DNA from: Streptomyces africanus
Lineage (GTDB): Bacteria; Actinomycetota; Actinomycetes; Streptomycetales; Streptomycetaceae
NCBI RefSeq assembly: GCF_002150735.1
Contig: NZ_MUKA01000001.1
Location: 1-64,000 of the forward strand
Length of the DNA: 64,000 bases
Direction of reading: 5' to 3'
The translations under genes and the position numbers were made by a program. Below the pieces are notes generated by a model that worked only from the letters and a program-made list of their open reading frames with translations, had not been told where the DNA came from and ran no database searches. Every line of letters starts with the position of its first letter. Positions within the stretch are counted from its first letter, which is position 1. Below, in pieces: positions 1 through 64,000 of this stretch.

Positions 1-19
1 AGATGTGTATAAGGGCCGG
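1..19. other. Tn5/Nextera mosaic-end-like sequence at the window edge
   Basis: The first 13 bases, AGATGTGTATAAG, equal the start of the 19-bp Tn5 mosaic end used in Nextera libraries; by eye 16 of 19 positions agree. An AT-rich stretch like this is out of place in a GC-rich genome. It most likely marks a contig end with residual adapter rather than native DNA. Confidence 0.7.
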
Positions 20-211
20 TTCCCCCGGGCCGGGGCGGACGTGGGAGTACTGCCGGTGCGGTCCGGGCCACGCACCGGCTCCGAGGGGTGCGGCTCGCGG
101 GCCCCTGCCGGGCCCCGGGGAGAGGGCCGTCTCCGCCCGTCCCCGGCGCTCGCGCGGTCGGCGTGGCCTGGGCGGGCGACTGGAACCGCCGGACGGCCTA
201 GGGTGGGCAGC

Positions 212-706
212 GTGAGTGACGATCGCCGTGTGGCCCCGCTGGCCGTGTTCGACCTGGACAACACCCTCGCCGACACCGCGCACCGGCAGCGGTTCCTGGA
301 GCGCCGGCCGCGGGACTGGGACGGGTTCTTCTCGGCGGCGCCCGAGGACCCGCCGCTCCCGGAGGGCATCGCCCTGGTCAAGGAGAGCGCGCGGGAGTGC
401 GAGATCGTCTACCTCACCGGGCGGCCCGAGCGCTGCCGGCGGGACACGCTCGACTGGCTCGCCGCGCAGGAACTGCCGGAGGGGCGGGTGTACATGCGGC
501 GCGACGCCGACCGCCGGCCCGCCCGGTTCACCAAGCTGGAGATCCTGCGGCGGCTCGCCCGCACCCGCGAGGTCCGCGTCCTCGTGGACGACGACGAACT
601 GGTCTGCGAGGACGCCCGGCGCGCGGGCTTCACCGTCGTACGGGCCGACTGGGCGGCCAGGTCCGCCGAGCTGAAGGCGGCGCAGGAGCGGGAAGGGCGC
701 ACCTGA
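212..706 (+). CDS. HAD-superfamily phosphatase
   Basis: A 164-residue protein. The N-terminal motif DLDNTLAD fits the HAD nucleophile signature DxDxT. YLTGRP in the middle fits motif II, and VDDDE near residue 130 fits the acidic motif IV. This suggests a small magnesium-dependent phosphatase of the polynucleotide-kinase 3'-phosphatase/acid-phosphatase type. The GTG at 212 was chosen because homology starts right after it. The open frame continues upstream to position 5, but that part is low-complexity and shows no conserved motif. The substrate is unknown. The gene stands alone, followed by a convergent dodecin gene. Confidence 0.8.
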   Translation: MSDDRRVAPLAVFDLDNTLADTAHRQRFLERRPRDWDGFFSAAPEDPPLPEGIALVKESARECEIVYLTGRPERCRRDTLDWLAAQELPEGRVYMRRDADRRPARFTKLEILRRLARTREVRVLVDDDELVCEDARRAGFTVVRADWAARSAELKAAQEREGRT

Positions 707-779
707 GGGTTCGCATGGGCAAAAGTGTTCACCTCTGCCGGGCGACTTGCCAGGAGCCGGCCTTGCGCAGGGCCGCTGG

Positions 780-995
780 CTACTCGGACTCCTCCAGCCG
801 GAAGCCCACCTTCAGCCCCACCTGCCAGTGCGCGATCTGCCCGTCCTCGAGCTGCCCGCGCACCTGCGTCACCTCGAACCAGTCCAGGTTGCGCAGCGTC
901 TGCGAGGCCCGGTTGATGCCGTTGCGGATGGCCTCGTCGACGCCGTCGGGGGAGGTGCCGACGATCTCCGTGACCCGGTAGGTGTGGTTCGACAT
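780..995 (-). CDS. Dodecin family flavin-binding protein
   Basis: A 71-residue protein matching the dodecin fold throughout, with the typical opening TYRVTEIVGTS and the RNGINRASQTLRNLDWFEV core including the flavin-stacking Trp. Dodecins form hollow dodecamers that store or buffer riboflavin, FMN or CoA in the cytoplasm. The length is normal for the family. GAGGAG lies just upstream of the ATG. The gene shares its strand with the egt operon but is 125 bp downstream of egtD, so it may be separately transcribed. Confidence 0.92.
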   Translation of the reverse strand: MSNHTYRVTEIVGTSPDGVDEAIRNGINRASQTLRNLDWFEVTQVRGQLEDGQIAHWQVGLKVGFRLEESE

Positions 996-1012
996 GCCGC
1001 TGCTCCTCTTCA

Positions 1013-1033
1013 GTGACGGGTGTCACACGTGAC
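1013..1033. promoter_or_regulatory. Alternating GTGAC/GTCAC inverted repeats upstream of dodecin
   Basis: GTGAC, GTCAC and GTGAC follow each other with 4- and 2-nt spacers (1013-1017, 1022-1026, 1029-1033), giving two overlapping palindromes about 20-40 bp upstream of the dodecin start. This could be an operator. No regulator is recognisable nearby. Confidence 0.3.
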
Positions 1034-1120
1034 TCCACCGTGCCCCAAACGGCGGCGAAGCGCGAGACGTCGCCTCCCGCCCCGCCGCACACGCATGCGA
1101 CAGATGTCAGCGCACCACGC

Positions 1121-2083
1121 TCATCGCACCACGCTCAGCGACAGCGCGAACCGGCCCGCCTCGTCCGTCCACCAGTGGGCCAGGTCCAGCCCCGCCGCGG
1201 ACAGTTCGCCCCGCACACTCTCCTGCCGGAACTTCGCCGACACCTCGGTGCGCAGCTCCTCGCCCGCCGCGAAGTCGACGGCGAGGTCGAGCGCCGGCAC
1301 CTTCACGGTCTGCGCCGTACGGGAGCGCAGCCGCATCTCGATCCACTCGTGCTCGGCGTCCCACAGCGCCACATGGTCGAACGCGGCGAACTCGAAGTCG
1401 GCGCCGAGTTCACGGTTGATCACGGTGAGCACGTTCTTGTTGAACGCGGCCGTCACCCCGGCCGCGTCGTCGTACGCCCGGACCAGCACCTCCTCGTCCT
1501 TGACCAGGTCCGTGCCCAGCAGCAGGGCGTCGCCCGGGGCGAGCAGGGTCCGCACGGACGCCAGGAACGCGGCACGCTCGACGGGCAGCAGGTTGCCGAT
1601 CGTGCCGCCGAGGAACGCCACCAGCCGCGGCCCCGGGGTGTCCGGCAGCGTCAGCTCCGCGGTGAAGTCGGCGATCAGCGCGTGCACGTCGAGCCCCGGC
1701 CGCTCGGCGGCGAGCGCCTGCCCGGCCTGGGTGAGGGCGCTCTCGCTGACGTCGACGGGGACGTAGGTGTGCAGATCCGACAGGGCGTCGAGCAGATGCC
1801 GCGTCTTCTCCGAGGAACCGGAGCCGAGCTCGACCAGGGTCCGGGCCCCGGTCGCCGCGGCGATGTCGCCGGAGCGCGTGAGGAGGATCTCCCGTTCGGC
1901 GCGCGTCGGGTAGTACTCGGGGAGTTCGGTGATCTTCTCGAAGAGGTCGCTGCCGTGCGCGTCGTAGAACCACTTCGGCGGCAGCGTCTTGGGACGGCCG
2001 GTCAGACCCCGGTGGACGTCGGCGCGCAGCGCGGCGTCCGTGGCGTCCTCGGGCAGCGTGCGGGTGAGGCGGAACGGGCTCAC
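1121..2083 (-). CDS. egtD: L-histidine N-alpha-methyltransferase EgtD
   Basis: A 320-residue SAM-dependent enzyme that trimethylates histidine to hercynine, the first committed step of ergothioneine synthesis. The family start FRLTRTLPEDAT, the KWFYDAHGSDLFE region and the SAM-binding LVELGSGSSEKT (about residues 65-76) are clear. The length matches EgtD. The GTG at 2083 was chosen because it overlaps the egtC stop by 4 nt, as expected for translational coupling, and homology begins there. It is the last gene of the egtA-B-C-D operon on the minus strand. Confidence 0.95.
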   Translation of the reverse strand: MSPFRLTRTLPEDATDAALRADVHRGLTGRPKTLPPKWFYDAHGSDLFEKITELPEYYPTRAEREILLTRSGDIAAATGARTLVELGSGSSEKTRHLLDALSDLHTYVPVDVSESALTQAGQALAAERPGLDVHALIADFTAELTLPDTPGPRLVAFLGGTIGNLLPVERAAFLASVRTLLAPGDALLLGTDLVKDEEVLVRAYDDAAGVTAAFNKNVLTVINRELGADFEFAAFDHVALWDAEHEWIEMRLRSRTAQTVKVPALDLAVDFAAGEELRTEVSAKFRQESVRGELSAAGLDLAHWWTDEAGRFALSLSVVR

Positions 2084-2871
2084 GTACGGGGCTCCTTGGG
2101 TGAGGCGGGCACGAGGGTGTCGGCCGGCTCCTTCAGCGGCGTGAGCAGCACGTCCGTGCGGCTCGCCGTGAGCAGCGTGCGGTCGGGTACCTCCTGCCAG
2201 TGCGGATCGTCGTCGTAGGGCTCCGAGGCCACGGCGGTGCCGCCGCCGGGCCGGGTGAGATACCAGAGGGTGTCGCCCCAGGCGGTGGCGGTGATGGTGT
2301 CGCCGTCGGTGAGCAGGAGGTTGAGCCGGGAACCGGGCGCGGCGGCGGCGACCTCCAGAACCGTGTCGGCCAGCGCCTGGCCCTGCTCGTCGCCGCTCCT
2401 GAGCCGGGCCAGGACCAGGGCCCACACGAGCGCCGAGTCGTTGCGGGCCTCCAGCGACAGCAGGTCCTGTGGCGGCAGGGTGCGGGACACCGACGCGAGC
2501 GAGCCGGGCCAGCCCTTGACCGCCCCGTTGTGGCTGAACAGCCAGGTCCCCGCCGCGAACGGCGCCGCCGCGGCCTCCGCGTCCGCACCCGACAGCGTCG
2601 CGTCCCGCACCGCGGCGAGCAGTGCCGTGGACCGTACGACCCGGGCCAGATCGGCGAACGACAGGTCCGCCCAGATCGGCCCGGCCCGGCGGTAGCGTGC
2701 CGGCACCGGATCGCCCTCGGCGTACCAGCCCACGCCGAAACCGTCGGCGTTGACCGTCCCGTACTTCTGCCGCCGGGGCGCCCACGACTGCCGGTACAGG
2801 CCGTGCGCGGGCTCCACGAGGAACCGGCCGAGCGGCTCGGCCGGTCCCACGTACGCCACATGGCGGCACAT
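2080..2871 (-). CDS. egtC: Ergothioneine amidohydrolase EgtC
   Basis: A 263-residue class II glutamine-amidotransferase-type hydrolase. The start MCRHVAYVG gives the N-terminal nucleophile Cys2. NADGFGVGWY and FSHNGAVKGW are the conserved Ntn-hydrolase motifs. In ergothioneine synthesis EgtC removes the glutamate from gamma-glutamyl-hercynylcysteine sulfoxide. Its start overlaps the egtB stop by one base (TGATG), and its stop overlaps egtD. Confidence 0.95.
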   Translation of the reverse strand: MCRHVAYVGPAEPLGRFLVEPAHGLYRQSWAPRRQKYGTVNADGFGVGWYAEGDPVPARYRRAGPIWADLSFADLARVVRSTALLAAVRDATLSGADAEAAAAPFAAGTWLFSHNGAVKGWPGSLASVSRTLPPQDLLSLEARNDSALVWALVLARLRSGDEQGQALADTVLEVAAAAPGSRLNLLLTDGDTITATAWGDTLWYLTRPGGGTAVASEPYDDDPHWQEVPDRTLLTASRTDVLLTPLKEPADTLVPASPKEPRT

Positions 2872-4208
2872 CAGACGTCCTCCGAGCGGGCCGTGCGGAA
2901 CCCGGAGAAGATCTGCCGCCGGATCGGGTGGTCCCAGTTGCGGAACGTGCCCCGGCAGGCCACCGCGTCCACGGCGAACGAACCGCCGCGCAGCACCTTG
3001 TAGTCGGACCCGAAGAAGACCTCCGAGTACTCCTTGTACGGGAACGCCCGGAACCCCGGATACGGCAGGAAGTCGCTCGCCGTCCACTCCCACACGTCGC
3101 CGATCAACTGCCGTACCCCGAGCGGCGACTCGCCGGCCGGGTAGCTCCCGGCGGGCGCCGGACGCAGATGCCGCTGGCCGAGGTTGGCGTGCTCGGGCCC
3201 CGGGTCGGCGTCGCCCCACGGGTAGCGCATGGAGCGGTCGCCGGCCGGGTCGTGGCGGGCCGCCTTCTCCCACTCGGCCTCCGTGGGCAGCCGGCGTCCC
3301 GCCCAGCGGGCATAGGCGTCGGCCTCGTACCAGCACACGTGCAGCACCGGCTCGTCCGGCGGGACGACCTCCGTGACGCCGAAGCGCCGCCGCAGCCACT
3401 GCCTGCCGTCCCGCCGCCAGAACAGCGGGGCCGTGAGGGAGTTCCGGCGGATGTGGGCCCAGCCGTCCGCCGTCCACCAGCGCGGGTCGTCGTAGCCGCC
3501 GTCCTCGATGAACGCCTGGTACGCGCCGTTCGTCACCGGCGTGGTGTCGATCCGGAAGGGCGCCACCTCGCGCCGGTGCGCGGGCCGTTCGTTGTCCAGG
3601 GCCCAGGGCTCGTCGGAGGTGCCCATCGTGAACGGGCCGCCCGGGACGAGGACTTCGGCCGGGCCGGTGAACAGCGGCACCGGGTCCGGGTCCGGCGCGG
3701 TCAGCGCCTGCGGGCCCCGGCGCAGCTGATGGGTGATCAGCATGGTCTCGTCGTGCTGCTGTTCGTGCTGCGCGATCATTCCGAAGGCGAACCCCGCCTC
3801 CGTCAGCCGCGTCCCGTGGAACGCGGCCTGCTCCAGCACGTCCAGGGCACGGCCGCGCACCTCGGCCGCGTACGCGCGTGCCTCGGCCGGCGGCAGCAGG
3901 GGCAGCTTCGGCCGCTCGGCCCGCGGATGCTCGAACGCGTCGTAGAGGCCGTCGATCTCGGGCCGTATCGCCTCGTGCCCGGCGACGGCCCGCAGCAGCC
4001 ACTGCTCCTCCTGGTTGCCGATGTGCGCCAGGTCCCACACGAGCGGCGACATCAGCGGCGAGTGCTGCGCGGTCAGGTCGGGGTCCTCGACGCAGCTCGT
4101 CAGCAGGGTGGTGCGGTCGCGGGCGACGACCAGCGAGGCGACCGCGCGCTCGCGCAGCACCTCGGGGTCGGTGGGTTCGGTGTCGACGGCGGGGCTCGTG
4201 TCGGTCAT
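2871..4208 (-). CDS. egtB: Ergothioneine sulfoxide synthase EgtB
   Basis: A 445-residue non-haem iron enzyme that joins hercynine with gamma-glutamylcysteine through an oxygen-dependent C-S bond. The N-terminal half is DinB-like, with WDLAHIGNQEEQW and the iron-binding HEQQHDE motif. The C-terminal half is a formylglycine-generating-enzyme/sulfatase-modifying fold (WEWTASDF, RGGSF, GFR near the end). The length is normal. The ATG at 4208 overlaps the egtA stop in an ATGA arrangement. Confidence 0.95.
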   Translation of the reverse strand: MTDTSPAVDTEPTDPEVLRERAVASLVVARDRTTLLTSCVEDPDLTAQHSPLMSPLVWDLAHIGNQEEQWLLRAVAGHEAIRPEIDGLYDAFEHPRAERPKLPLLPPAEARAYAAEVRGRALDVLEQAAFHGTRLTEAGFAFGMIAQHEQQHDETMLITHQLRRGPQALTAPDPDPVPLFTGPAEVLVPGGPFTMGTSDEPWALDNERPAHRREVAPFRIDTTPVTNGAYQAFIEDGGYDDPRWWTADGWAHIRRNSLTAPLFWRRDGRQWLRRRFGVTEVVPPDEPVLHVCWYEADAYARWAGRRLPTEAEWEKAARHDPAGDRSMRYPWGDADPGPEHANLGQRHLRPAPAGSYPAGESPLGVRQLIGDVWEWTASDFLPYPGFRAFPYKEYSEVFFGSDYKVLRGGSFAVDAVACRGTFRNWDHPIRRQIFSGFRTARSEDV

Positions 4209-5518
4209 GGGCGCGGGTCCTTCCCGTGGGCGCGACCGTCCGTGCCGCGCTGTCGGTCGAGCAGGTCGTCGGCGGGGCAGCGGCCCAGGACGACATAACG
4301 GTCCAGAAAGGCCGTGACGGCCTCGACGACCTCGGGTCCGGCGCCGAGCCGGGGCAGGGCGTCCAGCGCGGCCGTGAAGCACGCGACGGCCACCTCGCGC
4401 AGTTCGGCGTCGGCGAGCCCGCTGCGGGCCGCGTCGACCCACAGCGGGTTGTGCGGCGCGGGCAGCCCCAGGGTGCGCTCGGCCAGCGGCTTCACGGCCC
4501 GGTAGGCGGTCTCGGCGGCCTCCGGGTCGTCGAACAGCGCAGCCGTCACGGCCAGCGGCACGATCCAGCCGTCGTCACCGGGCTGCGCGTCGATCATGCG
4601 CAGTTCGAGGTGGCCGCGCGGCCTGACCGGCGGGAACAGCGTCGTGACGTGGTAGTCGAGGTCCTCCCGCGTGGGCGGCCGGGGGCCGCCCGTGCGGATC
4701 CACTCCCGGAAGGTGAGCCCCTCCGGGACGTCCCAGGGCCCGCCGTCGCGCCGTACGCACATCACGGGGGAGTCCAGCACGTGCCGGGCCCAGGCGTCGC
4801 GCGGGGCGGCGTCCAGGGGCGGTCCGCCCGCCCGGCCGGGGCCGATCCGGGTCCACGTCAGCTGCCGGGTGGACAGCCAGCCGGTCGGCCGGTGACCGGC
4901 GAGCGGGGAGTTGGCGAAGGCGGCCACCAGGACCGCGCCCAGGTGATGGGCCAGCCACCAGCGCCGCACATGGCCGAGGGGCCCCGGCTCCTCGTGGCCG
5001 GCGTCCACGCACACCTGCACGGAGGCCGAGGCGCACATCATGGCGCGGCCGGAGGGGCCGGTGCGGTCGAGGCAGGCCTCCATGGCGTCGTAGCGCGGTT
5101 CGCGCAGGAACCGGCGCGGTTCGTGCCAGGGATCGTGGCCGAGGCCGACCAGCGTGAGGCCGTTGTTGCGCAGGACCGCGCGGACGGCGTCGAGGTCGGC
5201 GGAGACGGTGGCGATGACTTCCGTCAGCGAGGCGGCGGGGAGCGAGCTCAGCTCCAGCTGGCCGCCGGGCTCGACGGTGAGCGCCGACCTCAGGGACAGG
5301 GGCCGCAGTGCGGCGTAGGCCGCGTCGAGTCGTTCGGGTGTGACGGGGAGCTGCGGTGCGCGCAGCTCGTGGACGAGCCATTCCACCTCGACGCCGAGGC
5401 GGCGCGGCGGGCCGGTCTTGAAGCAGATGCCGCGGACCAGAGCTTCGACCTCGGCTTCGGACAGGGCGGGGTGCGGCTGGGTACAGCCACCCGCCGGAGC
5501 AGTGGGCGCATCGGACAT
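4205..5518 (-). CDS. egtA: Glutamate-cysteine ligase EgtA
   Basis: A 437-residue ATP-dependent ligase of the actinobacterial EgtA/GCS2 family, making gamma-glutamylcysteine for EgtB. The motif GVEVEWLVHEL (about residues 42-52), MMCASASVQVCVD and HLELRMID are typical. The ATG at 5518 has AGGAGG 6-7 nt upstream, which decides the start; the frame extends further upstream without support. It is the first gene of the operon. The C-S lyase egtE is not next to it, which is common in Streptomyces, where that gene may lie elsewhere. Confidence 0.93.
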   Translation of the reverse strand: MSDAPTAPAGGCTQPHPALSEAEVEALVRGICFKTGPPRRLGVEVEWLVHELRAPQLPVTPERLDAAYAALRPLSLRSALTVEPGGQLELSSLPAASLTEVIATVSADLDAVRAVLRNNGLTLVGLGHDPWHEPRRFLREPRYDAMEACLDRTGPSGRAMMCASASVQVCVDAGHEEPGPLGHVRRWWLAHHLGAVLVAAFANSPLAGHRPTGWLSTRQLTWTRIGPGRAGGPPLDAAPRDAWARHVLDSPVMCVRRDGGPWDVPEGLTFREWIRTGGPRPPTREDLDYHVTTLFPPVRPRGHLELRMIDAQPGDDGWIVPLAVTAALFDDPEAAETAYRAVKPLAERTLGLPAPHNPLWVDAARSGLADAELREVAVACFTAALDALPRLGAGPEVVEAVTAFLDRYVVLGRCPADDLLDRQRGTDGRAHGKDPRP

Positions 5519-5809
5519 GTCGGGATCCTCCTGAGATTCCACCATGCCACCGGTTCGGGCACTTCGGCGGCCCGAGCCGGGATCACTCGTCCCACCCAAG
5601 TCCCTCGCGTCGCTCGGCACAAGGGGGCGTACCGGGGCGTTCCGGGGCGGTCATCCGGCCTGACCGGGCGTTTCCCGGCGCTTTCCCCGGTGTTCTCCCG
5701 TGGCGAAAACCCCGTTGCACCTGACAGCCGGCATAACCCACGATGCCTACGTGAGCACGACAAGACCGGCCGCGCGGCACGCGGCCACGGCGCACACGGG
5801 GGTGGCGCC
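5519..5809. other. Divergent intergenic region between egtA and the PARG-like gene
   Basis: About 290 bp that must hold promoters for both directions. I see no convincing -35/-10 pair. A 20-codon frame starts with GTG at 5751 and ends in a TGA overlapping the next start at 5810. It could be a leader, but nothing else supports it. Confidence 0.3.
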
Positions 5810-6661
5810 GTGAGCGCGCGCCTGCGCGGTGTCGCACAGCAGACCGAGCAGATCGTGGCGGCGGGGGCCTACCGGGCACCGGACGGGCGCGAGGTGTCGA
5901 TCGCCGACGAGCTGCGGGCCGCGCGTGAGGGCACGCGCATGTACGGTCCGGAACCGGTACCGGTGCGGATGCCCTCCATCCGGGTGACTCGGACGCTGGT
6001 CGAGGTCACGGGCGAGAGCAGCCTGGAGGCCGCCCGCCGGCTCGGCGGACACGTGGCAGTACTGAACTTCGCCTCGGCCCGCAATCCCGGCGGCGGCTAC
6101 CTCAACGGCGCCCAGGCCCAGGAAGAGGCCCTGTGCCGGGCCTCCGCGCTGTACACCTGCCTGCTCCGGGCCCGCGCGTTCTACGACCACCACCGCGCCC
6201 ACCGCGACCCGTTCTACACGGACCGTGTCATCCACTCACCCGCCGTGCCCGTCTTCCGCGACGACCGGGGCCGCCTGCTGGACGCGCCGTACACCGCCGG
6301 CTTCCTGACCTCGGCGGCGCCCAACGCGGGCGTGGTGCTCCGCACGGCACCCGAACGAGTCCCGGAACTGCCGCGGGCCCTGGCCGTCCGCGCCGAACGG
6401 GTCCTGGAGACGGCCGCCGCCCACGGGTACCGGCGCCTGGTGCTGGGCGCCTGGGGATGCGGCGTCTTCCGCAACGACCCGGCGCAGGTCGCCGGGGCGT
6501 TCCGGACACTGCTGCAACCCGGCGGGCGCTTCGCGCAGGCCTTCGAGCACGTGGTGTTCGGGGTGCTGGACCGGACGCCGGACGCCCGGGTGCGGGGCGC
6601 CTTCGAGCAGGCCTTCAGCTCCAGCCGTAGCGCTCCCGCAGCCGGTGCCGGACGAGGTTGA
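5810..6661 (+). CDS. TIGR02452 family microbial PARG-like macrodomain protein
   Basis: A 283-residue protein of the TIGR02452 group. The catalytic signature of microbial-type poly(ADP-ribose) glycohydrolases is present: NPGGGYLNGAQAQEE around residue 90, with the GGG loop and paired glutamates. LGAWGCGVFRNDP near residue 215 is the conserved C-terminal macrodomain motif. It probably hydrolyses ADP-ribose linkages on a protein or nucleic acid in the cytoplasm; the target is unknown. The GTG at 5810 is the likely start. The 3' end overlaps the convergent toxin-like gene by 47 bp. Confidence 0.85.
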   Translation: MSARLRGVAQQTEQIVAAGAYRAPDGREVSIADELRAAREGTRMYGPEPVPVRMPSIRVTRTLVEVTGESSLEAARRLGGHVAVLNFASARNPGGGYLNGAQAQEEALCRASALYTCLLRARAFYDHHRAHRDPFYTDRVIHSPAVPVFRDDRGRLLDAPYTAGFLTSAAPNAGVVLRTAPERVPELPRALAVRAERVLETAAAHGYRRLVLGAWGCGVFRNDPAQVAGAFRTLLQPGGRFAQAFEHVVFGVLDRTPDARVRGAFEQAFSSSRSAPAAGAGRG

Positions 6662-7061
6662 ACCGCATCCTGTCCAGGGCACAGGCCTCCCGGCGCATGC
6701 CGTCCTCGTGCAGCCGCAGCACCCGGTCCACATCGACCCACGACTCGCGGCCCGACCGGTCCCACGGACCACTGCCGATCGGCACCCACTCCCGATCGCC
6801 GTCATGCCGCTTGCTGGACAACTGCACGGCGAGGAACGTCCCCGCCGGCTCGCGGGCGACCACGAGCACCGGGCGGTCCTTGCCGCGCCCGTCGTTCTCC
6901 TCGAAGGGCACCCACGTCCAGACGATCTCGCCGGGGTCGGGATCGCCGTCGTGCGCGGGCGAGTACTCGGTGCGCACCCGGCCCACCTCGCGCGGATCGG
7001 CCTGAGTGGTGGCGGAGGGGCCGGAGCGGCCCGGGACGTTCTCATCGGTAAACGCGGTCAC
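6615..7061 (-). CDS. PemK/MazF-family toxin-like protein
   Basis: A 148-residue protein with the family start GEIVWTWVPFEEND, then the RPVLVVARE strand and the AVQLSSKRHD region of PemK/MazF-like growth inhibitors. No short antitoxin gene lies immediately upstream, so it is a solo copy or a member of the Streptomyces subgroup without a linked partner. Its start is a GTG at 7061. The 3' end overlaps the PARG-like gene on the opposite strand by 47 bp, so the two transcripts would be complementary there. Confidence 0.75.
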   Translation of the reverse strand: MTAFTDENVPGRSGPSATTQADPREVGRVRTEYSPAHDGDPDPGEIVWTWVPFEENDGRGKDRPVLVVAREPAGTFLAVQLSSKRHDGDREWVPIGSGPWDRSGRESWVDVDRVLRLHEDGMRREACALDRMRFNLVRHRLRERYGWS

Positions 7062-7133
7062 GCGGGCACCCTAGACGTTGCTCCCGTGCGCCCGGCCACC
7101 GACCGGTCGCCATGCGGAACCGCGTACGGTCGC

Positions 7134-8561
7134 TCAGGCGGCAGCCGAACGTTCCGTGACCGGCGGGGGCGTGGGCCACTTCTCGTGCCAGCGCAGCTCC
7201 GCCTCCAACTGCGCGGCCACCCGCACCAGAAGCGGTTCGCTGTTCGCCGGGCCGAGCAACTGTGCCCCCACGGGCAGACCGTCCGCCGTGAAACCGGCGG
7301 GCACGTTGACGCCCGGCCAGCCCAGCACGTTCCACGGCCAGGCGTACGGGCAGGCGGCGATCATCGCCCGGTCGGTGGCGAAACCGCTGAGTTCCAGCAG
7401 GGCGCCGATACGGGGCGGGGGAGCGGCGGTGGTGGGCGCGAGGACGACGTCGTACGAGGTGAAGAACCCGCCGATACGACGGTGCAGGACGGCTTCCGCA
7501 CGCCGGGCCGCCCGCAGCGGTGCCCCGTCGAGCAGCCGGCCCAGCCGGGCCGCTCCCAGGGTGCGCCGGTCCAGCAGCGCCGGGAAGGGCGCCTCGGCCA
7601 CCCGCTCGGCGATCCCGGCCGTCGCGCGCGGCACGAAGGTCAGCCCGATCTGCCCGTACGGCGGGTCGGCCTCCTCGACGGTGTGCCCCAACGCCGCCAG
7701 TTGCTCGGCGAGTTCGACGACCCGGGTCCGTACCTGAGGCAGGAGCCGGGCGGGAACGGCCGTGAACGGCGGCTTGAGGGCGAGCGCGATGCGCAGCCGC
7801 CCGGGGTCGCGGCCGACGGCCGCCGACGCGTCGACGGCCGGGGGCCGGTGCGGGTCCAGCGGGTGGTTGCCGCTCGCCGCGTCCAGCAGCAGGGCCGCGT
7901 CGGCGACCGTACGGGCCAGGGTGCCGTTGACGGTGATGCCCTGGAAGGACTCCCCGCGCGGCCAGGTGGAGATACGGCCGCGCTGCGGTTTGATGCCGAC
8001 CAGATGGGTCCACGCGGCCGGGATCCGCACCGAGCCGGCGCCGTCCGAGCCGAGCGCGGCGGGCACCAGTCCGGCGGCGACCGCGGCGGCCGAGCCGCCC
8101 GAGGAACCACCCGGCGTATGGGCCGTGCTCCACGGATTGCGCGTGGCCCCGAAGGCCGGTCCCTCGGTGAAGGGCCACTGCCCGAACTCGCACGTGTTGG
8201 TCTTGCCGATGATCACGGCCCCGGCCGCGCGCAGCCGCCGCACCGCCTCGCCGTCCTCGGCGACCGGCGGGAACTCCCCGCAGCAGCCGAAGGCGGTCGG
8301 CTCACCGGCCACGTCCATGTCGTCCTTCACGGCGACGGGCACCCCGAGCAGCGGCCCCCGCCCGCCCGCGGCGAGCTCCCGGTCGGCGGCCTCGGCCTCG
8401 GCGAGCGCCGCCTCGGCCCGGACGATCCGGAAGGCGTTGATGCTGCCCTGCGTCGCCTCGATCCGCGCCAGCGTCCGCTCGACCAGCGCCCGGGACGTCA
8501 CGTCCCCGGCGGCCAGCGCACGGGCGGTCTCCGCCAGGCCTGCAGCACGGTCGAGCGTCAT
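7134..8561 (-). CDS. Amidase signature family hydrolase
   Basis: A 475-residue amidase-signature enzyme. The Ser-cisSer-Lys triad can be placed: Lys in GVPVAVKDDMD, the Ser pair in the GGSSGGSAAAVAAG stretch, and GSDGAGSVRIPAAW. Family members hydrolyse amides or carbamates; the substrate cannot be told. The ATG at 8561 has GGAGG at good spacing, so I prefer it to the longer open frame. It is divergent from the secreted GH43 gene. Confidence 0.9.
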   Translation of the reverse strand: MTLDRAAGLAETARALAAGDVTSRALVERTLARIEATQGSINAFRIVRAEAALAEAEAADRELAAGGRGPLLGVPVAVKDDMDVAGEPTAFGCCGEFPPVAEDGEAVRRLRAAGAVIIGKTNTCEFGQWPFTEGPAFGATRNPWSTAHTPGGSSGGSAAAVAAGLVPAALGSDGAGSVRIPAAWTHLVGIKPQRGRISTWPRGESFQGITVNGTLARTVADAALLLDAASGNHPLDPHRPPAVDASAAVGRDPGRLRIALALKPPFTAVPARLLPQVRTRVVELAEQLAALGHTVEEADPPYGQIGLTFVPRATAGIAERVAEAPFPALLDRRTLGAARLGRLLDGAPLRAARRAEAVLHRRIGGFFTSYDVVLAPTTAAPPPRIGALLELSGFATDRAMIAACPYAWPWNVLGWPGVNVPAGFTADGLPVGAQLLGPANSEPLLVRVAAQLEAELRWHEKWPTPPPVTERSAAA

Positions 8562-8587
8562 ACGGACACCTCCGGAAGCAACCTCTC

Positions 8588-8599
8588 TACCGAACGGTA
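8588..8599. promoter_or_regulatory. TetR-type operator-like palindrome
   Basis: TACCGAACGGTA is an inverted repeat (TACCG/CGGTA with a 2-nt centre) 27 bp upstream of the amidase ATG. This is the form often bound by TetR-family repressors. No TetR gene is adjacent. Confidence 0.4.
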
Positions 8600-8697
8600 A
8601 CGTCCGATGGCCGGTGGTGGTACGCCGACGACTGGAGTGGACGTTCACCCACGGGCCACTTCTACCTCACTGGGCGCATCCGCTCCTGTTCAAACCA

Positions 8698-8726
8698 TTG
8701 ACGCCCCTGCGCCTCGCCCTTACTTT
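8698..8726 (+). promoter_or_regulatory. Predicted sigma70-type promoter for the GH43 gene
   Basis: TTGACG at 8698-8703 and TACTTT at 8721-8726 are separated by 17 nt, a good housekeeping-type promoter 76 bp upstream of the GH43 start codon and in an otherwise gene-free stretch. Confidence 0.5.
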
Positions 8727-8801
8727 CTGATCCCCCACGTCTGATCGAGTTGCCGAACCTTGTTCGGTATATCGATCCTTGTGTCTCAGGGAGAGCCGCC
8801 C

Positions 8802-10190
8802 GTGACCTCACGCCCCGCCGCCCCGTCCCGCCGTGCGCTGCTGCGCTCCCTGGCCGCCCTGCCCGCCTCGGCGGTGCTGCTGGGCGAGGCGCCCGGACTG
8901 CTCGGCAGCGCCCTGGCCGCAGCGCCCCCGAACGGCTCGGCCACGCGCTACACGATCGTGCCGTTCCTGAACAGCAACGACGGCACGGTCAACGTCTACC
9001 AGTCGGACGACGCCACCGACTTCCGGCTGCTGCGCTCCTCCGCGTACACGCCACCCGCCAACCGGATCCGCGACGCGAGCGTCATCAGACACACCGACGG
9101 TTACTACTACGTCACCTACACCACGCACACCTGGCAGGACACCAGCAGGACCATCGGCTTCGCCCGCAGCTCCGACCGCGTCAACTGGACGTTCCTGTAC
9201 GACTACACCGTCCCCCTCGCGAACCTCTCCCGCGCCTGGGCGCCCGAGTGGTTCGTCGACAGCGACGGCAGCGTCAGCGTCATCGTGTCCTGCTCCACCA
9301 CGAACGACGAGTGGATCTTCACGCCGTATCTGCTGCGCGCCACGAACTCCGCCCTGACGGCGTGGAGTTCACCGGTGGCACTGGCGGGCATCGGCGCCAA
9401 CCACATCGACACGTTCATCGTGAAGACCGGCTCGACCTACCACGCCTTCCCGAAGAACGAGACAACGAAGTACATCGAGTACGCCACCGCCTCGAACCTC
9501 ACAGGCCCGTACACGATCCGCAGGACGGGCGACTGGGCGGGCTGGGGCAGCTACCGCGAGGGCCCGGCGCTGGTGCGGCTCGACAACGGCGGCTGGCGCA
9601 TCTTCTTCGACGGCTACGGCGACGGCACCTACTACTACTCCGACAGCTATGACACCTTCGCCACCTGGACGGCACCGGCCGCACTCCCCGGCATCTCCGG
9701 CACGGCCCGGCACTTCACGGTCGTCAAGGAGACGGTCTCCGGCGGCCCGAGCCTCGCCCGCAACACCACCCGCTCCTTCCGCTCGGCCAACTACCCGACC
9801 CGACACTGGCAGCAGCAGTCCGCACTCCTCAACCTGCCCGTGGTCAGCGGCTCCAGCACCACCACCGAGAAGCAGGCCGCCACCTTCACGGTCGTCGCCG
9901 GCCTGGCCGACGCGACCGGCTGCTCCTTCCGCGACACGGCCGGCAACTACCTGCGCCACTGGGACTTCCGCGCCCGCTTCGACCCGAACGACGGCACGAG
10001 CACGTTCGCCAAGGACGCCACGTTCGTCCTGCGGACCGGCACGGCATCGGGCACGGTCCGCTTCGAGTCGTACAACTACCCCGGGTACTACCTGCGCCAC
10101 TACGCCTACCAGCTCCGCGTGGAACGCACCGACGGGACGGACCAGTTCCGCCAGGACAGTTCGTTCGTGCCGGTGGCATCCTGGGCCTGA
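8802..10190 (+). CDS. Tat-exported GH43-like glycosidase with AbfB domain
   Basis: A 462-residue predicted extracellular enzyme. A twin-arginine signal (SRRALLRSL near residue 9) and an Ala-rich stretch ending ALAA come first. Residues about 45-310 resemble a five-bladed GH43 propeller (RDASVIRHTDGYYYV, RAWAPEWFVD, GPALVRLDNGGW). The last 140 residues are an AbfB/CBM42-type beta-trefoil with repeated NYLRHWDFRARF and YYLRHYAYQLRVE blocks that bind arabinofuranose side chains. It probably acts on arabinose-containing polysaccharides. The GTG at 8802 was chosen because the Tat signal starts there. It ends about 10 bp before an IS relic. Confidence 0.85.
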   Translation: MTSRPAAPSRRALLRSLAALPASAVLLGEAPGLLGSALAAAPPNGSATRYTIVPFLNSNDGTVNVYQSDDATDFRLLRSSAYTPPANRIRDASVIRHTDGYYYVTYTTHTWQDTSRTIGFARSSDRVNWTFLYDYTVPLANLSRAWAPEWFVDSDGSVSVIVSCSTTNDEWIFTPYLLRATNSALTAWSSPVALAGIGANHIDTFIVKTGSTYHAFPKNETTKYIEYATASNLTGPYTIRRTGDWAGWGSYREGPALVRLDNGGWRIFFDGYGDGTYYYSDSYDTFATWTAPAALPGISGTARHFTVVKETVSGGPSLARNTTRSFRSANYPTRHWQQQSALLNLPVVSGSSTTTEKQAATFTVVAGLADATGCSFRDTAGNYLRHWDFRARFDPNDGTSTFAKDATFVLRTGTASGTVRFESYNYPGYYLRHYAYQLRVERTDGTDQFRQDSSFVPVASWA

Positions 10191-10199
10191 CCTGCTCCC

Positions 10200-10502
10200 T
10201 TCTGAGTGCTCCCGCGGCGTGCTGGTGGGCCCGGTCCAGCCGATGTCGTCGACGGCATCCGTTGCGGCGAGGACGGCGGCGAAGATCTTCTCCCACGTGC
10301 CGTCGACGGCCCACCTGATCAGCCGCTTGTGGGCCGTCTGGAACGAGCCGAGCTCCTCGGGGAGGTCCCGCCAGGGCGAGTTGGTGCGGTACTTCCACGC
10401 GATGGCCTCGAGCGTGCCGCGGTGATCGGCCCAGCGCCGTCCCCGGACCGGATCGGCCGGCATGAGCGGCTCGGTCCAGTCCCACATCGCATCAGTGATC
10501 AC
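10200..10502 (-). pseudogene. IS5-type transposase relic (N-terminal part)
   Basis: The frame starting at 10502 encodes the helix-turn-helix start of a Streptomyces IS5-type transposase (DAMWDWTEPLMPADPVRG, WRDLPEELGSFQTAHKRL). The reading frame breaks near 10230: the expected catalytic region is missing and AHQHAAGA appears in another frame. The inverted repeat ATCGGATA/TATCCGAT at 10505-10524 and the following AT-rich bases look like the element's left end. It marks the left border of the biosynthetic cluster. Confidence 0.8.
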
Positions 10503-10799
10503 TCATCGGATAGACATATCCGATCAACTGACCAACCCATCAAAGAACACGCTCTAGTTGTGTGACATGGGTCAGCCATCAGTCCGGCTTCCGGTCCCAT
10601 CCGCCCGTCCGGCACCCGCTGTGCAGACCCAGTCCGCCCTGCTGGCCCCGAGGGGTCCGCCGATGATGCCCGTCCTCTCGCCCCAGCAGTTGCAGGCCGC
10701 GTGCACGGAGCTGTCCTCGGCACTGAGGCAGACGTATGACTTGCCGTAGCGGGCGTGGCCGCAGGTTCGAGTCCGGGGCAGGAGCCCCCATGGAGTTTC
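10503..10799. other. Gene-free stretch between IS relic and cluster
   Basis: Apart from the presumed IS end at 10505-10560, I see no convincing gene. A GGTTCGAGTCC sequence near 10755 resembles a tRNA T-loop, but the flanking bases do not pair and no cloverleaf can be drawn. Confidence 0.5.
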
Positions 10800-11010
10800 C
10801 ACCTTGACAGGCCTGAACCCCGGTGTGAATCTTGCACCGATTCGCTGTTGAAGCGCTTGCGCAGTAAGGGGAGCGGGACCGTTGGACGGTGGGAAGTCGA
10901 CGGCTCGCAGGGGCCCGCTCGGTGGCGCGCAGGAGTTCGAATGGTGGAAAATGCAGGATACCCGCCTGCGCGCGGGGTCGAACGCCCTGGTCTGGATGAC
11001 GCCCGAGTGC
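10800..11010 (+). repeat. Promoter plus 5'-gene cassette, copy 1 of 3
   Basis: Holds TTGACA (10804-10809), a 17-nt gap, GAATCT, then AAGCGCTT (10851-10858), an AAGGGGA ribosome site and the TTG start at 10882 with the first codons of the C-domain gene. The same order recurs at 22320-22530, with 47 bp between TTGACA and AAGCGCTT in both, and more weakly at 47130-47355. Confidence 0.8.
10850..10859. promoter_or_regulatory. Operator-like GAAGCGCTTG site
   Basis: A near-palindrome (core AAGCGCTT) 23 bp upstream of the TTG start of the C-domain gene. The same core occurs at 22242-22251 (perfect GAAGCGCTTC), 22374-22383 and 47186-47195 (perfect). All are in promoter regions of this cluster, suggesting a shared regulator. 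Confidence 0.5.
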
Positions 11011-12774
11011 CCCATTGATCTCGGCCAGGCCCGCCGAGTTGTCGAACTTCTGGTCCATCGCCACGAGGCCTTCCGTACGCTGATCGTCCGAGGCCCCGAC
11101 GGCCTGCCCGAGCAGCGGACCGATGCGCCTGCGCTGGACGCGCTCCATGTCCTGGACGAAGCGGCCGACGTCCGCAGAAGCCTCGAACTCGCCATCGCTG
11201 AGACCGAGTTCGACCTGTCCCGGGAGGGCCCGCTGAGAGTCGGGGCGGTGCGCGCAGGGGAGTGGGTGACCGAACTCCTCTTTGTGATCTCCCACTGTGT
11301 CTTCGACGGGCACAGTATCCCGCTGCTCCAGGCGGAGTTCGCGCTCGCCGTCCGCGAGGTTGCGCTTGGCGCGGAGCCGGCAGCGTCCCGCCGTCGGCAC
11401 CAGCCGCTCGACTCTGCCTTAGCCGAGCAGAGCGGACCGCTCGCGCAGCATCGAGCCGCCTCGACCGCCTATTGGGCGAGGGCTGTTCGTGAAATCCCGA
11501 ACCGTATGTTCGTCCCGGCCCAGGACGACCTGATGCACCACTACGGGGCGACGTACCGCACGGACCGCCTGGCACCGCTACTGGCACTCGCCGCGAGGCG
11601 CCATCGGACCACCCCGGCCGTCGTGCACGCCGCCACCGTGCACGCGCTGCTCGCCGCGCTCTCCGCTGCCCCGCACAGTGTCGTGCGTAATCACTTCGTC
11701 GGCCGGACGGATGCCGAGGCGGAGACCATCGGCTGCTTTCACTGCATCCTGCCCGTGGTCGTGGCGACCTCCGACCGGCCCGGTTTCGGCGCGCTCATCG
11801 AACGGGTGGCAATGCAGACGCTGCGCGCTCAGAGCCGTTACCGGATCGGCTATCTGACCCTTCGACAGCTCATTTCGGCGGAAGAACGTCGACGAGGTGC
11901 TGCCATCGCCGATGGCACCATTGTCAATTTCTCCTTCGATGAAGGTTTCGACTCTCTGCAGCGCAGCTCCGAGGAGGAGTTGCTGGCGGCGGCCGCCGGC
12001 GCCGTCGGTGAACTCGAACTGCTGATGGGCCGCAACGAAACCATGCCCGACCACCGAGGGCTGGACTGCTATCTCATGACCCGGATCACCGATGGCGTCA
12101 CGGTGACCTCCGCCACGTTCAACGGCGCGGTGTTCACCGCTCCGCAGATGCGGGCCTTGCTGATAGGCCCGGAACAGCTGCTCGCCGCCCACCTGCAAGG
12201 AGACCTCGACTGGGACGGGATATGCCGGATCGCCCATAGCGGCGACCCCTACGCGCCGGCGCCGCCCGCCGTCCCGGTGGTGGGGGTCGACCTGGTGCTG
12301 CCCGAGCGGGTCGACGAGGCGCTCGTCTCGCACCTCGCGGTGCGGGCCTCCTCCACCACCGTGACCCCCGGCACCGAGGGCACGGTGGGGCTCGAGTGCC
12401 GGGTGATCTGCGAACCTGGGACCGAAGAGCCATTCAACGACGCCGAGTTGAGGGAGCATCTGCTCTGCCAGGTGCGGCCCGGGGCGGCGACGGTGGCCCC
12501 TCATCGCTTCCTGATCGAGGGCCAGGCGAAAGAGGGAGCCGGCCGGACCGAGCCGTCGGTCCTCGCCCTGGTCGCCGCGGTCCTGGAAGTCAACGGGATG
12601 TCCACGGTCGACGAAGGCCAGGGTTACGCGGAGAGCGGCGGCGCGCTGGGCGCCGTCCCCGCGATCATCGATCACCTCGCCGAACAGGGCTACACCGGCC
12701 TCGGGCCGCACGACTTCACCCTGCCGATGTCCTTGCGCAGTCTGGGCCGACGGCTGCACCGCCGTCAGGAGTGA
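10882..12774 (+). CDS. Stand-alone NRPS condensation protein with dead carrier-like tail
   Basis: A 630-residue protein. Residues about 10-450 form a condensation domain: PLGGAQEFEWW opening, ELLVHRHEAFRT, and the active site SHCVFDG, with the catalytic His at 138 and Asp at 142; the first His of HHxxxDG is Ser137. Residues about 550-630 resemble a peptidyl carrier domain, but ESGGALGAV has Ala588 where the phosphopantetheine Ser belongs. It could catalyse amide or ester formation or release using another carrier. The TTG start follows AAGGGGAG at good spacing. Codon 180 (11419-11421) is TTA, so translation should depend on the bldA tRNA. The gene opens the left half of the cluster. Confidence 0.8.
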   Translation: MDGGKSTARRGPLGGAQEFEWWKMQDTRLRAGSNALVWMTPECPIDLGQARRVVELLVHRHEAFRTLIVRGPDGLPEQRTDAPALDALHVLDEAADVRRSLELAIAETEFDLSREGPLRVGAVRAGEWVTELLFVISHCVFDGHSIPLLQAEFALAVREVALGAEPAASRRRHQPLDSALAEQSGPLAQHRAASTAYWARAVREIPNRMFVPAQDDLMHHYGATYRTDRLAPLLALAARRHRTTPAVVHAATVHALLAALSAAPHSVVRNHFVGRTDAEAETIGCFHCILPVVVATSDRPGFGALIERVAMQTLRAQSRYRIGYLTLRQLISAEERRRGAAIADGTIVNFSFDEGFDSLQRSSEEELLAAAAGAVGELELLMGRNETMPDHRGLDCYLMTRITDGVTVTSATFNGAVFTAPQMRALLIGPEQLLAAHLQGDLDWDGICRIAHSGDPYAPAPPAVPVVGVDLVLPERVDEALVSHLAVRASSTTVTPGTEGTVGLECRVICEPGTEEPFNDAELREHLLCQVRPGAATVAPHRFLIEGQAKEGAGRTEPSVLALVAAVLEVNGMSTVDEGQGYAESGGALGAVPAIIDHLAEQGYTGLGPHDFTLPMSLRSLGRRLHRRQE

Positions 12775-13241
12775 CTGGAAGCCGGAGGGTGGTACGGGAG
12801 TCCATGTCCGTGGTGCTGTCGCCTGACCGTGTGGCTCAGGTGGTCTCCGGCTGATCGTGTTGACGGAGGCCGTGCTGGATTCTCCGACCGGTACCACCAA
12901 GTCCACCTGGCCCGGCTCATGACCCGCCCGGATCTCACCCCACCGCGGTCCTGGCCCTGCTGGAGGCCCGCGAACAGCGGATCACCAGCGAGTGGGAAGT
13001 GCTCCGCGGGCAGATCACGGACCTGACCGGCTGGCCACCTCCCGCGGCACAGGCGGAGGCGACAGCAGGATGGCCTTCCCTTCGTGGCGTCGAGGCTTTG
13101 ACTGCAAGGAAAGCGGGGGAGTCGGGGGCCAAGGCGGAGAAGCGGCAGTCGTACGATGCCGAGTTCGCTTGCGGCCGGGGCCCGCCGGCTGTGTCTGTCC
13201 ACCCAAGTTCGGGCGACCCCGGCAGTCGCCGAGGCTCTGCG
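12775..13241. other. Intergenic scar with decayed coding fragments
   Basis: Convergent stretch between the C protein and a carrier protein. One plus-strand frame around 12945-13030 reads as a coiled-coil-like piece (ALLEAREQRITSEWEVLRGQ) typical of decayed mobile-element ORFs, but it has no start and soon loses frame. I see no intact gene. Confidence 0.4.
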
Positions 13242-13514
13242 TCAGGAAGAGGGGCCACGACGGGAATGGAGGTCACGGTACCTGCGCGTGCATTCGTCGA
13301 TGATGTCGGGCAAGGCCCGTCTGCGGAACAGCAGTTCCAGAGGGAAGTCGATCTCCAGGCGCGCTTCCACGCGGGTCATGAATTCGACTGCGGACAGCGA
13401 GGTGCCACCGAGCGCGAAGAAATTTCCCCCGTCGTCGGCGGCCTGCGCTCCGAGTGCTGCGTACCACGCCTCCTCGACGGTGCCGCGGATGTCACCATCC
13501 GTATCAGTCACCAT
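13242..13514 (-). CDS. Free-standing peptidyl carrier protein
   Basis: A 90-residue discrete carrier protein. NFFALGGTSLSAVEF holds the phosphopantetheine attachment Ser39, and helix III (LELLFRRRALPDII) is intact. It needs a phosphopantetheinyl transferase, and an adenylation domain acting in trans to load it. The ATG at 13514 follows AGGGAGAC. It is the last of three minus-strand genes (carrier, methyltransferase, carrier). Confidence 0.9.
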   Translation of the reverse strand: MVTDTDGDIRGTVEEAWYAALGAQAADDGGNFFALGGTSLSAVEFMTRVEARLEIDFPLELLFRRRALPDIIDECTRRYRDLHSRRGPSS

Positions 13515-13552
13515 GTCTCCCTGCCGGCCGAATCCGCCCCTGCGCCTCCTGC

Positions 13553-14203
13553 CTACCTGACACGGCCCTGAGCCCAGACACGGTCGCCGGGGCCTTCGAT
13601 GCGGTCGGTCAGGATGCCGTCCCGGTAGATCTTCTCCTGCTTGATGTCCCCGGTCTCCAGCACCTCGGTCCAGGCGCGGGTGGGGCCCGTCCCCCAAGGC
13701 ACCCAGGGGGTGAGGTCGTCCACGACGATGAGGCTTCCGGGACGGCACAGCACACGGCAGTAGTCGATGTCGGACTTGACGGCGTCGTACTCGTGCCCGC
13801 CGTCGACGAAAGCAAGGTCGAACAGGGACTCACCGTGCTCCGCGATGAATTTTGGCAAGGCGGTGCGGGAGTCCTCCACGATCAGCTGGTGGCGGCCGGG
13901 GAACCGCTGGTCGATGAATTCCTTTCCTATCAATGCCGCCTTGTTCTCCGGCAAATCGAAGGACACCACCTGAACGTTGTCCGAGGCGGACAGGAAAGCG
14001 TGGCTGGAGAAGCCGACATTGAATCCGATCTCGATTACGGTGCGCACCTCGGCCGTATGGACCAGCTCCATGAGATATGTCAGCTGTGGCACACTCGAGG
14101 ACAGCTCGGAGATCGATATGCCGCTGGCCAGTACGTGATCCCAGAGTTCCTTCGTGAAAGTGCGGATCGTGTCGGGCAAGCTAACTGAGTGACGTTCTTC
14201 CAT
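13553..14203 (-). CDS. Class I SAM-dependent methyltransferase
   Basis: A 216-residue protein of the Methyltransf_24-like class. VIEIGFNVGFSSHAFL is the SAM-binding motif I, and DLAFVDGGHEYDAVKSDID is the acidic motif typical of cephalosporin-hydroxylase/O-methyltransferase relatives. It probably methylates a hydroxyl or amine on the product or on a carrier-bound intermediate. The ATG at 14203 was preferred to 14233 because GGAG lies 6 nt before it. Codon use is visibly less GC-rich than the flanking chromosome. Confidence 0.85.
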   Translation of the reverse strand: MEERHSVSLPDTIRTFTKELWDHVLASGISISELSSSVPQLTYLMELVHTAEVRTVIEIGFNVGFSSHAFLSASDNVQVVSFDLPENKAALIGKEFIDQRFPGRHQLIVEDSRTALPKFIAEHGESLFDLAFVDGGHEYDAVKSDIDYCRVLCRPGSLIVVDDLTPWVPWGTGPTRAWTEVLETGDIKQEKIYRDGILTDRIEGPGDRVWAQGRVR

Positions 14204-14362
14204 GTCGGTCTCCAAATCATGGGGAACATGCATGAGTGCGCACGAAGAAATCGATTTGCCGGGCTTCGAGAAGGCGCCTGACGCGAATCAATGGAGGCGG
14301 GCCAGGAAACAGTGCACTATGGAACGTGCCCTGGCAGATACTGTCAACACATGGCCCACACA

Positions 14363-14638
14363 TCAGGCCTGACCGGCTCCTGTGTCCGCCTGCCCGCCGT
14401 GTCTACCCAGGGCTTCGCTGAGGTCTCTGAGTACTGGATTCCTGAAAACAACGCGGACGTCACGGCCTGTCCCGAGTTCCTCGCTCAAGGTACGCGCAAG
14501 CCGGATGGCGATGATGGAGTCGCCACCTACGTCGAAGAAGTTGTCATCGAGGCCGATGTTGGCGTTGCCCGTCAGGGTCCGCACGCTGTCAACCACCAAT
14601 GCGTCCATAGAGTTGCGAAACTCGTTGTCGTTCGTCAT
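14363..14638 (-). CDS. Free-standing acyl/peptidyl carrier protein
   Basis: A 91-residue carrier protein with DDNFFDVGGDSIIAIRL; Ser41 is the phosphopantetheine site. It is the first of the three minus-strand genes and divergent from the KS-AT gene across a 263-bp region carrying a candidate regulator site. The cluster thus has two discrete carriers with no adenylation domain of their own. Confidence 0.9.
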   Translation of the reverse strand: MTNDNEFRNSMDALVVDSVRTLTGNANIGLDDNFFDVGGDSIIAIRLARTLSEELGTGRDVRVVFRNPVLRDLSEALGRHGGQADTGAGQA

Positions 14639-14807
14639 GTTCCCGACGCCCTTCTGCGCGGTTCATCGTCCATCACCTTGATGGGTACGCCATGGCCCCC
14701 CTTGAATCAATCCGTGACTTCGGCGACGCAATGGCGGCAAAGCGTCGAAATGGGGCGCAGGTGTGGCTATCGCGAACCCGCGCTCCCCGTCGGGATAATT
14801 ATTGCGT

Positions 14808-14832
14808 TCGTCTCGCTGGCGAGACAAGCTCG
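14808..14832. promoter_or_regulatory. Palindromic regulator site, copy 1 (LmbU-like candidate)
   Basis: The palindrome GTCTCGCTGGCGAGAC (14810-14825) lies between divergent genes. Counted by hand, 22 of 25 bases (14808-14832) match the site at 24526-24550, which is also between divergent genes. The core CGCTGGCG differs by one base from CGCCGGCG, the core I recall as reported for LmbU. Confidence 0.6.
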
Positions 14833-14901
14833 CTCGCAAGCCGGACGGCCAGCTGTCCGTATAGCCAATCTGGTCCATGCTATGTGTGAGGTGGCAGTTC
14901 A

Positions 14902-17373
14902 ATGTCTGATCGTGTTGCCGTGGTCGGGATGTCGATTCGCGCGGCCAAGGTGCAGAGCGCGGCGGACTTTTGGCGTCTCATGATCAGAGGGCGTTCCGGA
15001 CGGCGTGAAATCGACTCCACGGAATTGAAGCGGCGACGGGTTCCGAGTCGCACATATAAAGATCCAGCATATGTGCCTGTCACATATTCCATGGAAGATT
15101 CCCTCGGGTTCGATCCTCAAGCATTCGGATTCGGTCGATCTGAGGCAGAGCTGACCGACCCACAGCATCGCGCAGTGTTGGAAGCCTGTTACCGGGCAGT
15201 GGAAAGCTCAGGATGTTTCATCGGTTCACTGCCTGATCGCGTCGGGGTATTCCTTGGATCGCGTAAGAGTGGCTACGGTACACAGATCGAATACCTCTCA
15301 GCCGCAGCCGGCAGAAAGGTGGATCTCGCCGGGCTTGCCATAGGGACCGATCCCGACTACCTGTCCAGCAGAATTTCCTATACCTACGGTCTTGCCGGTC
15401 CATCGATGACTGTCCTGACCGCCTGTTCGTCCTCGAGCGTGGCAGTGCATCTTGCCTGCCAGGCAATCCTTGCAGGCGAGTGCGATTCGGCGCTGGCGGG
15501 CGGTGTCGCTTTGGACGTAACGGACGCGGGCTATACGTTCACCGCAGGCGGAATCTACTCGCCACGAGGTCGGTGCGAGCCATACATGGCCTCAGCCGAC
15601 GGTACCGTGGAGGGCAATGGCGTCGCTGTCCTCTTCCTGCGACGGTTGGATGTGGCGTTGGCCGCAGGCAACCCGATCCTTGGCGTCATCGCCGGTACCG
15701 CGGTGAACAATGATGGCCGAGAGCGTGCAGGCTTTACGGCGCCAGGGGTTGCCGGCCAGTCCGAATTGATCGAAGAGGCCCTCGACGTCGCTGAGTTGAG
15801 GGCCTCCAGTATCGGTCTGCTCGAGGGGCACGGTGCGGGCACGAGCATCGGGGACGCACTGGAGATCGATGCCGCGATTCAGGCCTTTCGATCCACTGGA
15901 GCCAGTGCCGACGAGTGTCGGCTCCACTCCGTCAAGGCGAACATCGGGAATCTGACCGCGGCGGCTGGTGCAGCAAGCATCATCGGCTGTCTACTGGCCC
16001 TACAGCATGGACAGATTCCTCCCAACGCTCCCCTGGTGGAAGGAGCCCCGCCAACCGATCTGGGAGGCACACCGTTCAAGCTGGCAGATACGCCGATTGC
16101 CTGGCAGCGTTCGGACCAGGGCCGGTATGCAGCGGTCAGTTCGTTCGGGTTGGGCGGAACAAATGCGCATGTCATCATCGGCGATGCCGAGCGGGAATTG
16201 CGGCTTGCCTCTCGCAAGGGGCGGTACTGGCAACTGCTTCCGCTGTCCGCGGACGACCCGGAACGCCTTTCCGGAACCGTCGATGCTGTGCGTGTGGCAG
16301 TGGACGGAATCTCGGCCGAGGCTCGTCAGGACATCGGCCATACGCTGCGCACCGGTCGCCCGGAGCTCACCACACGCGCAGCTGCGCTGATCCCGGTCGA
16401 CGCCGGGGCGGCCGGCGGGAAGTGGCCGGCGCCAGAGCAGTTCCATACGGTTCCCGAAGTGCCGCCGACACTCGTCTTCGTGCTCCCCGGCGAAGCGGTC
16501 AGAGCGCCGGACGTGGCGCTCGCTCTCTACCGGGCAGAGCCGGCTTTCCGGTCGACCGTGGACGACGGCCTCGAAATCATGAAGCAGGTGCTGGCTCCTG
16601 AGATGTTCGCGGCTGTGCGGGATGCGTTCCTGCACGGTAGGGATCCGGTCGCAACGAATGCGCTTCAGCCGGTGCTGCACCTGCTCGGCCTCGGACAGCA
16701 CGCATTCCTCAGCGACCTGGAAGTCAGGCCGGACTTGCTCATGGGGCACGGCGTCGGCGAGCTAACCGCCGCTCAGCTGAGCGGTGTCCTGTCGTTCGAG
16801 GACGCAGCGCGGGCGGTGTGCTGGCGCAGCCAGGCCATGGCAGACCCGTCGGAACACGCCGAAGTCGTTGTCCGCTTCACCCGTCGGATGCGCGACGTAC
16901 GGCTGAACTCTCCTACTACGCCGACACTTTCATGCGTTTCGGGGACATGGCTGACCAGCGAGGAGGCGTGTGATCCTGGGTATTGGGGAGCGCAACTGGG
17001 TGAGCATGGCCCTTTCGACGAGGTCCTGCGCTCTGTGGTGTCCGAGCACCCCGCGGCCGTGTACCTGCAGCTGAACAGCGGGACGAATCTGCTTCAGGCC
17101 GCTCAGCGTTGGGGAGTGCCTGAAGATGCTGCCGTGGCCCTGGCATCCGATGGAGAAGCCTCAGACAGCTGGTGCTCGCTGCTCCAGGCTGTCGGAACTC
17201 TCTGGGAACAGGGTGTCCGGATCAACTGGCAGGCCTATGCCGAGCGCGATCACGCACTCCGGGTCGACATGGCGCCACGGACCTTCGGGCGGATCCCGTA
17301 CCTGCACCCTTCACTGCTGGAGCATTGCCCCGGGATCGACCCGGCGGAACTTTCGGGAAAGCGGGTCAGCTGA
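14902..17373 (+). CDS. KS-AT polyketide synthase protein with inactivated KS and AT
   Basis: An 823-residue two-domain protein. The ketosynthase (residues 1-430) keeps the nucleophile Cys175 (TACSSSS) and His310 (EGHGAGT), but the third catalytic residue is Asn350 (KANIGN instead of KANIGH). Such ketosynthases usually transfer acyl chains without extending them. The acyltransferase-like part (about 520-720) has GHGVGE, Gly617 replacing the nucleophilic Ser, and lacks the downstream specificity subdomain. There is no carrier domain. It overlaps the NRPS start by one base (TGATG). Codon use is less GC-rich than the chromosome. Role unknown: transfer, scaffold or gatekeeping. Confidence 0.85.
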   Translation: MSDRVAVVGMSIRAAKVQSAADFWRLMIRGRSGRREIDSTELKRRRVPSRTYKDPAYVPVTYSMEDSLGFDPQAFGFGRSEAELTDPQHRAVLEACYRAVESSGCFIGSLPDRVGVFLGSRKSGYGTQIEYLSAAAGRKVDLAGLAIGTDPDYLSSRISYTYGLAGPSMTVLTACSSSSVAVHLACQAILAGECDSALAGGVALDVTDAGYTFTAGGIYSPRGRCEPYMASADGTVEGNGVAVLFLRRLDVALAAGNPILGVIAGTAVNNDGRERAGFTAPGVAGQSELIEEALDVAELRASSIGLLEGHGAGTSIGDALEIDAAIQAFRSTGASADECRLHSVKANIGNLTAAAGAASIIGCLLALQHGQIPPNAPLVEGAPPTDLGGTPFKLADTPIAWQRSDQGRYAAVSSFGLGGTNAHVIIGDAERELRLASRKGRYWQLLPLSADDPERLSGTVDAVRVAVDGISAEARQDIGHTLRTGRPELTTRAAALIPVDAGAAGGKWPAPEQFHTVPEVPPTLVFVLPGEAVRAPDVALALYRAEPAFRSTVDDGLEIMKQVLAPEMFAAVRDAFLHGRDPVATNALQPVLHLLGLGQHAFLSDLEVRPDLLMGHGVGELTAAQLSGVLSFEDAARAVCWRSQAMADPSEHAEVVVRFTRRMRDVRLNSPTTPTLSCVSGTWLTSEEACDPGYWGAQLGEHGPFDEVLRSVVSEHPAAVYLQLNSGTNLLQAAQRWGVPEDAAVALASDGEASDSWCSLLQAVGTLWEQGVRINWQAYAERDHALRVDMAPRTFGRIPYLHPSLLEHCPGIDPAELSGKRVS

Positions 17374-20300
17374 TGACGTTCCAGGTAAGTGCAAACCCGG
17401 CCTCTCTGTCGCAGCAGCGGATTTGGTTTACTGAACAGTTGCTGCCCGGGACCTCCAGGAACAACCTGTGTGTGCAGTTCGTCGTACACGGCAAGCTGGA
17501 TGTTCCGACTCTCGAGCGCGCGGTCAACGACGTTATCGAACGGCATGAGGTCCTGAGAACCAGATTCGGGATCATGGGTGATGCCCTCGTCCAGGATGTG
17601 CTGGACGAGGCCCGAGTTACTGTGCAAAAGCTTGACGCAGCCGATGAAGAATCTGTCTTCGCCAGAGCAGCGGAACTTGCCCGAGAGCCATTCGATCTGA
17701 GCGACGCGCCTTTGGTGCGTGCAGGCCTGGTGCAGGGCAGCAGTGGCACCAGAATTCTGGTGTTCGCGCTTCACCACGCGGTGGCTGACGTCCGGTCTCT
17801 GGACATCTTTCTGCGTGAGGTCATGGAGCTTTACCGAAAGGACAGGGCAGACGGCGTCCCGGACCTGCTTGATCTGCCGCCGACCCGCTTCGTCGACTTC
17901 GCGACATGGCAGCGTGAGTGGGTGAATACGCCGCAGGCCAGCGAACGACGGGCAGCACAGATACGCGAGCTTTCGGGATTCCCTGCTGTGGTCGACCTTC
18001 CGGTCGACCGCCCTCGGCCAGCCGTGCAGACGTTTGCAGTGGCGTCTTCGCACTTTCGTACCTCATCATCTCTGACACGCAAGCTCGAGAAGGTGACGCG
18101 AGAGCACGGAGCAACCCTCCAGACGATGGTTCTGGCTTCGTTCTCGGCAGTTCTGAGTCTCTGGTCGAGGCAGTCACGGCTACTGGTGGCGACCCCGGTA
18201 GCCAACCGCTCGGTTGAAAACGAACGGCTGGTCGGCCCCTTCGAGAACACCCTCGTGATCCCGACTGATATGGCTGGAGACCCATCTTTCGCCGCGTACC
18301 TCGAGCGCGTACGTGACGTGCACCGGAGAGCTGCGTCAGAGAACGTCCCATTCGAGGATATTGTCGACGGTATTGCGCCCGAGCGCAGCCTGTCTTATAA
18401 CCCGCTGGTGCAGGTGATGGCGGCATTCGAAGAAGCCTCCGTGCTTCATACGGAACTTCCCGAGGCCGAATTGGAACTGATCGACAATCAGACGGGAACC
18501 TCACAGTTCGACCTGGTACTCAAAGTCACCCCGCTCGGCGGCGGCCTGGACTGCCGGCTTCAGTATTCGACCGATCTCTTCGACCAGGACACAGCGGAGC
18601 GGTTCATCAGGCATCTGCGGCGGCTGTGGGAGGTTGTCGCCGCCAGACCAGATGCCAGTGTCGGGAGTATCGACCTGGCGGACCTGGAGGAGCGGGCGGT
18701 GCTCTCCACACTGGGCACAGGCCCCACGCGCCCGGTCGATCCCCGCGCGCTCCCTGTCAGGCTGTCCGAGACAGCGCGCAGTCGACCAGACGCCGTTGCG
18801 GTGAAGGCATCCGACGGCAACTACACATACGCGCAGCTCATCGAGCGAGCAGAGACGATCGGTGCGGCACTGACGGCCCGTGGGCTGCGGCCGGGCGATC
18901 TGGTCGGCGTAGCTCTTCCGCGCGGCCGCGACCTGCCGGCAGGTCTGCTCGGCGTCTGGGCTGCAGGAGGATCCTACGTACCACTTGACCCTGCGTACCC
19001 CAGAGCCCGGCTGGAGCACATGACGCAGGACGCAGGCATCAAGGTCCTGCTGAGCACTTGCGACCTCGCGGACCGCATCCCTGTGCCCACAGATACTGAA
19101 GTGCTGGTGTTGGACGAACCTGCTTTCCCGCTCCCAGCCGGGAAGTCGACCCCCGTGACATGCGGCGACCACGTGGCCTACGTGATTTACACTTCCGGCT
19201 CGACCGGCCGCCCCAAGGGCGTGATGGTCAACCATAAAAGCCTCGGGAACCTTCTGGACGACTTCATGTCCGAGTCCGGGTTCGGTACGCGCGACCGGAT
19301 GCTTGCACTGACATCCTTGTCCTTCGACATCGCAGGGCTGGAACTCTGGCTCCCGCTGCTGGCCGGAGGAACACTGGTGATCGGGCCGCCAGGTGTCGGC
19401 GGCGACCCGGAGCGGCTGCACAAACTTCTCTCCGACGAGAAAGTCACGGTGGTGCAGGCCACTCCGGCGACCTGGAAGCTCTACGCCTCGTCCCACCGCG
19501 TCGCGCCGCCTGCGCTACGGCAGATATGGAGTGGCGGCGAGCACTTGCCGCACTCGCTCGCCCGGGCGCTGACCGCGATGGGGCCCGAAGTGCACAACCT
19601 TTATGGACCGACGGAGACCACCATATGGTCGACGCGGGCAGTGCTGCGCCGGCTCGACAGCGTTACCGGAATCGGGCGGCCCATTTCCAATACTCGCCTG
19701 TTCGTCGTCAATGCCGACGGCCTGCAGGTCCCCATGGGGATACCTGGAGAGTTGTGCATCGGCGGTGCGGGGCTGGCGCTGGGCTACCTCGGCCGCCCCG
19801 ATCTGACCGCACAGCGGTTTGTCGATATCGAAGGGCTGCCCGTCTACCGCACCGGAGACCTCGTCAGGTGGCGTTCCGACGGGAATCTCGAGTATCTCGG
19901 GCGTCTCGACGACCAGGTGAAGATCCGTGGGCACCGAGTGGAACCCGGGGAAGTCGATGCCGTGGCCCGAGCCTGCCCTGACGTCCGGGACGCCAGCACG
20001 CTGGCCGTGACGACCTCCGCAGGAGAGGAGCAGTTGGTCACCTTCGTGACGCCGGGGAAGGGCGCGGATCAAGCCGATAACACCACAGAGGACTGGCGCG
20101 CCATCTGGGAGAACGCCTATGCCGAAGGCGAACCTGCCGAAGAAGATGACTTCAATCTGAAGGGCTGGCAGAGCAGCTATTCCAAACAGCCACTGCCAGA
20201 GGCGGAGATGCGGGACTGGGTGACGCAGACCGTTGACAGAATCGCTGGAACGGGCGCTCGCACCTTCGCGGAGATCGGCTGCGGCACCGGATTGCTGCTG

Positions 20301-21704
20301 CTGCGCTTGGCTCCTGCGGCCGACCGCTATCTGGGTATCGACTTCTCCGCAGAAGCCATTGGTCATGTGAAGAGTGCGGTCGCCCGGCGAGGGCTCAGCG
20401 GCCGGGTGCGGCTGGCCACGGCAGCTGCGCTGGAGATCGGGGACGTCGCCGACGGAGAACTCTTCGATTGCGTAGTGATCAACTCCGTTGCCCAGTATTT
20501 TCCTGGCCGGGACTATCTCACGGAAGTGTTGACCGAAGCGAGCAAAATCATTGTTCCTGGCGGACATATTTACGTCGGCGACCTGCGGAGCCTGAAACTC
20601 GCAGAGGCGTTCCATATTAGTGTGCTGGAAATGGATGACCGGCTAGGAGCCGAGGAATTGCGCATCCTCGCTGCACGGCACGCACTGGAGGACGATGAGC
20701 TCCTCATCGACCCCGGGTACTTCGCAGAGCTTCAAGACGCGCTTCCTGCGGTGACCGGGATTCAGGTATCGCTCAAGGCCCCCGGATACGACAACGAGAT
20801 GACGCGCTTCCGCTACGACGTCCTGCTGAAGATCGGTGGGGAGGTACCGGATCGGCCGCAGCCCTGTGAGTACCTCGACTGGGAGGTCTCCGACCTTGAG
20901 GGCCTGGACGGACTGCTCGGCGCGTCGAGTTCCGCCGCGGTCGTCGTCGACGGCATTCCGAATGCCCGCGTCGCACGCTTCGCCCAGCTCGCGTCGGGTG
21001 ATGAGATGCCCCACTTCACGTGCTTGCCGGAGGAACTTGACGAAGTGGCGGCTCGGCATGGCTGGGACACTCGGCATGCCTGGTCCTCTCGCCTCCCGCA
21101 GCAAGGACGCATTCGAACGACCTTCACTCACCGGAGCCGGTGGAGCGGACACTTCATTCACGAGCGGCCGACGATCGACGGGCCGACGAACAACGACCCT
21201 GGGCAGGGAGCTCGGCTGCAGGTGCTGAAACACAGTGCGCGAGCCTTCCTGCGGCAGAGTCTGCCCGAATACATGGTGCCGAACCGGGTACTGACCTTGC
21301 CGGCATTTCCTCTGACCCCGAACGGGAAGACCGACCGGAATGCCTTGAAGGCCATCGCTCGACAGCAGGTTTCCAGTACGGATCACGTCCTTCCAAGTGG
21401 ACCTGTTCAAAATCTTCTGCACGAGATCTGGTGCGAAGTACTGAACGTCTCTCGAGTCAGCGCTACGGAGAATATCTTCGACGTCGGCACCACATCCCTG
21501 CTTGTGGTGCGGATACGCCAGGAACTACGTGATCGGCATGGCATCGATATCCCACTGACTTCCTTCTTCACCTATCCGACGATCTCGTCACTCGCTCAGA
21601 CTCTCGACCCGGAAATGGAACGTCACTACTCCGACGGTCGGCCTGCAAGCCCTCGTGCGCAAAATGCCACAGCTGCGCGGCGTCGGCAGCGCCGTCGGCA
21701 GTGA
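17373..21704 (+). CDS. NRPS module C-A-N-methyltransferase-PCP, predicted Gly/sarcosine
   Basis: A 1443-residue NRPS. The C domain (1-430) has HHAVADV (His134, His135, Asp139; the usual Gly is Val). The A domain (about 460-890) has YTSGSTGRPKG at 606 and YGPTETT. Its hand-read specificity code, DILQWGLIWK, is one change from codes I know for glycine. An N-methyltransferase (about 900-1230, EIGCGTG from residue 967) sits between motifs A8 and A10 as in other N-methylating modules, so the unit should be sarcosine. The PCP has Ser1375 in DVGTTSLL. There is no thioesterase, and the C-terminus is a short Arg-rich tail ending about 10 bp before an IS relic, so the 3' end may have been truncated. 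Confidence 0.9.
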   Translation: MTFQVSANPASLSQQRIWFTEQLLPGTSRNNLCVQFVVHGKLDVPTLERAVNDVIERHEVLRTRFGIMGDALVQDVLDEARVTVQKLDAADEESVFARAAELAREPFDLSDAPLVRAGLVQGSSGTRILVFALHHAVADVRSLDIFLREVMELYRKDRADGVPDLLDLPPTRFVDFATWQREWVNTPQASERRAAQIRELSGFPAVVDLPVDRPRPAVQTFAVASSHFRTSSSLTRKLEKVTREHGATLQTMVLASFSAVLSLWSRQSRLLVATPVANRSVENERLVGPFENTLVIPTDMAGDPSFAAYLERVRDVHRRAASENVPFEDIVDGIAPERSLSYNPLVQVMAAFEEASVLHTELPEAELELIDNQTGTSQFDLVLKVTPLGGGLDCRLQYSTDLFDQDTAERFIRHLRRLWEVVAARPDASVGSIDLADLEERAVLSTLGTGPTRPVDPRALPVRLSETARSRPDAVAVKASDGNYTYAQLIERAETIGAALTARGLRPGDLVGVALPRGRDLPAGLLGVWAAGGSYVPLDPAYPRARLEHMTQDAGIKVLLSTCDLADRIPVPTDTEVLVLDEPAFPLPAGKSTPVTCGDHVAYVIYTSGSTGRPKGVMVNHKSLGNLLDDFMSESGFGTRDRMLALTSLSFDIAGLELWLPLLAGGTLVIGPPGVGGDPERLHKLLSDEKVTVVQATPATWKLYASSHRVAPPALRQIWSGGEHLPHSLARALTAMGPEVHNLYGPTETTIWSTRAVLRRLDSVTGIGRPISNTRLFVVNADGLQVPMGIPGELCIGGAGLALGYLGRPDLTAQRFVDIEGLPVYRTGDLVRWRSDGNLEYLGRLDDQVKIRGHRVEPGEVDAVARACPDVRDASTLAVTTSAGEEQLVTFVTPGKGADQADNTTEDWRAIWENAYAEGEPAEEDDFNLKGWQSSYSKQPLPEAEMRDWVTQTVDRIAGTGARTFAEIGCGTGLLLLRLAPAADRYLGIDFSAEAIGHVKSAVARRGLSGRVRLATAAALEIGDVADGELFDCVVINSVAQYFPGRDYLTEVLTEASKIIVPGGHIYVGDLRSLKLAEAFHISVLEMDDRLGAEELRILAARHALEDDELLIDPGYFAELQDALPAVTGIQVSLKAPGYDNEMTRFRYDVLLKIGGEVPDRPQPCEYLDWEVSDLEGLDGLLGASSSAAVVVDGIPNARVARFAQLASGDEMPHFTCLPEELDEVAARHGWDTRHAWSSRLPQQGRIRTTFTHRSRWSGHFIHERPTIDGPTNNDPGQGARLQVLKHSARAFLRQSLPEYMVPNRVLTLPAFPLTPNGKTDRNALKAIARQQVSSTDHVLPSGPVQNLLHEIWCEVLNVSRVSATENIFDVGTTSLLVVRIRQELRDRHGIDIPLTSFFTYPTISSLAQTLDPEMERHYSDGRPASPRAQNATAARRRQRRRQ

Positions 21705-21711
21705 GCTTCTT

Positions 21712-22060
21712 CAGCGGTGGGGTCTTCTCGGTGAGGGTGGGTTCCTGCGGGGGCCTGCGTTGGCGGCCGGCTGCCCGGTTCGGTGACCATCTGCAGGTTC
21801 GCCCGGTGCCGGCGGTGCTTGGCCGAGTAGTCGGCCGGTGCGTCGCCGACCCGGTCGTACTCGGCGAGTGTGCAGTCCAGCAGGACGGAGGCCGCCTCGG
21901 CCTTGCGCAGGATCTTCAGCAGACCCGGTGCGCGTTCGACGGGCTGGTGGATGACCGCGCTGGTGTAGGCGTGGGCGGTGGACTCGCTGATCCCGAAGCC
22001 GGCAGAGATCTTCGCATGGGGCAGGTCGAGTGCGGCAGGACGGATGACCAACGAGGCCCC
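21712..22060 (-). pseudogene. IS5-type transposase relic A
   Basis: Minus-strand fragments read KISAGFGISESTAHAYTSAV, then LLDCTLAEYDRVGDAPADYS and SAKHRRHRANLQMVT. These match the middle of a DDE transposase with an HTH_Tnp_4-type region. The start and end are missing. A shorter relic of the same family lies in the same orientation at 42085-42350. Confidence 0.8.
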
Positions 22061-22241
22061 CGAGTGGCGTGGTTGAGGAGAGCGGAAGATTCCAGATGAG
22101 AGAGCGGTACACCGCATCTCATCCCGCCTGCCCCACCCCGCACGATCAGCCGGAGGCTGCCCGAGTCGCACGAACGGACGACAGCATCACGGACATCAAC
22201 TCCCCTGCCGTCGTCCAAGCGCTCGTTCTCCTGCCGTAGTT

Positions 22242-22251
22242 GAAGCGCTTC
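22242..22251. promoter_or_regulatory. Perfect GAAGCGCTTC palindrome upstream of the LmbU-like gene
   Basis: A ten-base perfect palindrome, 132 bp before the second AAGCGCTT copy and about 320 bp upstream of the regulator gene. It belongs to the same motif family as the sites at 10850, 22374 and 47186. Confidence 0.5.
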
Positions 22252-22319
22252 GACACTGATCGAGAGTTGAGGCTCGTATCGTTCAACTTGCCTGGAGATA
22301 CTGGGTGGTTCAGCCTGCA

Positions 22320-22530
22320 ATGTCCCCTTGACAAGCCTGAACCTCGGTGTGAATCTTGCTCCGATTCAGTATTCAAGCGCTTCCGGGCCAAGGGGAACCG
22401 AGGCGGTTGGAGGGCTGGTGGTCGACGGCTCGCGGCGGCCTGCTCGGTGGCGCCCAGGAGTTCGAGTGGCGGAAGGTGCGGGGCGCCTGCCTGTACACGC
22501 GAGGTCGAACGCCCTGGTCTGGATGACACC
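22320..22530 (+). repeat. Promoter plus 5'-gene cassette, copy 2 of 3
   Basis: Repeats the start region of the C-domain gene: TTGACA at 22328, GAATCT 17 nt later, AAGCGCTT at 22375-22382, an AAGGGGA ribosome site and TTG at 22407. The similarity runs through the first roughly 35 codons and on past a frameshift to the shared GGTCTGGATGAC. Confidence 0.85.
22407..22526 (+). pseudogene. Truncated copy of the C-domain gene 5' end (39-codon ORF)
   Basis: The TTG start and ribosome site of the 10882 gene are preserved, and the encoded LLGGAQEFEW matches its PLGGAQEFEW. After about 30 codons a short insertion shifts frame, and the ORF stops at 22526, although DNA similarity continues. It ends 45 bp before the LmbU-like start. 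It is a duplication relic, but with an intact start it could still be translated as a leader of the regulator gene. Confidence 0.7.
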
Positions 22531-22571
22531 CGAAGGTCGGACGATGTACGGAGAGAGCCCAGGGGGTAACA

Positions 22572-23306
22572 ATGCGTAAAACCGCCAGCTTGGTAGGCCA
22601 GACCCCGCGACATATGGCAGCAGGAGCCGCGCGGCCGACGCGAGGTTCAGGTGTTCAGCTGCACAAAGCTGGCTTGCTGTTCACGGCCAAGCAGAGCTTC
22701 CGTACCTGGGAAGAGCTCGGTACCGAACTGTTCTCTTTTGCCGACTCCTCCACCTGGTGGATCGCCGATTGGCTGGTTTATGGAGAGTCCGTGTTCCATG
22801 ACCGCTACGAGGAAGCCATCAAGCGAACGTCGCTCAGTTACCAGACTCTGCGCAACTACAGCTGGGTTGCGCGCGCCTTTCCGTTGTCCCGCAGGCGTCA
22901 AGGTCTGAGCTTCAGCCACCACCTCGAAGTTGTGGCACTGGAGGAACCGGAGCAGGACTACTGGCTGCGGAAGGCGCAAGAACTGGGCTGGAGCAGGAAC
23001 AAGCTGCGTCGGGAAATTCGCAGCAGTCTGCTCATGCGGCAGAGCGAGCTGACGCAGTCGGGCGCCGGGTGCAACGAGGAGTCAAGTGGCACCGCCCGCA
23101 CAGCAGCCGGGTCCACGTCGACGTTGCTCCTGCCCGACGCCACCTCCACGGCCGAAGCCCGCTCGCTGATACTTCAGTTCTCAGCCGATGAACTGGCAGG
23201 GATGGGGAGGGCCGCCAGGAGGGACAGTGAGTCGGTCGAGGCCTGGGTGGCGAAGATCGTACGGCGCGCCATCGACTGTTCAAATGAGCCAAGAACGCAG
23301 AGCTGA
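22572..23306 (+). CDS. LmbU-family pathway-specific transcriptional regulator
   Basis: A 244-residue protein resembling LmbU/NovE-type activators of antibiotic clusters. The conserved block spans about residues 50-150: FADSSTWWIADWLVYGE, TSLSYQTLRNYSWVARAF, SRRRQGLSFSHHLEVVAL and WSRNKLRREIR. These proteins lack a standard HTH signature but bind palindromic DNA. The C-terminal 90 residues are low-conservation, ending in a helix (LILQFSADELAGMGRAARR). The ATG follows AGGGGGT. It is the only regulator gene I recognise inside the cluster. Confidence 0.8.
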   Translation: MRKTASLVGQTPRHMAAGAARPTRGSGVQLHKAGLLFTAKQSFRTWEELGTELFSFADSSTWWIADWLVYGESVFHDRYEEAIKRTSLSYQTLRNYSWVARAFPLSRRRQGLSFSHHLEVVALEEPEQDYWLRKAQELGWSRNKLRREIRSSLLMRQSELTQSGAGCNEESSGTARTAAGSTSTLLLPDATSTAEARSLILQFSADELAGMGRAARRDSESVEAWVAKIVRRAIDCSNEPRTQS

Positions 23307-23337
23307 GACTTCCTTCGAGGCGTGCAGGCCCTGACTT

Positions 23338-23356
23338 GAGGGAAAGGATCTCCCTC
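23338..23356. terminator. Small hairpin between convergent genes
   Basis: GAGGGA and TCCCTC form a 6-bp stem with a 7-nt loop 32 bp after the regulator stop and upstream of the convergent methyltransferase end. It is a weak terminator candidate without a T-tract. Confidence 0.35.
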
Positions 23357-23567
23357 CCGGCGCCCGGGAACGGCACGCTCTTCAGCCTCGGCCGGCTGCT
23401 TGCCGATCATCACGCCGGGTGAGACCTGGGCCCACGTCGTGTGAGGAGTACGGGCGGTCGGCGGCGGTACGGTCGATCGGAGGTTGAAAGACCTCACTGC
23501 AGACTGTGGCTACGCTGCCGTTCGCCCTGTGCAAGCTCGTTATCCGGTCCGAGCCGCATGAGCGGGT

Positions 23568-24299
23568 TCAAGATGCGGAGCCAGATCCAGCTGTATGCGC
23601 GCCACCGGCGTGGACCGCGAAAAGGCGCGCATCGAAATAGTCGTCATCTGGTGATTGCACCACGGGGCCGAAGGGCACCCACGGCGCTCGCCCTTCGACG
23701 ACGGGAACGAGAGCCCGCCCCACCAGGCAGATGACGGCCGCTCGCGGGACGCGCGCAAGGGAGCGCTCGATATTTTCCAGCACCTGTTCTGCCACAGTCG
23801 AACTGAAGGGCTCATAGAAGTAGAACACTCCCGCATCGTCTGGGATTTCAAATTCTTCGGCACTCTGGTGGCATATGTCGATATCGTTGCACCTCTTTGA
23901 AGTGGAGTCATATTGCATCACATTTTGTGCGGCGATATTGCAGAGATGCCCGGAAAGCTCGACCCCGATGATTTTCTTGAATGGGAATTCAGAAGCCACG
24001 AGAAGCGCACGGCCCTTACCGGAGCCGAAATCGATGAACGTCACCTCCTCGTAGTTGACGGGAACCTGTGATATCACCGTCCTTAGGGTTCCAGTAGGCG
24101 ATGGGGAGTATCGATAGTTGTTAAGCAGGTCGAAATTGTCGGCCTCGCCGGCGTCCCAGCTTTCGAAGGGAGTACTTGTTTCGACTCCGAAAGAAGTGTC
24201 GAAGCTGTCGATCTGGTCGATCTCTGCGACCTTGGCGTCGAATGCTTCCTGGACTTCCAGGTAATCGAGGAAGTTCTGCCGTTTATCCTTGTCAGTCAC
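23568..24299 (-). CDS. Class I SAM-dependent methyltransferase
   Basis: A 243-residue enzyme. FIDFGSGKGRALLVAS (about residues 82-97) is the SAM-binding motif I, GVELSGHLCNIAAQN motif II, and YFYEPFSS a motif IV-like segment. The substrate is unknown; it may N- or O-methylate the product. The GTG at 24299 was chosen over an upstream ATG because AGGAGAG lies 6 nt before it and the upstream extension is not conserved-looking. It is one of the most AT-rich genes of the window, pointing to foreign origin. It is divergent from the acyl-ligase operon. Confidence 0.8.
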   Translation of the reverse strand: MTDKDKRQNFLDYLEVQEAFDAKVAEIDQIDSFDTSFGVETSTPFESWDAGEADNFDLLNNYRYSPSPTGTLRTVISQVPVNYEEVTFIDFGSGKGRALLVASEFPFKKIIGVELSGHLCNIAAQNVMQYDSTSKRCNDIDICHQSAEEFEIPDDAGVFYFYEPFSSTVAEQVLENIERSLARVPRAAVICLVGRALVPVVEGRAPWVPFGPVVQSPDDDYFDARLFAVHAGGAHTAGSGSAS

Positions 24300-24523
24300 T
24301 GCACTCTCCTGGAAATTTCTAGGAATTCCATCTGAGGCCAATGGAATGTTTTTTATTGCGTACCAGGCCTGACGAGTCACCGTCCGGGTAAGTCTTATTG
24401 TTTCGCGGCGGATCGGGCGAAGCAAGCCATCGGGCTATTGATTGCGTGGTTGTGCAGGCGTTTGCATTGCTCGTGGCAGATCCGGTCAGCCCGTTCCGGC
24501 CGATGGCAAGAACACGCTTCATC

Positions 24524-24550
24524 GCTTGTCTCGCCGGCGGGACAAGCTCG
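24524..24550. promoter_or_regulatory. Palindromic regulator site, copy 2 (LmbU-like candidate)
   Basis: GCTTGTCTCGCC at 24524-24535 is followed directly by GGCGGGACAAGC at 24536-24547, a 24-bp palindrome with one T-G mismatch. Its centre is CGCCGGCG. It lies between the divergent methyltransferase (24299) and acyl-ligase (24745) genes and matches the site at 14808-14832 in 22 of 25 bases. Confidence 0.7.
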
Positions 24551-24744
24551 GCGTGCCGCTCCATGCGTGCTGGCGTCAAGTAGCCTCCGCAGCCAGTTCG
24601 CGCTTAGATATGTCCGATCTGCTGGAGAGATTTCATGCCTAGAACACGGCGTGCCGATCTTTTGCAGACGAGTCCTGAATTCCAACCTCGTCGAGCTCGG
24701 CGCAGTCCCGCTGGAAGCAAAAACATGACAATGGGGGAGGCGCG

Positions 24745-26100
24745 ATGGATTGGCTGTTGTCGCAACTGCAGGGTCGATCTGGCGCTGAGGCCATGGTCGG
24801 GCACGGCGGTAGGGTCACGTACGCCGAACTCGCGGAGCGGACCACCGGCTGGCTGGCGGAGCTGACCCGGCTCGGAGTAGCGGCAGGCGAGAGTGTGGCA
24901 GTCGTCGGGAACGCCTCACCGAACATGGTCGCGCTCTTCGTGGCACTCGCCGTCCGAGGCGCTGTCGTGGTTCCCCTCGCCCCCGCCGATCCGCCGAGGG
25001 AGCAGCGGGAGCGCCGGATCGCGGCTGCGCATGCGACCCGTGTCGTCGAGTTCAGCGGTCCGGATGAGTGGACTGTTCGGACCGTAGTGGCACCGGACGC
25101 GCCAACGCCACGCCTTCTGGCCGAGCTCGCCAGAAGCGGAGAGGCTGGGCTGCTGCTGTTCTCCTCAGGCTCGACGGGCGAGAGCAAGGCTGTCCTGCTC
25201 TCGCTTCCGCGGCTGCTCGACGGCTTCCGTGCATCGTCGCGCCCTCGGCGAACGCTGCAGTTCATGGCGCTCGACCACATCGGTGGAGTCAATACGTTGT
25301 TCCGCTCGCTCGTCGCTGGCGGCACGGTGGTCACCGAGCCGCAACGCACGCCTCAGCATGCGTGTGAGGCCATTCACCGTCATGGCGTCCAGGTTCTACC
25401 GACCACGCCGACCTTCCTCAACATGTTGCTGCTTTCCGGCGCTTATCGGAATTACGACCTGTCCTCGCTCGAGCTGATCACCTACGGCACGGAGCCCATG
25501 CGCGAGATCACCCTCGCGCACGCGGCCAGAGTGTTCCCTCATGTGAGGTTCAAGCAGACCTACGGTCTTACCGAGACCGGCATCCTGCCCACGCGGTCGA
25601 TCTCGTCGAACTCGTTGCAGATGGACGTCGGGGGGCGGGGATTCCGGACGAAGGTGCGTGACGGGGTGCTCTGGATCAACTCACCGAGCGCCATGCTCGG
25701 GTACCTCAACGCGCCCAGTCCGTTCGACGAGGAAGGGTGGCTCAACACCGGAGACGCGGTCGAAGTGGCCGAGGACGGGACTCTCCGCGTACTCGGGCGG
25801 CTGTCGACGCTGATCAATGTAGGTGGAGAGAAGGTGTCTCCGGCCGAGGTCGAGAATGTGCTGCTCCGGGCCGGCAATGTCTCCGACGTCATCGTGACCG
25901 GACGGTCGAACGCCGTCACCGGGCAGATCGTCACGGCCACAGTCGAGCTGGTCGAGCCGGAGGAGAAGAGGGCGCTGAACCGTCGGCTGCGCCAGTTCTG
26001 TACCGAACACCTACCGCCCCACAAGGTTCCGGCCGTCATCACCGTCTCGGACACTTCGTTGCATGGCGAGCGATTCAAGCGCATGGGGGGTGCCGTATGA
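24745..26100 (+). CDS. Acyl-AMP ligase (ANL superfamily), probable starter loader
   Basis: A 451-residue adenylate-forming enzyme. LLLFSSGSTGESKAV is the phosphate-binding loop, QTYGLTETG motif A5, GWLNTGD A7, LGRLSTLINVGGEKVSP A8, and GERFKRMGG carries the C-terminal Lys. MALDHIGGVNTL at the acyl pocket is typical of ligases for carboxylic acids rather than alpha-amino acids. It probably adenylates a starter acid and loads the ACP encoded two genes downstream. The ATG follows GGGGGAGG. It is the first gene of the seven-gene right-hand operon and overlaps the SDR start by 4 nt. Confidence 0.85.
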   Translation: MDWLLSQLQGRSGAEAMVGHGGRVTYAELAERTTGWLAELTRLGVAAGESVAVVGNASPNMVALFVALAVRGAVVVPLAPADPPREQRERRIAAAHATRVVEFSGPDEWTVRTVVAPDAPTPRLLAELARSGEAGLLLFSSGSTGESKAVLLSLPRLLDGFRASSRPRRTLQFMALDHIGGVNTLFRSLVAGGTVVTEPQRTPQHACEAIHRHGVQVLPTTPTFLNMLLLSGAYRNYDLSSLELITYGTEPMREITLAHAARVFPHVRFKQTYGLTETGILPTRSISSNSLQMDVGGRGFRTKVRDGVLWINSPSAMLGYLNAPSPFDEEGWLNTGDAVEVAEDGTLRVLGRLSTLINVGGEKVSPAEVENVLLRAGNVSDVIVTGRSNAVTGQIVTATVELVEPEEKRALNRRLRQFCTEHLPPHKVPAVITVSDTSLHGERFKRMGGAV

Positions 26101-26843
26101 ACCGCACCATGGATCAGCGACCGGTGGCGGTCATCAGCGGAGGCAGCCGAGGTCTGGGACTGGGCCTGGTGAATGACTTCCTGGAGCGCGGTTACCGAGT
26201 GGAGACCTTCAGCCGGACCGAGTCCGCCGAGCTCACCGCGCTTCGCGAATCGACCGCTTCAGACGCGCTGTTCTGGTCCTCGGTCGACGGAACGAACGCC
26301 GAGGCGGTCGAAGAGTTCGTCCGTGCAGCCGTGCGTCGCCACCGGCGCATCGACGTGCTGGTGAACAACGCGGCGATCGGGCTCGAGGGCCTGCTGACCC
26401 TGACCGCCCCGACGGCCATCGACACGGCACTGCAGACCAACGTGACACTGCCGGTTCTGCTCACTCGGGCCTGCCTCAAGCCCATGCTTGCCCGCCGGAC
26501 CGGCGTGGTGATCAATCTGTCCTCCATCAACGCGGTGCGCGGACAGACCGGCGTCGCCGTGTACGGAGCGGCGAAAGCGGCACTCGACGGGCTTACTCGA
26601 GGTCTTGCCCGTGAGGTCGGCCCTGCCGGGGTCCGGGTGATCAGTGTCGCCCCCGGATATTTCGACAGCGAGATGACTGCGGGCATCAGCCAGGCCCAAC
26701 GCCGCCGCATCGTGCGCCGGACGCCGTTGGGCCGACTCGGGTCGGTAGAGGACGTGCTCGGCGTCATCAGGTTTCTCACCTCGCCCGGGGCGAGTTTCAT
26801 CACCGGCCAGACCATCACCGTCGACGGTGGTTACACCTGCTGA
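26097..26843 (+). CDS. Short-chain dehydrogenase/reductase
   Basis: A 248-residue FabG-like SDR. SGGSRGLGLGL (residues 15-25) binds NADP(H), LVNNAAIG is the structural motif, and the Ser-Tyr-Lys set is visible as NLSSINAV and VYGAAKAA. The C-terminal ITVDGGYT is canonical. It may reduce or oxidise the acyl-ACP starter made by its neighbours. Its ATG overlaps the ligase stop (ATGA), so it is translationally coupled. Confidence 0.9.
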   Translation: MNRTMDQRPVAVISGGSRGLGLGLVNDFLERGYRVETFSRTESAELTALRESTASDALFWSSVDGTNAEAVEEFVRAAVRRHRRIDVLVNNAAIGLEGLLTLTAPTAIDTALQTNVTLPVLLTRACLKPMLARRTGVVINLSSINAVRGQTGVAVYGAAKAALDGLTRGLAREVGPAGVRVISVAPGYFDSEMTAGISQAQRRRIVRRTPLGRLGSVEDVLGVIRFLTSPGASFITGQTITVDGGYTC

Positions 26844-26892
26844 ACCCCTGCTATGGGGGCCGGGTGGTGCATATGAACGGAGTGTGATTTCA

Positions 26893-27168
26893 ATGAACAA
26901 GCGGGACACGGTCAAGGCCGCACTGCTCGAGATCGTGAACGAGGTGGCCGGCCCGGTCGAGCACCTGGACGAGGACCAGCTCCTTGTCGATCAGCTCGGT
27001 CTTGAATCGCTGCACCTCGCGCGGCTCGTCGCCGTACTGGAGATGGAGCTGGACACCGACCCGTTCTCCGACACATTGCCCATCACCAGTGTGCGCACGG
27101 TCGGTGACCTGCTGCAGGCGTACGACCCGGTTGTCCTGCCTCGCCTCGGTGCCGGCGAGCCGTCATGA
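26893..27168 (+). CDS. Discrete acyl carrier protein
   Basis: A 91-residue ACP. LLVDQLGLESLHLARLVAVLE holds the attachment Ser39. It sits between the SDR and the first PKS gene, consistent with carrying the starter from the acyl-AMP ligase. GGAGTG lies 8 nt before the ATG. The stop overlaps the PKS start by 4 nt. Confidence 0.92.
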   Translation: MNKRDTVKAALLEIVNEVAGPVEHLDEDQLLVDQLGLESLHLARLVAVLEMELDTDPFSDTLPITSVRTVGDLLQAYDPVVLPRLGAGEPS

Positions 27169-30100
27169 CGCAGCACGAACCGGACGGGCAACCGATCGCT
27201 ATCGTGGGCATGGCCGCCCGTTTCCCCGGAGCCACGGACGTGGACCAGTTCTGGGACGTAATCCTGGCCGGACGCGAGACGATACGCGACCTCGGTCACG
27301 AGGAGTTGCTCCGTGGTGGTGCGGACTCGGAGTGGCTGAAGAACCCTGATTACGTGAAGGCGACCGCCTCGATGGACGACATCGACCTCTTCGACGCGGC
27401 CTTCTTCGACATCTCCGGCCGCGAGGCCGCTGTCATGGACCCTCAGCAGCGGATCTTCCTGGAGACCTGCTGGCATGCTCTCGAGAACGCGGGTCTGCGC
27501 ACATCGGCCGGGACCGGGACTTCGGTCGGTGTCTTTGCCGGCAGCGGCGGTGTTCTCACCAGTTACCTTCCCGAGGTATTGAACAGCGCCGGGCCACTGG
27601 AAGATCCCACAGCCTCCCTCGAGCAGCTCGGGACCGACAAGGATTTTCTCGCCACCCGGGTGTCGTACAAGCTCAATCTGACCGGGCCCAGTCTGACGGT
27701 GCAGACGGCTTGCTCCACTTCGCTGGTCGCGGTGCACTTGGCCGTCCAGAGCCTGTTGCGCGGCGAGTGTGCCGCTGCACTGGCCGGCGGCGTGAACATC
27801 AGGCTCCCCCAGGCCGCGGGGTACTGGCACCGCCGGGGCGGCATCCTGTCGCCGGACGGGCGCTGCCGCCCATTCGATGTCAGTTCGCAGGGAACGATCT
27901 TCGGCAGCGGCGTGGGCGCCGTCGTCCTCAAACCCCTGGCCGACGCGCTGCGAGACGGTGACACCGTCTACGCCACCATCCTCGGAACCGCTGTCAACAA
28001 CGACGGTGGCGGCAAATCGAGTTACGGCGCCGCGAGCCTGTCCGGCCAGCTGGCCGCGATGCGTCAGGCGCTCCAGGTATCCGGAGTCGATCCCGCCACG
28101 ATCGGCTACATCGAGGCGCACGGAACCGGGGTACCGCTCGGTGATCCCACCGAGGTCGGCGCGCTCAAGCAAATCTTCGGACAAGCCGATCCCTGCGCCA
28201 TCGGGTCGGTGAAGGCGTTGATCGGGCATATGGAGGCGGCGTCGGGCATAGCAGGCCTGATCAAGGCCGCTCTGTCCCTGCATCGGGGACAGATCCCGCC
28301 CAGCCCGTATTTCACGGCGCCGAGTCCTCGGCTGAAGCTGGACGATACGCGCTTGTTCGTCAATACGGCGCCGCTGCCCTTGCCGGGATCTCCCCGCCGG
28401 GCCGCGGTCAATTCCCTCGGCATCGGCGGCACCAATGCCTTCGCCGTGCTGGAACAGGCACCGGAACTCACGCGGGCGGATCGGCGTCCGGGGTACGAGC
28501 TCGTCACGATCAGTGCCAAGAGCGCGGACGCGTTGCGGGAACTGGCGGACCGGTGGGCGAACCGCCTGCGCGAGCCGGACGCAGCCCTGAGAGACCTGGC
28601 CTATACCAGTCAGGTCGGTCGCCGCCCGCTGCGACACCGGCTCAGCGTCATCGCCGACACCGGGAATGCGGCAGCCGAGCGCGTCGAAACGTGGCTGAGG
28701 GATGGGACCGGGGCAGCAGACGAGGGGGAATCCGCGCGGGCCAAGCCGAGGGTCGGGTTCCTCTTTCCCGGTCAAAGCTCCGAGTACGCCGGTATGGCCG
28801 TCGAGCTCCACCGTGAGCATCCGCTGTTCCGCGCCGCACTGGACCGGCACGCGGAAACCTTCCGCCGCCTCACCGGAGTTGGCCCCCTCGACGTGTTCGC
28901 CGACCCTGCGGCGCAGCTGCAGGCGGAACTGCTCCAGCCGGCGGTTTTCCTCCTGCAGGTCACGTTGGCGGAATTCTGGGCCTCGTGTGGGGTGCGGCCG
29001 GACGCAGTGGTCGGTCACAGCCTCGGCGAGTACGCGGCCGCCTGCGTGGCCGGCGTGTTCAGCGTTGAAGAGGGACTGGAGCTGGTCTGCGCGCGCGGCC
29101 GTGCCTTCGCGGCTGTTCCTGGCAGCGGCCGGATGGTCGCCGTCGGCTGCACCGACGGGGCCGAGCTGGAACGGCTGGTCAAGGCCAAGGGCGGTTCGGT
29201 GACAGTCGCCGCGTACAACGCGCCGGAACGGTTCACGGTCTCCGGATCAGACACCGAGACAGGCGAGTTGGAAGGCGAGTTTCGACAGCGGGGCTGGGTC
29301 ACCGTCCCCCTGGAGACGACGCATGCCTTCCACTCACCGTTGGTCGCTCCGGCTGTCCCCGCACTCGTCCAGGCCGCAGGCCGGATCACCCACCGGCAGC
29401 CTGTCGTGCCGATGGCACTGAACCTCACCGGCACCTGGGCGGGCCGTGCGGAGATCGGTGCAGAGTACTGGGGACGGCAACTCACTTCACCGGTCAGGTT
29501 CACGCCCGGCATCCGCGAACTTCTCAGTGGGGGATGCACGGTCTTCCTCGAAATGGGCCCAGGCCGGACGCTTACCACCGCCGGCCGTACCCAGTCCGAC
29601 GGCGATGTCGTCTGGTTGCCCGGGCTTGAGCCCAGGACCCCGGATCCCGTCAGGGTGCTCGCCCACCTGGCGCGTCTGGACAGGGCAGGAATACCAGTCG
29701 ACTGGGCTGAGTACTACGCGCCCTTGCAAGCGGGCAGGGTTTCCGCTCCTCTCTATCCCTTCACGCGGGCCCGGCACTGGACCGCACCGGCGCCTTCCGG
29801 CGCAGAGCTGCCCGCGCCACCGGCCGGAGACCTGCCCGAGCTGAGCCGACTCGCGCTGCCGCAGTCCACACAGCGGCGTTACGAGACCACAGTGGCCGCG
29901 AGGGCTCCGCGTGCGCTCGCCGATCACGAGATTTCCGGCCGCCTCGTCGTGCCCGGGGCATACCACACCGCCTGCCTGGTGGAGGCTGTGGCCGCCGACT
30001 CCGCTGCGGTTGTCGAGGATCTGGTCTTCCCGCGAGCGCTGGAGATCGACGAGGCGCGACACCGGCTCCAGCTTGTGCTCACCCCGGCCGGGGACCACAG

Positions 30101-32519
30101 GTTTGTCGCACAGTCGCTCAGTCTGGCGAATGCGGACGATCCGCTGGCCGACGAGTCCTGGCAGGTGCACGCAGAGGGACGGATCCAGCGGACTGACGCC
30201 CTCGCACAGCCGATGGACCCGTCTTCCCACCTCGCAGGCCGGCCGGTTTCCCCGGCTGATCTCTACCCGCTGTTCGAGGCGGCGGGCTTCCGGTTCGGCC
30301 CGGCGTTCCAGTGGATCGAAGAGCTGCGGCTGGACGGTGAGGACAGCTCCGGCGACCTCAGCTTCGCGGCAGACTCTCCTCGGGAGCGCACCATGGCACT
30401 GCTTGACTCCTGCGTTCAGCTGGCCATTGCGGCACGGATCGTCCGTGCTGCCCCCGAGGACGGCGTGCTGCTGCCGTTCCGTATCGAACGGGCCGTGTTC
30501 CACCCGTCCCGTAACGCTGTGGAATCAGGAGTCGCGCGCATCCGGCACCGCGAGGCCGATGCCTCGGGAGCACTTGCCGATGTCTCCCTGACCGACCACG
30601 AGGGCAACCCGCTGCTCGAGCTGTTCGGCCTCCAGCTGAGAGCGGTCTCCTTCCGTTCGCCCGAGGCCGAGATCTACGCGGACGAATGGGAGTTGGCCGA
30701 GGCGGCCGGTGACACGTCGCCCGCCACGGGAACGTGGATCGTGCTCGCCGACCGTCAGGGGCACTGGCGTCCCGCGGCCGCAGTACTGGAGGCAAGCGGC
30801 AGCCGGTGTGTGATCGCCGAGGTGGGCACGGCCTTCACCTGTCTCGGCGATCGCCGATACGTGCTGGACCCCGCCGACGCGGAACACCTGGCGCAACTGT
30901 TCCGCGACACCGGGCCGGCGAGCGTACTGCATTGCCTCGGCCTGGACGCACAGAACACACAGACCGCCTGTGGCAGCGTGCCCGCGCTCGTGCAGGCCAC
31001 CGAGCGCGCGGACTGGACGCCCGATTCCGTAGTACTGCTGACCCGCGGAGCCGTGGCCGTGCACGAGCCCGGGGAGGTCAGCGACCCTTACGGGGCGATG
31101 CTGTGGGGCCTTGGCCGGAGCACTGCGATGGAAGCACCTCAGCTGAATCTGCGGTTGCTCGACGCGGACCCACGCGACCTCACCGTCGCGCCGAGTGTCC
31201 CGCCCGAATGGCCCGGCGTTGAAGCCGCGATCCGCAACGGACAGCTTTACCGGCCCACGCTGCACCGCGTGTCGGCGCTGCCGACACGCCCTGGCCGGCT
31301 CGGCACCCACGGGTGCTACCTGATCACTGGGGGGACCGGAGCGCTCGGTCTGCGTACCGCGGCGTGGCTGGCCAGGCGCGGGGTGCGTCACATCGTGCTC
31401 GCATCGCGGCGTGCACATGAGGCACAGATCGAGGAACAGATCCGCGAGCTGGAGCAGTCAGGGGCTGAGGTCACCCTGGCCGGCCTGGATGTCACGGACG
31501 AGGCCGCGGTCAACCAGCTCGTCGAGCGTGTGCACCGGGAGCTGGGCGGCCTCAGGGGGGTCGTCCACGCGGCCGGTGTGCTCGACGACGCGGTGCTGTC
31601 GCAGCTGAGCTGGGACCGCTTCCGGTCGGTACTGGACCCGAAGGTTGCCGGTGGTTGGCACCTGCACCGCGCCACTCTGGATCTCGACCTTGAGCACTTC
31701 ATCCTCTTCTCCTCCACGGCTGCTCTGCTCGGTGCGCCTGGGCAGGCCCATTACGCGGCTGCCAACGCTTTCCTCGACGGACTTGCCCACTACCGGCGCG
31801 GGTTGGGACTCCCTGCCCTCAGTGTCGGCTGGGGGCCGTGGGAGGCGGGTATGGCGGCGCAACTGAGTGAACGCCTGCAGACCCGGCTCGTGGAAGGCGG
31901 GTTCACTCCGCTGGAAGCCGATCCGGCATTCGCCGCACTCGACCGGCTCCTGGCCGGCCCCGGTGGTCAGTACGGTGTCTTCTCCGTGGACTGGTCCCGC
32001 TACCTGAACCGGTTTCCCACCGGGCGAGCAATTGTCATGGGCGAGGGAATGCCTGCCGGGGACGGAGCAGAGGCGGGCAGGCGGCTGCGGCGGGACTGGC
32101 TCGGCACCACGCCGGAACGTCGCCGAGAGCTGGTGCTCGCATACCTGCGCTCCATGCTGGCTACGCGACTTGCCATGTCCGAGGCCGCCATCGACGAGGA
32201 CCTCTTGCTCCACGAAGCCGGGCTCGATTCGCTGGTGGCTGTCGAAGTACGCGGCCAGATCTTCCGCGACCTGGACGTCGACCTGCCGCTCACTGGGCTC
32301 CTCCAAGGCAAGGCCCTGCGCCTGCTTGTCGATGAGCTGGCGGAACGCCTGATGCTCGACGCCCCGGTCCAAGCTGTCGTGTCCACGGCGGTGCCGTCCG
32401 CGGTGGAGCCCTTCTCACCAGAGGAGGCGGAACGCCTCCTGGCCAACCTTGACTCGCTGACTGAGGACCAGATCCAGGCACTGCTGCCCTGGCTGGCCGA
32501 TCAGGACGGACCCTCATGA
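27165..32519 (+). CDS. Complete PKS module KS-AT-DH-KR-ACP
   Basis: A 1784-residue type I PKS module with all catalytic residues present. KS: Cys183, His319, His355. AT: GHSLGE with Ser619, and HAFH at 720-723, the malonyl-CoA-type motif. DH: HEISGRLVVP with His921, and Asp1081 in LLDSCVQ. KR: GGTGALG at 1389, LDD at 1473-1475 (B-type stereochemistry) and Tyr1530. ACP: Ser1689 in GLDSL. The product of one cycle would be an enoyl thioester. The C-terminal acidic helix (FSPEEAERLLANLDSL) looks like a docking segment. It overlaps both neighbours by 4 nt. Confidence 0.95.
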   Translation: MTQHEPDGQPIAIVGMAARFPGATDVDQFWDVILAGRETIRDLGHEELLRGGADSEWLKNPDYVKATASMDDIDLFDAAFFDISGREAAVMDPQQRIFLETCWHALENAGLRTSAGTGTSVGVFAGSGGVLTSYLPEVLNSAGPLEDPTASLEQLGTDKDFLATRVSYKLNLTGPSLTVQTACSTSLVAVHLAVQSLLRGECAAALAGGVNIRLPQAAGYWHRRGGILSPDGRCRPFDVSSQGTIFGSGVGAVVLKPLADALRDGDTVYATILGTAVNNDGGGKSSYGAASLSGQLAAMRQALQVSGVDPATIGYIEAHGTGVPLGDPTEVGALKQIFGQADPCAIGSVKALIGHMEAASGIAGLIKAALSLHRGQIPPSPYFTAPSPRLKLDDTRLFVNTAPLPLPGSPRRAAVNSLGIGGTNAFAVLEQAPELTRADRRPGYELVTISAKSADALRELADRWANRLREPDAALRDLAYTSQVGRRPLRHRLSVIADTGNAAAERVETWLRDGTGAADEGESARAKPRVGFLFPGQSSEYAGMAVELHREHPLFRAALDRHAETFRRLTGVGPLDVFADPAAQLQAELLQPAVFLLQVTLAEFWASCGVRPDAVVGHSLGEYAAACVAGVFSVEEGLELVCARGRAFAAVPGSGRMVAVGCTDGAELERLVKAKGGSVTVAAYNAPERFTVSGSDTETGELEGEFRQRGWVTVPLETTHAFHSPLVAPAVPALVQAAGRITHRQPVVPMALNLTGTWAGRAEIGAEYWGRQLTSPVRFTPGIRELLSGGCTVFLEMGPGRTLTTAGRTQSDGDVVWLPGLEPRTPDPVRVLAHLARLDRAGIPVDWAEYYAPLQAGRVSAPLYPFTRARHWTAPAPSGAELPAPPAGDLPELSRLALPQSTQRRYETTVAARAPRALADHEISGRLVVPGAYHTACLVEAVAADSAAVVEDLVFPRALEIDEARHRLQLVLTPAGDHRFVAQSLSLANADDPLADESWQVHAEGRIQRTDALAQPMDPSSHLAGRPVSPADLYPLFEAAGFRFGPAFQWIEELRLDGEDSSGDLSFAADSPRERTMALLDSCVQLAIAARIVRAAPEDGVLLPFRIERAVFHPSRNAVESGVARIRHREADASGALADVSLTDHEGNPLLELFGLQLRAVSFRSPEAEIYADEWELAEAAGDTSPATGTWIVLADRQGHWRPAAAVLEASGSRCVIAEVGTAFTCLGDRRYVLDPADAEHLAQLFRDTGPASVLHCLGLDAQNTQTACGSVPALVQATERADWTPDSVVLLTRGAVAVHEPGEVSDPYGAMLWGLGRSTAMEAPQLNLRLLDADPRDLTVAPSVPPEWPGVEAAIRNGQLYRPTLHRVSALPTRPGRLGTHGCYLITGGTGALGLRTAAWLARRGVRHIVLASRRAHEAQIEEQIRELEQSGAEVTLAGLDVTDEAAVNQLVERVHRELGGLRGVVHAAGVLDDAVLSQLSWDRFRSVLDPKVAGGWHLHRATLDLDLEHFILFSSTAALLGAPGQAHYAAANAFLDGLAHYRRGLGLPALSVGWGPWEAGMAAQLSERLQTRLVEGGFTPLEADPAFAALDRLLAGPGGQYGVFSVDWSRYLNRFPTGRAIVMGEGMPAGDGAEAGRRLRRDWLGTTPERRRELVLAYLRSMLATRLAMSEAAIDEDLLLHEAGLDSLVAVEVRGQIFRDLDVDLPLTGLLQGKALRLLVDELAERLMLDAPVQAVVSTAVPSAVEPFSPEEAERLLANLDSLTEDQIQALLPWLADQDGPS

Positions 32520-34366
32520 CCGACGACATGCAGAACTGGGGCGTACGGAAGAGGCTGGAGGCAGCACTCCGGGCGCGCGCCGGCCAGGCGCGGACCGAAT
32601 ATCCTCTCTCGTACGCCCAGCGCCCGCTTGTGTTGCTGCATCGGATGAATCCGGACAGCGCGTCCTACAACGTCGGGTTCACCGCGCAGTTCACCGGCGG
32701 ATTCGACTCCGCCACGTTCGGCAGCGCGGTTAGGTCGCTGGTCGGGCGGCACGCGGCCCTGCGCACCACCTTCAGCGGCACCGACGGCCAGACAGTGCAC
32801 GGGTGGCTCGAACCCGATATCGCCGAACTGGACGCCCGCCAGTGGAACCAGCAGCAGATCGAGGACGCGATACGCCGCGCCTATCTCGCTCCGTTCGAAC
32901 TGTCGACCGGACCACTGGTCCGGGTGCGGACGTATTCGGTGGCGCCAGGAGAGGCCGTGGTGCTGCTGGCTGTGCACCATGCGGTGTGCGACTTCTGGTC
33001 ACTCGGTGTCATGGTGGCGGAACTCGAGCAGCTCTACCTGGCGGAGGCGGAACGGAGTCCGTCCCAGCTGCCCGGAGGCAATGTCCCCTACAGCGATTTC
33101 GTCGCCTATCAGCGGGAGCTGATCCAGGGGGAGAAGGGCAGCAGAGCTCGTGCCTATTGGCATGCTCAGCTCGCCGGCCGGCTCGAGCCGGCCGAATGGC
33201 CCCCCTGCGAACTCGGCCCGGATACCGACGGGGGCGGATCGATCGTGTTCCCCATCGCCACAGAGCTCGCCGACGGTGTGTTCGCGCTGGCCAAGGAGGA
33301 AGGGGCCACGCCTTACGGCATCTTGCTCACCGTCTTTCAGGTCCTCATCGGCCGCTACACCGGACGGCACGACGTCCTGGTGGGGTCTCCCTTCGCCGGC
33401 CGGACCAGTCCGGCGATGGCCGAGTGCATCGGCAACTTCGTCAACCCCGTCGTGCTGCGTGCCGATCTCGGCGACGCGGTGGCGTTCCGGGAGCAGCTGG
33501 ACCGTACTCGCCGTAACGTCATCGACGCGCTCGAGTACCAGGACTACCCGTTCGAGTTGCTTGTCGGCGAGCTGGCGCCGCGCCGGGTGGACGACCGTAA
33601 CCCGATCTTCCAGGCGATGTTCAGCTACCAGAAACCCAGCCGGTACCCGGCGCTGGCCGGTCTCTACGTGGCTGACGATGGCGCGGCCCCGGTCGGCTGG
33701 GCGGGGCTGACCGCGGTGCCGTTCCGGCTGGACCAGCAAGACGACCAGCTTGAGCTCGTACTCGAGGTCGTGCACGACGGCGACCGGCTCGTCGGGCTGC
33801 TCAAGTACCGCAAGTCTGTCTTCTCGGCTCAGGCGGCTCGTCAGGTAGCCGAGAACTATCTGGCACTGCTGCAAGCCGCGCTCGCAGACCCCGGCCGCAG
33901 TGTGGCGGAACTGCCGATGGCGTCCGAAGTCACCCCCGGCACCGATCGGCGCACGGCCGCGGTCCGTGAGTCCGTCGGCGCGATCCCTCGGAGCGGCACT
34001 GCGCTGCGGGGTATCGAGCAGCGGATCACGGCCATCTGGCGGCAAGTGCTCGGGCGCGAGGCGATCGGGCGGGATGACAACTTCTTCGACCTAGGCGGCA
34101 ACTCCATGCTGCTGGTGCAAGTGCACGAGATGCTCGCCGACGAAACCGCGGGCACTCCGCTGAAGATCAACGAATTGTTCCGCTACCCGACCGTGGCCAG
34201 TCTGGCCCGACGCCTCGGCCAGACCCCCGCTGGGGTCGGTCCGGCCCCTGACCGAGGTCGGGCGTCAAGCAGGCGGGCACAGCTGGCGGGCGGAACGGCC
34301 CGCAGCGCACGCCTGCGCGCACGGACACGTCGTCAGCTGGATACCGACAGGGGCAACGATGACTGA
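32516..34366 (+). CDS. NRPS C-PCP didomain without adenylation domain
   Basis: A 616-residue protein. The C domain (about 25-450) has HHAVCDF with His154, His155 and Asp159; the usual Gly is Phe160. A PCP follows with Ser530 in DLGGNSMLLV. There is no A domain, so its amino acid must be supplied in trans, or the PCP must receive an acyl group from a neighbouring module. A C-terminal Arg-rich segment may be a docking tail. It overlaps the upstream PKS by 4 nt and the downstream PKS by 8 nt. Confidence 0.88.
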   Translation: MTDDMQNWGVRKRLEAALRARAGQARTEYPLSYAQRPLVLLHRMNPDSASYNVGFTAQFTGGFDSATFGSAVRSLVGRHAALRTTFSGTDGQTVHGWLEPDIAELDARQWNQQQIEDAIRRAYLAPFELSTGPLVRVRTYSVAPGEAVVLLAVHHAVCDFWSLGVMVAELEQLYLAEAERSPSQLPGGNVPYSDFVAYQRELIQGEKGSRARAYWHAQLAGRLEPAEWPPCELGPDTDGGGSIVFPIATELADGVFALAKEEGATPYGILLTVFQVLIGRYTGRHDVLVGSPFAGRTSPAMAECIGNFVNPVVLRADLGDAVAFREQLDRTRRNVIDALEYQDYPFELLVGELAPRRVDDRNPIFQAMFSYQKPSRYPALAGLYVADDGAAPVGWAGLTAVPFRLDQQDDQLELVLEVVHDGDRLVGLLKYRKSVFSAQAARQVAENYLALLQAALADPGRSVAELPMASEVTPGTDRRTAAVRESVGAIPRSGTALRGIEQRITAIWRQVLGREAIGRDDNFFDLGGNSMLLVQVHEMLADETAGTPLKINELFRYPTVASLARRLGQTPAGVGPAPDRGRASSRRAQLAGGTARSARLRARTRRQLDTDRGNDD

Positions 34367-37300
34367 CGGGAGCATGGTCGATCCGACGGCTCGGCCGAAT
34401 GATGTGGCCGTGATCGGCATGTGCGGCCGGTTCCCCGGCGCCGGGAGTGTGGCTCAGTTCTGGAACCGGCTGCGTGCCGGAGACGACATGCTGACCACGT
34501 TCACAGACGCCGAACTCGCGGCCGCCGGGGTGCCGGAGCGGGTGTTGCGCGATCCCGGCTATGTCAAGCGAGCCGCATCCCTGCCGGACGCGTTCGACTT
34601 CGACCACGAGTTTTTCGGCTTCACCAAGCGCGAGGCGAAGCTGCTCGATCCGCAGCAACGAATACTGCTCGAGGTCGCATGGGAGCTGCTCGAGACCATC
34701 GGCTACTCCGGGGGAACGGACGCTCAGGACATCGGTGTGTTCGCAGGTGCGTCGATGAACACGTATCTGACCAATGTCGTGGCTCGTTCCTGTGACCCGC
34801 TGGGCTACGACGGAACCGAGCTCATGATCGCCAACGACAAGGACTACCTGACCACCAGGATCTCGTACAAACTGGGCCTCAACGGGCCGAGCGTCAATGT
34901 GCAGACCGCCTGTTCGACGTCACTGGTCGCGGTGCATATGGCCATGCAGAGCCTTGTCACAGGTGAATGTGACATCGCCCTGGCAGGTGGAGTGTCAGTC
35001 ATCGCCAACGACTATCCGGGCTACGTCTTCAGCGAAGGAATGATCCTCTCCCCGGACGGGCGGTGCCGACCGTTCGATGCCGACGGAGCAGGGACGACAT
35101 TCGGTGACGGGGTGGGTCTCGTCGCTTTGAAGCGGCTGGCCGAGGCAATCGAGGACGGTGATCAGATCCTCGCGGTGGTGAGGGGCTCGGCGATCAACAA
35201 CGACGGCTCCGACAAGATCGGATACACCGCACCGAGCATCGGCGGGCAACGGGCCGTGATCGCCGAAGCGCAGGCGGTGGCCGAGGTGGACGCCAGCACC
35301 ATCACCTACATCGAAGCCCACGGCACCGCCACAGCTCTGGGCGACCCCATCGAGTTCGCCGCGTTGAGCGAGGCCTTCGCCGACGGAGGTGCCCGGCCGG
35401 GCCAGTGCGCCTTGGGCTCGGTAAAGGCGAATATCGGGCACGTCGCCGCCGCGGCGGGAATTGCCGGCTTTATCAAGGCGGTGCTGGCGCTGCAGCACCG
35501 GGAAATCCCGGGGCACCCAGGGTTCACCCGGCCCAACCCCCAGATCGACCTGGTGGGCAGCCCCTTCTACATCAACACCCTGCCGATGGCCTGGCCAGCG
35601 GGTGAAACCCCCCGTCGGGCCGGAGTGAGTTCGTTCGGCATCGGTGGCACGAACGCTCATGTCGTCCTCGAGGAGGCTCCTCCCCCCTCCGGTCGGCCGG
35701 CGAGGACCAGCGGCCCGCAGACACTTGCTGTGAGTGCCCACAGCGACGTGGCGCTGCGCGAGCTGGCCCGTCAGTTGGCCGATGCGCTGGAGGAGCCGGA
35801 CGCGCCCGACCTCGTGGACGCGGCTTTCACGCTGCGGCAGGGCCGACGCGGCTCGTCGCATCGCTACGCCGTCACCGCTGCGGACCGCGCCGGAGCCGCG
35901 GCCGGATTGCGTGCGCTCACCGACGGCAAGAGCACCGGCGGACGGGTGGCAGAGACCACCCCGACCGTATTGTTCCTGTTCGGCGACGTCCCGGCCGAGG
36001 AATTCAGTGTGCTGTCCACACGGCTGTCCGCAGTCGCTGACATAGAGGAGCGGTATACCGGGTGGGCCGTCCCGAGCGCAGACGACCCGTCGGCGGCTCT
36101 GCTGACCGCGAGCCGGGTGCTCGCGACGCTGTGGACGGAGTCCGGCGTTCGGCCGGCGGCGGTCGGGGGAGCCGGGGTGGGTGAACTCCTCGCAGCTTGC
36201 TTCGCCGGGGTCTTCGAACCGTCTGACGCGCTGGCACTGCTGTCCTGGCGAGCGGGAATGGCCGCGCACGTCCCCGAGGTGCGCCCGAGAGTTCCAGACA
36301 TTCCCATCCTGTCGGCCGTCGTGGGCGGCGAACTGCCGCAGTCGCGGGTGCTCGACCCGCTGCACTGGACACGAGACATATGGGAGGGCGACCGGCTGGC
36401 CGAGGCGTTCACCGGCCGGGCAGCAGAGGGTGCGGCCGTGTTGGCCATAGGCAACCCCTCAGTGCTCCCGGCAGGCTCCGGCCTCGACAACGAACAAGTC
36501 CTGCCACCCTTGGATCGGCTGCTGACCGCCGCGGGACGGCTGTGGACCGAAGGCGTGCCGGTGGACTGGACTGCCTGGTACGGAGGGCATCAGTACCGCG
36601 TCCCCCTGCCGGTGCACCCGCTGGAGCGCAGCTTCCTCCGTCTCGAACCGCCGTCTGCCTCCGTCCAGGAAGAGCAGGGCCGTGGGCAGAACCCCTCCGA
36701 GTGGCTGTATACACCGTCATGGCAGCGCCTCGACCCAGGGGCGGGCGGTTACACGGAGAGCGCCTTGCCCATCGGCCCATGGCTGTTGTTCGGGGACTCC
36801 GGCGGGGTCGGCGACTCGCTGGCGGACTCTTTGCGTGAACAGGGCGCCGAGGTGGTGGTGGTACGTCAGGGCGGTGCTTTCAGGAGAGCCGACGCCACTT
36901 CCTTCATCGTCGATCCCATGGATTCCGGCGACTACGAGAAGTTGTTCGATGCGCTGGCCACGGACGGGCTGACTCCTGAGCGGGTCGTACACCTCTGGTC
37001 TCTTGACATCGTTCCAGGGCACCTTGCAACCGACAGTTTGGATCACGCCTGCGGTCTGGGGCTGTTCTCCGTTCTCGACGTCGCCAGGCAACTCGGCCGC
37101 AGTCCGGGCTGCAAAGGCGCGCACCTCGGGGTGGTAGCCCGTGACGTGCACGACATCACAGGCGGTGAAGTCCTTGCGCCTGCCGCCGCGATGACCGGCG
37201 CCGCACTGAATCTCATCTCCCAGGAATTCGCCGAGCTCCGTTGTCGAAGCATCGACATCGGCAGGAGCGCCCTCGTACCGGAAGCCCTCCTCGCGGAGAT

Positions 37301-38498
37301 CGTCGCCCCGACCAGGGCGCCGATCGCGTTCCGGAACGGGCGCCGTTGGACGCAACGGTTCGTTCCTGCGGCGGCTGCCCCCGGCCCGTCGATCCCGGCC
37401 AGTCGGCTGCGGCCCGGTGGCGTGTACCTCGTCACCGGCGGTCTTGGACAGATGGGGCTGGCCCTCGCCGGCCACCTGGCCCGCGTCGCCGGGGCCAAGC
37501 TGGTACTCACCAGCGACTCCCCGCTTCCGCGACCCGACGAGTTCGACCGTTGGATCACCGAGCACGGAACAGCCCACCCGGTCAGCCGAAAGATCGAGGC
37601 CGTCCGCGACGTCGAACGTCTCGGCGGCACTGTCATGGCGGAATCCGTCGACGTCACCGATGCGGGAGCGATGCGGGAGCTGGTCGGCACCGCCCGTCAG
37701 CGGTTCGGCCGGATCGACGGATGGTTCCACTGCGCCGACGCACCACACGACCAGGCCCCTTGCCGGGTCGACCGCACTGACCGGGCCGCCTGGCGGCAGG
37801 CCCTGGCTCCCAAGGTCCGCGGAGCACTGGTGCTGGCCGAGATCTTCAGTGGCCCCCTCGTCGATTTCGGCGTCATGATGTGCTCACTCACCTCGGTGCC
37901 GGGCGCAGGCGACCTGTGCCGTTCGGCAGCCGACGGCTTTCTTCACGCACAGGCGTCGGGCGTGGACGGACTGATCACCGTCACCTGGGACGAGTCCCTG
38001 CCACCAGGGCAGCGCGCTGATGTCCTTGACCTTGTACTGCGCTCCGATATGCCGTCTCTGCTCTCGGTGTCCCTCACCAACCCGGAACGCCGCATCCAGG
38101 GGCAGTGGGCACTCCCGGACCCAGTGCGCCCCGCCCTCGCCTCCCCCAGGCAGCAGCTCCGCGGGAATGGGCTGAAGGCGGCTCTGGCGAAACTGTGGTC
38201 CGAAGTGCTGCAGACGGAGATCAACCGTTACGACGTGAGCATTTTCGACATGGGTGGCGACGAGCTGCTCGTGGTCAGGCTCGCCCGGCGAATCGAGGAA
38301 GAGCTTGGTGTGCCGCTGTCGGCTGTCGAACTCCTCGCGAACCCGACCATCGATCACCTGGCGGCAAGCCTCGGCCCTGTCGCGATCGTTCACGGTGGTG
38401 GCCTGCGGAGTGCCTTCGCGAAGAAATCTTCGCCTCGTACACGCCGAATGTCACCGCCACACCACGCCGGCGATCACGAAAGGGCCAAGAACGCATGA
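34359..38498 (+). CDS. PKS module KS-AT0-KR0-ACP0 with intact KS only
   Basis: A 1379-residue module. The KS is complete: Cys185 (TACSTS), His321, His361 (KANIGH). The AT-like region is shrunken and reads GGAGVGE, with Ala605 and Gly606 in place of the His-Ser pair. The KR binds cofactor (GGLGQMG at 1027) but has Arg1188 where the catalytic Tyr belongs (LCRSAADGFL). The ACP reads GGDELL, Glu1302 replacing the phosphopantetheine Ser. Extension would need malonyl and carrier in trans. Loss of KR fits the downstream aminotransferase, which needs a beta-keto group. It overlaps the next gene by 4 nt. Confidence 0.92.
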   Translation: MTDGSMVDPTARPNDVAVIGMCGRFPGAGSVAQFWNRLRAGDDMLTTFTDAELAAAGVPERVLRDPGYVKRAASLPDAFDFDHEFFGFTKREAKLLDPQQRILLEVAWELLETIGYSGGTDAQDIGVFAGASMNTYLTNVVARSCDPLGYDGTELMIANDKDYLTTRISYKLGLNGPSVNVQTACSTSLVAVHMAMQSLVTGECDIALAGGVSVIANDYPGYVFSEGMILSPDGRCRPFDADGAGTTFGDGVGLVALKRLAEAIEDGDQILAVVRGSAINNDGSDKIGYTAPSIGGQRAVIAEAQAVAEVDASTITYIEAHGTATALGDPIEFAALSEAFADGGARPGQCALGSVKANIGHVAAAAGIAGFIKAVLALQHREIPGHPGFTRPNPQIDLVGSPFYINTLPMAWPAGETPRRAGVSSFGIGGTNAHVVLEEAPPPSGRPARTSGPQTLAVSAHSDVALRELARQLADALEEPDAPDLVDAAFTLRQGRRGSSHRYAVTAADRAGAAAGLRALTDGKSTGGRVAETTPTVLFLFGDVPAEEFSVLSTRLSAVADIEERYTGWAVPSADDPSAALLTASRVLATLWTESGVRPAAVGGAGVGELLAACFAGVFEPSDALALLSWRAGMAAHVPEVRPRVPDIPILSAVVGGELPQSRVLDPLHWTRDIWEGDRLAEAFTGRAAEGAAVLAIGNPSVLPAGSGLDNEQVLPPLDRLLTAAGRLWTEGVPVDWTAWYGGHQYRVPLPVHPLERSFLRLEPPSASVQEEQGRGQNPSEWLYTPSWQRLDPGAGGYTESALPIGPWLLFGDSGGVGDSLADSLREQGAEVVVVRQGGAFRRADATSFIVDPMDSGDYEKLFDALATDGLTPERVVHLWSLDIVPGHLATDSLDHACGLGLFSVLDVARQLGRSPGCKGAHLGVVARDVHDITGGEVLAPAAAMTGAALNLISQEFAELRCRSIDIGRSALVPEALLAEIVAPTRAPIAFRNGRRWTQRFVPAAAAPGPSIPASRLRPGGVYLVTGGLGQMGLALAGHLARVAGAKLVLTSDSPLPRPDEFDRWITEHGTAHPVSRKIEAVRDVERLGGTVMAESVDVTDAGAMRELVGTARQRFGRIDGWFHCADAPHDQAPCRVDRTDRAAWRQALAPKVRGALVLAEIFSGPLVDFGVMMCSLTSVPGAGDLCRSAADGFLHAQASGVDGLITVTWDESLPPGQRADVLDLVLRSDMPSLLSVSLTNPERRIQGQWALPDPVRPALASPRQQLRGNGLKAALAKLWSEVLQTEINRYDVSIFDMGGDELLVVRLARRIEEELGVPLSAVELLANPTIDHLAASLGPVAIVHGGGLRSAFAKKSSPRTRRMSPPHHAGDHERAKNA

Positions 38499-41400
38499 CC
38501 GTCCACAGCAGCCCGAGGGGTCCGCTTGAGCCGGATGCGGGGACAACCCGCACGTCCGGTTCTGAGGGGGCCGAGGTGCGGCGATGCAATCCGGCTACCC
38601 GACTGTTCGACCACGAGGAGAGCGCCGTGGAACCCCTGCTCCAGGAAATTGCCGCAATCGTCGGTGACTACTTCGACGTTCAGCCCGAACAGCTGTACCC
38701 CGACGTCGTGCTCACGGACCTCGGGGACTCGATGTCGCTGCTCGGCATGGTGCAGCGTTTGGAGGACCGCTATGGCTGCAAAGTGCCGCTTCGGCAACTC
38801 TTCACCGACGTCCAGACTCTGCCTGATCTAGCTGCATATCTTCTCGCACACGCATCGACGGAGAAGCTGCCGCGAGGAGAGGCCGTATCGCCCTCCACCA
38901 CTGCCTCCTCCACCACTGCCTCCACCACCGATGCCGTAGCCAGCTCGGCGCCGGCCCCGGTCTTGCCGCAGTCGATCGACAGCCGGCCAACGGTCACAGC
39001 AGCGCCATCAACCGAGTTGTCGATGGACATGTCCTTGTCGCCAGGCGCCTCGACGGCCGTGCAGGCCCTGATCAAGGAACAGCTCATGGTCATGCAGCGT
39101 CAGCTCCAGCTGCTGGCGGGCAGCGAGCCGGTCTCCGCGGCTGACCCGGCCATCGGGTCCGGGGCCGGAGCCGCTGCTTCGCCGCCTGTGGCGCTCTCCC
39201 CGGCGCGGCCGGTTTCGGCGAACATGGTGGTGCCACTCGCGCCCGGCGCCCGGAGCAGCGCGATCAGCCCCGTGGAGACGGCAGAGCGCGCCCGCTATCT
39301 GAAGAAACTCGGTGACCGCCTCAGTACTCGGACCAAGGGCTCGAAGGAATTTGCCCAACGGTTCCGGACGATGGTCGCGGACAGCCGGTCCACTGTCGGC
39401 TTTCGCCCCTCGATCAAGGAGATGCTGTACCCGATCGTCGCCGAACGCGGGCAGGGCTCACGGCTGTGGGACATCGATGGAAACGAGTATGTCGACCTCA
39501 CCCTGGGATACGGTGTCCACCTCCTCGGTCATAATCCGCCGGCTGTCATGTCGGCTATTCGTGAGCGGCTGGACGTCGGTTTCAGCCTCGGGCCGCGCAC
39601 TCAACTGGTCGAGGAAGTTGCCGCCGGAGTACTCGAGCTCACCGGCATGGAGCGCGTTGCCTTCCTCAACAGCGGCACAGAAGCGGTCATGACTGCGGTT
39701 CGGCTTGCACGGGCAGCAACCGGCCGCGACAAGATAGTGGTCTTTTCCACCGCATACCACGGTCACTTCGACAGTGTGCTCGCTGTGCCGACCCATGAGA
39801 ACGGCGTATTCGGCACCCGGCCGCTCGCACCCGGCATCTCCCCGCACGCGGTGGAAAACGTGTACGTACTCGAGTTCGGCACGGACGAGGCGCTCGACTT
39901 CATCAACAAGCACGGCGCGGACCTCGCAGCAGTTCTGACCGAGCCGGTGACCCTGCGCACTCCTGGGGTCCAGAAGCCTGATTTCCTGCGCACGGTCCGG
40001 GAGATCACAAGGGCACACGGCACGAAACTCATCTTCGACGAGATGGTGACAGGTTTCCGTTGTCATCCGGCAGGCGTTCAGGGGCTGTACGGCATCGAGG
40101 CCGACCTGGCCACCTACGGCAAGATTGTAGGAGGCGGCATGCCGATCGGCGTGATTGCCGGACGCGGTGGCGTCATGGACTCAATCGACGGCGGCATCTG
40201 GAACTTCGGTGACGATACCGGCCCGAGGGTGGAATCCACCTTCTTCGGCGGCACGTTCAACCAGCATCCACTCACCATGGCGACGGCCAAGGCGGTCCTT
40301 GACCACCTCCGTGCAGAGGGACCTGATCTGCAACGGAACCTCGACCGCAAGACTGCGATGTTCACGGACCAGCTGAACGCCGACTTCCGCGAGCTCGAAG
40401 TGCCGATCGAAGCCCACAGGTTCTCCTCGATCTTCAAGTTCGAGCACCAGGCGAACATGGATCCGTTCTATTTCAATCTGCTCGACCGTGGTGTGTTCGT
40501 CTGGGAGCTGCGCAACTTTTTCCTCTCCACCGCGCATGAGCAGGCCGATCTTGACCATATCCGCACCGCGGTGCGTGAATCGGTCGAAGAATTGCGGGAC
40601 CACGGCATGCTCGGCAGTAGCCGTACTGAACCAGCGGGTCCTCTGCCCCGTGAGGCAGCGCCTCGCAGCACCCACGCGCAGCGGCAACTACGGGCCCTCG
40701 ACCAGGGCGGCGTGCCCGCCTTCGAGATGTCTGTCGGGTTCTGGCTGGACGGCTCACTCAACCGCGTTGCACTGCGTGCCGCCGTGCAGGACCTGGTCGC
40801 CCGCCACGAGACTCTGAGGACCACGTTCGGTTCGGACGGGGACACGCTTGTCGTCCATCCCGTGCGGGAAATGCCTCTGAGCGACGTCCTGACCGAGTAC
40901 ACCTGTGGGGACGAGGATGACCTCAGCCGCTTCCTGCGGACCTGGGCCGAACGACCGCTCGACCCGGTCGACGGGGAGGTGTTCCGCGCCGCTGTGGTGG
41001 AGGTCAACCCGCAACGGCACCTGCTGCTGGTAACGGTGCATCACGCGGCAGTGGATGGCTGGTCCTACAGCGTCCTGCTCGATGACCTCGCCGCGATGTA
41101 CAACGCAAGGTGCCGCGGCATGAGTGCCGAACTGCCCCCGGCCGTGCAGTTCCGAGATTATCTCACCTGGCACGAGCGAGTCACCGCCGGCCCCACCGCT
41201 GCCAAGCACCGTGACTTCTGGCATTCTCTCCTGAAGGATGTTCCCGCGCCGGAATTGCCGTCGTCGGGACGGCCGAGCCAATTCCCTTACCGCGCGGTAC
41301 GCCACCGTATTCTCCTCGACCCCGAGTTCTGCGGGCAGATGCGCGATGCCGCCCGCAATGAGGGGGTCACGGTCTTCGCCTATCTGGTGGCGGCCTGGGG

Positions 41401-41968
41401 GGCCTTGCTGCAGCGGCTGACGGGGCAGGACAAAATTCTGGTACCGGTCGCGTCCGCCCGGCGGCCGCAGGAACTGGACCGGACTGTCGGATATTGCTCG
41501 AATCTGCTGCCGTTGGTCGTTCGCCGACCTGCGGACACGTTGGTCGCGGACTACGTGGGTGAGGTGTTGATGCAATTGATCAGCGGGCTCGAGCGCCAGG
41601 ACTACCCCTTCGCGGATCTGATCACGGAATTCGCGCCGCCGGGGGCGGGCTTGCGAAGCAAGTTGTTCACAACGGCAATGTCGTTTTACCGCCAGGTTGT
41701 GGTACCCCCCATGGACGGACTCACGGTCTCAGAAGCCGACTCGTTGCCGATCACACACACCGGAAATCCCATGGCATTGAACATCGTGGATAGTGCGGAC
41801 GGGTTCCGGTGTGAATTCGATGCCGCAGTCGATGTCGTCGATCCCGATCTCGTCGAGCGCCTTCCGCGGTACTACCGAAACCTGCTCAGCGCTATGGTCG
41901 CCAACAATGAGCGCCCGTTGGCAGAGCTGGACCACGAAGGCGAGGAAGGCCTGGACGCGAGCTACTGA
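38495..41968 (+). CDS. ACP-aminotransferase-condensation protein
   Basis: A 1157-residue hybrid. An ACP (about 40-120) has Ser79 in DLGDSMSLL. A Ser/Thr/Ala-rich linker (about 130-270) includes a small tandem repeat. A class III PLP aminotransferase (about 300-710) follows, with FDEMVTGFR and the Schiff-base Lys543 in YGKIVGGGMPIG, as in the beta-aminotransferases of iturin/mycosubtilin and microcystin assembly lines. A C domain (about 725-1150) has canonical HHAAVDG (His849, His850, Asp854). It probably converts a beta-keto acyl-ACP to a beta-amino acyl-ACP and passes it on. There is no A or PCP domain after the C domain; an IS relic follows. Confidence 0.92.
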   Translation: MTVHSSPRGPLEPDAGTTRTSGSEGAEVRRCNPATRLFDHEESAVEPLLQEIAAIVGDYFDVQPEQLYPDVVLTDLGDSMSLLGMVQRLEDRYGCKVPLRQLFTDVQTLPDLAAYLLAHASTEKLPRGEAVSPSTTASSTTASTTDAVASSAPAPVLPQSIDSRPTVTAAPSTELSMDMSLSPGASTAVQALIKEQLMVMQRQLQLLAGSEPVSAADPAIGSGAGAAASPPVALSPARPVSANMVVPLAPGARSSAISPVETAERARYLKKLGDRLSTRTKGSKEFAQRFRTMVADSRSTVGFRPSIKEMLYPIVAERGQGSRLWDIDGNEYVDLTLGYGVHLLGHNPPAVMSAIRERLDVGFSLGPRTQLVEEVAAGVLELTGMERVAFLNSGTEAVMTAVRLARAATGRDKIVVFSTAYHGHFDSVLAVPTHENGVFGTRPLAPGISPHAVENVYVLEFGTDEALDFINKHGADLAAVLTEPVTLRTPGVQKPDFLRTVREITRAHGTKLIFDEMVTGFRCHPAGVQGLYGIEADLATYGKIVGGGMPIGVIAGRGGVMDSIDGGIWNFGDDTGPRVESTFFGGTFNQHPLTMATAKAVLDHLRAEGPDLQRNLDRKTAMFTDQLNADFRELEVPIEAHRFSSIFKFEHQANMDPFYFNLLDRGVFVWELRNFFLSTAHEQADLDHIRTAVRESVEELRDHGMLGSSRTEPAGPLPREAAPRSTHAQRQLRALDQGGVPAFEMSVGFWLDGSLNRVALRAAVQDLVARHETLRTTFGSDGDTLVVHPVREMPLSDVLTEYTCGDEDDLSRFLRTWAERPLDPVDGEVFRAAVVEVNPQRHLLLVTVHHAAVDGWSYSVLLDDLAAMYNARCRGMSAELPPAVQFRDYLTWHERVTAGPTAAKHRDFWHSLLKDVPAPELPSSGRPSQFPYRAVRHRILLDPEFCGQMRDAARNEGVTVFAYLVAAWGALLQRLTGQDKILVPVASARRPQELDRTVGYCSNLLPLVVRRPADTLVADYVGEVLMQLISGLERQDYPFADLITEFAPPGAGLRSKLFTTAMSFYRQVVVPPMDGLTVSEADSLPITHTGNPMALNIVDSADGFRCEFDAAVDVVDPDLVERLPRYYRNLLSAMVANNERPLAELDHEGEEGLDASY

Positions 41969-42008
41969 CCTTCAAAGCATGGTGTCGGTAGCGCTGACGG
42001 TCTGCGGT

Positions 42009-42044
42009 CCCTGCGTATGCCTGTTGCATGAGGTATGCGCAGGG
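42009..42044. terminator. Strong hairpin after the PKS/NRPS operon
   Basis: CCCTGCGTATGCC and GGTATGCGCAGGG pair over 13 bp, with two G-U wobbles and a 10-nt loop, 41 bp after the aminotransferase-gene stop. It is a good terminator candidate for the 24.7-42 kb operon. Confidence 0.6.
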
Positions 42045-42084
42045 CGGTGGGCCGGCCGATCTGCAGACCTATCTCTGTACCGGG

Positions 42085-42350
42085 ATCTGCGGAGGGCCCG
42101 GTTGAGGGTCTTCTCGGTGAGGGTGAGTTCCTGCGGGGGCCTGCGTTAGCAGCCGGCTGCCCCGATCGTGGATGACCGCGCTGGTGTAGGCGTGGGCGGT
42201 GGACTCGCCGATCCCGAATCCGGCAGCGATCTTCGCCAGGATGGTGTGTTCGCGGAGGTCCACCGGTGCCACCATCGCGCGCTGGGGCGGGCGGAGCTTA
42301 CAGCGGCGGTCGCCCTCAGGGGTGCCAACGAGCGTGGTGGCCCACTCCAC
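42085..42350 (-). pseudogene. IS5-type transposase relic B
   Basis: The minus strand reads TILAKIAAGFGIGESTAHAY, the same region as relic A, then jumps to the element's end: about 175 bp present in relic A are deleted. Two blocks (42108-42162 with 21721-21775, and about 42169-42230 with 21949-22010) are nearly identical between relics A and B. It abuts a truncated gene on its right. Confidence 0.8.
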
Positions 42351-42490
42351 GAGCGCAGGGACGGATCCAGCCGGAAGCCGAGCTCACCGAAGAGGAGATC
42401 CTCCAGGTGATCGATCCCGGCTCGCAGCAGCAGGGTTCCCAGTGAGGTGTCCCCGCAGTCCCCATGGGTGAAAGTACTGACAGAGGTCAT
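42350..42490 (-). pseudogene. Truncated BtrH-N-like gene start
   Basis: About 47 codons from an ATG at 42490 (AGGA just upstream) read GDCGDTSLGTLLLRAGIDHL then LLFGELGFRLD. This resembles the N-terminal domain of BtrH-like acyl-transfer/cysteine-peptidase proteins, with the (H/D)CxxTSL motif. The frame then runs into IS relic B, so the gene was cut by the insertion. It lies 31 bp downstream of the ABC operon and may once have been its last gene. Confidence 0.5.
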
Positions 42491-42520
42491 TGGTTCCTGC
42501 TCCATCGGTGTGCCGGTCGG

Positions 42521-44347
42521 TCATGCGGAGTAGGCATCGGCCTGGATGTCGTAGAGATCGGCGTATCGGCCTCCCACGATGCTGACCAGTTCGTCATGGG
42601 TGCCCGCCTCGATCAGTCGGCCCTTGTCGAGGGTGAGGATGAGGTCCGCTCCGGTGGCGGTCGAGAACCGGTGGGTGACGATCACCGTGATGGCGCCTGT
42701 CCGCCCGGCAACCTCCCGGGCACGGGCGATGTAGCGCTCAAAGATCTGCTGCTCGCTCGGGGCGTCGAGAGATGCCGTGGGTTCGTCCAGCATCAACAGC
42801 AGGGGACCGGGGCGCATCGACGCCCGGGCGAGGGCGACCTTCTGCCACTGTCCCTCGGACAGATCGACGCCCCCGAAGTCCCGGCTGAGCTGTGTCTCCA
42901 GTCCGTCGGGAAGCGCCCCGACCAGCTGCTCGGCGTCGGCTGCCGCCACGGCCCGACCGACTCTTTGGACATCCTGGGCGTGCGGCAGGTCGCCCAGGCC
43001 GACGCTCTGCCCGAAGGTCGTACGGAAGCGGCCGAAGTCCTGGAACGCCGCACTCGACCTCGCACGCCAGCCCTCCGTGTCCAGGGTGGCGAGGTCCACG
43101 CCGTCGACGAGAACTCGGCCACCGCTGGGCTTGTAGAACTTACAGAGGAGCTTGACCAGTGTCGTCTTGCCCGAGCCGTACTCGCCGACCAGCGCGACCA
43201 CCGAGCCCGCCGGCAGATGGACACTGATGTCGTGCAGGGCGGGGCGTCGAGAGCCGGGATACCGGTAGGTGACGTTCTCGAAGGTGATTCCCTCGCGCAG
43301 GACCTGGGGTGAGGATTTGGTTCCGGCCGCGTCGGACCGTGCGGAGGCGGTGTAGTCGCGCATCCACAAGTAGGGCTCGACGAGCCGTCCTGCCCGGGCG
43401 ACGTTCGCTGTGAAGTGCACGCCGTTGAACACCGACTGGCGCAGGCTGCTCGCCACGGTGATCGCCAGCACGATGTCTCCGGCCGAGCCGTGCCCACGCC
43501 GCACCTGAACGACGATCAGAGCCAGACCGGCGCCGAAGCCGAGCGTGAAGATGGTCCAGCCGCCGAGCTTCCAGGCCGCCGCGACAAGTCGCGCCCGGTA
43601 GCGGCCGGCCATGGCTGTGTCCCACGCGGCGGCCTGTCTGCGGGCCAGCTCGGTTCCCGCCCCCGACACGCGGATCTCCTTGCCCGCGGCTCCGTCCGTA
43701 CCGAGGTCGAAGAGTCGGCGCTGGAGACGGAAGGGTTCGGCCGTGGCGGTTTCGGCCCGGATGATGGCGTTGCTGCCCTTCTGGTCGAACCAGAGCGGCA
43801 GCGCCGCGCAGACGAGCAGCAACAGCAGCCAGGGGTTGATCGTGCCCAGCAGGAAGAGCGTGACGACCAGTTCGATGACGACGAAGAGGACGCCGACCGC
43901 CTGCCACAGGCTGAGCACGAGTTCCCACGCGGAATTGCGTACTACGGTCAGCCGGTCGAGGTAGTCCGTGCGCTCCAGGTGTTCCAGACCTTCGAGGGTC
44001 GCGATGTCGCGGTAGATACCGGGATTCACATCGAGCACCGCGACCTTGCCGATGAGGATGCCGGCGGTATTGGCGTCGAGTGCCCCCAGCACCATCAACA
44101 TGGTGCCGGCGAGTCCCGCCCCGGCCGCGCAGGCCACAGCGGGCCAGACCTCTCCGCGAAGCGTCGCGTCCACCGCGCCGCGCAGGGCCAGGGCGTTGCC
44201 TGCGACGGAGGCCACCATCAGGGCGGGAATGACGAACTGCAGGGACGTCAGCCACGGCGAACGGCGCCAGGACAGCCGTAGCAGTTCGTACCAGAGGGAG
44301 AAGTACCGCCGACGGCGAATCGGGTGCTCACTGGCCAGCTCGGTCAT
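42521..44347 (-). CDS. ABC exporter, fused permease-ATPase (second half-subunit)
   Basis: A 608-residue half-transporter: six predicted membrane helices (about 30-320), then an ATPase with Walker A GEYGSGKTT, signature LSEGQ, Walker B LLLMLDEP and H-loop His (VTHR). It overlaps the upstream ABC gene by 4 nt (ATGA), so the pair probably forms a heterodimer. The position at the cluster end suggests export of the product, giving self-protection. Confidence 0.92.
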   Translation of the reverse strand: MTELASEHPIRRRRYFSLWYELLRLSWRRSPWLTSLQFVIPALMVASVAGNALALRGAVDATLRGEVWPAVACAAGAGLAGTMLMVLGALDANTAGILIGKVAVLDVNPGIYRDIATLEGLEHLERTDYLDRLTVVRNSAWELVLSLWQAVGVLFVVIELVVTLFLLGTINPWLLLLLVCAALPLWFDQKGSNAIIRAETATAEPFRLQRRLFDLGTDGAAGKEIRVSGAGTELARRQAAAWDTAMAGRYRARLVAAAWKLGGWTIFTLGFGAGLALIVVQVRRGHGSAGDIVLAITVASSLRQSVFNGVHFTANVARAGRLVEPYLWMRDYTASARSDAAGTKSSPQVLREGITFENVTYRYPGSRRPALHDISVHLPAGSVVALVGEYGSGKTTLVKLLCKFYKPSGGRVLVDGVDLATLDTEGWRARSSAAFQDFGRFRTTFGQSVGLGDLPHAQDVQRVGRAVAAADAEQLVGALPDGLETQLSRDFGGVDLSEGQWQKVALARASMRPGPLLLMLDEPTASLDAPSEQQIFERYIARAREVAGRTGAITVIVTHRFSTATGADLILTLDKGRLIEAGTHDELVSIVGGRYADLYDIQADAYSA

Positions 44348-46200
44348 AGGTACTGGTCCTCCTCCAGCCGGTCCTCGAAGCCGCGACTGAACCGCGCGGC
44401 CTGGATCGTGAACATGGCCGCGTACCGGCCGTCGGCTGCCATGAGTTCGTCGTGCGTGCCCGTCTCCGTGATACGGCCGTCCTCCAACAGGACGATCCGG
44501 TCGGCCTGTCGCACGGTGGACAGCCGGTGCGAGATCAGGACGACGCTCGCGTCCGACCTGCGCGCGCCGAGCCTTGCGAAGACGTCGACCTCCGTCCGTA
44601 CGTCGAGGTGGGCGGTGGGCTCGTCAAGAACCAGAATCCTCGCTCCCCGGCGCACCGCGTAGAGGACGCGGGCCAGGACGACCTGCTGCCACTGCCCGCC
44701 CGAAAGGTCGACGCCCCCCTTCGCGGCGCGGGTCAGCGGGGTCTCCCAGCCGGACGGCAGACCGGCCAGCACCGCTTCCAGCCCCGCTTCCCGGGAGGCG
44801 GCCTCGGCGTCCGCCCGTTCCGCTCCGCCCGTCCTGCCGATGACCACGTTGCCGTGGACGGACAGGGGGTACCGCACGAAGTCCTGGAAGGCCACTGCGA
44901 TCCGGCGGCGCCAGGCGTCCGGGGCAAGCGTGGCGATGTTCCGCCCGTCCGCGGTGATGGCCCCGCCTGTCGGCAGGTAGAGCCCGCAGAGCAGTTTGAT
45001 CAGGGTCGACTTGCCCGCTCCGTTGAGTCCGACGACGGCCAGCAGTTCGCCCGGCCGGATCTCCAGATCCAGACGGTCCAGAACCTGGCGTTCTGTCTTC
45101 GGATAGGCGAAGGAGACTTGTTCGAACCGGATGAGCGGTGGACGCTCGCGGTCCTCGGGTTCCAGTACCCCCCGGCCGTCGGTGCTGGGCACCGCCGCTC
45201 CCTCCGGGGCGAGCAGCTCGCGCAGCTCCCGCGTGGCGCGCAGGCACTCGGCGGAAGCTACCGCGCTCCTGAGTTCCTCGCTCCAGCCAAGCGCCTGGAA
45301 CACCGTCCATCCGGTGACGAGTACCGCCGTTTCCACCGCGATGGTCGTCTCCCCCCGCACCGCGCTGTGCGCCACCATGGCGTACACGGCGCACAGCGGG
45401 ATGCCGACGAGCAGAAGCTGGCTCCACTCGGCGCGCAGCATCCGCCCGATCGCCGCCCAGATGGGTTTCTCCATGGCCAGGCTGTGCCGCTGAATCTGCC
45501 CGACCGACCAACCACCCAGTCCGAAGACACGGATGTCCTTGCCCTCGGCCGGGGAGATCGCCGAGTCCTGCCACATCTGCGCCTTCGCGCCCTCCACCGT
45601 GCCGGAGCGCCACGTCCGGACGTACCGCAGCGCCTGTCTCTGCCGCAGCGCCCAATTGATCAGAGCGGGCACGAGCACTACGGGGACGAGCCACCAGGCA
45701 TACCCCGCGAGGACCACACAGGATCCGGCGACGCCGAGGAAGCCCGTGAGGATGCGGAGGACGGCCACGGCGCCCTCACCCGGAGTGTGTTCGGTCCAGT
45801 TGTCAGGATCCGCCTTGGCCGCGCGGATCAGGGTGCGCGCCTGCGGGGTCTCCAACTGGTCGATCGTCGGGGTGGACGAAACCAGCTCGATGATCGACGC
45901 CCTGTGTACGCCGTCGATGGTGGCCTGGACCAGGAAGCCCAGTGGCTCCAGAACGGTGTCCATGACGTGCCCGAGCAGGAGGACGGTGACAAACGCCGCC
46001 AGCGGGGCCAGGGCCGCGGTCAGTGGTGGCAGCGTCGTACCCCCCGTCTCGAAGCGCCGTACCAATACCGCCAGAACGACGGCTGTCGCGGATGGGAGCA
46101 GACTGCTCAGCCCCATCAGCACGGCCAGAAGCCAGCTGTGGGACCGCTTGGCGCAGCTGAGAGTCCGCAACAAGCGGAGCCCGTCGGCAAGGGTGGTCAC
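44344..46200 (-). CDS. ABC exporter, fused permease-ATPase (first half-subunit)
   Basis: A 618-residue half-transporter: N-terminal membrane domain (about 20-310), then an ATPase with Walker A GLNGAGKST, signature LSGGQ, Walker B ILVLDEP and H-loop His (ISHR). The GTG at 46200 overlaps the stop of the adenylation-domain relic upstream, and its stop overlaps the next ABC gene. This suggests one transcript starting near 47.0 kb. Confidence 0.92.
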   Translation of the reverse strand: MTTLADGLRLLRTLSCAKRSHSWLLAVLMGLSSLLPSATAVVLAVLVRRFETGGTTLPPLTAALAPLAAFVTVLLLGHVMDTVLEPLGFLVQATIDGVHRASIIELVSSTPTIDQLETPQARTLIRAAKADPDNWTEHTPGEGAVAVLRILTGFLGVAGSCVVLAGYAWWLVPVVLVPALINWALRQRQALRYVRTWRSGTVEGAKAQMWQDSAISPAEGKDIRVFGLGGWSVGQIQRHSLAMEKPIWAAIGRMLRAEWSQLLLVGIPLCAVYAMVAHSAVRGETTIAVETAVLVTGWTVFQALGWSEELRSAVASAECLRATRELRELLAPEGAAVPSTDGRGVLEPEDRERPPLIRFEQVSFAYPKTERQVLDRLDLEIRPGELLAVVGLNGAGKSTLIKLLCGLYLPTGGAITADGRNIATLAPDAWRRRIAVAFQDFVRYPLSVHGNVVIGRTGGAERADAEAASREAGLEAVLAGLPSGWETPLTRAAKGGVDLSGGQWQQVVLARVLYAVRRGARILVLDEPTAHLDVRTEVDVFARLGARRSDASVVLISHRLSTVRQADRIVLLEDGRITETGTHDELMAADGRYAAMFTIQAARFSRGFEDRLEEDQYL

Positions 46201-46925
46201 GTGGTCCTCTCTCCGTGCGGCCCGGTCATGGCCGAGGTGGTAGTCCGGCCGCGCGGGCGGGCCATGTCGCCGCGGTACAGACGGGGATACGGGGCCGCTG
46301 CGCGGGTCTCGGCAGGAAGCAGACCCGGTCGAGGTGAAACCATGTGCCGCTGTGGCTGCATGCCGACGTATCCGGCCGCGAGGGCCGGGCCACCGATGAA
46401 GAGTTCGCCGATGCCCGTGTGCGGGTCGACGTGCTTGACGACCCGGTGACGATGCGGCGGGGGACGGCCGATCGGGACACGCTCGCCGTCGGACAGCGAG
46501 GATCCGAACTCACCGCCGAGGGATACGGAACCGTCCGTGGCACACCGGTCGATGACGAGCGTGCCGCCCGCCAGGAGAATCGGATAGATCTCCTCGCCAG
46601 TGGTGTCCCGGACAAGCGAGGCGAAGCTCAGCACGCGGTCCCGCGCGGTCACGGCGAAGACGTCGATAGGGGACGACACGGATGCCATGAGCGCGCCGTG
46701 CACCATCACCCCCGTGGGCGTGCCGGTGGCGTCCAGGGCGGCCAGGAAGGCGACGACGCACCAGTACGAGCGTCCCACAGCGACGCCCACACGGTCACCC
46801 GGTCGCACACCCCGGTGGTGCAACTCCAGGGCCAGCCATTCCGTGTCCGACCTTGTGGGTGTGAGAGACGCCGTCGACTCCAGTCGCACGATGACTGATC
46901 GGCCGTTCGCGGGCGAATCAGTCAC
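46197..46925 (-). pseudogene. Shrunken adenylation-domain relic (still an open frame)
   Basis: A 242-codon open frame made of A-domain pieces in the right order with in-frame gaps: ELHHRGVRPGDRVGVAVGRS (A1-A2), TPTGVMVHGAL (remnant of A3), LLAGGTLVI (A4 region), GELFIGGPALAAGYVG (A6) and YRGDMARP (A7, missing one residue). A5, A8 and A10 are absent, so it cannot adenylate. It overlaps the ABC start by 4 nt and may survive only because the exporter genes are coupled to it. An intact full-length ancestor would have been over twice as long. Confidence 0.7.
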
Positions 46926-47003
46926 TTGGGGGCTGGACAGGACAGGACTCCCTTACGTGTGGTGTGCACGGAGTGAAGAGAGGGGGCGCGGATTGACTGC
47001 TCT

Positions 47004-47019
47004 GTCGAATCGCTTCGAC
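47004..47019. promoter_or_regulatory. Operator-like palindrome upstream of the ABC operon
   Basis: GTCGAATCGCTTCGAC has 6-bp perfect arms and differs by one base from the cluster motif GAAGCGCTTC in its middle. It lies about 80 bp upstream of the first start codon of the exporter operon. Confidence 0.45.
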
Positions 47020-47129
47020 TCTAACGAGCGTTGAAGCTAACACCAGAGCCGGTTCCGCGACAAGGTGCATATGCTGCACAACTTAACCTCTATGGCCAGG
47101 TTTTGAGCGCTCCGCTCATGGGCACGTGA

Positions 47130-47355
47130 AGAGGCCCCTTGACTCGTAGCTGGACCCAATGCAAGCCTCTTCACTTCTTATTTTCGAAGCGCTTCAACAC
47201 ACTCAACGCATCCAGTGCGCAGCGGAGCCTGAGGGGCCCTCACGGAGGCGGTGTGCGATCCGGAGTTGAACAGTCGCCCTCGTCACCCCGCGGGCGGCCT
47301 CCTCCGTGGTTGTGGCGGAACGGGCGGCGCCCAGGGGTTCGAGTGGTGGACGCCG
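47130..47355 (+). repeat. Promoter plus 5'-gene cassette, copy 3 of 3 (diverged)
   Basis: TTGACT at 47139, a perfect GAAGCGCTTC at 47186-47195 (48 bp spacing against 47 in the other copies), and downstream codons for GGAQGFEWW near 47325-47350, matching GGAQEFEWW of the C-domain gene. The rest has diverged. It marks the right edge of the cluster, as copy 1 marks the left. Confidence 0.55.
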
Positions 47356-47399
47356 GGCTGACGCGTACGTGTGGGAAGAGCGGGCGCATCAGCCACAAC

Positions 47400-47770
47400 T
47401 ACCCATCGCCCTGGACCGGGTGCGGGGGATCTTCGCGCAGCCGCCACGCCCGGCAAGGTGGGAGAGAGGAGCGACCGTTCGCCAGGCTCCCGCCGCACTC
47501 CCCAGAGACAAGTTCGCCCGCGTCTACCTCGACGAATACCGCACGCTCAAGTGGATCGCCGAGCACGCCGATGTGAACGTCGACGCCATCAAAGTTCTGG
47601 CTCCGCGCCCAACGGGCCGCTGGACGCACCTGCCGCGAGATCGCCGAGGAGACCGGCTTCTCCGCCGGGATGATCAGCTATCCGGGCCGGCGGCACGACA
47701 TGCCCGGTGGCCGAACAAAGGCCAAGCGCGGGAGAAGCGCAAGGTGGTGTCGAGGACCATGCCGAGTTGA
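47400..47770 (+). pseudogene. Decayed helix-turn-helix gene fragment
   Basis: One frame reads DKFARVYLDEYRTLKWIAEH and another, after a shift, REIAEETGFSAGMISY. This suggests a broken HTH protein of mobile-element type. No start or complete domain can be assigned. Confidence 0.4.
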
Positions 47771-47829
47771 TCGGCTTCGGAGCCGACTGTGCTGATGGAT
47801 GAGTGTGGCCCTGCCCGACAGAGCTGCCT

Positions 47830-49650
47830 TCACGCGTGTGGGCCGGGATCGACTTGTTCGGCGAGATGCGTCGCCACGCGCCGTATCAGCCGCTGGGTTC
47901 GCGCTTCGTTGTTTCCTGTGCTGATCCCGAAGACATATCGGCCCGACACCACGGTCGCGTGAGCGACGGGGAGTTGTTCCAAGCCCGTTCTGTAGGTGTA
48001 CAGATACACACCGCGCCGGGGCTTCGCGATCTCCGCAGTCACGCAACCGCCCAATGGGGGCGCACAGCCCCACGGAATCACGCTCGTCGCATAGGTCTCA
48101 GCAGCCTTCGCGTCAGGCGCTACCCATCGCACGGTGATGGAGAAGATGTCGTCGTCGGATCCGGATTCCGTGGCGAAGCGACAGACACTCGGGCGGGGCA
48201 GTTTCGTACCCAGCACCTTACGGCTCGATGACACTGGCAGCTTGACATAGTTCCGGCCGAGTTCGGAGAGCAGTTCGGCGCTGACCAGCCCACAGGCGTC
48301 AGGCCATTCCTGCCGCTCGACCCCATCCAGCGCGGCGGGTCTCTCCGCGTCCACGGCGCGGTGACTCGGCCGAAGCGCGGTGTAACGGGTTCCGTTCTTC
48401 TCTTCACTACGGACGATGAGCAGGTCTCCACTCATTCCCACGAACGTCCCCGCCACCGGCCAGGGCACGAGGGCGCTTCGCCTGCCCGCGAGATCCATCA
48501 AGCTGCTCGCGCCCGGCCCCTGCAGACGCGCGTCTCCAGGCGACCAACGAAGGTCTCCGCCGTATGCGCCGGCGACATTGACGTCACCGACGATGACCTC
48601 ACTGGTCACACCGTTGATGGCCATGGGCCCTTGGGAGCGAGTCCACATGGTTCTCCCAGTGTCCGCTCGTACGGCGTGCAGGGTGTAAGACCCGAACGAC
48701 CCTGAGCCCGACTGTGCGCCGTCGCGCGATTCCGAGAGGTACACCACGCCTCGGGCCTCTCCCACGGGCCAGAGACCGGACTCCCGCTCCGCCTTCCGCC
48801 GCAGGATTCGCTCGCCTGACTCCGCGAAGAGGCGCAGGTCGTTGTCGAGGCTCACACCGATCACACCGCGGACCGCGCTCAACTTGACGGAGTCGCGCGA
48901 ACGCCCTAGATCCCTCTTCCAGACGCTGTCGCCGTCCTTCGCGTCCACCACCTCGAGTTCCGCGGTCCGGCCTGGACAGCCCTTGAGTACGACAATGTAA
49001 TTCGACATTGTGGCCACGTTGAAAGGGGAAGGGGGTAAACCGAGATCGCCTGGGTCGGATTGCTCGCACGGCGCGAGCGCGGGCTTCCGCTTACTCCAGG
49101 TGACCGCACCGGTCCGCGGCGCAACTCCCGCCAGTCGGCCATCGGCCAACTCGATCGCGGGTCCCGGATCCAGCAGGAAAGGCGCCTGCCCCAACCAAGC
49201 GTCCTCACCTCCCTTGCGCGGGGTCGGGCTCGCGGTTTTGTGCCACAGTTTTCGCCCGGTCGTGGGGTCGTACGCGTTCAGAACAGTCTTGCCGCCTTGC
49301 CCGAAGTGCTGTTCCATAGCGAGCATCACGCCGCCGGAAAACCCGATGGGCGTGAAACGGTCCGCGGAACTGGTTGCCGTGGAGAGAAAACGGCCGTCGC
49401 GTGTGTCCACGACGCTCACCGTCCTGCCCTGCGGGATTGCCATCATCCTGTCGCTCACCGCCGCCGGCAGATCCGAAACGTCCAGTGCCCGTCCAGAGGT
49501 TCGGAACGACCACGCCACGTTCAGCGAGTTGGGGCGTTCCAGCGGCCTACCTGACGTGCCGCCGTCGCTGACCAGCAGCCCTACGAGGCTGATGGTGAGC
49601 AGGGACCCGCACCCGGCGCGCCAGACGAGGCGCGCGCGCTTCGCAACCAT
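47830..49650 (-). CDS. Membrane-anchored PQQ-like beta-propeller protein
   Basis: A 606-residue protein. One N-terminal membrane segment (LLTISLVGLLV) is followed by repeats with tryptophan-docking-like blades (GRKLWHKTAS, GAVTWSKR, DSVWKRDL, RTMWTRSQG), so a PQQ-binding-like propeller facing outward. The last 180 residues (CGLVSAELLSELG, RPSVCRFA, WGCAPPLGGCVT) look like a DUF3558-type domain with paired cysteines. The start at 49650 was preferred because GGCGGAG lies 5 nt before it; an ATG at 49683 overlapping the upstream stop is possible. It forms an operon with the next entry. Function unknown. Confidence 0.7.
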   Translation of the reverse strand: MVAKRARLVWRAGCGSLLTISLVGLLVSDGGTSGRPLERPNSLNVAWSFRTSGRALDVSDLPAAVSDRMMAIPQGRTVSVVDTRDGRFLSTATSSADRFTPIGFSGGVMLAMEQHFGQGGKTVLNAYDPTTGRKLWHKTASPTPRKGGEDAWLGQAPFLLDPGPAIELADGRLAGVAPRTGAVTWSKRKPALAPCEQSDPGDLGLPPSPFNVATMSNYIVVLKGCPGRTAELEVVDAKDGDSVWKRDLGRSRDSVKLSAVRGVIGVSLDNDLRLFAESGERILRRKAERESGLWPVGEARGVVYLSESRDGAQSGSGSFGSYTLHAVRADTGRTMWTRSQGPMAINGVTSEVIVGDVNVAGAYGGDLRWSPGDARLQGPGASSLMDLAGRRSALVPWPVAGTFVGMSGDLLIVRSEEKNGTRYTALRPSHRAVDAERPAALDGVERQEWPDACGLVSAELLSELGRNYVKLPVSSSRKVLGTKLPRPSVCRFATESGSDDDIFSITVRWVAPDAKAAETYATSVIPWGCAPPLGGCVTAEIAKPRRGVYLYTYRTGLEQLPVAHATVVSGRYVFGISTGNNEARTQRLIRRVATHLAEQVDPGPHA

Positions 49651-49676
49651 TCCGCTCCGCCGTTCGTCGAGATCGG

Positions 49677-50564
49677 TCAGCATCCCTGTGATTCAGGCAG
49701 CCACGGGCAAGGGCGGGGATCCTCGAGCTGACGGTAGACGCCACCGGTAGACCCCTCGTACACGGCTCCGTATTGCGTGGAAAAGCCGGTCACCGCGTAG
49801 CGTCCCCCCCGTGGGGCGGGGACCGGCACGGTGCCCTCCTTCCCGTTCTGCACGTAACGGATGAGCAGTTCGAATTCCCGAGAGCCCTTCTCCGACAAGA
49901 AAGTCGCCGACAGGTTGACCTGTTCTCCAGGCTTGAGCGTGACGACCTTTTCCTTGAAGTATTTCTGTGTGGAGTTCTTCCCCTTGAGAAAGATGGGCTC
50001 CGGGCTGTCCATGTCCGCGAACAGCTGGATCTTCGGCTCTCCTCCGGCGTTCGGTTCGCACACCAGCGTTCCGGCGAGCGGCTCGACGGCGCGGGGCGAC
50101 TTCGGCTTGATCTCGATCGACGTGATGGTCAGGGAACTCGCGCCTCCCTCGAGCGTGAGACCCACGTTCAGTTCGCCGACTCGCGCGCCCCGGTTACGCC
50201 GGATGACGGCGTTCACGTCGCCGCCGGTCACGAGTTCCGCGCGGTCCTCCGGCGAGGACACCTGACGCGGAAGAGCCGTGCATCCGGCCTCGTTCTCCTG
50301 CCGCGCGGTCACGACGAACGGCGCCGTTGAAGGGCTCCCCGAGGGCGTACCGGCACCGGCCGATGCGGGGCTCGGCTCGGACTCACCGCTCAGGCCGAGT
50401 AACTGGAGGGCGATTGCGGTCAACACTGCACCGATCAGGGGGATGCCCGCGCCGAGCCAGAGCACCCTCGCGTGCCTCTTCCACCACGGCTCAGGTGTCT
50501 CCGGCGGCGTCGGCCGCTGCGTACGAGGCTGACTACGCCCACGCAGCGTGGTCCGGTTCCTCAA
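49677..50564 (-). CDS. Single-pass membrane protein of unknown function
   Basis: A 295-residue protein. A Pro/Arg-rich cytoplasmic start, one membrane helix (VLWLGAGIPLIGAVLTAIAL, about residues 34-53), a Ser/Pro/Gly linker and a predicted extracellular beta-rich domain follow. I do not recognise the domain. The start is a TTG at 50564, the only start-like codon near, with GGGGGAG just upstream. It lies immediately upstream of the propeller protein, and the two are probably co-transcribed and function together at the cell surface. Confidence 0.6.
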   Translation of the reverse strand: MRNRTTLRGRSQPRTQRPTPPETPEPWWKRHARVLWLGAGIPLIGAVLTAIALQLLGLSGESEPSPASAGAGTPSGSPSTAPFVVTARQENEAGCTALPRQVSSPEDRAELVTGGDVNAVIRRNRGARVGELNVGLTLEGGASSLTITSIEIKPKSPRAVEPLAGTLVCEPNAGGEPKIQLFADMDSPEPIFLKGKNSTQKYFKEKVVTLKPGEQVNLSATFLSEKGSREFELLIRYVQNGKEGTVPVPAPRGGRYAVTGFSTQYGAVYEGSTGGVYRQLEDPRPCPWLPESQGC

Positions 50565-50665
50565 CTCTCCCCCATTGAGTGGCGAGGCGGTTCTGACCGC
50601 GTGTCAGCTGCAGCCCAGGAAAGGATCATCGGAGGAGCCGACGCGGGTCGGCACTTTCACCAACC

Positions 50666-50947
50666 TCACACAAACGACCCGCCACCCGCTGCGACGTCGG
50701 GAAGACAGTCAAAAAGCCAGAGGTCGATCCCGATTCCAGGATGTCGGCCCGGCGTTCCCAGCGAATGCGCAGGGCGTCGGAAGCCGTGGAGCCAGGCGAA
50801 GGTCCGCTCGATCACCCGCCGGTAGGTGCCCAGTTCTGTGCCGTGCCGGGTGGCGGCAGCAGCGGCTCCAAGCGGTCCATAGCTCATCCCCACCATCCAC
50901 GGCGAACTCTCCACACCAGGACGAACGCTCAACTCCCGTGGCGGCAA
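50666..50947 (-). pseudogene. IS5-type transposase relic (C-terminal part)
   Basis: RHGTELGTYRRVIERTFAWL followed by HGFRR is the C-terminal DDE region of Streptomyces IS5-type transposases. The expected continuation is in another frame, and the N-terminal two thirds are missing. Confidence 0.75.
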
Positions 50948-51079
50948 CGGCCGTCAGGGTCGACCCACCTCATTGTGTCAGCCGTTCTAAGACACCGTAC
51001 AGCCGTGCTGTGATACCCATGGGCTCGTTCCTCGTCGAGGAATTCGAGACACACCGCTCGTCACTGTGACGCGCCGGAG

Positions 51080-51310
51080 CACACCGCTGCGACGCAACAC
51101 GCTGTCCGAGGCATTCAACCGACCGAAAGACAGGGCACGTGCCAGGGGCGTCATGGTTCCCGTCACGGCGACGTTCCGAGATCTACGGGACTTTATGACG
51201 CGGTCCTGATCGCCGCGGGCGTACCTCCCCGGAGCGTGCAGGCTCGGATGAGGCATGGCACGCTCGCCGAGACGCTGGACACTTACGGCTTCGCCCTGGA
51301 AGTGGACTGA
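51080..51310 (+). pseudogene. Tyrosine recombinase (integrase) C-terminal relic
   Basis: The plus strand reads YDAVLIAAGVPPRSVQARMR then HGTLAETLDTYGFALEVD before a stop. This matches the end of phage/ICE integrases, including the His-x-x-x motif and the Tyr nucleophile. The preceding LRDF lies in a different frame, so at least one frameshift exists. It suggests past integration of a mobile element at the right border. Confidence 0.7.
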
Positions 51311-51557
51311 GAACACGCACCGGCTTCCTTCGAGGACCTGTTCGGTATCCCGGCTCCTGCGGGGCTGCCTGCGGCGGCGTTGCTACCGCGCTGACAACGG
51401 AGTAGGCGTCCAGCTGCCATGACGCGTCGCCACCGGCCCGGCGGACTGAGCAAGCGATCACCGAGCTTAGCTGTCGCAGCTCGCAGGGGGAGAAGGAAGC
51501 CGTGATCTGCGGACTCATCGTGCACGCGCCCAGCGCTTTGCGTCCGCCCTCGGAAGT

Positions 51558-51685
51558 ACGGTCCCGATCACCGTCGCGCCGCCCCACCGGGCGAGCTGCG
51601 CGGCCAGGGAGCCGACGCCGCCGAGCACCCCGTGCACGAGCACGAGCTGTCCGTCGACGAGGCCGTCACTGAACACGATCCGCGG
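51558..51685 (-). pseudogene. Quinone oxidoreductase fragment
   Basis: DGLVDGQLVLVHGVLGGVGS then LAAQLARWGGATVIGT is the nucleotide-binding core of a zinc-independent NADPH:quinone reductase. Only about 40 codons are left, joined in frame by chance to the PadR relic. Confidence 0.6.
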
Positions 51686-51689
51686 GTAC

Positions 51690-52134
51690 GACAGTGCCGC
51701 GGCGGTAGGGGTCCGGGACCTCCTCGGCTCGCAGCGGCCTGTCACCGGAGTAGAAGAAACTCGCCGGCTCCTCCAGGAACTCCAGCCGTCTGCACGGCAC
51801 CGCGTGCTGTTCGGATACGGCGGACAGGTGGGAGAGGAACGCCAGGACGGTGAAGAAGCGGTGAAGTCGGTGATCTCATGGTCGGCCGGCTTGCGCAGCC
51901 GATTCAGCAGCTCAGTGCGCCCGGCGTCGGTCAGGCTCAGTACAAACCGCGCAGGGCCCGCACCCGGGTCGGCGCGCCGCTCCAGCAGGTCCGCCTTGGC
52001 GAGGCGGTTGATTGCCGGATACAGACTGCCGTCGCTGACCGGCCGCGTGTATCCGGTCAACTGCGAGACCCGGCGGCGTAGCTCGTGTCCGGGCAGGGAG
52101 CCCTCGGCCAGGAAGCCTGAGGCGGCGCTGTACG
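51690..52134 (-). pseudogene. PadR-family regulator, frameshifted
   Basis: FLAEGSLPGHELRRRVSQLT, SDGSLYPAINRLAKADLLER and SLTDAGRTELLNRLR give a clear winged-helix PadR N-terminus. The frame shifts near 51870, after DHEITDF. The conserved C-terminal residues (FLEEPASFFY-like) are readable only in another frame. No start codon fits the expected N-terminus. Confidence 0.7.
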
Positions 52135-52637
52135 AGATTCCCGAGGAGTGCCGCCGCGAGGCCATGGAGCTGGTCGCGGCGGCCCTCGTCCGACGGGAAG
52201 AGTGGTCAGCCCCTGCCCTGGACGGCATCGACGTCCTGCGCATCGGGTGGGTGGGCAAATCCCGCAGGGCTGTAGCGTCTCGCGGTTGGTGTCGGAGACC
52301 GCCCTCGTGACCTGCTGCTTCCTCCGTTGCCTCACGGCGTGTCGGACATCGGCACCTCAGCTTCGTGTCGCCTCCTCGGCGGTCTGTCTTGATCGGAGCA
52401 GGCCGCCGGGCTTGTGATCTGGGCTGTCGCGCACCTTCCGAGTCAGCAGCCTGCAGGTCTCCCACCTGTGCGGTTGCCAGGTGGTTTGGGGACGAGCGCG
52501 GTGTCGGGTCGGAAGTCGGGCACGCGTCGACGCCGTCGGCGAGGGCCTGGACGCGGACTGCCGGAGCGGAACTCGCATGCACAAGCCTCCGGGTGTGACC
52601 CGCGCGATGCGCTGCGCCGGCCGGTCGGACGGGCGGA
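52135..52637. other. Gene-free scar
   Basis: About 500 bp without a recognisable gene. A plus-strand frame (ALYEIPEECRREAMELVAAA) shows coding-like residues for about 50 codons but has no start and no family I know. Confidence 0.4.
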
Positions 52638-53471
52638 TCAGCGCAGTCCGGCGAAGAGATCGTTCTCGGGTACGGCCGCGCCGGTGGCGTCCTGGACACG
52701 TACGAAGGTCTCCATGCCCATCAACTCGCCGAACCTCTCCGTGCCCATCTTGAGGAAGAAGATGTTTTCGCCCTGACTGGCGTGCGCGGCCAGCGCGTCG
52801 AACTTCTGGCCGCTGAACGCGGTGGTGTCCACCCACGTGGTGATCTCATCGTCGGGGAGGCCGATCTCGGCCATCGCGGCGGCCTCGGCAGGATCCGGCT
52901 CCGGCATGTCCGGATGAAACTCGCGCATGATCTCGCCGAACCGCTGCATCGTCGAGCGGGGCATCGTGGTCCAGTACACCTTCGGTGTCAGCGCGGTCAT
53001 CTCCAGCGCCGCCATCGTGATGCGGTGGGCCTGGATGTGGTCGGGGTGGCCGTAGAAGCCGTTCTCGTCGTAGGTGACGACCACATCAGGTCGGTAGTGC
53101 CGCATGAGTTCCGCGAGCCGGGCCGCGCCTACTTGCACGGGGGTCTGCCAGAAGGACCCGGGGGCGTCGTTGCTCGGCCAGCCCATCATCCCGGAGTCGG
53201 CATAATCCAGCATCTCCAGATCGCTGACCTTCAAGACGTCACAGCTCGCCTCAAGTTCTTGACGGCGCATCAAGGCGACCGCCGCCGGATCATGCCCGGG
53301 ATCACCCGGCTTGACACCTCCCGGTCCGTCACCGCAACCGCCGTCGGTACACGTCACGAGAACCGTGCGGATACCTTCCGCCGCGTACCGCGCGAGGACC
53401 CCTCCGGTTCCGGTGGCCTCGTCGTCGGGGTGGGCGTGTACTGCCATGAGCGTCAAGGGCCGGCCAGTCAT
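52638..53471 (-). CDS. PIG-L family deacetylase (MshB/Mca-like)
   Basis: A 277-residue zinc-dependent deacetylase. AHPDDEATGTGG (His14, Asp16, Asp17) and YGHPDHIQAH give the metal ligands and catalytic Asp. The closest well-known relatives are MshB (mycothiol synthesis) and Mca (mycothiol conjugate amidase), but paralogs act in antibiotic pathways, and I cannot assign the substrate. GGAGGA lies 7 nt before the ATG. Downstream of it lies only the scar zone. Confidence 0.85.
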   Translation of the reverse strand: MTGRPLTLMAVHAHPDDEATGTGGVLARYAAEGIRTVLVTCTDGGCGDGPGGVKPGDPGHDPAAVALMRRQELEASCDVLKVSDLEMLDYADSGMMGWPSNDAPGSFWQTPVQVGAARLAELMRHYRPDVVVTYDENGFYGHPDHIQAHRITMAALEMTALTPKVYWTTMPRSTMQRFGEIMREFHPDMPEPDPAEAAAMAEIGLPDDEITTWVDTTAFSGQKFDALAAHASQGENIFFLKMGTERFGELMGMETFVRVQDATGAAVPENDLFAGLR

Positions 53472-53954
53472 GAAACAGTCCTCCAGAGAAATACGCTTGG
53501 TCCGAGTGCGCGGCGGGCGTACCGCGATCCTTGGGCCCGAATCCTGGGTGGGGCGGACGACCTTGTGGTCTCCTCTAGTTCCCCACCCGTGCGGCGCCGG
53601 TCCCTCGGTCGATGCAACCGTGCGGTCGGACCGGCTGTTCCCGGCGCCACGTCGGATCCGACTTCCATCCGGCGCGGCCGTGAAATTCCGACACGAAATT
53701 TGCGGCCCTACAGGAGCGGCAGACGCAGAAGTTCGTGTCCTTTGACAGCGAACCCAGTCGCCATGTCAATCATTCGAGTCGACGCGAAGGCGCACACGAC
53801 GGCTTCAGCCGGAGAGGGCGACGGCAGGCTGCCTTGCACGGGCCTACGGGGATGCGACGGACCGTAGCCGCCGAGGGGTGTGGCGAGGGCCGCTCCGGCG
53901 AATGGCGCGAGGGCTGCGGCGGTGGTTGCGTTGTGGACCAGGAACAGAGCGGGG
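53472..53954. other. Intergenic stretch with no visible gene
   Basis: About 480 bp upstream of the deacetylase gene. I see no intact gene and no clear operator; the promoter of the deacetylase is presumably here. Confidence 0.4.
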
Positions 53955-54610
53955 GGGGGCCGCCCAAGCACGGCCTCAACGGTTGAGGTCTTTTCGGTGC
54001 TGGCGCCCGACGCAAAGGCCTCGACGTCGATGCCGACGAGGAGTCCGACGATCATGTCGGGCAGTCCGAGTGACAGCAGCAACGCTCGCTGCTCGTCGGA
54101 AGTTCGATGCGTGTAGTTCACCGTGCGTCCGATCGCCAGCGAAAGGTGCTCCGCGATGGCATCCATGCTCAGCCCGTCGGGCCCGGTGAGGTGGTAGGGC
54201 CTGCGGACCGAGCAACTCGCTTCGCCGCTCAGGATCAGATGGGTTGCCACATCTGCGACATCGCGCACATCGATGAGGTTCGCGGGCAGAGTCCCCCTGG
54301 GCGCCCATGACTGCACTGAAGGTCATGGGGCGCAGCAGGCTGTAGCCGATGTCGACCTTGCTGAGGTGGTCCTCTACCTGCAGGTGCCAGTCGAGTGGGT
54401 GCATGGGGGAAGGCCAGGCCCACGAACTCACCTTCACCACATGCTCGACGCCGGTGTGGGCAGCTGCGTCGATGAGCGCTATCTCCTGATCAGCTTGGTC
54501 TTCGGAACTACCCAAGGTGACGACCAGCACGCTTGCGCCGTCAACAGCGGACGCTATCGAGCCGGCGTCCGCGTAGTCGATTTGGAGGCTCGTGGTCTGG
54601 GCACGGGCGG
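53955..54610 (-). pseudogene. NmrA-like NAD(P)-binding protein, frameshifted and truncated
   Basis: ASVLVVTLGSSEDQADQEIA, VEHVVKVSSWA and YSLLRPMTFSAVM are in one frame. After a shift near 54300 the homology continues as NLIDVRDVADVATHLILSGE and YHLTGPDGLSMDAIAEHL. The N-terminal glycine-rich motif is missing, and the last roughly 50 codons look unrelated. A clean one-base shift in otherwise good coding sequence could also be a sequencing error. Confidence 0.7.
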
Positions 54611-54922
54611 TGTCCAGACCTGACGGTGTCCGGCTAAGTGAACGTACCGCGGCCCTGATACTTCATTCATATCGGCATCTGCCTTCTCTCATTAGTTACG
54701 GCTTGGGCTGGGCGCGGAGTGCGCCGACACCGCCAACAACGGCTGACCGTGTCGAGCCGCAGCAGTCTCAGACCCAGAGCGGCATTGCGATCGCGAACAT
54801 CCGCCCGTACGCCACGGCGGGAGTCCCTCGCATCAACATCCCGAAGACCTGTGTGACGGCGCCGGGAGTTGCCGGGTGGCAGTTGGAGTTCTCCGTGGCC
54901 GTTCCCCGTCAGCCGAGTCGGC
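54611..54922. other. Gene-free stretch, possible membrane-protein tail
   Basis: The minus strand reads GMLMRGTPAVAYGRMFAIAM before a stop, which may be the end of a lost membrane protein. It is too short to assign. Confidence 0.3.
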
Positions 54923-55780
54923 TCAGCCTCGCTTGGCGACGGCGGTGCGGGCGGAGTGCCACAGGGCGCGGGGGTTGTCGCGGTCACCGTGGAGCTTGAG
55001 CATCGCGTTGACGACATCCTCGACGCTGCCTTGCTCGTTGACGATGCGGCTGAAGTCGCGCAGGTACTGCTGGCTTGCGCCGATGCTCTCGGGCAAGTCG
55101 GGTGCACCGACGCTCTTGTGTCCCGCGACGACGATCTTCGGGTTCAGGGCGGCGACGGCATCCAGGCTGGCGATCCACGCCTCGCGGCTCTTCTCGTCGG
55201 TCTCCCCGGTCATCATGTGCACGCCGTTGTAGACGACGTCGCCCCCGACCACCGCGGCGGCCGACGGCACGTGCAGGACAGTGGAGAACTCGGTGTCGCC
55301 CTGGCCTACCGAGACTGCCCGCAGCATCTGGCCTTCCAGCTCGAACCGGTCGCCGTTCAGAGGCTCCGGCAGTACCGCGGTCTGCGGCAGTTCGCCAGGG
55401 AAAATGGCCTTCCAGTAGGCGGACAGTCCCGGGTTGGTGGCCTCGAACCGGGCGCGTTCGACCACCTCGGGGGTGGCGATGCCGCGGGCCTCGGGGAAGT
55501 GCTCCTGGATGCGGGAAAGGCCGATCCAGTGGTCCTGGTGGCCGTGGGTGATGTAGACGCCGGTGACGCGCTTTCCGAAGCCGCGCACCCACTCGGCGAG
55601 CGCGTCGACCTGGTCGAGTGTGACGAGCGTGTCGACGAGGACGGCTTCCTCGGCGCCGGCGATCAGGGTGCTGCTCATGGGCGACCACATCGGGTCGTCC
55701 CCCGGCCCCTGCGCGGGGGCACCTGCGAACGGACGCATCGGCGCGACGTACACGTCAACAGTGAGGGCGTCTGAGCTCAT
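54923..55780 (-). CDS. MBL-fold metallo-hydrolase
   Basis: A 285-residue metallo-beta-lactamase-fold enzyme. YITHGHQDHWIG gives the metal ligands His79, His81, Asp83, His84; VVGGDVVYNGVH and VAGHKSVGAPD supply the others. It is related to SoxH/quinoline-type hydrolases of unknown substrate. GGAGGT lies 8 nt before the ATG. It is divergent from a TetR gene across a perfect palindrome, so it is very probably the repressor's target. Confidence 0.88.
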   Translation of the reverse strand: MSSDALTVDVYVAPMRPFAGAPAQGPGDDPMWSPMSSTLIAGAEEAVLVDTLVTLDQVDALAEWVRGFGKRVTGVYITHGHQDHWIGLSRIQEHFPEARGIATPEVVERARFEATNPGLSAYWKAIFPGELPQTAVLPEPLNGDRFELEGQMLRAVSVGQGDTEFSTVLHVPSAAAVVGGDVVYNGVHMMTGETDEKSREAWIASLDAVAALNPKIVVAGHKSVGAPDLPESIGASQQYLRDFSRIVNEQGSVEDVVNAMLKLHGDRDNPRALWHSARTAVAKRG

Positions 55781-55820
55781 GGTGAATACCTCCGAATGTG
55801 GGGGAGGCTTCCACCATCCC

Positions 55821-55847
55821 GACTATGCTATGCAACATAGCATAGTC
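55821..55847. promoter_or_regulatory. Perfect TetR-type operator palindrome
   Basis: GACTATGCTATG and CATAGCATAGTC are exact inverted arms of 12 bp around CAA, in the 103-bp gap between the MBL-fold gene and the TetR gene. This should be the binding site of the adjacent TetR protein, controlling both genes. Confidence 0.85.
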
Positions 55848-55883
55848 AGGTGACGGTCCAGAGGCCGTCCACGATGAGAAAGA

Positions 55884-56429
55884 ATGGCCTGCATGTCAGA
55901 GGGCGTGCGTGAAGCAATGATCAAGGCGGCATGGCTGCTGATCGCCGAGCGAGGACTTGAGGGCATGTCGACCCGCGAGGTGCTCGCACGTACCGGAGCA
56001 CCGCGCGGCTCCGTCTACCATCACTTCCCCCGCGGCCGCGCCGAGCTGATCGAACTCGCCGTCGACCACTCCCTGCAGTGGATGCAGGACCAGATCGACG
56101 CGATCGACGCGCGGACCCCGCAGGACGTGGTCTCCGGCTACATCGACATCTGGCGCAGAGTGGTCGAAGGCACGGACTTCCGCGCCGGCTGCACGATGGC
56201 CGGGATCACGACCGGCGGACACGACCCCGCGATCCTCGACCGGGCGGAGGCCGCCTTCACCGCCACGGGCGAGGCGCTGGCCGCCCGGCTCGAACAGGTC
56301 GGAGTAGCGCCCGCCGAGGCCGCATCACGCGCCACCCTGCTGGTGATCGCCGCTGAAGGAGCCGTCATCCTGGCCCGCGCACGACGCAGCAGCGAACCAC
56401 TCGCCCTCGTCGCCGCACAGCTGGGCTGA
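55884..56429 (+). CDS. TetR-family regulator (YxaF/LmrA-like)
   Basis: A 181-residue regulator. The HTH is in residues about 30-55 (MSTREVLARTGAPRGSVYHH), with the FP pair typical of the family; the C-terminal FRAGCTMAGIT segment matches the LmrA/YxaF-like ligand domain. The first ATG (55884) has GAGAAAG upstream; the ATG at 55893 is an alternative. It probably represses itself and the divergent MBL-fold gene through the palindrome at 55821-55847. Confidence 0.88.
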   Translation: MACMSEGVREAMIKAAWLLIAERGLEGMSTREVLARTGAPRGSVYHHFPRGRAELIELAVDHSLQWMQDQIDAIDARTPQDVVSGYIDIWRRVVEGTDFRAGCTMAGITTGGHDPAILDRAEAAFTATGEALAARLEQVGVAPAEAASRATLLVIAAEGAVILARARRSSEPLALVAAQLG

Positions 56430-56533
56430 GCTCAAGCTCAGAACTTCGCGGTCTCCGTACCGCCGTCGGCCACCGCCCTGCGGCCGCGAGGAAGCGGGGC
56501 GGTACCACTCGCTCCTGGGGATGCGGTATCCCG

Positions 56534-56960
56534 ATGGGGGGCCTGTCGGCGAAGCAGCGGGCCCGGCGGGAGCAAGTGCGGTTCGATGCTGCCGATTTGT
56601 TCGCGCAAGGGGTGACGCCGCCGCAGGTCGCGTGGCGATTACGGGTCTCTCGGAAGCCTGCCTATGCCTGGCATGCCCGCTGTCGAGAAGACGGTGTGCA
56701 GGCGCTGGGGTCCAAGGGGCCGTCCGGGCGTCCGTCACGGATGAAGCCGGAGTGGCTGGCCTGGCCGGCGGTGGAGCTGGAGAACGAGCCGGCCGCGCAC
56801 GGCTGGACGCAGGACCAGCGCTGGACGTGGCCACGTGGATCAAGGAGACGTGGTCGCGGGTGGAAAGACGGTGAGGGACCAGGACGCATGGCTGTGCTTC
56901 GCGGAAACCTCAGTAGCTGGTGGCCGACAGGGGACCTGGCATGCGCCGAGCTGCCGTGAC
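56534..56960 (+). pseudogene. IS630-type transposase relic
   Basis: The start LSAKQRARREQVRFDAADLF and VAWRLRVSRKPAYAWHARCR give the winged-helix N-terminus of an IS630-family transposase, then SKGPSGRPSRMKPEWL. After AHGWTQDQRWT the frame breaks; pieces of the catalytic half (VKETW-like, RDQDAWLCFAE) are readable in other frames with large parts missing. Confidence 0.8.
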
Positions 56961-57539
56961 TCAGCCTCGCGGTCCTGCGCCATGCAGCAGGGTGTCGATG
57001 ACGAGCGCGGCCAGCGCGTCCGGGTCCTGCGCTGCTGGAGCCTGATCGGCGCCGGGCCTGTCGAGGGCTTCGCTGAGGAGGGCGTAGTACACCTGCCGCG
57101 TCCACTCCAGGTCGGCGTCCGGAGCAAGCAGTCCCTCTCCCTGCGCACGGCTCAGGAGTTTCACGGTGTGCGCGTCGATCTCGGCCCAGAGGGCGACCGC
57201 GGCGGGGGTGTGGGCCGTGGCGTGGCTGAGGGTGAAGCGCCAGGTGCTCTTGACCCGCAGTACGTTCGCGGTCACCCGGTACAGCGCCACGAGCGCGGGG
57301 GCGGAGTCGGGCCGGGCTTCCTCGATCGCGTCGATGATCTGCTGCTTCGCGGAGACGGCGAGCGCCTCCAGCAGCGCCCGCCGGTTCGCGAACCGGCGGT
57401 GAACGGTGATCCTCGTCAGCCCCGCCGCCTCGGCGATCTGCTCCATGGAAGCGCCGGCGTCCTGGGCGAGGACCCGCTCGGCCGCCTCCAGAATCGCGCG
57501 CACACTGCGCTCGGCATCTGCCCGCAGTGCTCGGCCCAT
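56961..57539 (-). CDS. TetR/AcrR-family regulator
   Basis: A 192-residue protein with a normal TetR HTH (SMEQIAEAAGLTRITVHRRF, residues about 31-50) and an all-helical ligand domain. Its target is unclear. Upstream genes in divergent orientation are a transposase relic and the F420-type oxidoreductase, which could be regulated by it. The ATG at 57539 is the only sensible start. Confidence 0.85.
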   Translation of the reverse strand: MGRALRADAERSVRAILEAAERVLAQDAGASMEQIAEAAGLTRITVHRRFANRRALLEALAVSAKQQIIDAIEEARPDSAPALVALYRVTANVLRVKSTWRFTLSHATAHTPAAVALWAEIDAHTVKLLSRAQGEGLLAPDADLEWTRQVYYALLSEALDRPGADQAPAAQDPDALAALVIDTLLHGAGPRG

Positions 57540-57734
57540 GTCTGTCTCCTGTCTGGTTCGCTACCCGGCTCCCTTGTAGAGGATACGTGAACGCTACGGG
57601 TACCTCATTAACTGATTCTCCAATGTTGCAGGTTTAGATATATTCGATACGCTAGTGACACGGATAAGGGGTCACTCCGCACCACTGAGCCTTTGCCAAC
57701 CTGGCTGACGGTGGCGTGAGCTCGGTACCCGATG

Positions 57735-57845
57735 GCGTCGGCTCCCGGCGGACCGGCAGGCTCTGCTGGTGCTGGCCCACCTGCGGTGCGGACACGCGTA
57801 TGCCCGGCTCGCGGCCGGTTTCGGCGTCGGGACCAGCACAAACGA
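57735..57845 (+). pseudogene. Short transposase N-terminal relic
   Basis: [20 protein letters not shown] then [13 protein letters not shown] is the HTH region of an IS5-type transposase. Only about 35 codons are left, directly before the oxidoreductase gene. Confidence 0.6.
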
Positions 57846-57875
57846 AGACTCTTCGACAGTATGGAGATAGGCGAC

Positions 57876-58349
57876 ATGCCACTTGAAGGCGAGTATGAGC
57901 CGAGCGCGATGCAGTTGGTACGTGACCAGGTGGAGCTGTACGAAAGCTCCGGTGGTACGGAAGGAACGACGCTGAACGAGCTGATGGGTCCGGAGGCGGG
58001 GCGGGACCTTCCTGTCGTCATCCTGACCACCCTGGGCGCGAAGAGCGGCAAGATCCGCAAGTCCCCGGTCATGCGGGTGGAGCACGACGGCTGCTACGTC
58101 GCCGTCGCCTCCATGGGAGGAGCCCCCAAGCACCCGGTCTGGTACCACAACCTGGTGGCCGACCCCCGGGTGGAGCTTCAGGACGGGCCGGTGCGCCAGG
58201 ACATGGTGGCACGCGAGGTGACCGGGGGCGAGAAGGCCGTCTGGTGGGCTCGCGCCGTCGAGGCGTTCCCGGACTATGCCGACTACCAGAAGAAGACGGA
58301 CCGGGAGATCCCGGTCTTCGTTCTGGAGCCGGCGGTCGAGGAGCACTGA
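57876..58349 (+). CDS. Deazaflavin (F420)-dependent nitroreductase-family protein
   Basis: A 157-residue protein of the DDN/F420H2-dependent oxidoreductase family: [39 protein letters not shown], and VELQDGPV are the conserved blocks contacting the deazaflavin. It probably reduces quinones or aromatic substrates. The ATG at 57876 was chosen because homology starts there and GGAG precedes it; an in-frame ATG at 57861 is possible. Confidence 0.88.
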
Positions 58350-58378
58350 CGCGGCACAGCTGGTTCATATCCGAAGAG

Positions 58379-58407
58379 GGGCCATGGCGTTCGCAGTGCC
58401 ATGGCCC
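58379..58407. terminator. Bidirectional hairpin terminator
   Basis: GGGCCATGGC and GCCATGGCCC pair perfectly over 10 bp with a 9-nt loop, between the convergent oxidoreductase and SDR genes. Confidence 0.7.
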
Positions 58408-58453
58408 GCCTACGCACACGTGGGTGCGGCTCAGCCCGGCAAAGGGCGGCGGT

Positions 58454-59215
58454 TCACTCCTGGCCGCCGAAAACGTTCTGGTCCCAGTCGATGACCGAGC
58501 CGGTCACCACACCGCTGCGGTCGGAGAGCAGGAAGACGACGAAGTCGGCGATCTCGTCGACCTGTCCGAGCTTGCCCATGGGCTGGGATGCGGCGGCTTT
58601 CTCCCGCCAGTCGTCACCAGCGTCGTGGAAGGTGCGCTGGGTCGCGTCCTCGCCCTCGGTGTCCGTCCAGCCGATGTTGAGGCCGTTGATGCGGATGCGG
58701 TCCCAGCGGTGGGCGTGGGCGGCGTTGCGGGTCAGTCCGGCCAGCCCGGCCTTGGCCGCGGAGTAGGGGGCCAGGTACGGCGGTCCGCCATGGGCGCAGT
58801 TGGAGCCGATGTTGACGATGGTGCCCGGCGCCTGGCGGGCCTTCATGTCGGCCACCGCTGCCTGCATCGAGAAGAACGGCGCCCGCAGGTTGATCGCCAT
58901 GTGCTGGTCGAACAACTCCGGCGTGGTGTCCAGGAGCGAGCCGCGTGACGTCAGCCCGGCCGCGTTGACCAGGCAGTCGACACGACCGCGCGCGTCCACG
59001 GTCCGTGCGACGGAGGTGCGTGCCTGCGCCGGATCGGCGAGGTCCGCCTGCACGAAAAGCGCACCCGTGTCCGCAGCCAGCTTCTCGCCCACCTCGGCCC
59101 GGCGGCCGGTGAAGACGACGGTCGCGCCCTCCCGCACAGCAGCCCGCACGATGCCGGCCCCGACGCCCTGGCTGCCGCCGTTGACCAGAACGATCTTGTC
59201 CTGAAGAAGTGCCAT
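58454..59215 (-). CDS. Short-chain dehydrogenase/reductase
   Basis: A 253-residue SDR. GGSQGVGAGI (residues 13-22) binds the cofactor, LVNAAGLT is the structural motif, and NIGSNCA with YSAAKAG gives the catalytic Ser, Tyr and Lys. The TDTEGEDATQRTFHD region resembles SDRs of sugar or polyol catabolism. It lies 16 bp downstream of the phytanoyl-CoA dioxygenase gene and is probably co-transcribed. Confidence 0.9.
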   Translation of the reverse strand: MALLQDKIVLVNGGSQGVGAGIVRAAVREGATVVFTGRRAEVGEKLAADTGALFVQADLADPAQARTSVARTVDARGRVDCLVNAAGLTSRGSLLDTTPELFDQHMAINLRAPFFSMQAAVADMKARQAPGTIVNIGSNCAHGGPPYLAPYSAAKAGLAGLTRNAAHAHRWDRIRINGLNIGWTDTEGEDATQRTFHDAGDDWREKAAASQPMGKLGQVDEIADFVVFLLSDRSGVVTGSVIDWDQNVFGGQE

Positions 59216-59231
59216 GAGTGCTGTGTCCCTT

Positions 59232-60410
59232 TCAGCCGCGGCGGCGCTCGGTACCGGCCTGCAGTTCCTGGCGAAGTCGGTCGTGGGTCCAGCCCTCGGT
59301 TACGGCTTGCCAGACGGTGTCCGCCGGGGAGGGCGGTGAGAGACCGTCGACCGGGGGGTCGAGGTCCAGGTTGGTGGGGAAGGGGTAGCCGTCAGCGGTG
59401 GCGGCGACCACGCGGCGCAGCCAGTCCTGCGAAACCCCCTCGGCCTTGCGCCGCAGCAGCACCGGGAAGAGCGCGTTCGCCATCGCCTCGCGGTCCACTG
59501 TCTCCATGGCGCGGCCGAATGCGGAGGAGATCTGCAGCAGGTTGGCCATGCGCCGGATGTCGGCCGAACGGTTGTGTCCGGCGGCGTGGAAGAGCGCGGG
59601 GTTGAAGAAGGCCGCGTCGCCCTTGGCCAAGGGGAGCTGCACATGGTGGGCGTCGAAGTACTCGACGAACTGCGGGAGTCGCCAGGCGAGGTAGCCGGGC
59701 TCGTACTTCTGCGAGTGCGGCAGGTAGAGCGTCGGGCCGGACTCGACGGGCATGTCGCAGTGGGCGACGGCGCCCTGGAGGGTGAGCACGGGGGAGAGGC
59801 GGTGGACATGCGCCGGGTAGGCGGCGGCGCGTTCCTGGGTGAGGAAACCGAGGTGGTAGTCGCGGTGCACGCTCTGCGCGGCCCCGCCCGGGTTGACGAC
59901 GTTGACCTGGGAGGTCACCTGGTAGGCAGGGCCCAGCCAGGCCTCGGAGATCAGCGCCAGCATGTCGTTCGCGTAGTAGTCGGCGAACACCTCGGGGGCT
60001 CGTACGGCCACCTTGTCGAGGGCGTTCCAGACTCGGTCGTTGGCGCCCGGCTTGGCAAAGTGATCGCCGCGGGCGGTCCCGCCCGCACGCTCTTCCTCGA
60101 TCAGCGCGGTGAAGGCCTCGGAAGCCCGGTCCACGACGGTCGCATCGGGGAAGGCACCATTGAGGACCACGATGCCGGGTCCGTCGAGTAGCGCGCGGAT
60201 CAGCTCGGTCTGTACCTCGCGCCGGCCGTCGGCGGTGGCAGTGAGGCTACGGAGCCGGTCGCTGTCGTAGAGGGGCACGTTCTGCTCGATCCGCTCGGCC
60301 GAAGGGTGGTCGGCCAGGTCGGTGTCTTGCTCGACGAGCGAGCGGAACGCGTCGAGATCGCAGTCGTCCTCGGTCAGCCAAGTCCGTGATCGCGTAGTGG
60401 TGAGGGACAT
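59232..60410 (-). CDS. Phytanoyl-CoA dioxygenase family protein
   Basis: A 392-residue Fe(II)/2-oxoglutarate oxygenase. SVHRDYHLGFLT supplies the HxD ligands, HAAGHNRSADIRR the distal His and the 2-oxoglutarate-binding Arg. AHCDMPVESGPTLYLPHSQK is the typical core strand. The neighbouring SDR, LacI-type regulator and ribose-type transporter suggest a role in catabolism of a sugar, polyol or glycoside. AAAGGA lies upstream of the ATG. It is divergent from the LacI-type gene. Confidence 0.85.
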   Translation of the reverse strand: MSLTTTRSRTWLTEDDCDLDAFRSLVEQDTDLADHPSAERIEQNVPLYDSDRLRSLTATADGRREVQTELIRALLDGPGIVVLNGAFPDATVVDRASEAFTALIEEERAGGTARGDHFAKPGANDRVWNALDKVAVRAPEVFADYYANDMLALISEAWLGPAYQVTSQVNVVNPGGAAQSVHRDYHLGFLTQERAAAYPAHVHRLSPVLTLQGAVAHCDMPVESGPTLYLPHSQKYEPGYLAWRLPQFVEYFDAHHVQLPLAKGDAAFFNPALFHAAGHNRSADIRRMANLLQISSAFGRAMETVDREAMANALFPVLLRRKAEGVSQDWLRRVVAATADGYPFPTNLDLDPPVDGLSPPSPADTVWQAVTEGWTHDRLRQELQAGTERRRG

Positions 60411-60519
60411 GCGGGGTCCTTTCGCCGTGCCTGCATTTCTGTCAGTCTTGAGGGATCACGCCCATCAATCAATCCTCTGCAATAAATCAAAAGCCCATCA
60501 TCATCTTCAGGGAACCGTC

Positions 60520-61542
60520 ATGCGCCACCCCTACCCCATCAGGGAAATCGCCCGCCAGGCCGGGCTGAGCACGGCGACGGTCGACCGGGTGCTCAACAAC
60601 CGGGGCGGCGTCACCGAAAGCACGATCAGGGAAGTGCATCAAGCGATCAAAGACCTGGACCGTCAGCAGACCCAGGTCCGAATCGGGAGCCACACCTTCA
60701 TGATCGACATCGTGATGCAGGCACCAGAGCGGTTCTCCGCCGCCGTACGCGCAGCACTGGAGGCCGAACTGTCTGCCCTGCACCCCGCTGTCGTCCGCTC
60801 GCGTTTCCACTTCCGCGAGACCTGCCCGCCCGACGAGATGGCCGGCATCCTCGACAAGATCGCCAAGCGTGGAACGCACGGCGTGATCCTCAAGGCTCCC
60901 GACGTGCCGGAGGTCGCCGCCGCCGTAGGGCGACTGGCCGAGGCCGGCATTCCTGTGGTCACCTTGGTGACCGACCTGCCCCACAGCGCGCGCCTGGCCT
61001 ACGTCGGCATCGACAACCGCGCGGCAGGCGCCACCGCCGCCTACCTTCTCGAACAGTGGCTCGGTGACCGACCCGGCAATGTGCTCACTACCATCAGCCG
61101 GGGCTCCTTCCGAGGCGAGGAGGAACGCGAAATGGGATTCCGCAGTGCAATGCGCCTCGCGCAGCCCAGGCGTTCCCTGATGGAGGTCACCGACAGCGAC
61201 GGCCTGGACGCCACCCAGCACGACCTGGTGCTCGAGGCGCTCAAGCGCGACGAGGACATCGTCGCGGTCTACTCAATGGGAGGGGGCAACTTCGCCACGC
61301 TGGACGCGTTCGACGCGCTGGGCAGGCCGTGTGCCGTCTTCATCGCCCACGACCTCGACCACGACAACACTCGTCTCCTGCGCGAGCGCCGCCTCTCCGC
61401 GGTCCTTCACCACGACCTGCGCCAGGACGTGCGCCGCGCTTGCCAGACCGTCATGCGCGCCAACAAGGCACTGCCGGACGACGGCCCGCCCCTGCCCTCG
61501 GCGATCCAGGTGGTCACGCCGTTCAACCTGCCACCCGCGTGA
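60520..61542 (+). CDS. LacI-family transcriptional regulator
   Basis: A 340-residue regulator. The HTH (IREIARQAGLSTATVDRVLN, residues 7-26) and hinge are followed by a periplasmic-binding-protein-like sugar domain; DRVLNNRGGV is the variant seen in regulators of inositol or rhizopine-type sugars. It is divergent from the phytanoyl-CoA dioxygenase and near the transporter genes, so it probably represses them until the sugar is present. CAGGGA precedes the ATG at 60520. Confidence 0.9.
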   Translation: MRHPYPIREIARQAGLSTATVDRVLNNRGGVTESTIREVHQAIKDLDRQQTQVRIGSHTFMIDIVMQAPERFSAAVRAALEAELSALHPAVVRSRFHFRETCPPDEMAGILDKIAKRGTHGVILKAPDVPEVAAAVGRLAEAGIPVVTLVTDLPHSARLAYVGIDNRAAGATAAYLLEQWLGDRPGNVLTTISRGSFRGEEEREMGFRSAMRLAQPRRSLMEVTDSDGLDATQHDLVLEALKRDEDIVAVYSMGGGNFATLDAFDALGRPCAVFIAHDLDHDNTRLLRERRLSAVLHHDLRQDVRRACQTVMRANKALPDDGPPLPSAIQVVTPFNLPPA

Positions 61543-61621
61543 CGACCGTTACGTACCTCGGATGAAGCGGCCGGTGTGAGCGAGCAGCCTTCAGGCTGGA
61601 CCTCACGTTGGGCGTTCGGGG

Positions 61622-61660
61622 CGGGCGGCCGGGTTCACGTCAAGGGAACCTGGCCGCCCG
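61622..61660. terminator. Bidirectional hairpin terminator
   Basis: CGGGCGGCC and GGCCGCCCG pair perfectly, extended by GGTTC/GGAACC after one mismatch, with a loop of 8 nt, between the convergent LacI-type and SDR genes. Confidence 0.7.
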
Positions 61661-61683
61661 TGTATGGTCCGGGCCCTGGCCGG

Positions 61684-62400
61684 TCATGCCGTCGTGTACC
61701 CCCCGTCCACCATGTACTGCGACCCGGTCACGTAGGAGGCCTCGTCGCTGGCCAGGAAGAGGATGACGTTGGCCACCTCGGTGGGCTGTCCGATCCGTCC
61801 GAGAGGTGTTGCTGCGATCACGGTGTCGGAGACGGCCTGGTCCTGCCCATCGATCATGGGGGTTGCGATGAGTCCGGGGTGCACGGAGTTCACGCGGACC
61901 TTGTGTCCGGCGTAGGTGAGCGCCGCGTTCTTCGTCATCTGCGTGACCGCTCCCTTCGATGCGGTGTAGGCGGCGACGCCCGCTGCCCCCACCGCGCCCC
62001 AGATGGAGGAGACGTTGACCACGGACCCACCGGTCTTCGTCATCTGCGGGATGAAGGTCCGCATGCCGTAGAACACTCCGGTCTGGTTGACCGCGATGAT
62101 GTTGTCCCAGTCCTTGAGGTCGATGTCGGTGATGCCCGCGTAAGTTCCCACCGTGCCGGCGTTGTTGACCAGGATGTCGGCGCCCCCGGCGTCTGCGACC
62201 TCCGCCGCGAGCCTTTCCCACGACGCGAGCTCTCGCACGTCGAGCGGGCGGTGGTGGATGGTGCCCTCGTCGTAGGGGGAGGTGTGGGCGAAGTCCGCGG
62301 CGTAGACCTGCGCGCCCTCGGCGGCGAACCGCTCGGCGGTGGCTTTTCCGATCCCGGCCGCCGCGCCACTGATCACGGCGATCTTGCGTTCGAGTCTCAC
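61684..62400 (-). CDS. Short-chain dehydrogenase/reductase
   Basis: A 238-residue SDR: SGAAAGIGKATAE (cofactor), ILVNNAGTVG, VSSIWGA and YTASKGA (catalytic), and the C-terminal YMVDGGYT. It is last in the minus-strand run after the transporter permease gene and probably oxidises the imported sugar or polyol. The GTG at 62400 has GGAGC upstream. Confidence 0.9.
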   Translation of the reverse strand: MRLERKIAVISGAAAGIGKATAERFAAEGAQVYAADFAHTSPYDEGTIHHRPLDVRELASWERLAAEVADAGGADILVNNAGTVGTYAGITDIDLKDWDNIIAVNQTGVFYGMRTFIPQMTKTGGSVVNVSSIWGAVGAAGVAAYTASKGAVTQMTKNAALTYAGHKVRVNSVHPGLIATPMIDGQDQAVSDTVIAATPLGRIGQPTEVANVILFLASDEASYVTGSQYMVDGGYTTA

Positions 62401-62464
62401 TGGCTGCTCCTGGGGAATCTGGTTCCTGTAGCGGCCCGGCCGCGCGGACCGCTACAGGTGTCGC

Positions 62465-63511
62465 CTACGCGCCTTTGTCTGCTCCGCTGATCTTGCTGAT
62501 GAGCAGGGCGATCAGGATGATTCCGCCGGTGGTGGCGCTGATCCAGTACGCGGGGACGTTGGAGAGGACGAGCACGTTCTGGATGAGGACCAGCAGCAGG
62601 ACGCCGCCGCAGGCCCCGGCCACAGTGCCGCGGCCGCCGTTGAGGCTGACACCGCCGAGGACGGCGGCGGCGAAGGCGTTGAAGATGAGGTTCTGTCCGA
62701 GCGACGACGGGATGGAGGCGATGCGTCCGGCCTGCAGCAGGCCGGCGAGTGCCGCGAGCACGCCTCCCACGATGAAGACGCCCATGATGACGCGTTCCAC
62801 CCGGATGCCGGCGACCCGGGCTGCCTGCGGGTTTCCGCCGACCGCGTAGAGCATCCGTCCGACGCGGTGCCGGGAGAGGAACAGCGTCAGGGCCACGAGT
62901 ACCACCAGCGCGATGAGGAACGACAACGGCAGCTGCGCGACGCTGGCCTGTCCGGGGATGGTCATCACCGACGGCAGTCCGGACAGGGTGGCGCCGTGGG
63001 TCAGCCCGAGGCTGACGCCGCGCAGCAGGATCAGCGTGGCGAGGGTGGCGATGAAGGCGTTGAACTTCAGGCGCACGACGAGCACGCCGTTGAACGCTCC
63101 GATGAGCGCGCCCACGACGAAGACGGCGAGGAGGGCCACGATGGGAGAGTTCATGAGCCCGAGGCTGCCGCCGGCGGCCTGCAGGAAGCAGAAGGCCGCG
63201 ACCATCGGCGCCAGCCCGAAGATCGACTCCAGTGACAGGTCGAACTTGCCGGTGATGAGCACCAGCGTGAGGCCCATGGTGAGGACGGCCAGTTCGCTGG
63301 TCTGCTGCAGGATGCCGTAGATGTTGTTGTAGGAGAGGAAGGTGGGGTTCAGTGCCGCGCCGATGACGATGACGACCACGAGGACCGGAAGGACGGCCCA
63401 TTCGGGCTTGAGGAAGTCCGCGAGGGTGCGGCCCCGGGCGGGATGTGCGGCGACAGGTGAGGTGCCGCGCTTGGGCGGGGCGACGTCGTTGTGGTGGGTG
63501 CTGGTGCTCAT
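62465..63511 (-). CDS. Ribose-type sugar ABC transporter permease
   Basis: A 348-residue RbsC/YtfT-like permease with about ten hydrophobic segments. NIYGILQQTSELAVLTMGLT, ITGKFDLSLESIFGL and FAAAVLGGVSLNGGRGTVAG are the family landmarks. It overlaps the ATPase gene by 4 nt (ATGA) and forms the membrane channel of a sugar importer. Confidence 0.92.
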   Translation of the reverse strand: MSTSTHHNDVAPPKRGTSPVAAHPARGRTLADFLKPEWAVLPVLVVVIVIGAALNPTFLSYNNIYGILQQTSELAVLTMGLTLVLITGKFDLSLESIFGLAPMVAAFCFLQAAGGSLGLMNSPIVALLAVFVVGALIGAFNGVLVVRLKFNAFIATLATLILLRGVSLGLTHGATLSGLPSVMTIPGQASVAQLPLSFLIALVVLVALTLFLSRHRVGRMLYAVGGNPQAARVAGIRVERVIMGVFIVGGVLAALAGLLQAGRIASIPSSLGQNLIFNAFAAAVLGGVSLNGGRGTVAGACGGVLLLVLIQNVLVLSNVPAYWISATTGGIILIALLISKISGADKGA

Positions 63512-64000
63512 GATTCCTCGCTGGACAGTTCGGAGCCTTCCATGGCGGCGACGAGTTCGCTCTCGGTCATGCCGCTTCCTTCCGTTGTCTTCCTGCCGCG
63601 GACCCAGATCTGGATCCGGTCGCAGAAGGCGAGTTCCTCCGGTTCGTCACTGACCAGGAGAACGGCCAGTCCCTCTTTGCGTCGTTGCTCGACGATGTCG
63701 AGGATCGTGGCCTTGGAGGCGATGTCGACGCCTGCGGTGGGGTGCAGCAGGACGAGCACGGCCGGATCGGTACTCAGTGCCGAGCCCAGCAAGACCTTCT
63801 GCTGGTTGCCGCCGCTGAGCTCGCCCACGGGCTGGGCCACGGAGGAGCACTTCACGCCGAGGTCGGTGCGGTTGGTCTCGGCGAACCGGCGCCGGGCACG
63901 GCGGTCCAGGAGGACGCGCTTGGTCAGCTTCTTCAAGGCCGGCATGGTGATGTTGTCCTCGATGGACATCCCGCCGACCAGGCCCGTGTTGATGCGGTCC
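63508..64000 (-). CDS. Ribose-type sugar ABC transporter ATPase (partial, cut by window end)
   Basis: The C-terminal 164 codons of an RbsA/MglA-like double ATPase; the frame continues past position 64000 (DRINTGLVGGMSIEDNI). The signature LSGGNQQK is present, and LLVSDEPEE is the region after the H-loop. The Walker B stretch reads LVLLHPTAGVDIAS where LDEPTRGVDV is usual, so the Asp-Glu pair is missing in this second nucleotide site. It is coupled to the permease by an ATGA overlap. Confidence 0.9.
   Translation of the reverse strand, partial: DRINTGLVGGMSIEDNITMPALKKLTKRVLLDRRARRRFAETNRTDLGVKCSSVAQPVGELSGGNQQKVLLGSALSTDPAVLVLLHPTAGVDIASKATILDIVEQRRKEGLAVLLVSDEPEELAFCDRIQIWVRGRKTTEGSGMTESELVAAMEGSELSSEES

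What the first reader, a model, noticed from the sequence alone, without database searches (positions are those of the whole stretch)
10882..46925. Hybrid NRPS-PKS cluster predicted to make a beta-amino acyl/sarcosine compound, not matched to a known product
Seen: acyl-AMP ligase, SDR, discrete ACP, one complete PKS module, C-PCP, a KS-only PKS module, ACP-aminotransferase-C, C-A-NMT-PCP, two free carriers, two methyltransferases, a stand-alone C protein, an LmbU-type regulator and an exporter pair. Known: aminotransferase domains after a KS make beta-amino acyl units in iturin- and microcystin-type lines. The split architecture, with only one intact amino-acid adenylation domain, fits no cluster I can name.
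Basis: partly seen in the sequence, partly recalled or inferred. Interest (0 to 1): 0.85.

Follow-up and report, generated by a model that had tools for sequence, protein, structure and literature searches.

The report
Pared-down peptide-polyketide assembly line cluster
A 35-kb Streptomyces gene cluster encodes a mixed peptide-polyketide assembly line in which several catalytic parts are missing or have lost their active sites, although its core genes stay open in the three strains compared; relatives occur in several actinobacterial genera, and it is predicted to make a small acyl-beta-amino-acid-sarcosine compound of unknown identity.

Summary
The gene inventory is real, and the core (about 10.88-46.2 kb) is conserved in S. 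muensis and Streptomyces CB02058 with unshared flanks. The 'split' layout is explained by domain loss. The C-PCP protein is a C-A-PCP module whose A domain is intact in two relatives, degenerate in one and deleted here. The 'KS-only' module is KS-AT0-KR0-ACP0. Tested domains, dead ones included, show dN/dS of 0.06-0.43 in the two closest pairs. A-less C-PCP proteins are named from seven genera and keep their motifs, which argues for an old, used state rather than decay. A beta-amino acyl unit (MycA-type aminotransferase) and sarcosine (glycine-like A code read by eye, inserted N-methyltransferase) remain predictions. Who loads the A-less carrier, what the KS0 protein does and how release happens are unknown. 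Eight literature searches named no product; MIBiG was not available. New variant of a known kind; moderate interest.

The parts
10882..12774 (+). Stand-alone condensation-domain protein (C1); HxxxDG kept; C-terminal tail resembles a dead carrier by eye
   Evidence: PF00668 82 bits; motif same in window, S. muensis and CB02058; tail by eye only, Pfam negative
13242..13511 (-). Free carrier protein (PCP-a), serine kept
   Evidence: PF00550 E 2e-9
13553..14233 (-). SAM methyltransferase MT1 (no hit in the CB02058 locus)
   Evidence: O-methyltransferase matches E 2e-5; synteny
14363..14638 (-). Free carrier protein (PCP-b), serine kept
   Evidence: PF00550 E 2e-13
14902..17373 (+). KS0-AT0: ketosynthase with Cys kept and a catalytic His replaced by Asn; AT with Ser to Gly and small subdomain missing; no ACP
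17373..21704 (+). C-A-NMT-PCP, glycine-like A code, predicted to add sarcosine
   Evidence: (code read in the S. muensis orthologue; same motifs in the window)
22572..23306 (+). LmbU-family regulator
   Evidence: NF038070 210 bits, cut-off 125
23568..24425 (-). SAM methyltransferase MT2
   Evidence: weak PDB methyltransferase matches, best E 8e-4; conserved
24745..26100 (+). Carboxylic-acid AMP ligase (AL), predicted starter activation
   Evidence: PF00501 and CoA-ligase models
26097..26843 (+). FabG-like SDR
   Evidence: TIGR01830 184 bits
26827..27168 (+). Discrete ACP (start probably about 26890)
   Evidence: PF00550 26 bits, cut-off 20.8
27165..32519 (+). Complete PKS module KS-AT-DH-KR-ACP, checked motifs intact; AT motif HAFH (malonyl type, recalled)
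32516..34366 (+). C-PCP: NRPS module with the adenylation domain deleted in frame
34359..38498 (+). KS-AT0-KR0-ACP0: only the KS keeps its active site
38495..41968 (+). ACP-aminotransferase-C, checked motifs kept
42521..44347 (-). ABC exporter half 1
   Evidence: PF00005; conserved
44344..46200 (-). ABC exporter half 2; right edge of the conserved cluster
   Evidence: PF00005; conserved
46197..46925 (-). Adenylation-domain remnant (pseudogene), largely missing in S. muensis and CB02058

Best explanation
The window holds a conserved hybrid NRPS-PKS cluster in which one module lacks its adenylation domain and two acyltransferases, one ketosynthase, a ketoreductase and a carrier have lost active-site residues, while the tested domains show low dN/dS, and it is predicted to make an N-acyl beta-amino-acyl sarcosine compound. 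Inferred route, none of it assayed: the AMP ligase would load an unknown carboxylic acid on the discrete ACP (the SDR would act there); the PKS module would add a malonyl unit and leave an enoyl thioester; the C domain of the A-less C-PCP would join it to an amino acid loaded in trans (glycine from the only intact A domain of the cluster is the simplest choice); the surviving KS of the next protein would add a malonyl unit on the ACP of the following protein; the aminotransferase would turn the beta-keto group into an amine; and C-A-NMT-PCP would add N-methylglycine. Release would be by a condensation domain or the KS0 protein, since no thioesterase was found in the cluster, and the ABC pair would export the product.
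For: Domain content and active-site motifs. Core set conserved with unshared flanks in S. muensis and CB02058. A domain of the C-PCP module intact in G162 and G347, degenerate in G307, absent in the window and its three close relatives. C and carrier motifs kept in the A-less family. His-less KSs form one group beside KS-AT-ACP proteins with intact motifs. dN/dS 0.06-0.43 for every domain tested against S. muensis and CB02058. AMT nearest to MycA. AT subdomain with the catalytic His missing in both AT0s. No thioesterase family in the Pfam scans, and no GHSxG-type motif between 10 and 50 kb besides the active AT in a narrow motif scan.
Against: No expression or chemical data. One A pseudogene shows that part of the locus is decaying. 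The genome has 16 A-domain matches outside the window and 8 AT matches outside it that could act in trans, so the amino acid on the C-PCP is open. The specificity code was read by eye against a recalled glycine code. dN/dS was pairwise and not tested against a null; linkers and tails are faster, up to 1.45 in the spacer at the A deletion and 1.10 in the C-PCP tail. Loss of activity is read from motifs only.
Confidence: 0.6

Rival explanations
1. The cluster is decaying and makes nothing; lost domains and the A pseudogene are stages of gene death.
For: A pseudogene at 46197-46925, no thioesterase found, several dead domains.
Against: No internal stop in the ten genes compared in three or four strains, dN/dS mostly 0.06-0.35 per domain; the A-less C-PCP and the KS0 protein recur across genera with the same residues kept or lost.
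Confidence: 0.13
2. The A-less carrier is loaded by an adenylation domain encoded elsewhere in the genome, so the residue before the beta-amino unit is not glycine.
For: 16 A-domain matches outside the window, one in a 517-codon frame though below the model's cut-off; [quoted passage not shown] NRRL WC-3618 carries an A-PCP gene near its version.
Against: No second A domain was found in the cluster of the window, S. muensis or CB02058 apart from the remnant.
Confidence: 0.35
3. The KS0-AT0 protein is not a relic but a non-elongating acyltransferase that passes the chain to the neighbouring C-A-NMT-PCP or releases it as an amide.
For: Cysteine kept in 27 of 27 His-less rows that reach it, window included; dN/dS 0.12-0.16 in the KS; predicted model confident overall (pLDDT 88.5); its gene overlaps the C-A-NMT-PCP gene by one base, and an intact KS-AT-ACP relative also precedes C-A proteins; a PKS with a KS, CalA3, is deposited with an 'amidation product' (title only).
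Against: No carrier is attached and no activity is known; it could be purely structural.
Confidence: 0.35
4. The product is already known and its cluster is simply not in the libraries I could search.
For: The family is present in several genera, so a product may have been isolated; MIBiG was not available.
Against: Eight answered literature searches named no match; two were strain names and two returned no paper at all, so this is weak evidence.
Confidence: 0.25

Closest known systems
Mycosubtilin synthetase MycA (iturin family)
   Same: Class III aminotransferase after a KS and a carrier; best solved relative, E 1e-131
   Different: Here KS, ACP-AMT-C and the A domain are on separate proteins, the malonyl unit must be supplied in trans, and no A-PCP follows the AMT in cis
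CP-PLP1-C protein D6KDX7 of Streptomyces sp. e14 (PMC3870968, passages seen)
   Same: Carrier-aminotransferase-C architecture
   Different: No product named in the passage; its sequence was not compared here
WS9326A synthetase of Streptomyces calvus (PMC7539972, abstract seen)
   Same: Adenylation supplied in trans
   Different: There the trans A enzymes are characterised; here the only intact A found in the cluster sits inside another module
PDB relatives: 7zma (first), 4wky, 4oqj (OzmQ KS1 of oxazolomycin), ClbI and ClbC of colibactin
   Same: Best solved sequence relatives of the KS at 34359 and, for ClbI, of the fold of KS0-AT0
   Different: Other pathways; domain-level similarity only. 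That 4wky is OzmN is recalled
Relatives G162, G347, G307 and Streptomyces NRRL WC-3618
   Same: Share all or part of the PKS, C-(A)-PCP, KS and ACP-AMT-C core
   Different: Keep more domains (A, KR, ACP, second KS) or carry extra NRPS, carbamoyltransferase or sugar-type genes

Membership tests
MycA-type beta-aminating aminotransferase domain | Class III aminotransferase with PLP lysine | tested here: met
   PF00202 E 4e-51; Lys of GK(I/V)xGGG kept in 43 of 43 rows (role of the Lys recalled); MycA best PDB hit
MycA-type beta-aminating aminotransferase domain | Acts on a beta-ketoacyl carrier made by the preceding KS | not testable with these tools
   Gene order and dead KR fit; no assay
Iturin-type single-protein synthetase | AL-ACP-KS-AT-ACP-AMT-C-A-PCP in one protein (recalled) | tested here: not met
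   Domains spread over separate proteins
N-methylating interrupted A domain (sarcosine module) | Methyltransferase inserted before the A-domain C-terminal part | tested here: met
   MT at 1034-1135, AMP-binding_C at 1349-1386 of the scanned frame
N-methylating interrupted A domain (sarcosine module) | Glycine specificity | tested here: inconclusive
   DILQWGLIWK (S. muensis; the script misplaced one position in the window) against recalled DILQLGLIWK, 9 of 10
A-less NRPS module fed in trans | C and carrier motifs kept, A absent | tested here: met
   HHxxCD in 30 of 30 rows; carrier Ser in 27 of 30, the other three (556, 422 and 402 aa) being partial or without the motif
A-less NRPS module fed in trans | Identified trans A enzyme | tested here: not met
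   No separate A gene conserved in the cluster; 16 A-domain matches elsewhere in the genome
LmbU regulators | Score above NF038070 cut-off | tested here: met
   210 bits against 125
Known MIBiG cluster | Same gene set with known product | not testable with these tools
   MIBiG not available; eight literature searches without a match

The most novel reading that the evidence does not exclude
A family of assembly lines spread over six or more actinobacterial genera has evolved by subtraction: one glycine adenylation domain feeds two carriers, an A-less module and a sarcosine module; a ketosynthase stripped of its decarboxylation histidine, its acyltransferase activity and its carrier has become a dedicated acyl-transfer or amide-forming enzyme; and the product is an N-acyl-3,4-diaminobutanoyl-sarcosine, a scaffold of which I know no described example.
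Probability: 0.17. Interest if true: 0.75.

Novelty: new variant of a known kind. Interest (0 to 1): 0.52.

Why it matters
Assembly-line engineers want to know which domains can be removed without killing a synthetase. Here relatives show one module with its A domain intact, degenerate and excised, and two acyltransferases that lost the same subdomain, while the rest of the line evolves slowly. That is a natural deletion series that can be copied and tested. The cluster itself is a candidate for an undescribed compound.

Tried and rejected
Negamycin was considered because it joins a beta-amino acid to an N-methylated glycine-like part (recalled); rejected, since its cluster has genes for beta-lysine formation and an N-N bond-forming heme enzyme (PMC12154649, passages). 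The Nature 2026 depsipeptide paper (PMC13372681, passages) has no occurrence of aminotransferase or sarcosine. Searches for the strain names CB02058 and S. muensis and for combinations of aminotransferase, sarcosine, beta-amino acid, condensation domain and oxazolomycin named no product for this gene set; two searches returned no paper. One search, on A-less loading, gave a precedent only. Plasmid searches gave no close relatives: every record was below 60% identity, though 47 of 61 records for the KS0 protein covered 80% or more of it. A structure model of C-PCP was too poor to use (pLDDT 66). The tail of C1 looked like a dead carrier by eye, but Pfam gave nothing. My hand reading of the A-domain code changed at positions 278, 299 and 301; the motif script gave DILQ for S. 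muensis but took a wrong anchor in the window, CB02058 and NRRL WC-3618 (DILI).

Full report
Observation. Motif inspection (roles of the residues recalled) shows which domains could work. Motifs kept: KS-AT-DH-KR-ACP at 27165; C and carrier at 32516; KS at 34359; ACP, aminotransferase and C at 38495; C-A-NMT-PCP at 17373; the C motif at 10882. Lost: a KS histidine and the AT serine at 14902; AT, KR (no catalytic Tyr) and ACP (Ser to Glu) at 34359. In CB02058 the C domain of C-A-NMT-PCP has HL instead of HH.

Borders and relatives. A scan of species genomes with the ACP-AMT-C protein confirmed 4 relatives among 30 pattern matches: three Streptomyces (S. muensis DSM 103493, CB02058, NRRL WC-3618) and a distant Crocosphaera. 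The three Streptomyces contigs were read further. The 15 genes queried from C1 to the second ABC gene have matches at 82-97% identity in S. muensis (15 of 15) and CB02058 (14 of 15, MT1 without a hit); genes on either side in the window have no syntenic match there. The S. muensis contig begins just left of C1, so its left flank is barely tested. The free carriers were not among the queries; both are seen by eye in CB02058 and one in S. muensis. NRRL WC-3618 has a rearranged version with extra NRPS and sugar-type genes and no hit to C1, MT1 or the ABC pair. The KS0-AT0 protein occurred in 3 of 295 Streptomyces genomes at E 1e-150 (own, and by coordinates S. muensis and CB02058), in 1 of 394 genomes of the class at E 1e-200 (own) and in 3 of 394 of the family at E 1e-200 (own, CB02058, and G902, which has an intact KS-AT-ACP relative). 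These draws overlap. The aminotransferase domain was found in 6 of 392 Streptomyces genomes at E 1e-150.

Loss of the A domain. In G162 and G347 the protein matching C-PCP is C-A-PCP with intact motifs; in G307 the A domain is present but its core motifs are broken. In the window, S. muensis, CB02058 and NRRL WC-3618 it is gone, and about 37 residues lie between C and carrier. A protein search gave 29 homologues at E 1e-80, with names from Streptomyces, Kitasatospora, Lentzea, Amycolatopsis, Actinoplanes, Dactylosporangium and Actinospica. That search takes only proteins up to 1.75 times the query's length, so full C-A-PCP forms could not appear and their relative frequency is unknown. The condensation motif is kept in 30 of 30 rows (window included) and the carrier serine in 27 of 30; the other three are partial or lack the motif.

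Pared PKS proteins. The protein at 34359 is KS-AT0-KR0-ACP0. In G347 its relative keeps the KR Tyr and ACP Ser by eye and is followed by a second KS before the aminotransferase; in G162 the KR and ACP have lost them as here; in NRRL WC-3618 the KR is deleted; in some relatives KS, ACP, AMT and C are one protein (for example P0012 and P0022). The protein at 14902 has Asn for a catalytic His. Of 45 aligned rows, 28 share the change (27 Asn, 1 Ser); 27 of these have Gly at the AT serine and one has a gap. In a FastTree of 47 KS sequences (one gappy row of 48 dropped), the 27 His-less ones form one group without a His-bearing member, local support 0.79. The nearest relatives outside, P0147 and P0149-P0154, keep the His and the AT Ser. 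In G902 an intact KS-AT-ACP gene precedes C-A proteins like the one here. Both AT0s lack the same stretch with the catalytic His. The KS0 protein is predicted with confidence (mean pLDDT 88.5; blocks over the AT0 part mostly 70-96) and resembles KS-AT didomains, ClbI first.

Selection. Pairwise Nei-Gojobori ratios of the window against S. muensis, CB02058 and NRRL WC-3618, for ten of the genes (C1 and ABC1 only in the first two pairs): aminotransferase 0.065-0.107, KS0 0.12-0.16, C of C-PCP 0.25-0.27, its carrier 0.12-0.23, AT0 of KS0 0.16-0.33, AT0 at 34359 0.29-0.42, KR0 0.25 and 0.42 (NRRL WC-3618, where the KR is deleted, gives a meaningless 0.87 on 97 codons), ACP0 0.28 and 0.22, ACP of the AMT protein 0.25-0.43. 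Linkers and tails are faster: the spacer at the A deletion 0.29, 1.45 and 1.13; the C-PCP tail 1.10, 0.35 and 0.25; the KS0 linker 0.32-0.47; the tail at 34359 0.49 and 0.68. Even the dead domains seem to be kept, which argues for structural roles and against decay; no formal test was made.

Co-occurrence. Taking the length of the longest contig as a label (a proxy), all three hallmark proteins share a contig in 5 cases besides the genomes read directly: a Kitasatospora, a Lentzea, S. gelaticus, Actinoplanes couchii and one unnamed (the first two lists are capped at 120 rows).

Mechanism. Shown: the domain set, motifs, conservation and losses. Inferred: starter activation by the AMP ligase, one malonyl extension to an enoyl thioester, an amino acid on the A-less carrier, a second malonyl extension with the AT in trans, beta-amination and sarcosine addition. 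Unknown: the starter acid, who loads the A-less carrier, the task of KS0, of the free carriers and of C1, and release. The genome has 16 A-domain matches at E 1e-60 outside the window, two of the 17 in all being below the model's cut-off, and 8 AT matches outside the window, 10 in all.

Prior knowledge. MycA-type beta-amination and A domains acting in trans are known (PMC3870968, passages; PMC7539972, abstract). A CP-PLP-C protein from Streptomyces sp. e14 was listed in 2013. The statement that I found no product in print for this gene set rests only, in an open-access library.

Noticed in passing
24745-27168: AMP ligase and SDR relatives (46-49% identity) lie together in four other Streptomyces loci without the aminotransferase core (G209, G098, G365, G124), with the ACP (42-46%) in the first three, so this may be a portable starter cassette. 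The AL had 15 hits in 392 genomes; 4 of the 10 more distant ones were looked at.
   Followed up: partly
46197-46925: Broken adenylation-domain remnant between the ABC gene and its conserved upstream region; mostly missing in S. muensis and CB02058.
   Followed up: partly
14902-17373 and 34359-38498: Two acyltransferases in different proteins lack the same stretch with the catalytic His; the intact G902 relative of the first suggests the losses were parallel.
   Followed up: partly
L041-L043 (G162): The relative carries a carbamoyltransferase, a flavin-dependent oxidoreductase-like protein and a synthetase with three C, two A and two carrier domains next to the shared core, so the family probably makes varied products.
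   Followed up: no
L020 (NRRL WC-3618, about 12.0-18.2 kb of the contig): Genes that look by their first residues like a sugar phosphatase, epimerase, kinase and glycosyltransferase lie inside the relative's cluster (by eye).
   Followed up: no
3878-6661: Frame with a microbial PARG catalytic domain in the left flank, E 8e-53.
   Followed up: no
58454-63511: Right flank holds an SDR, a phytanoyl-CoA dioxygenase-like protein, a LacI regulator and a permease component, possibly a catabolic operon.
   Followed up: no
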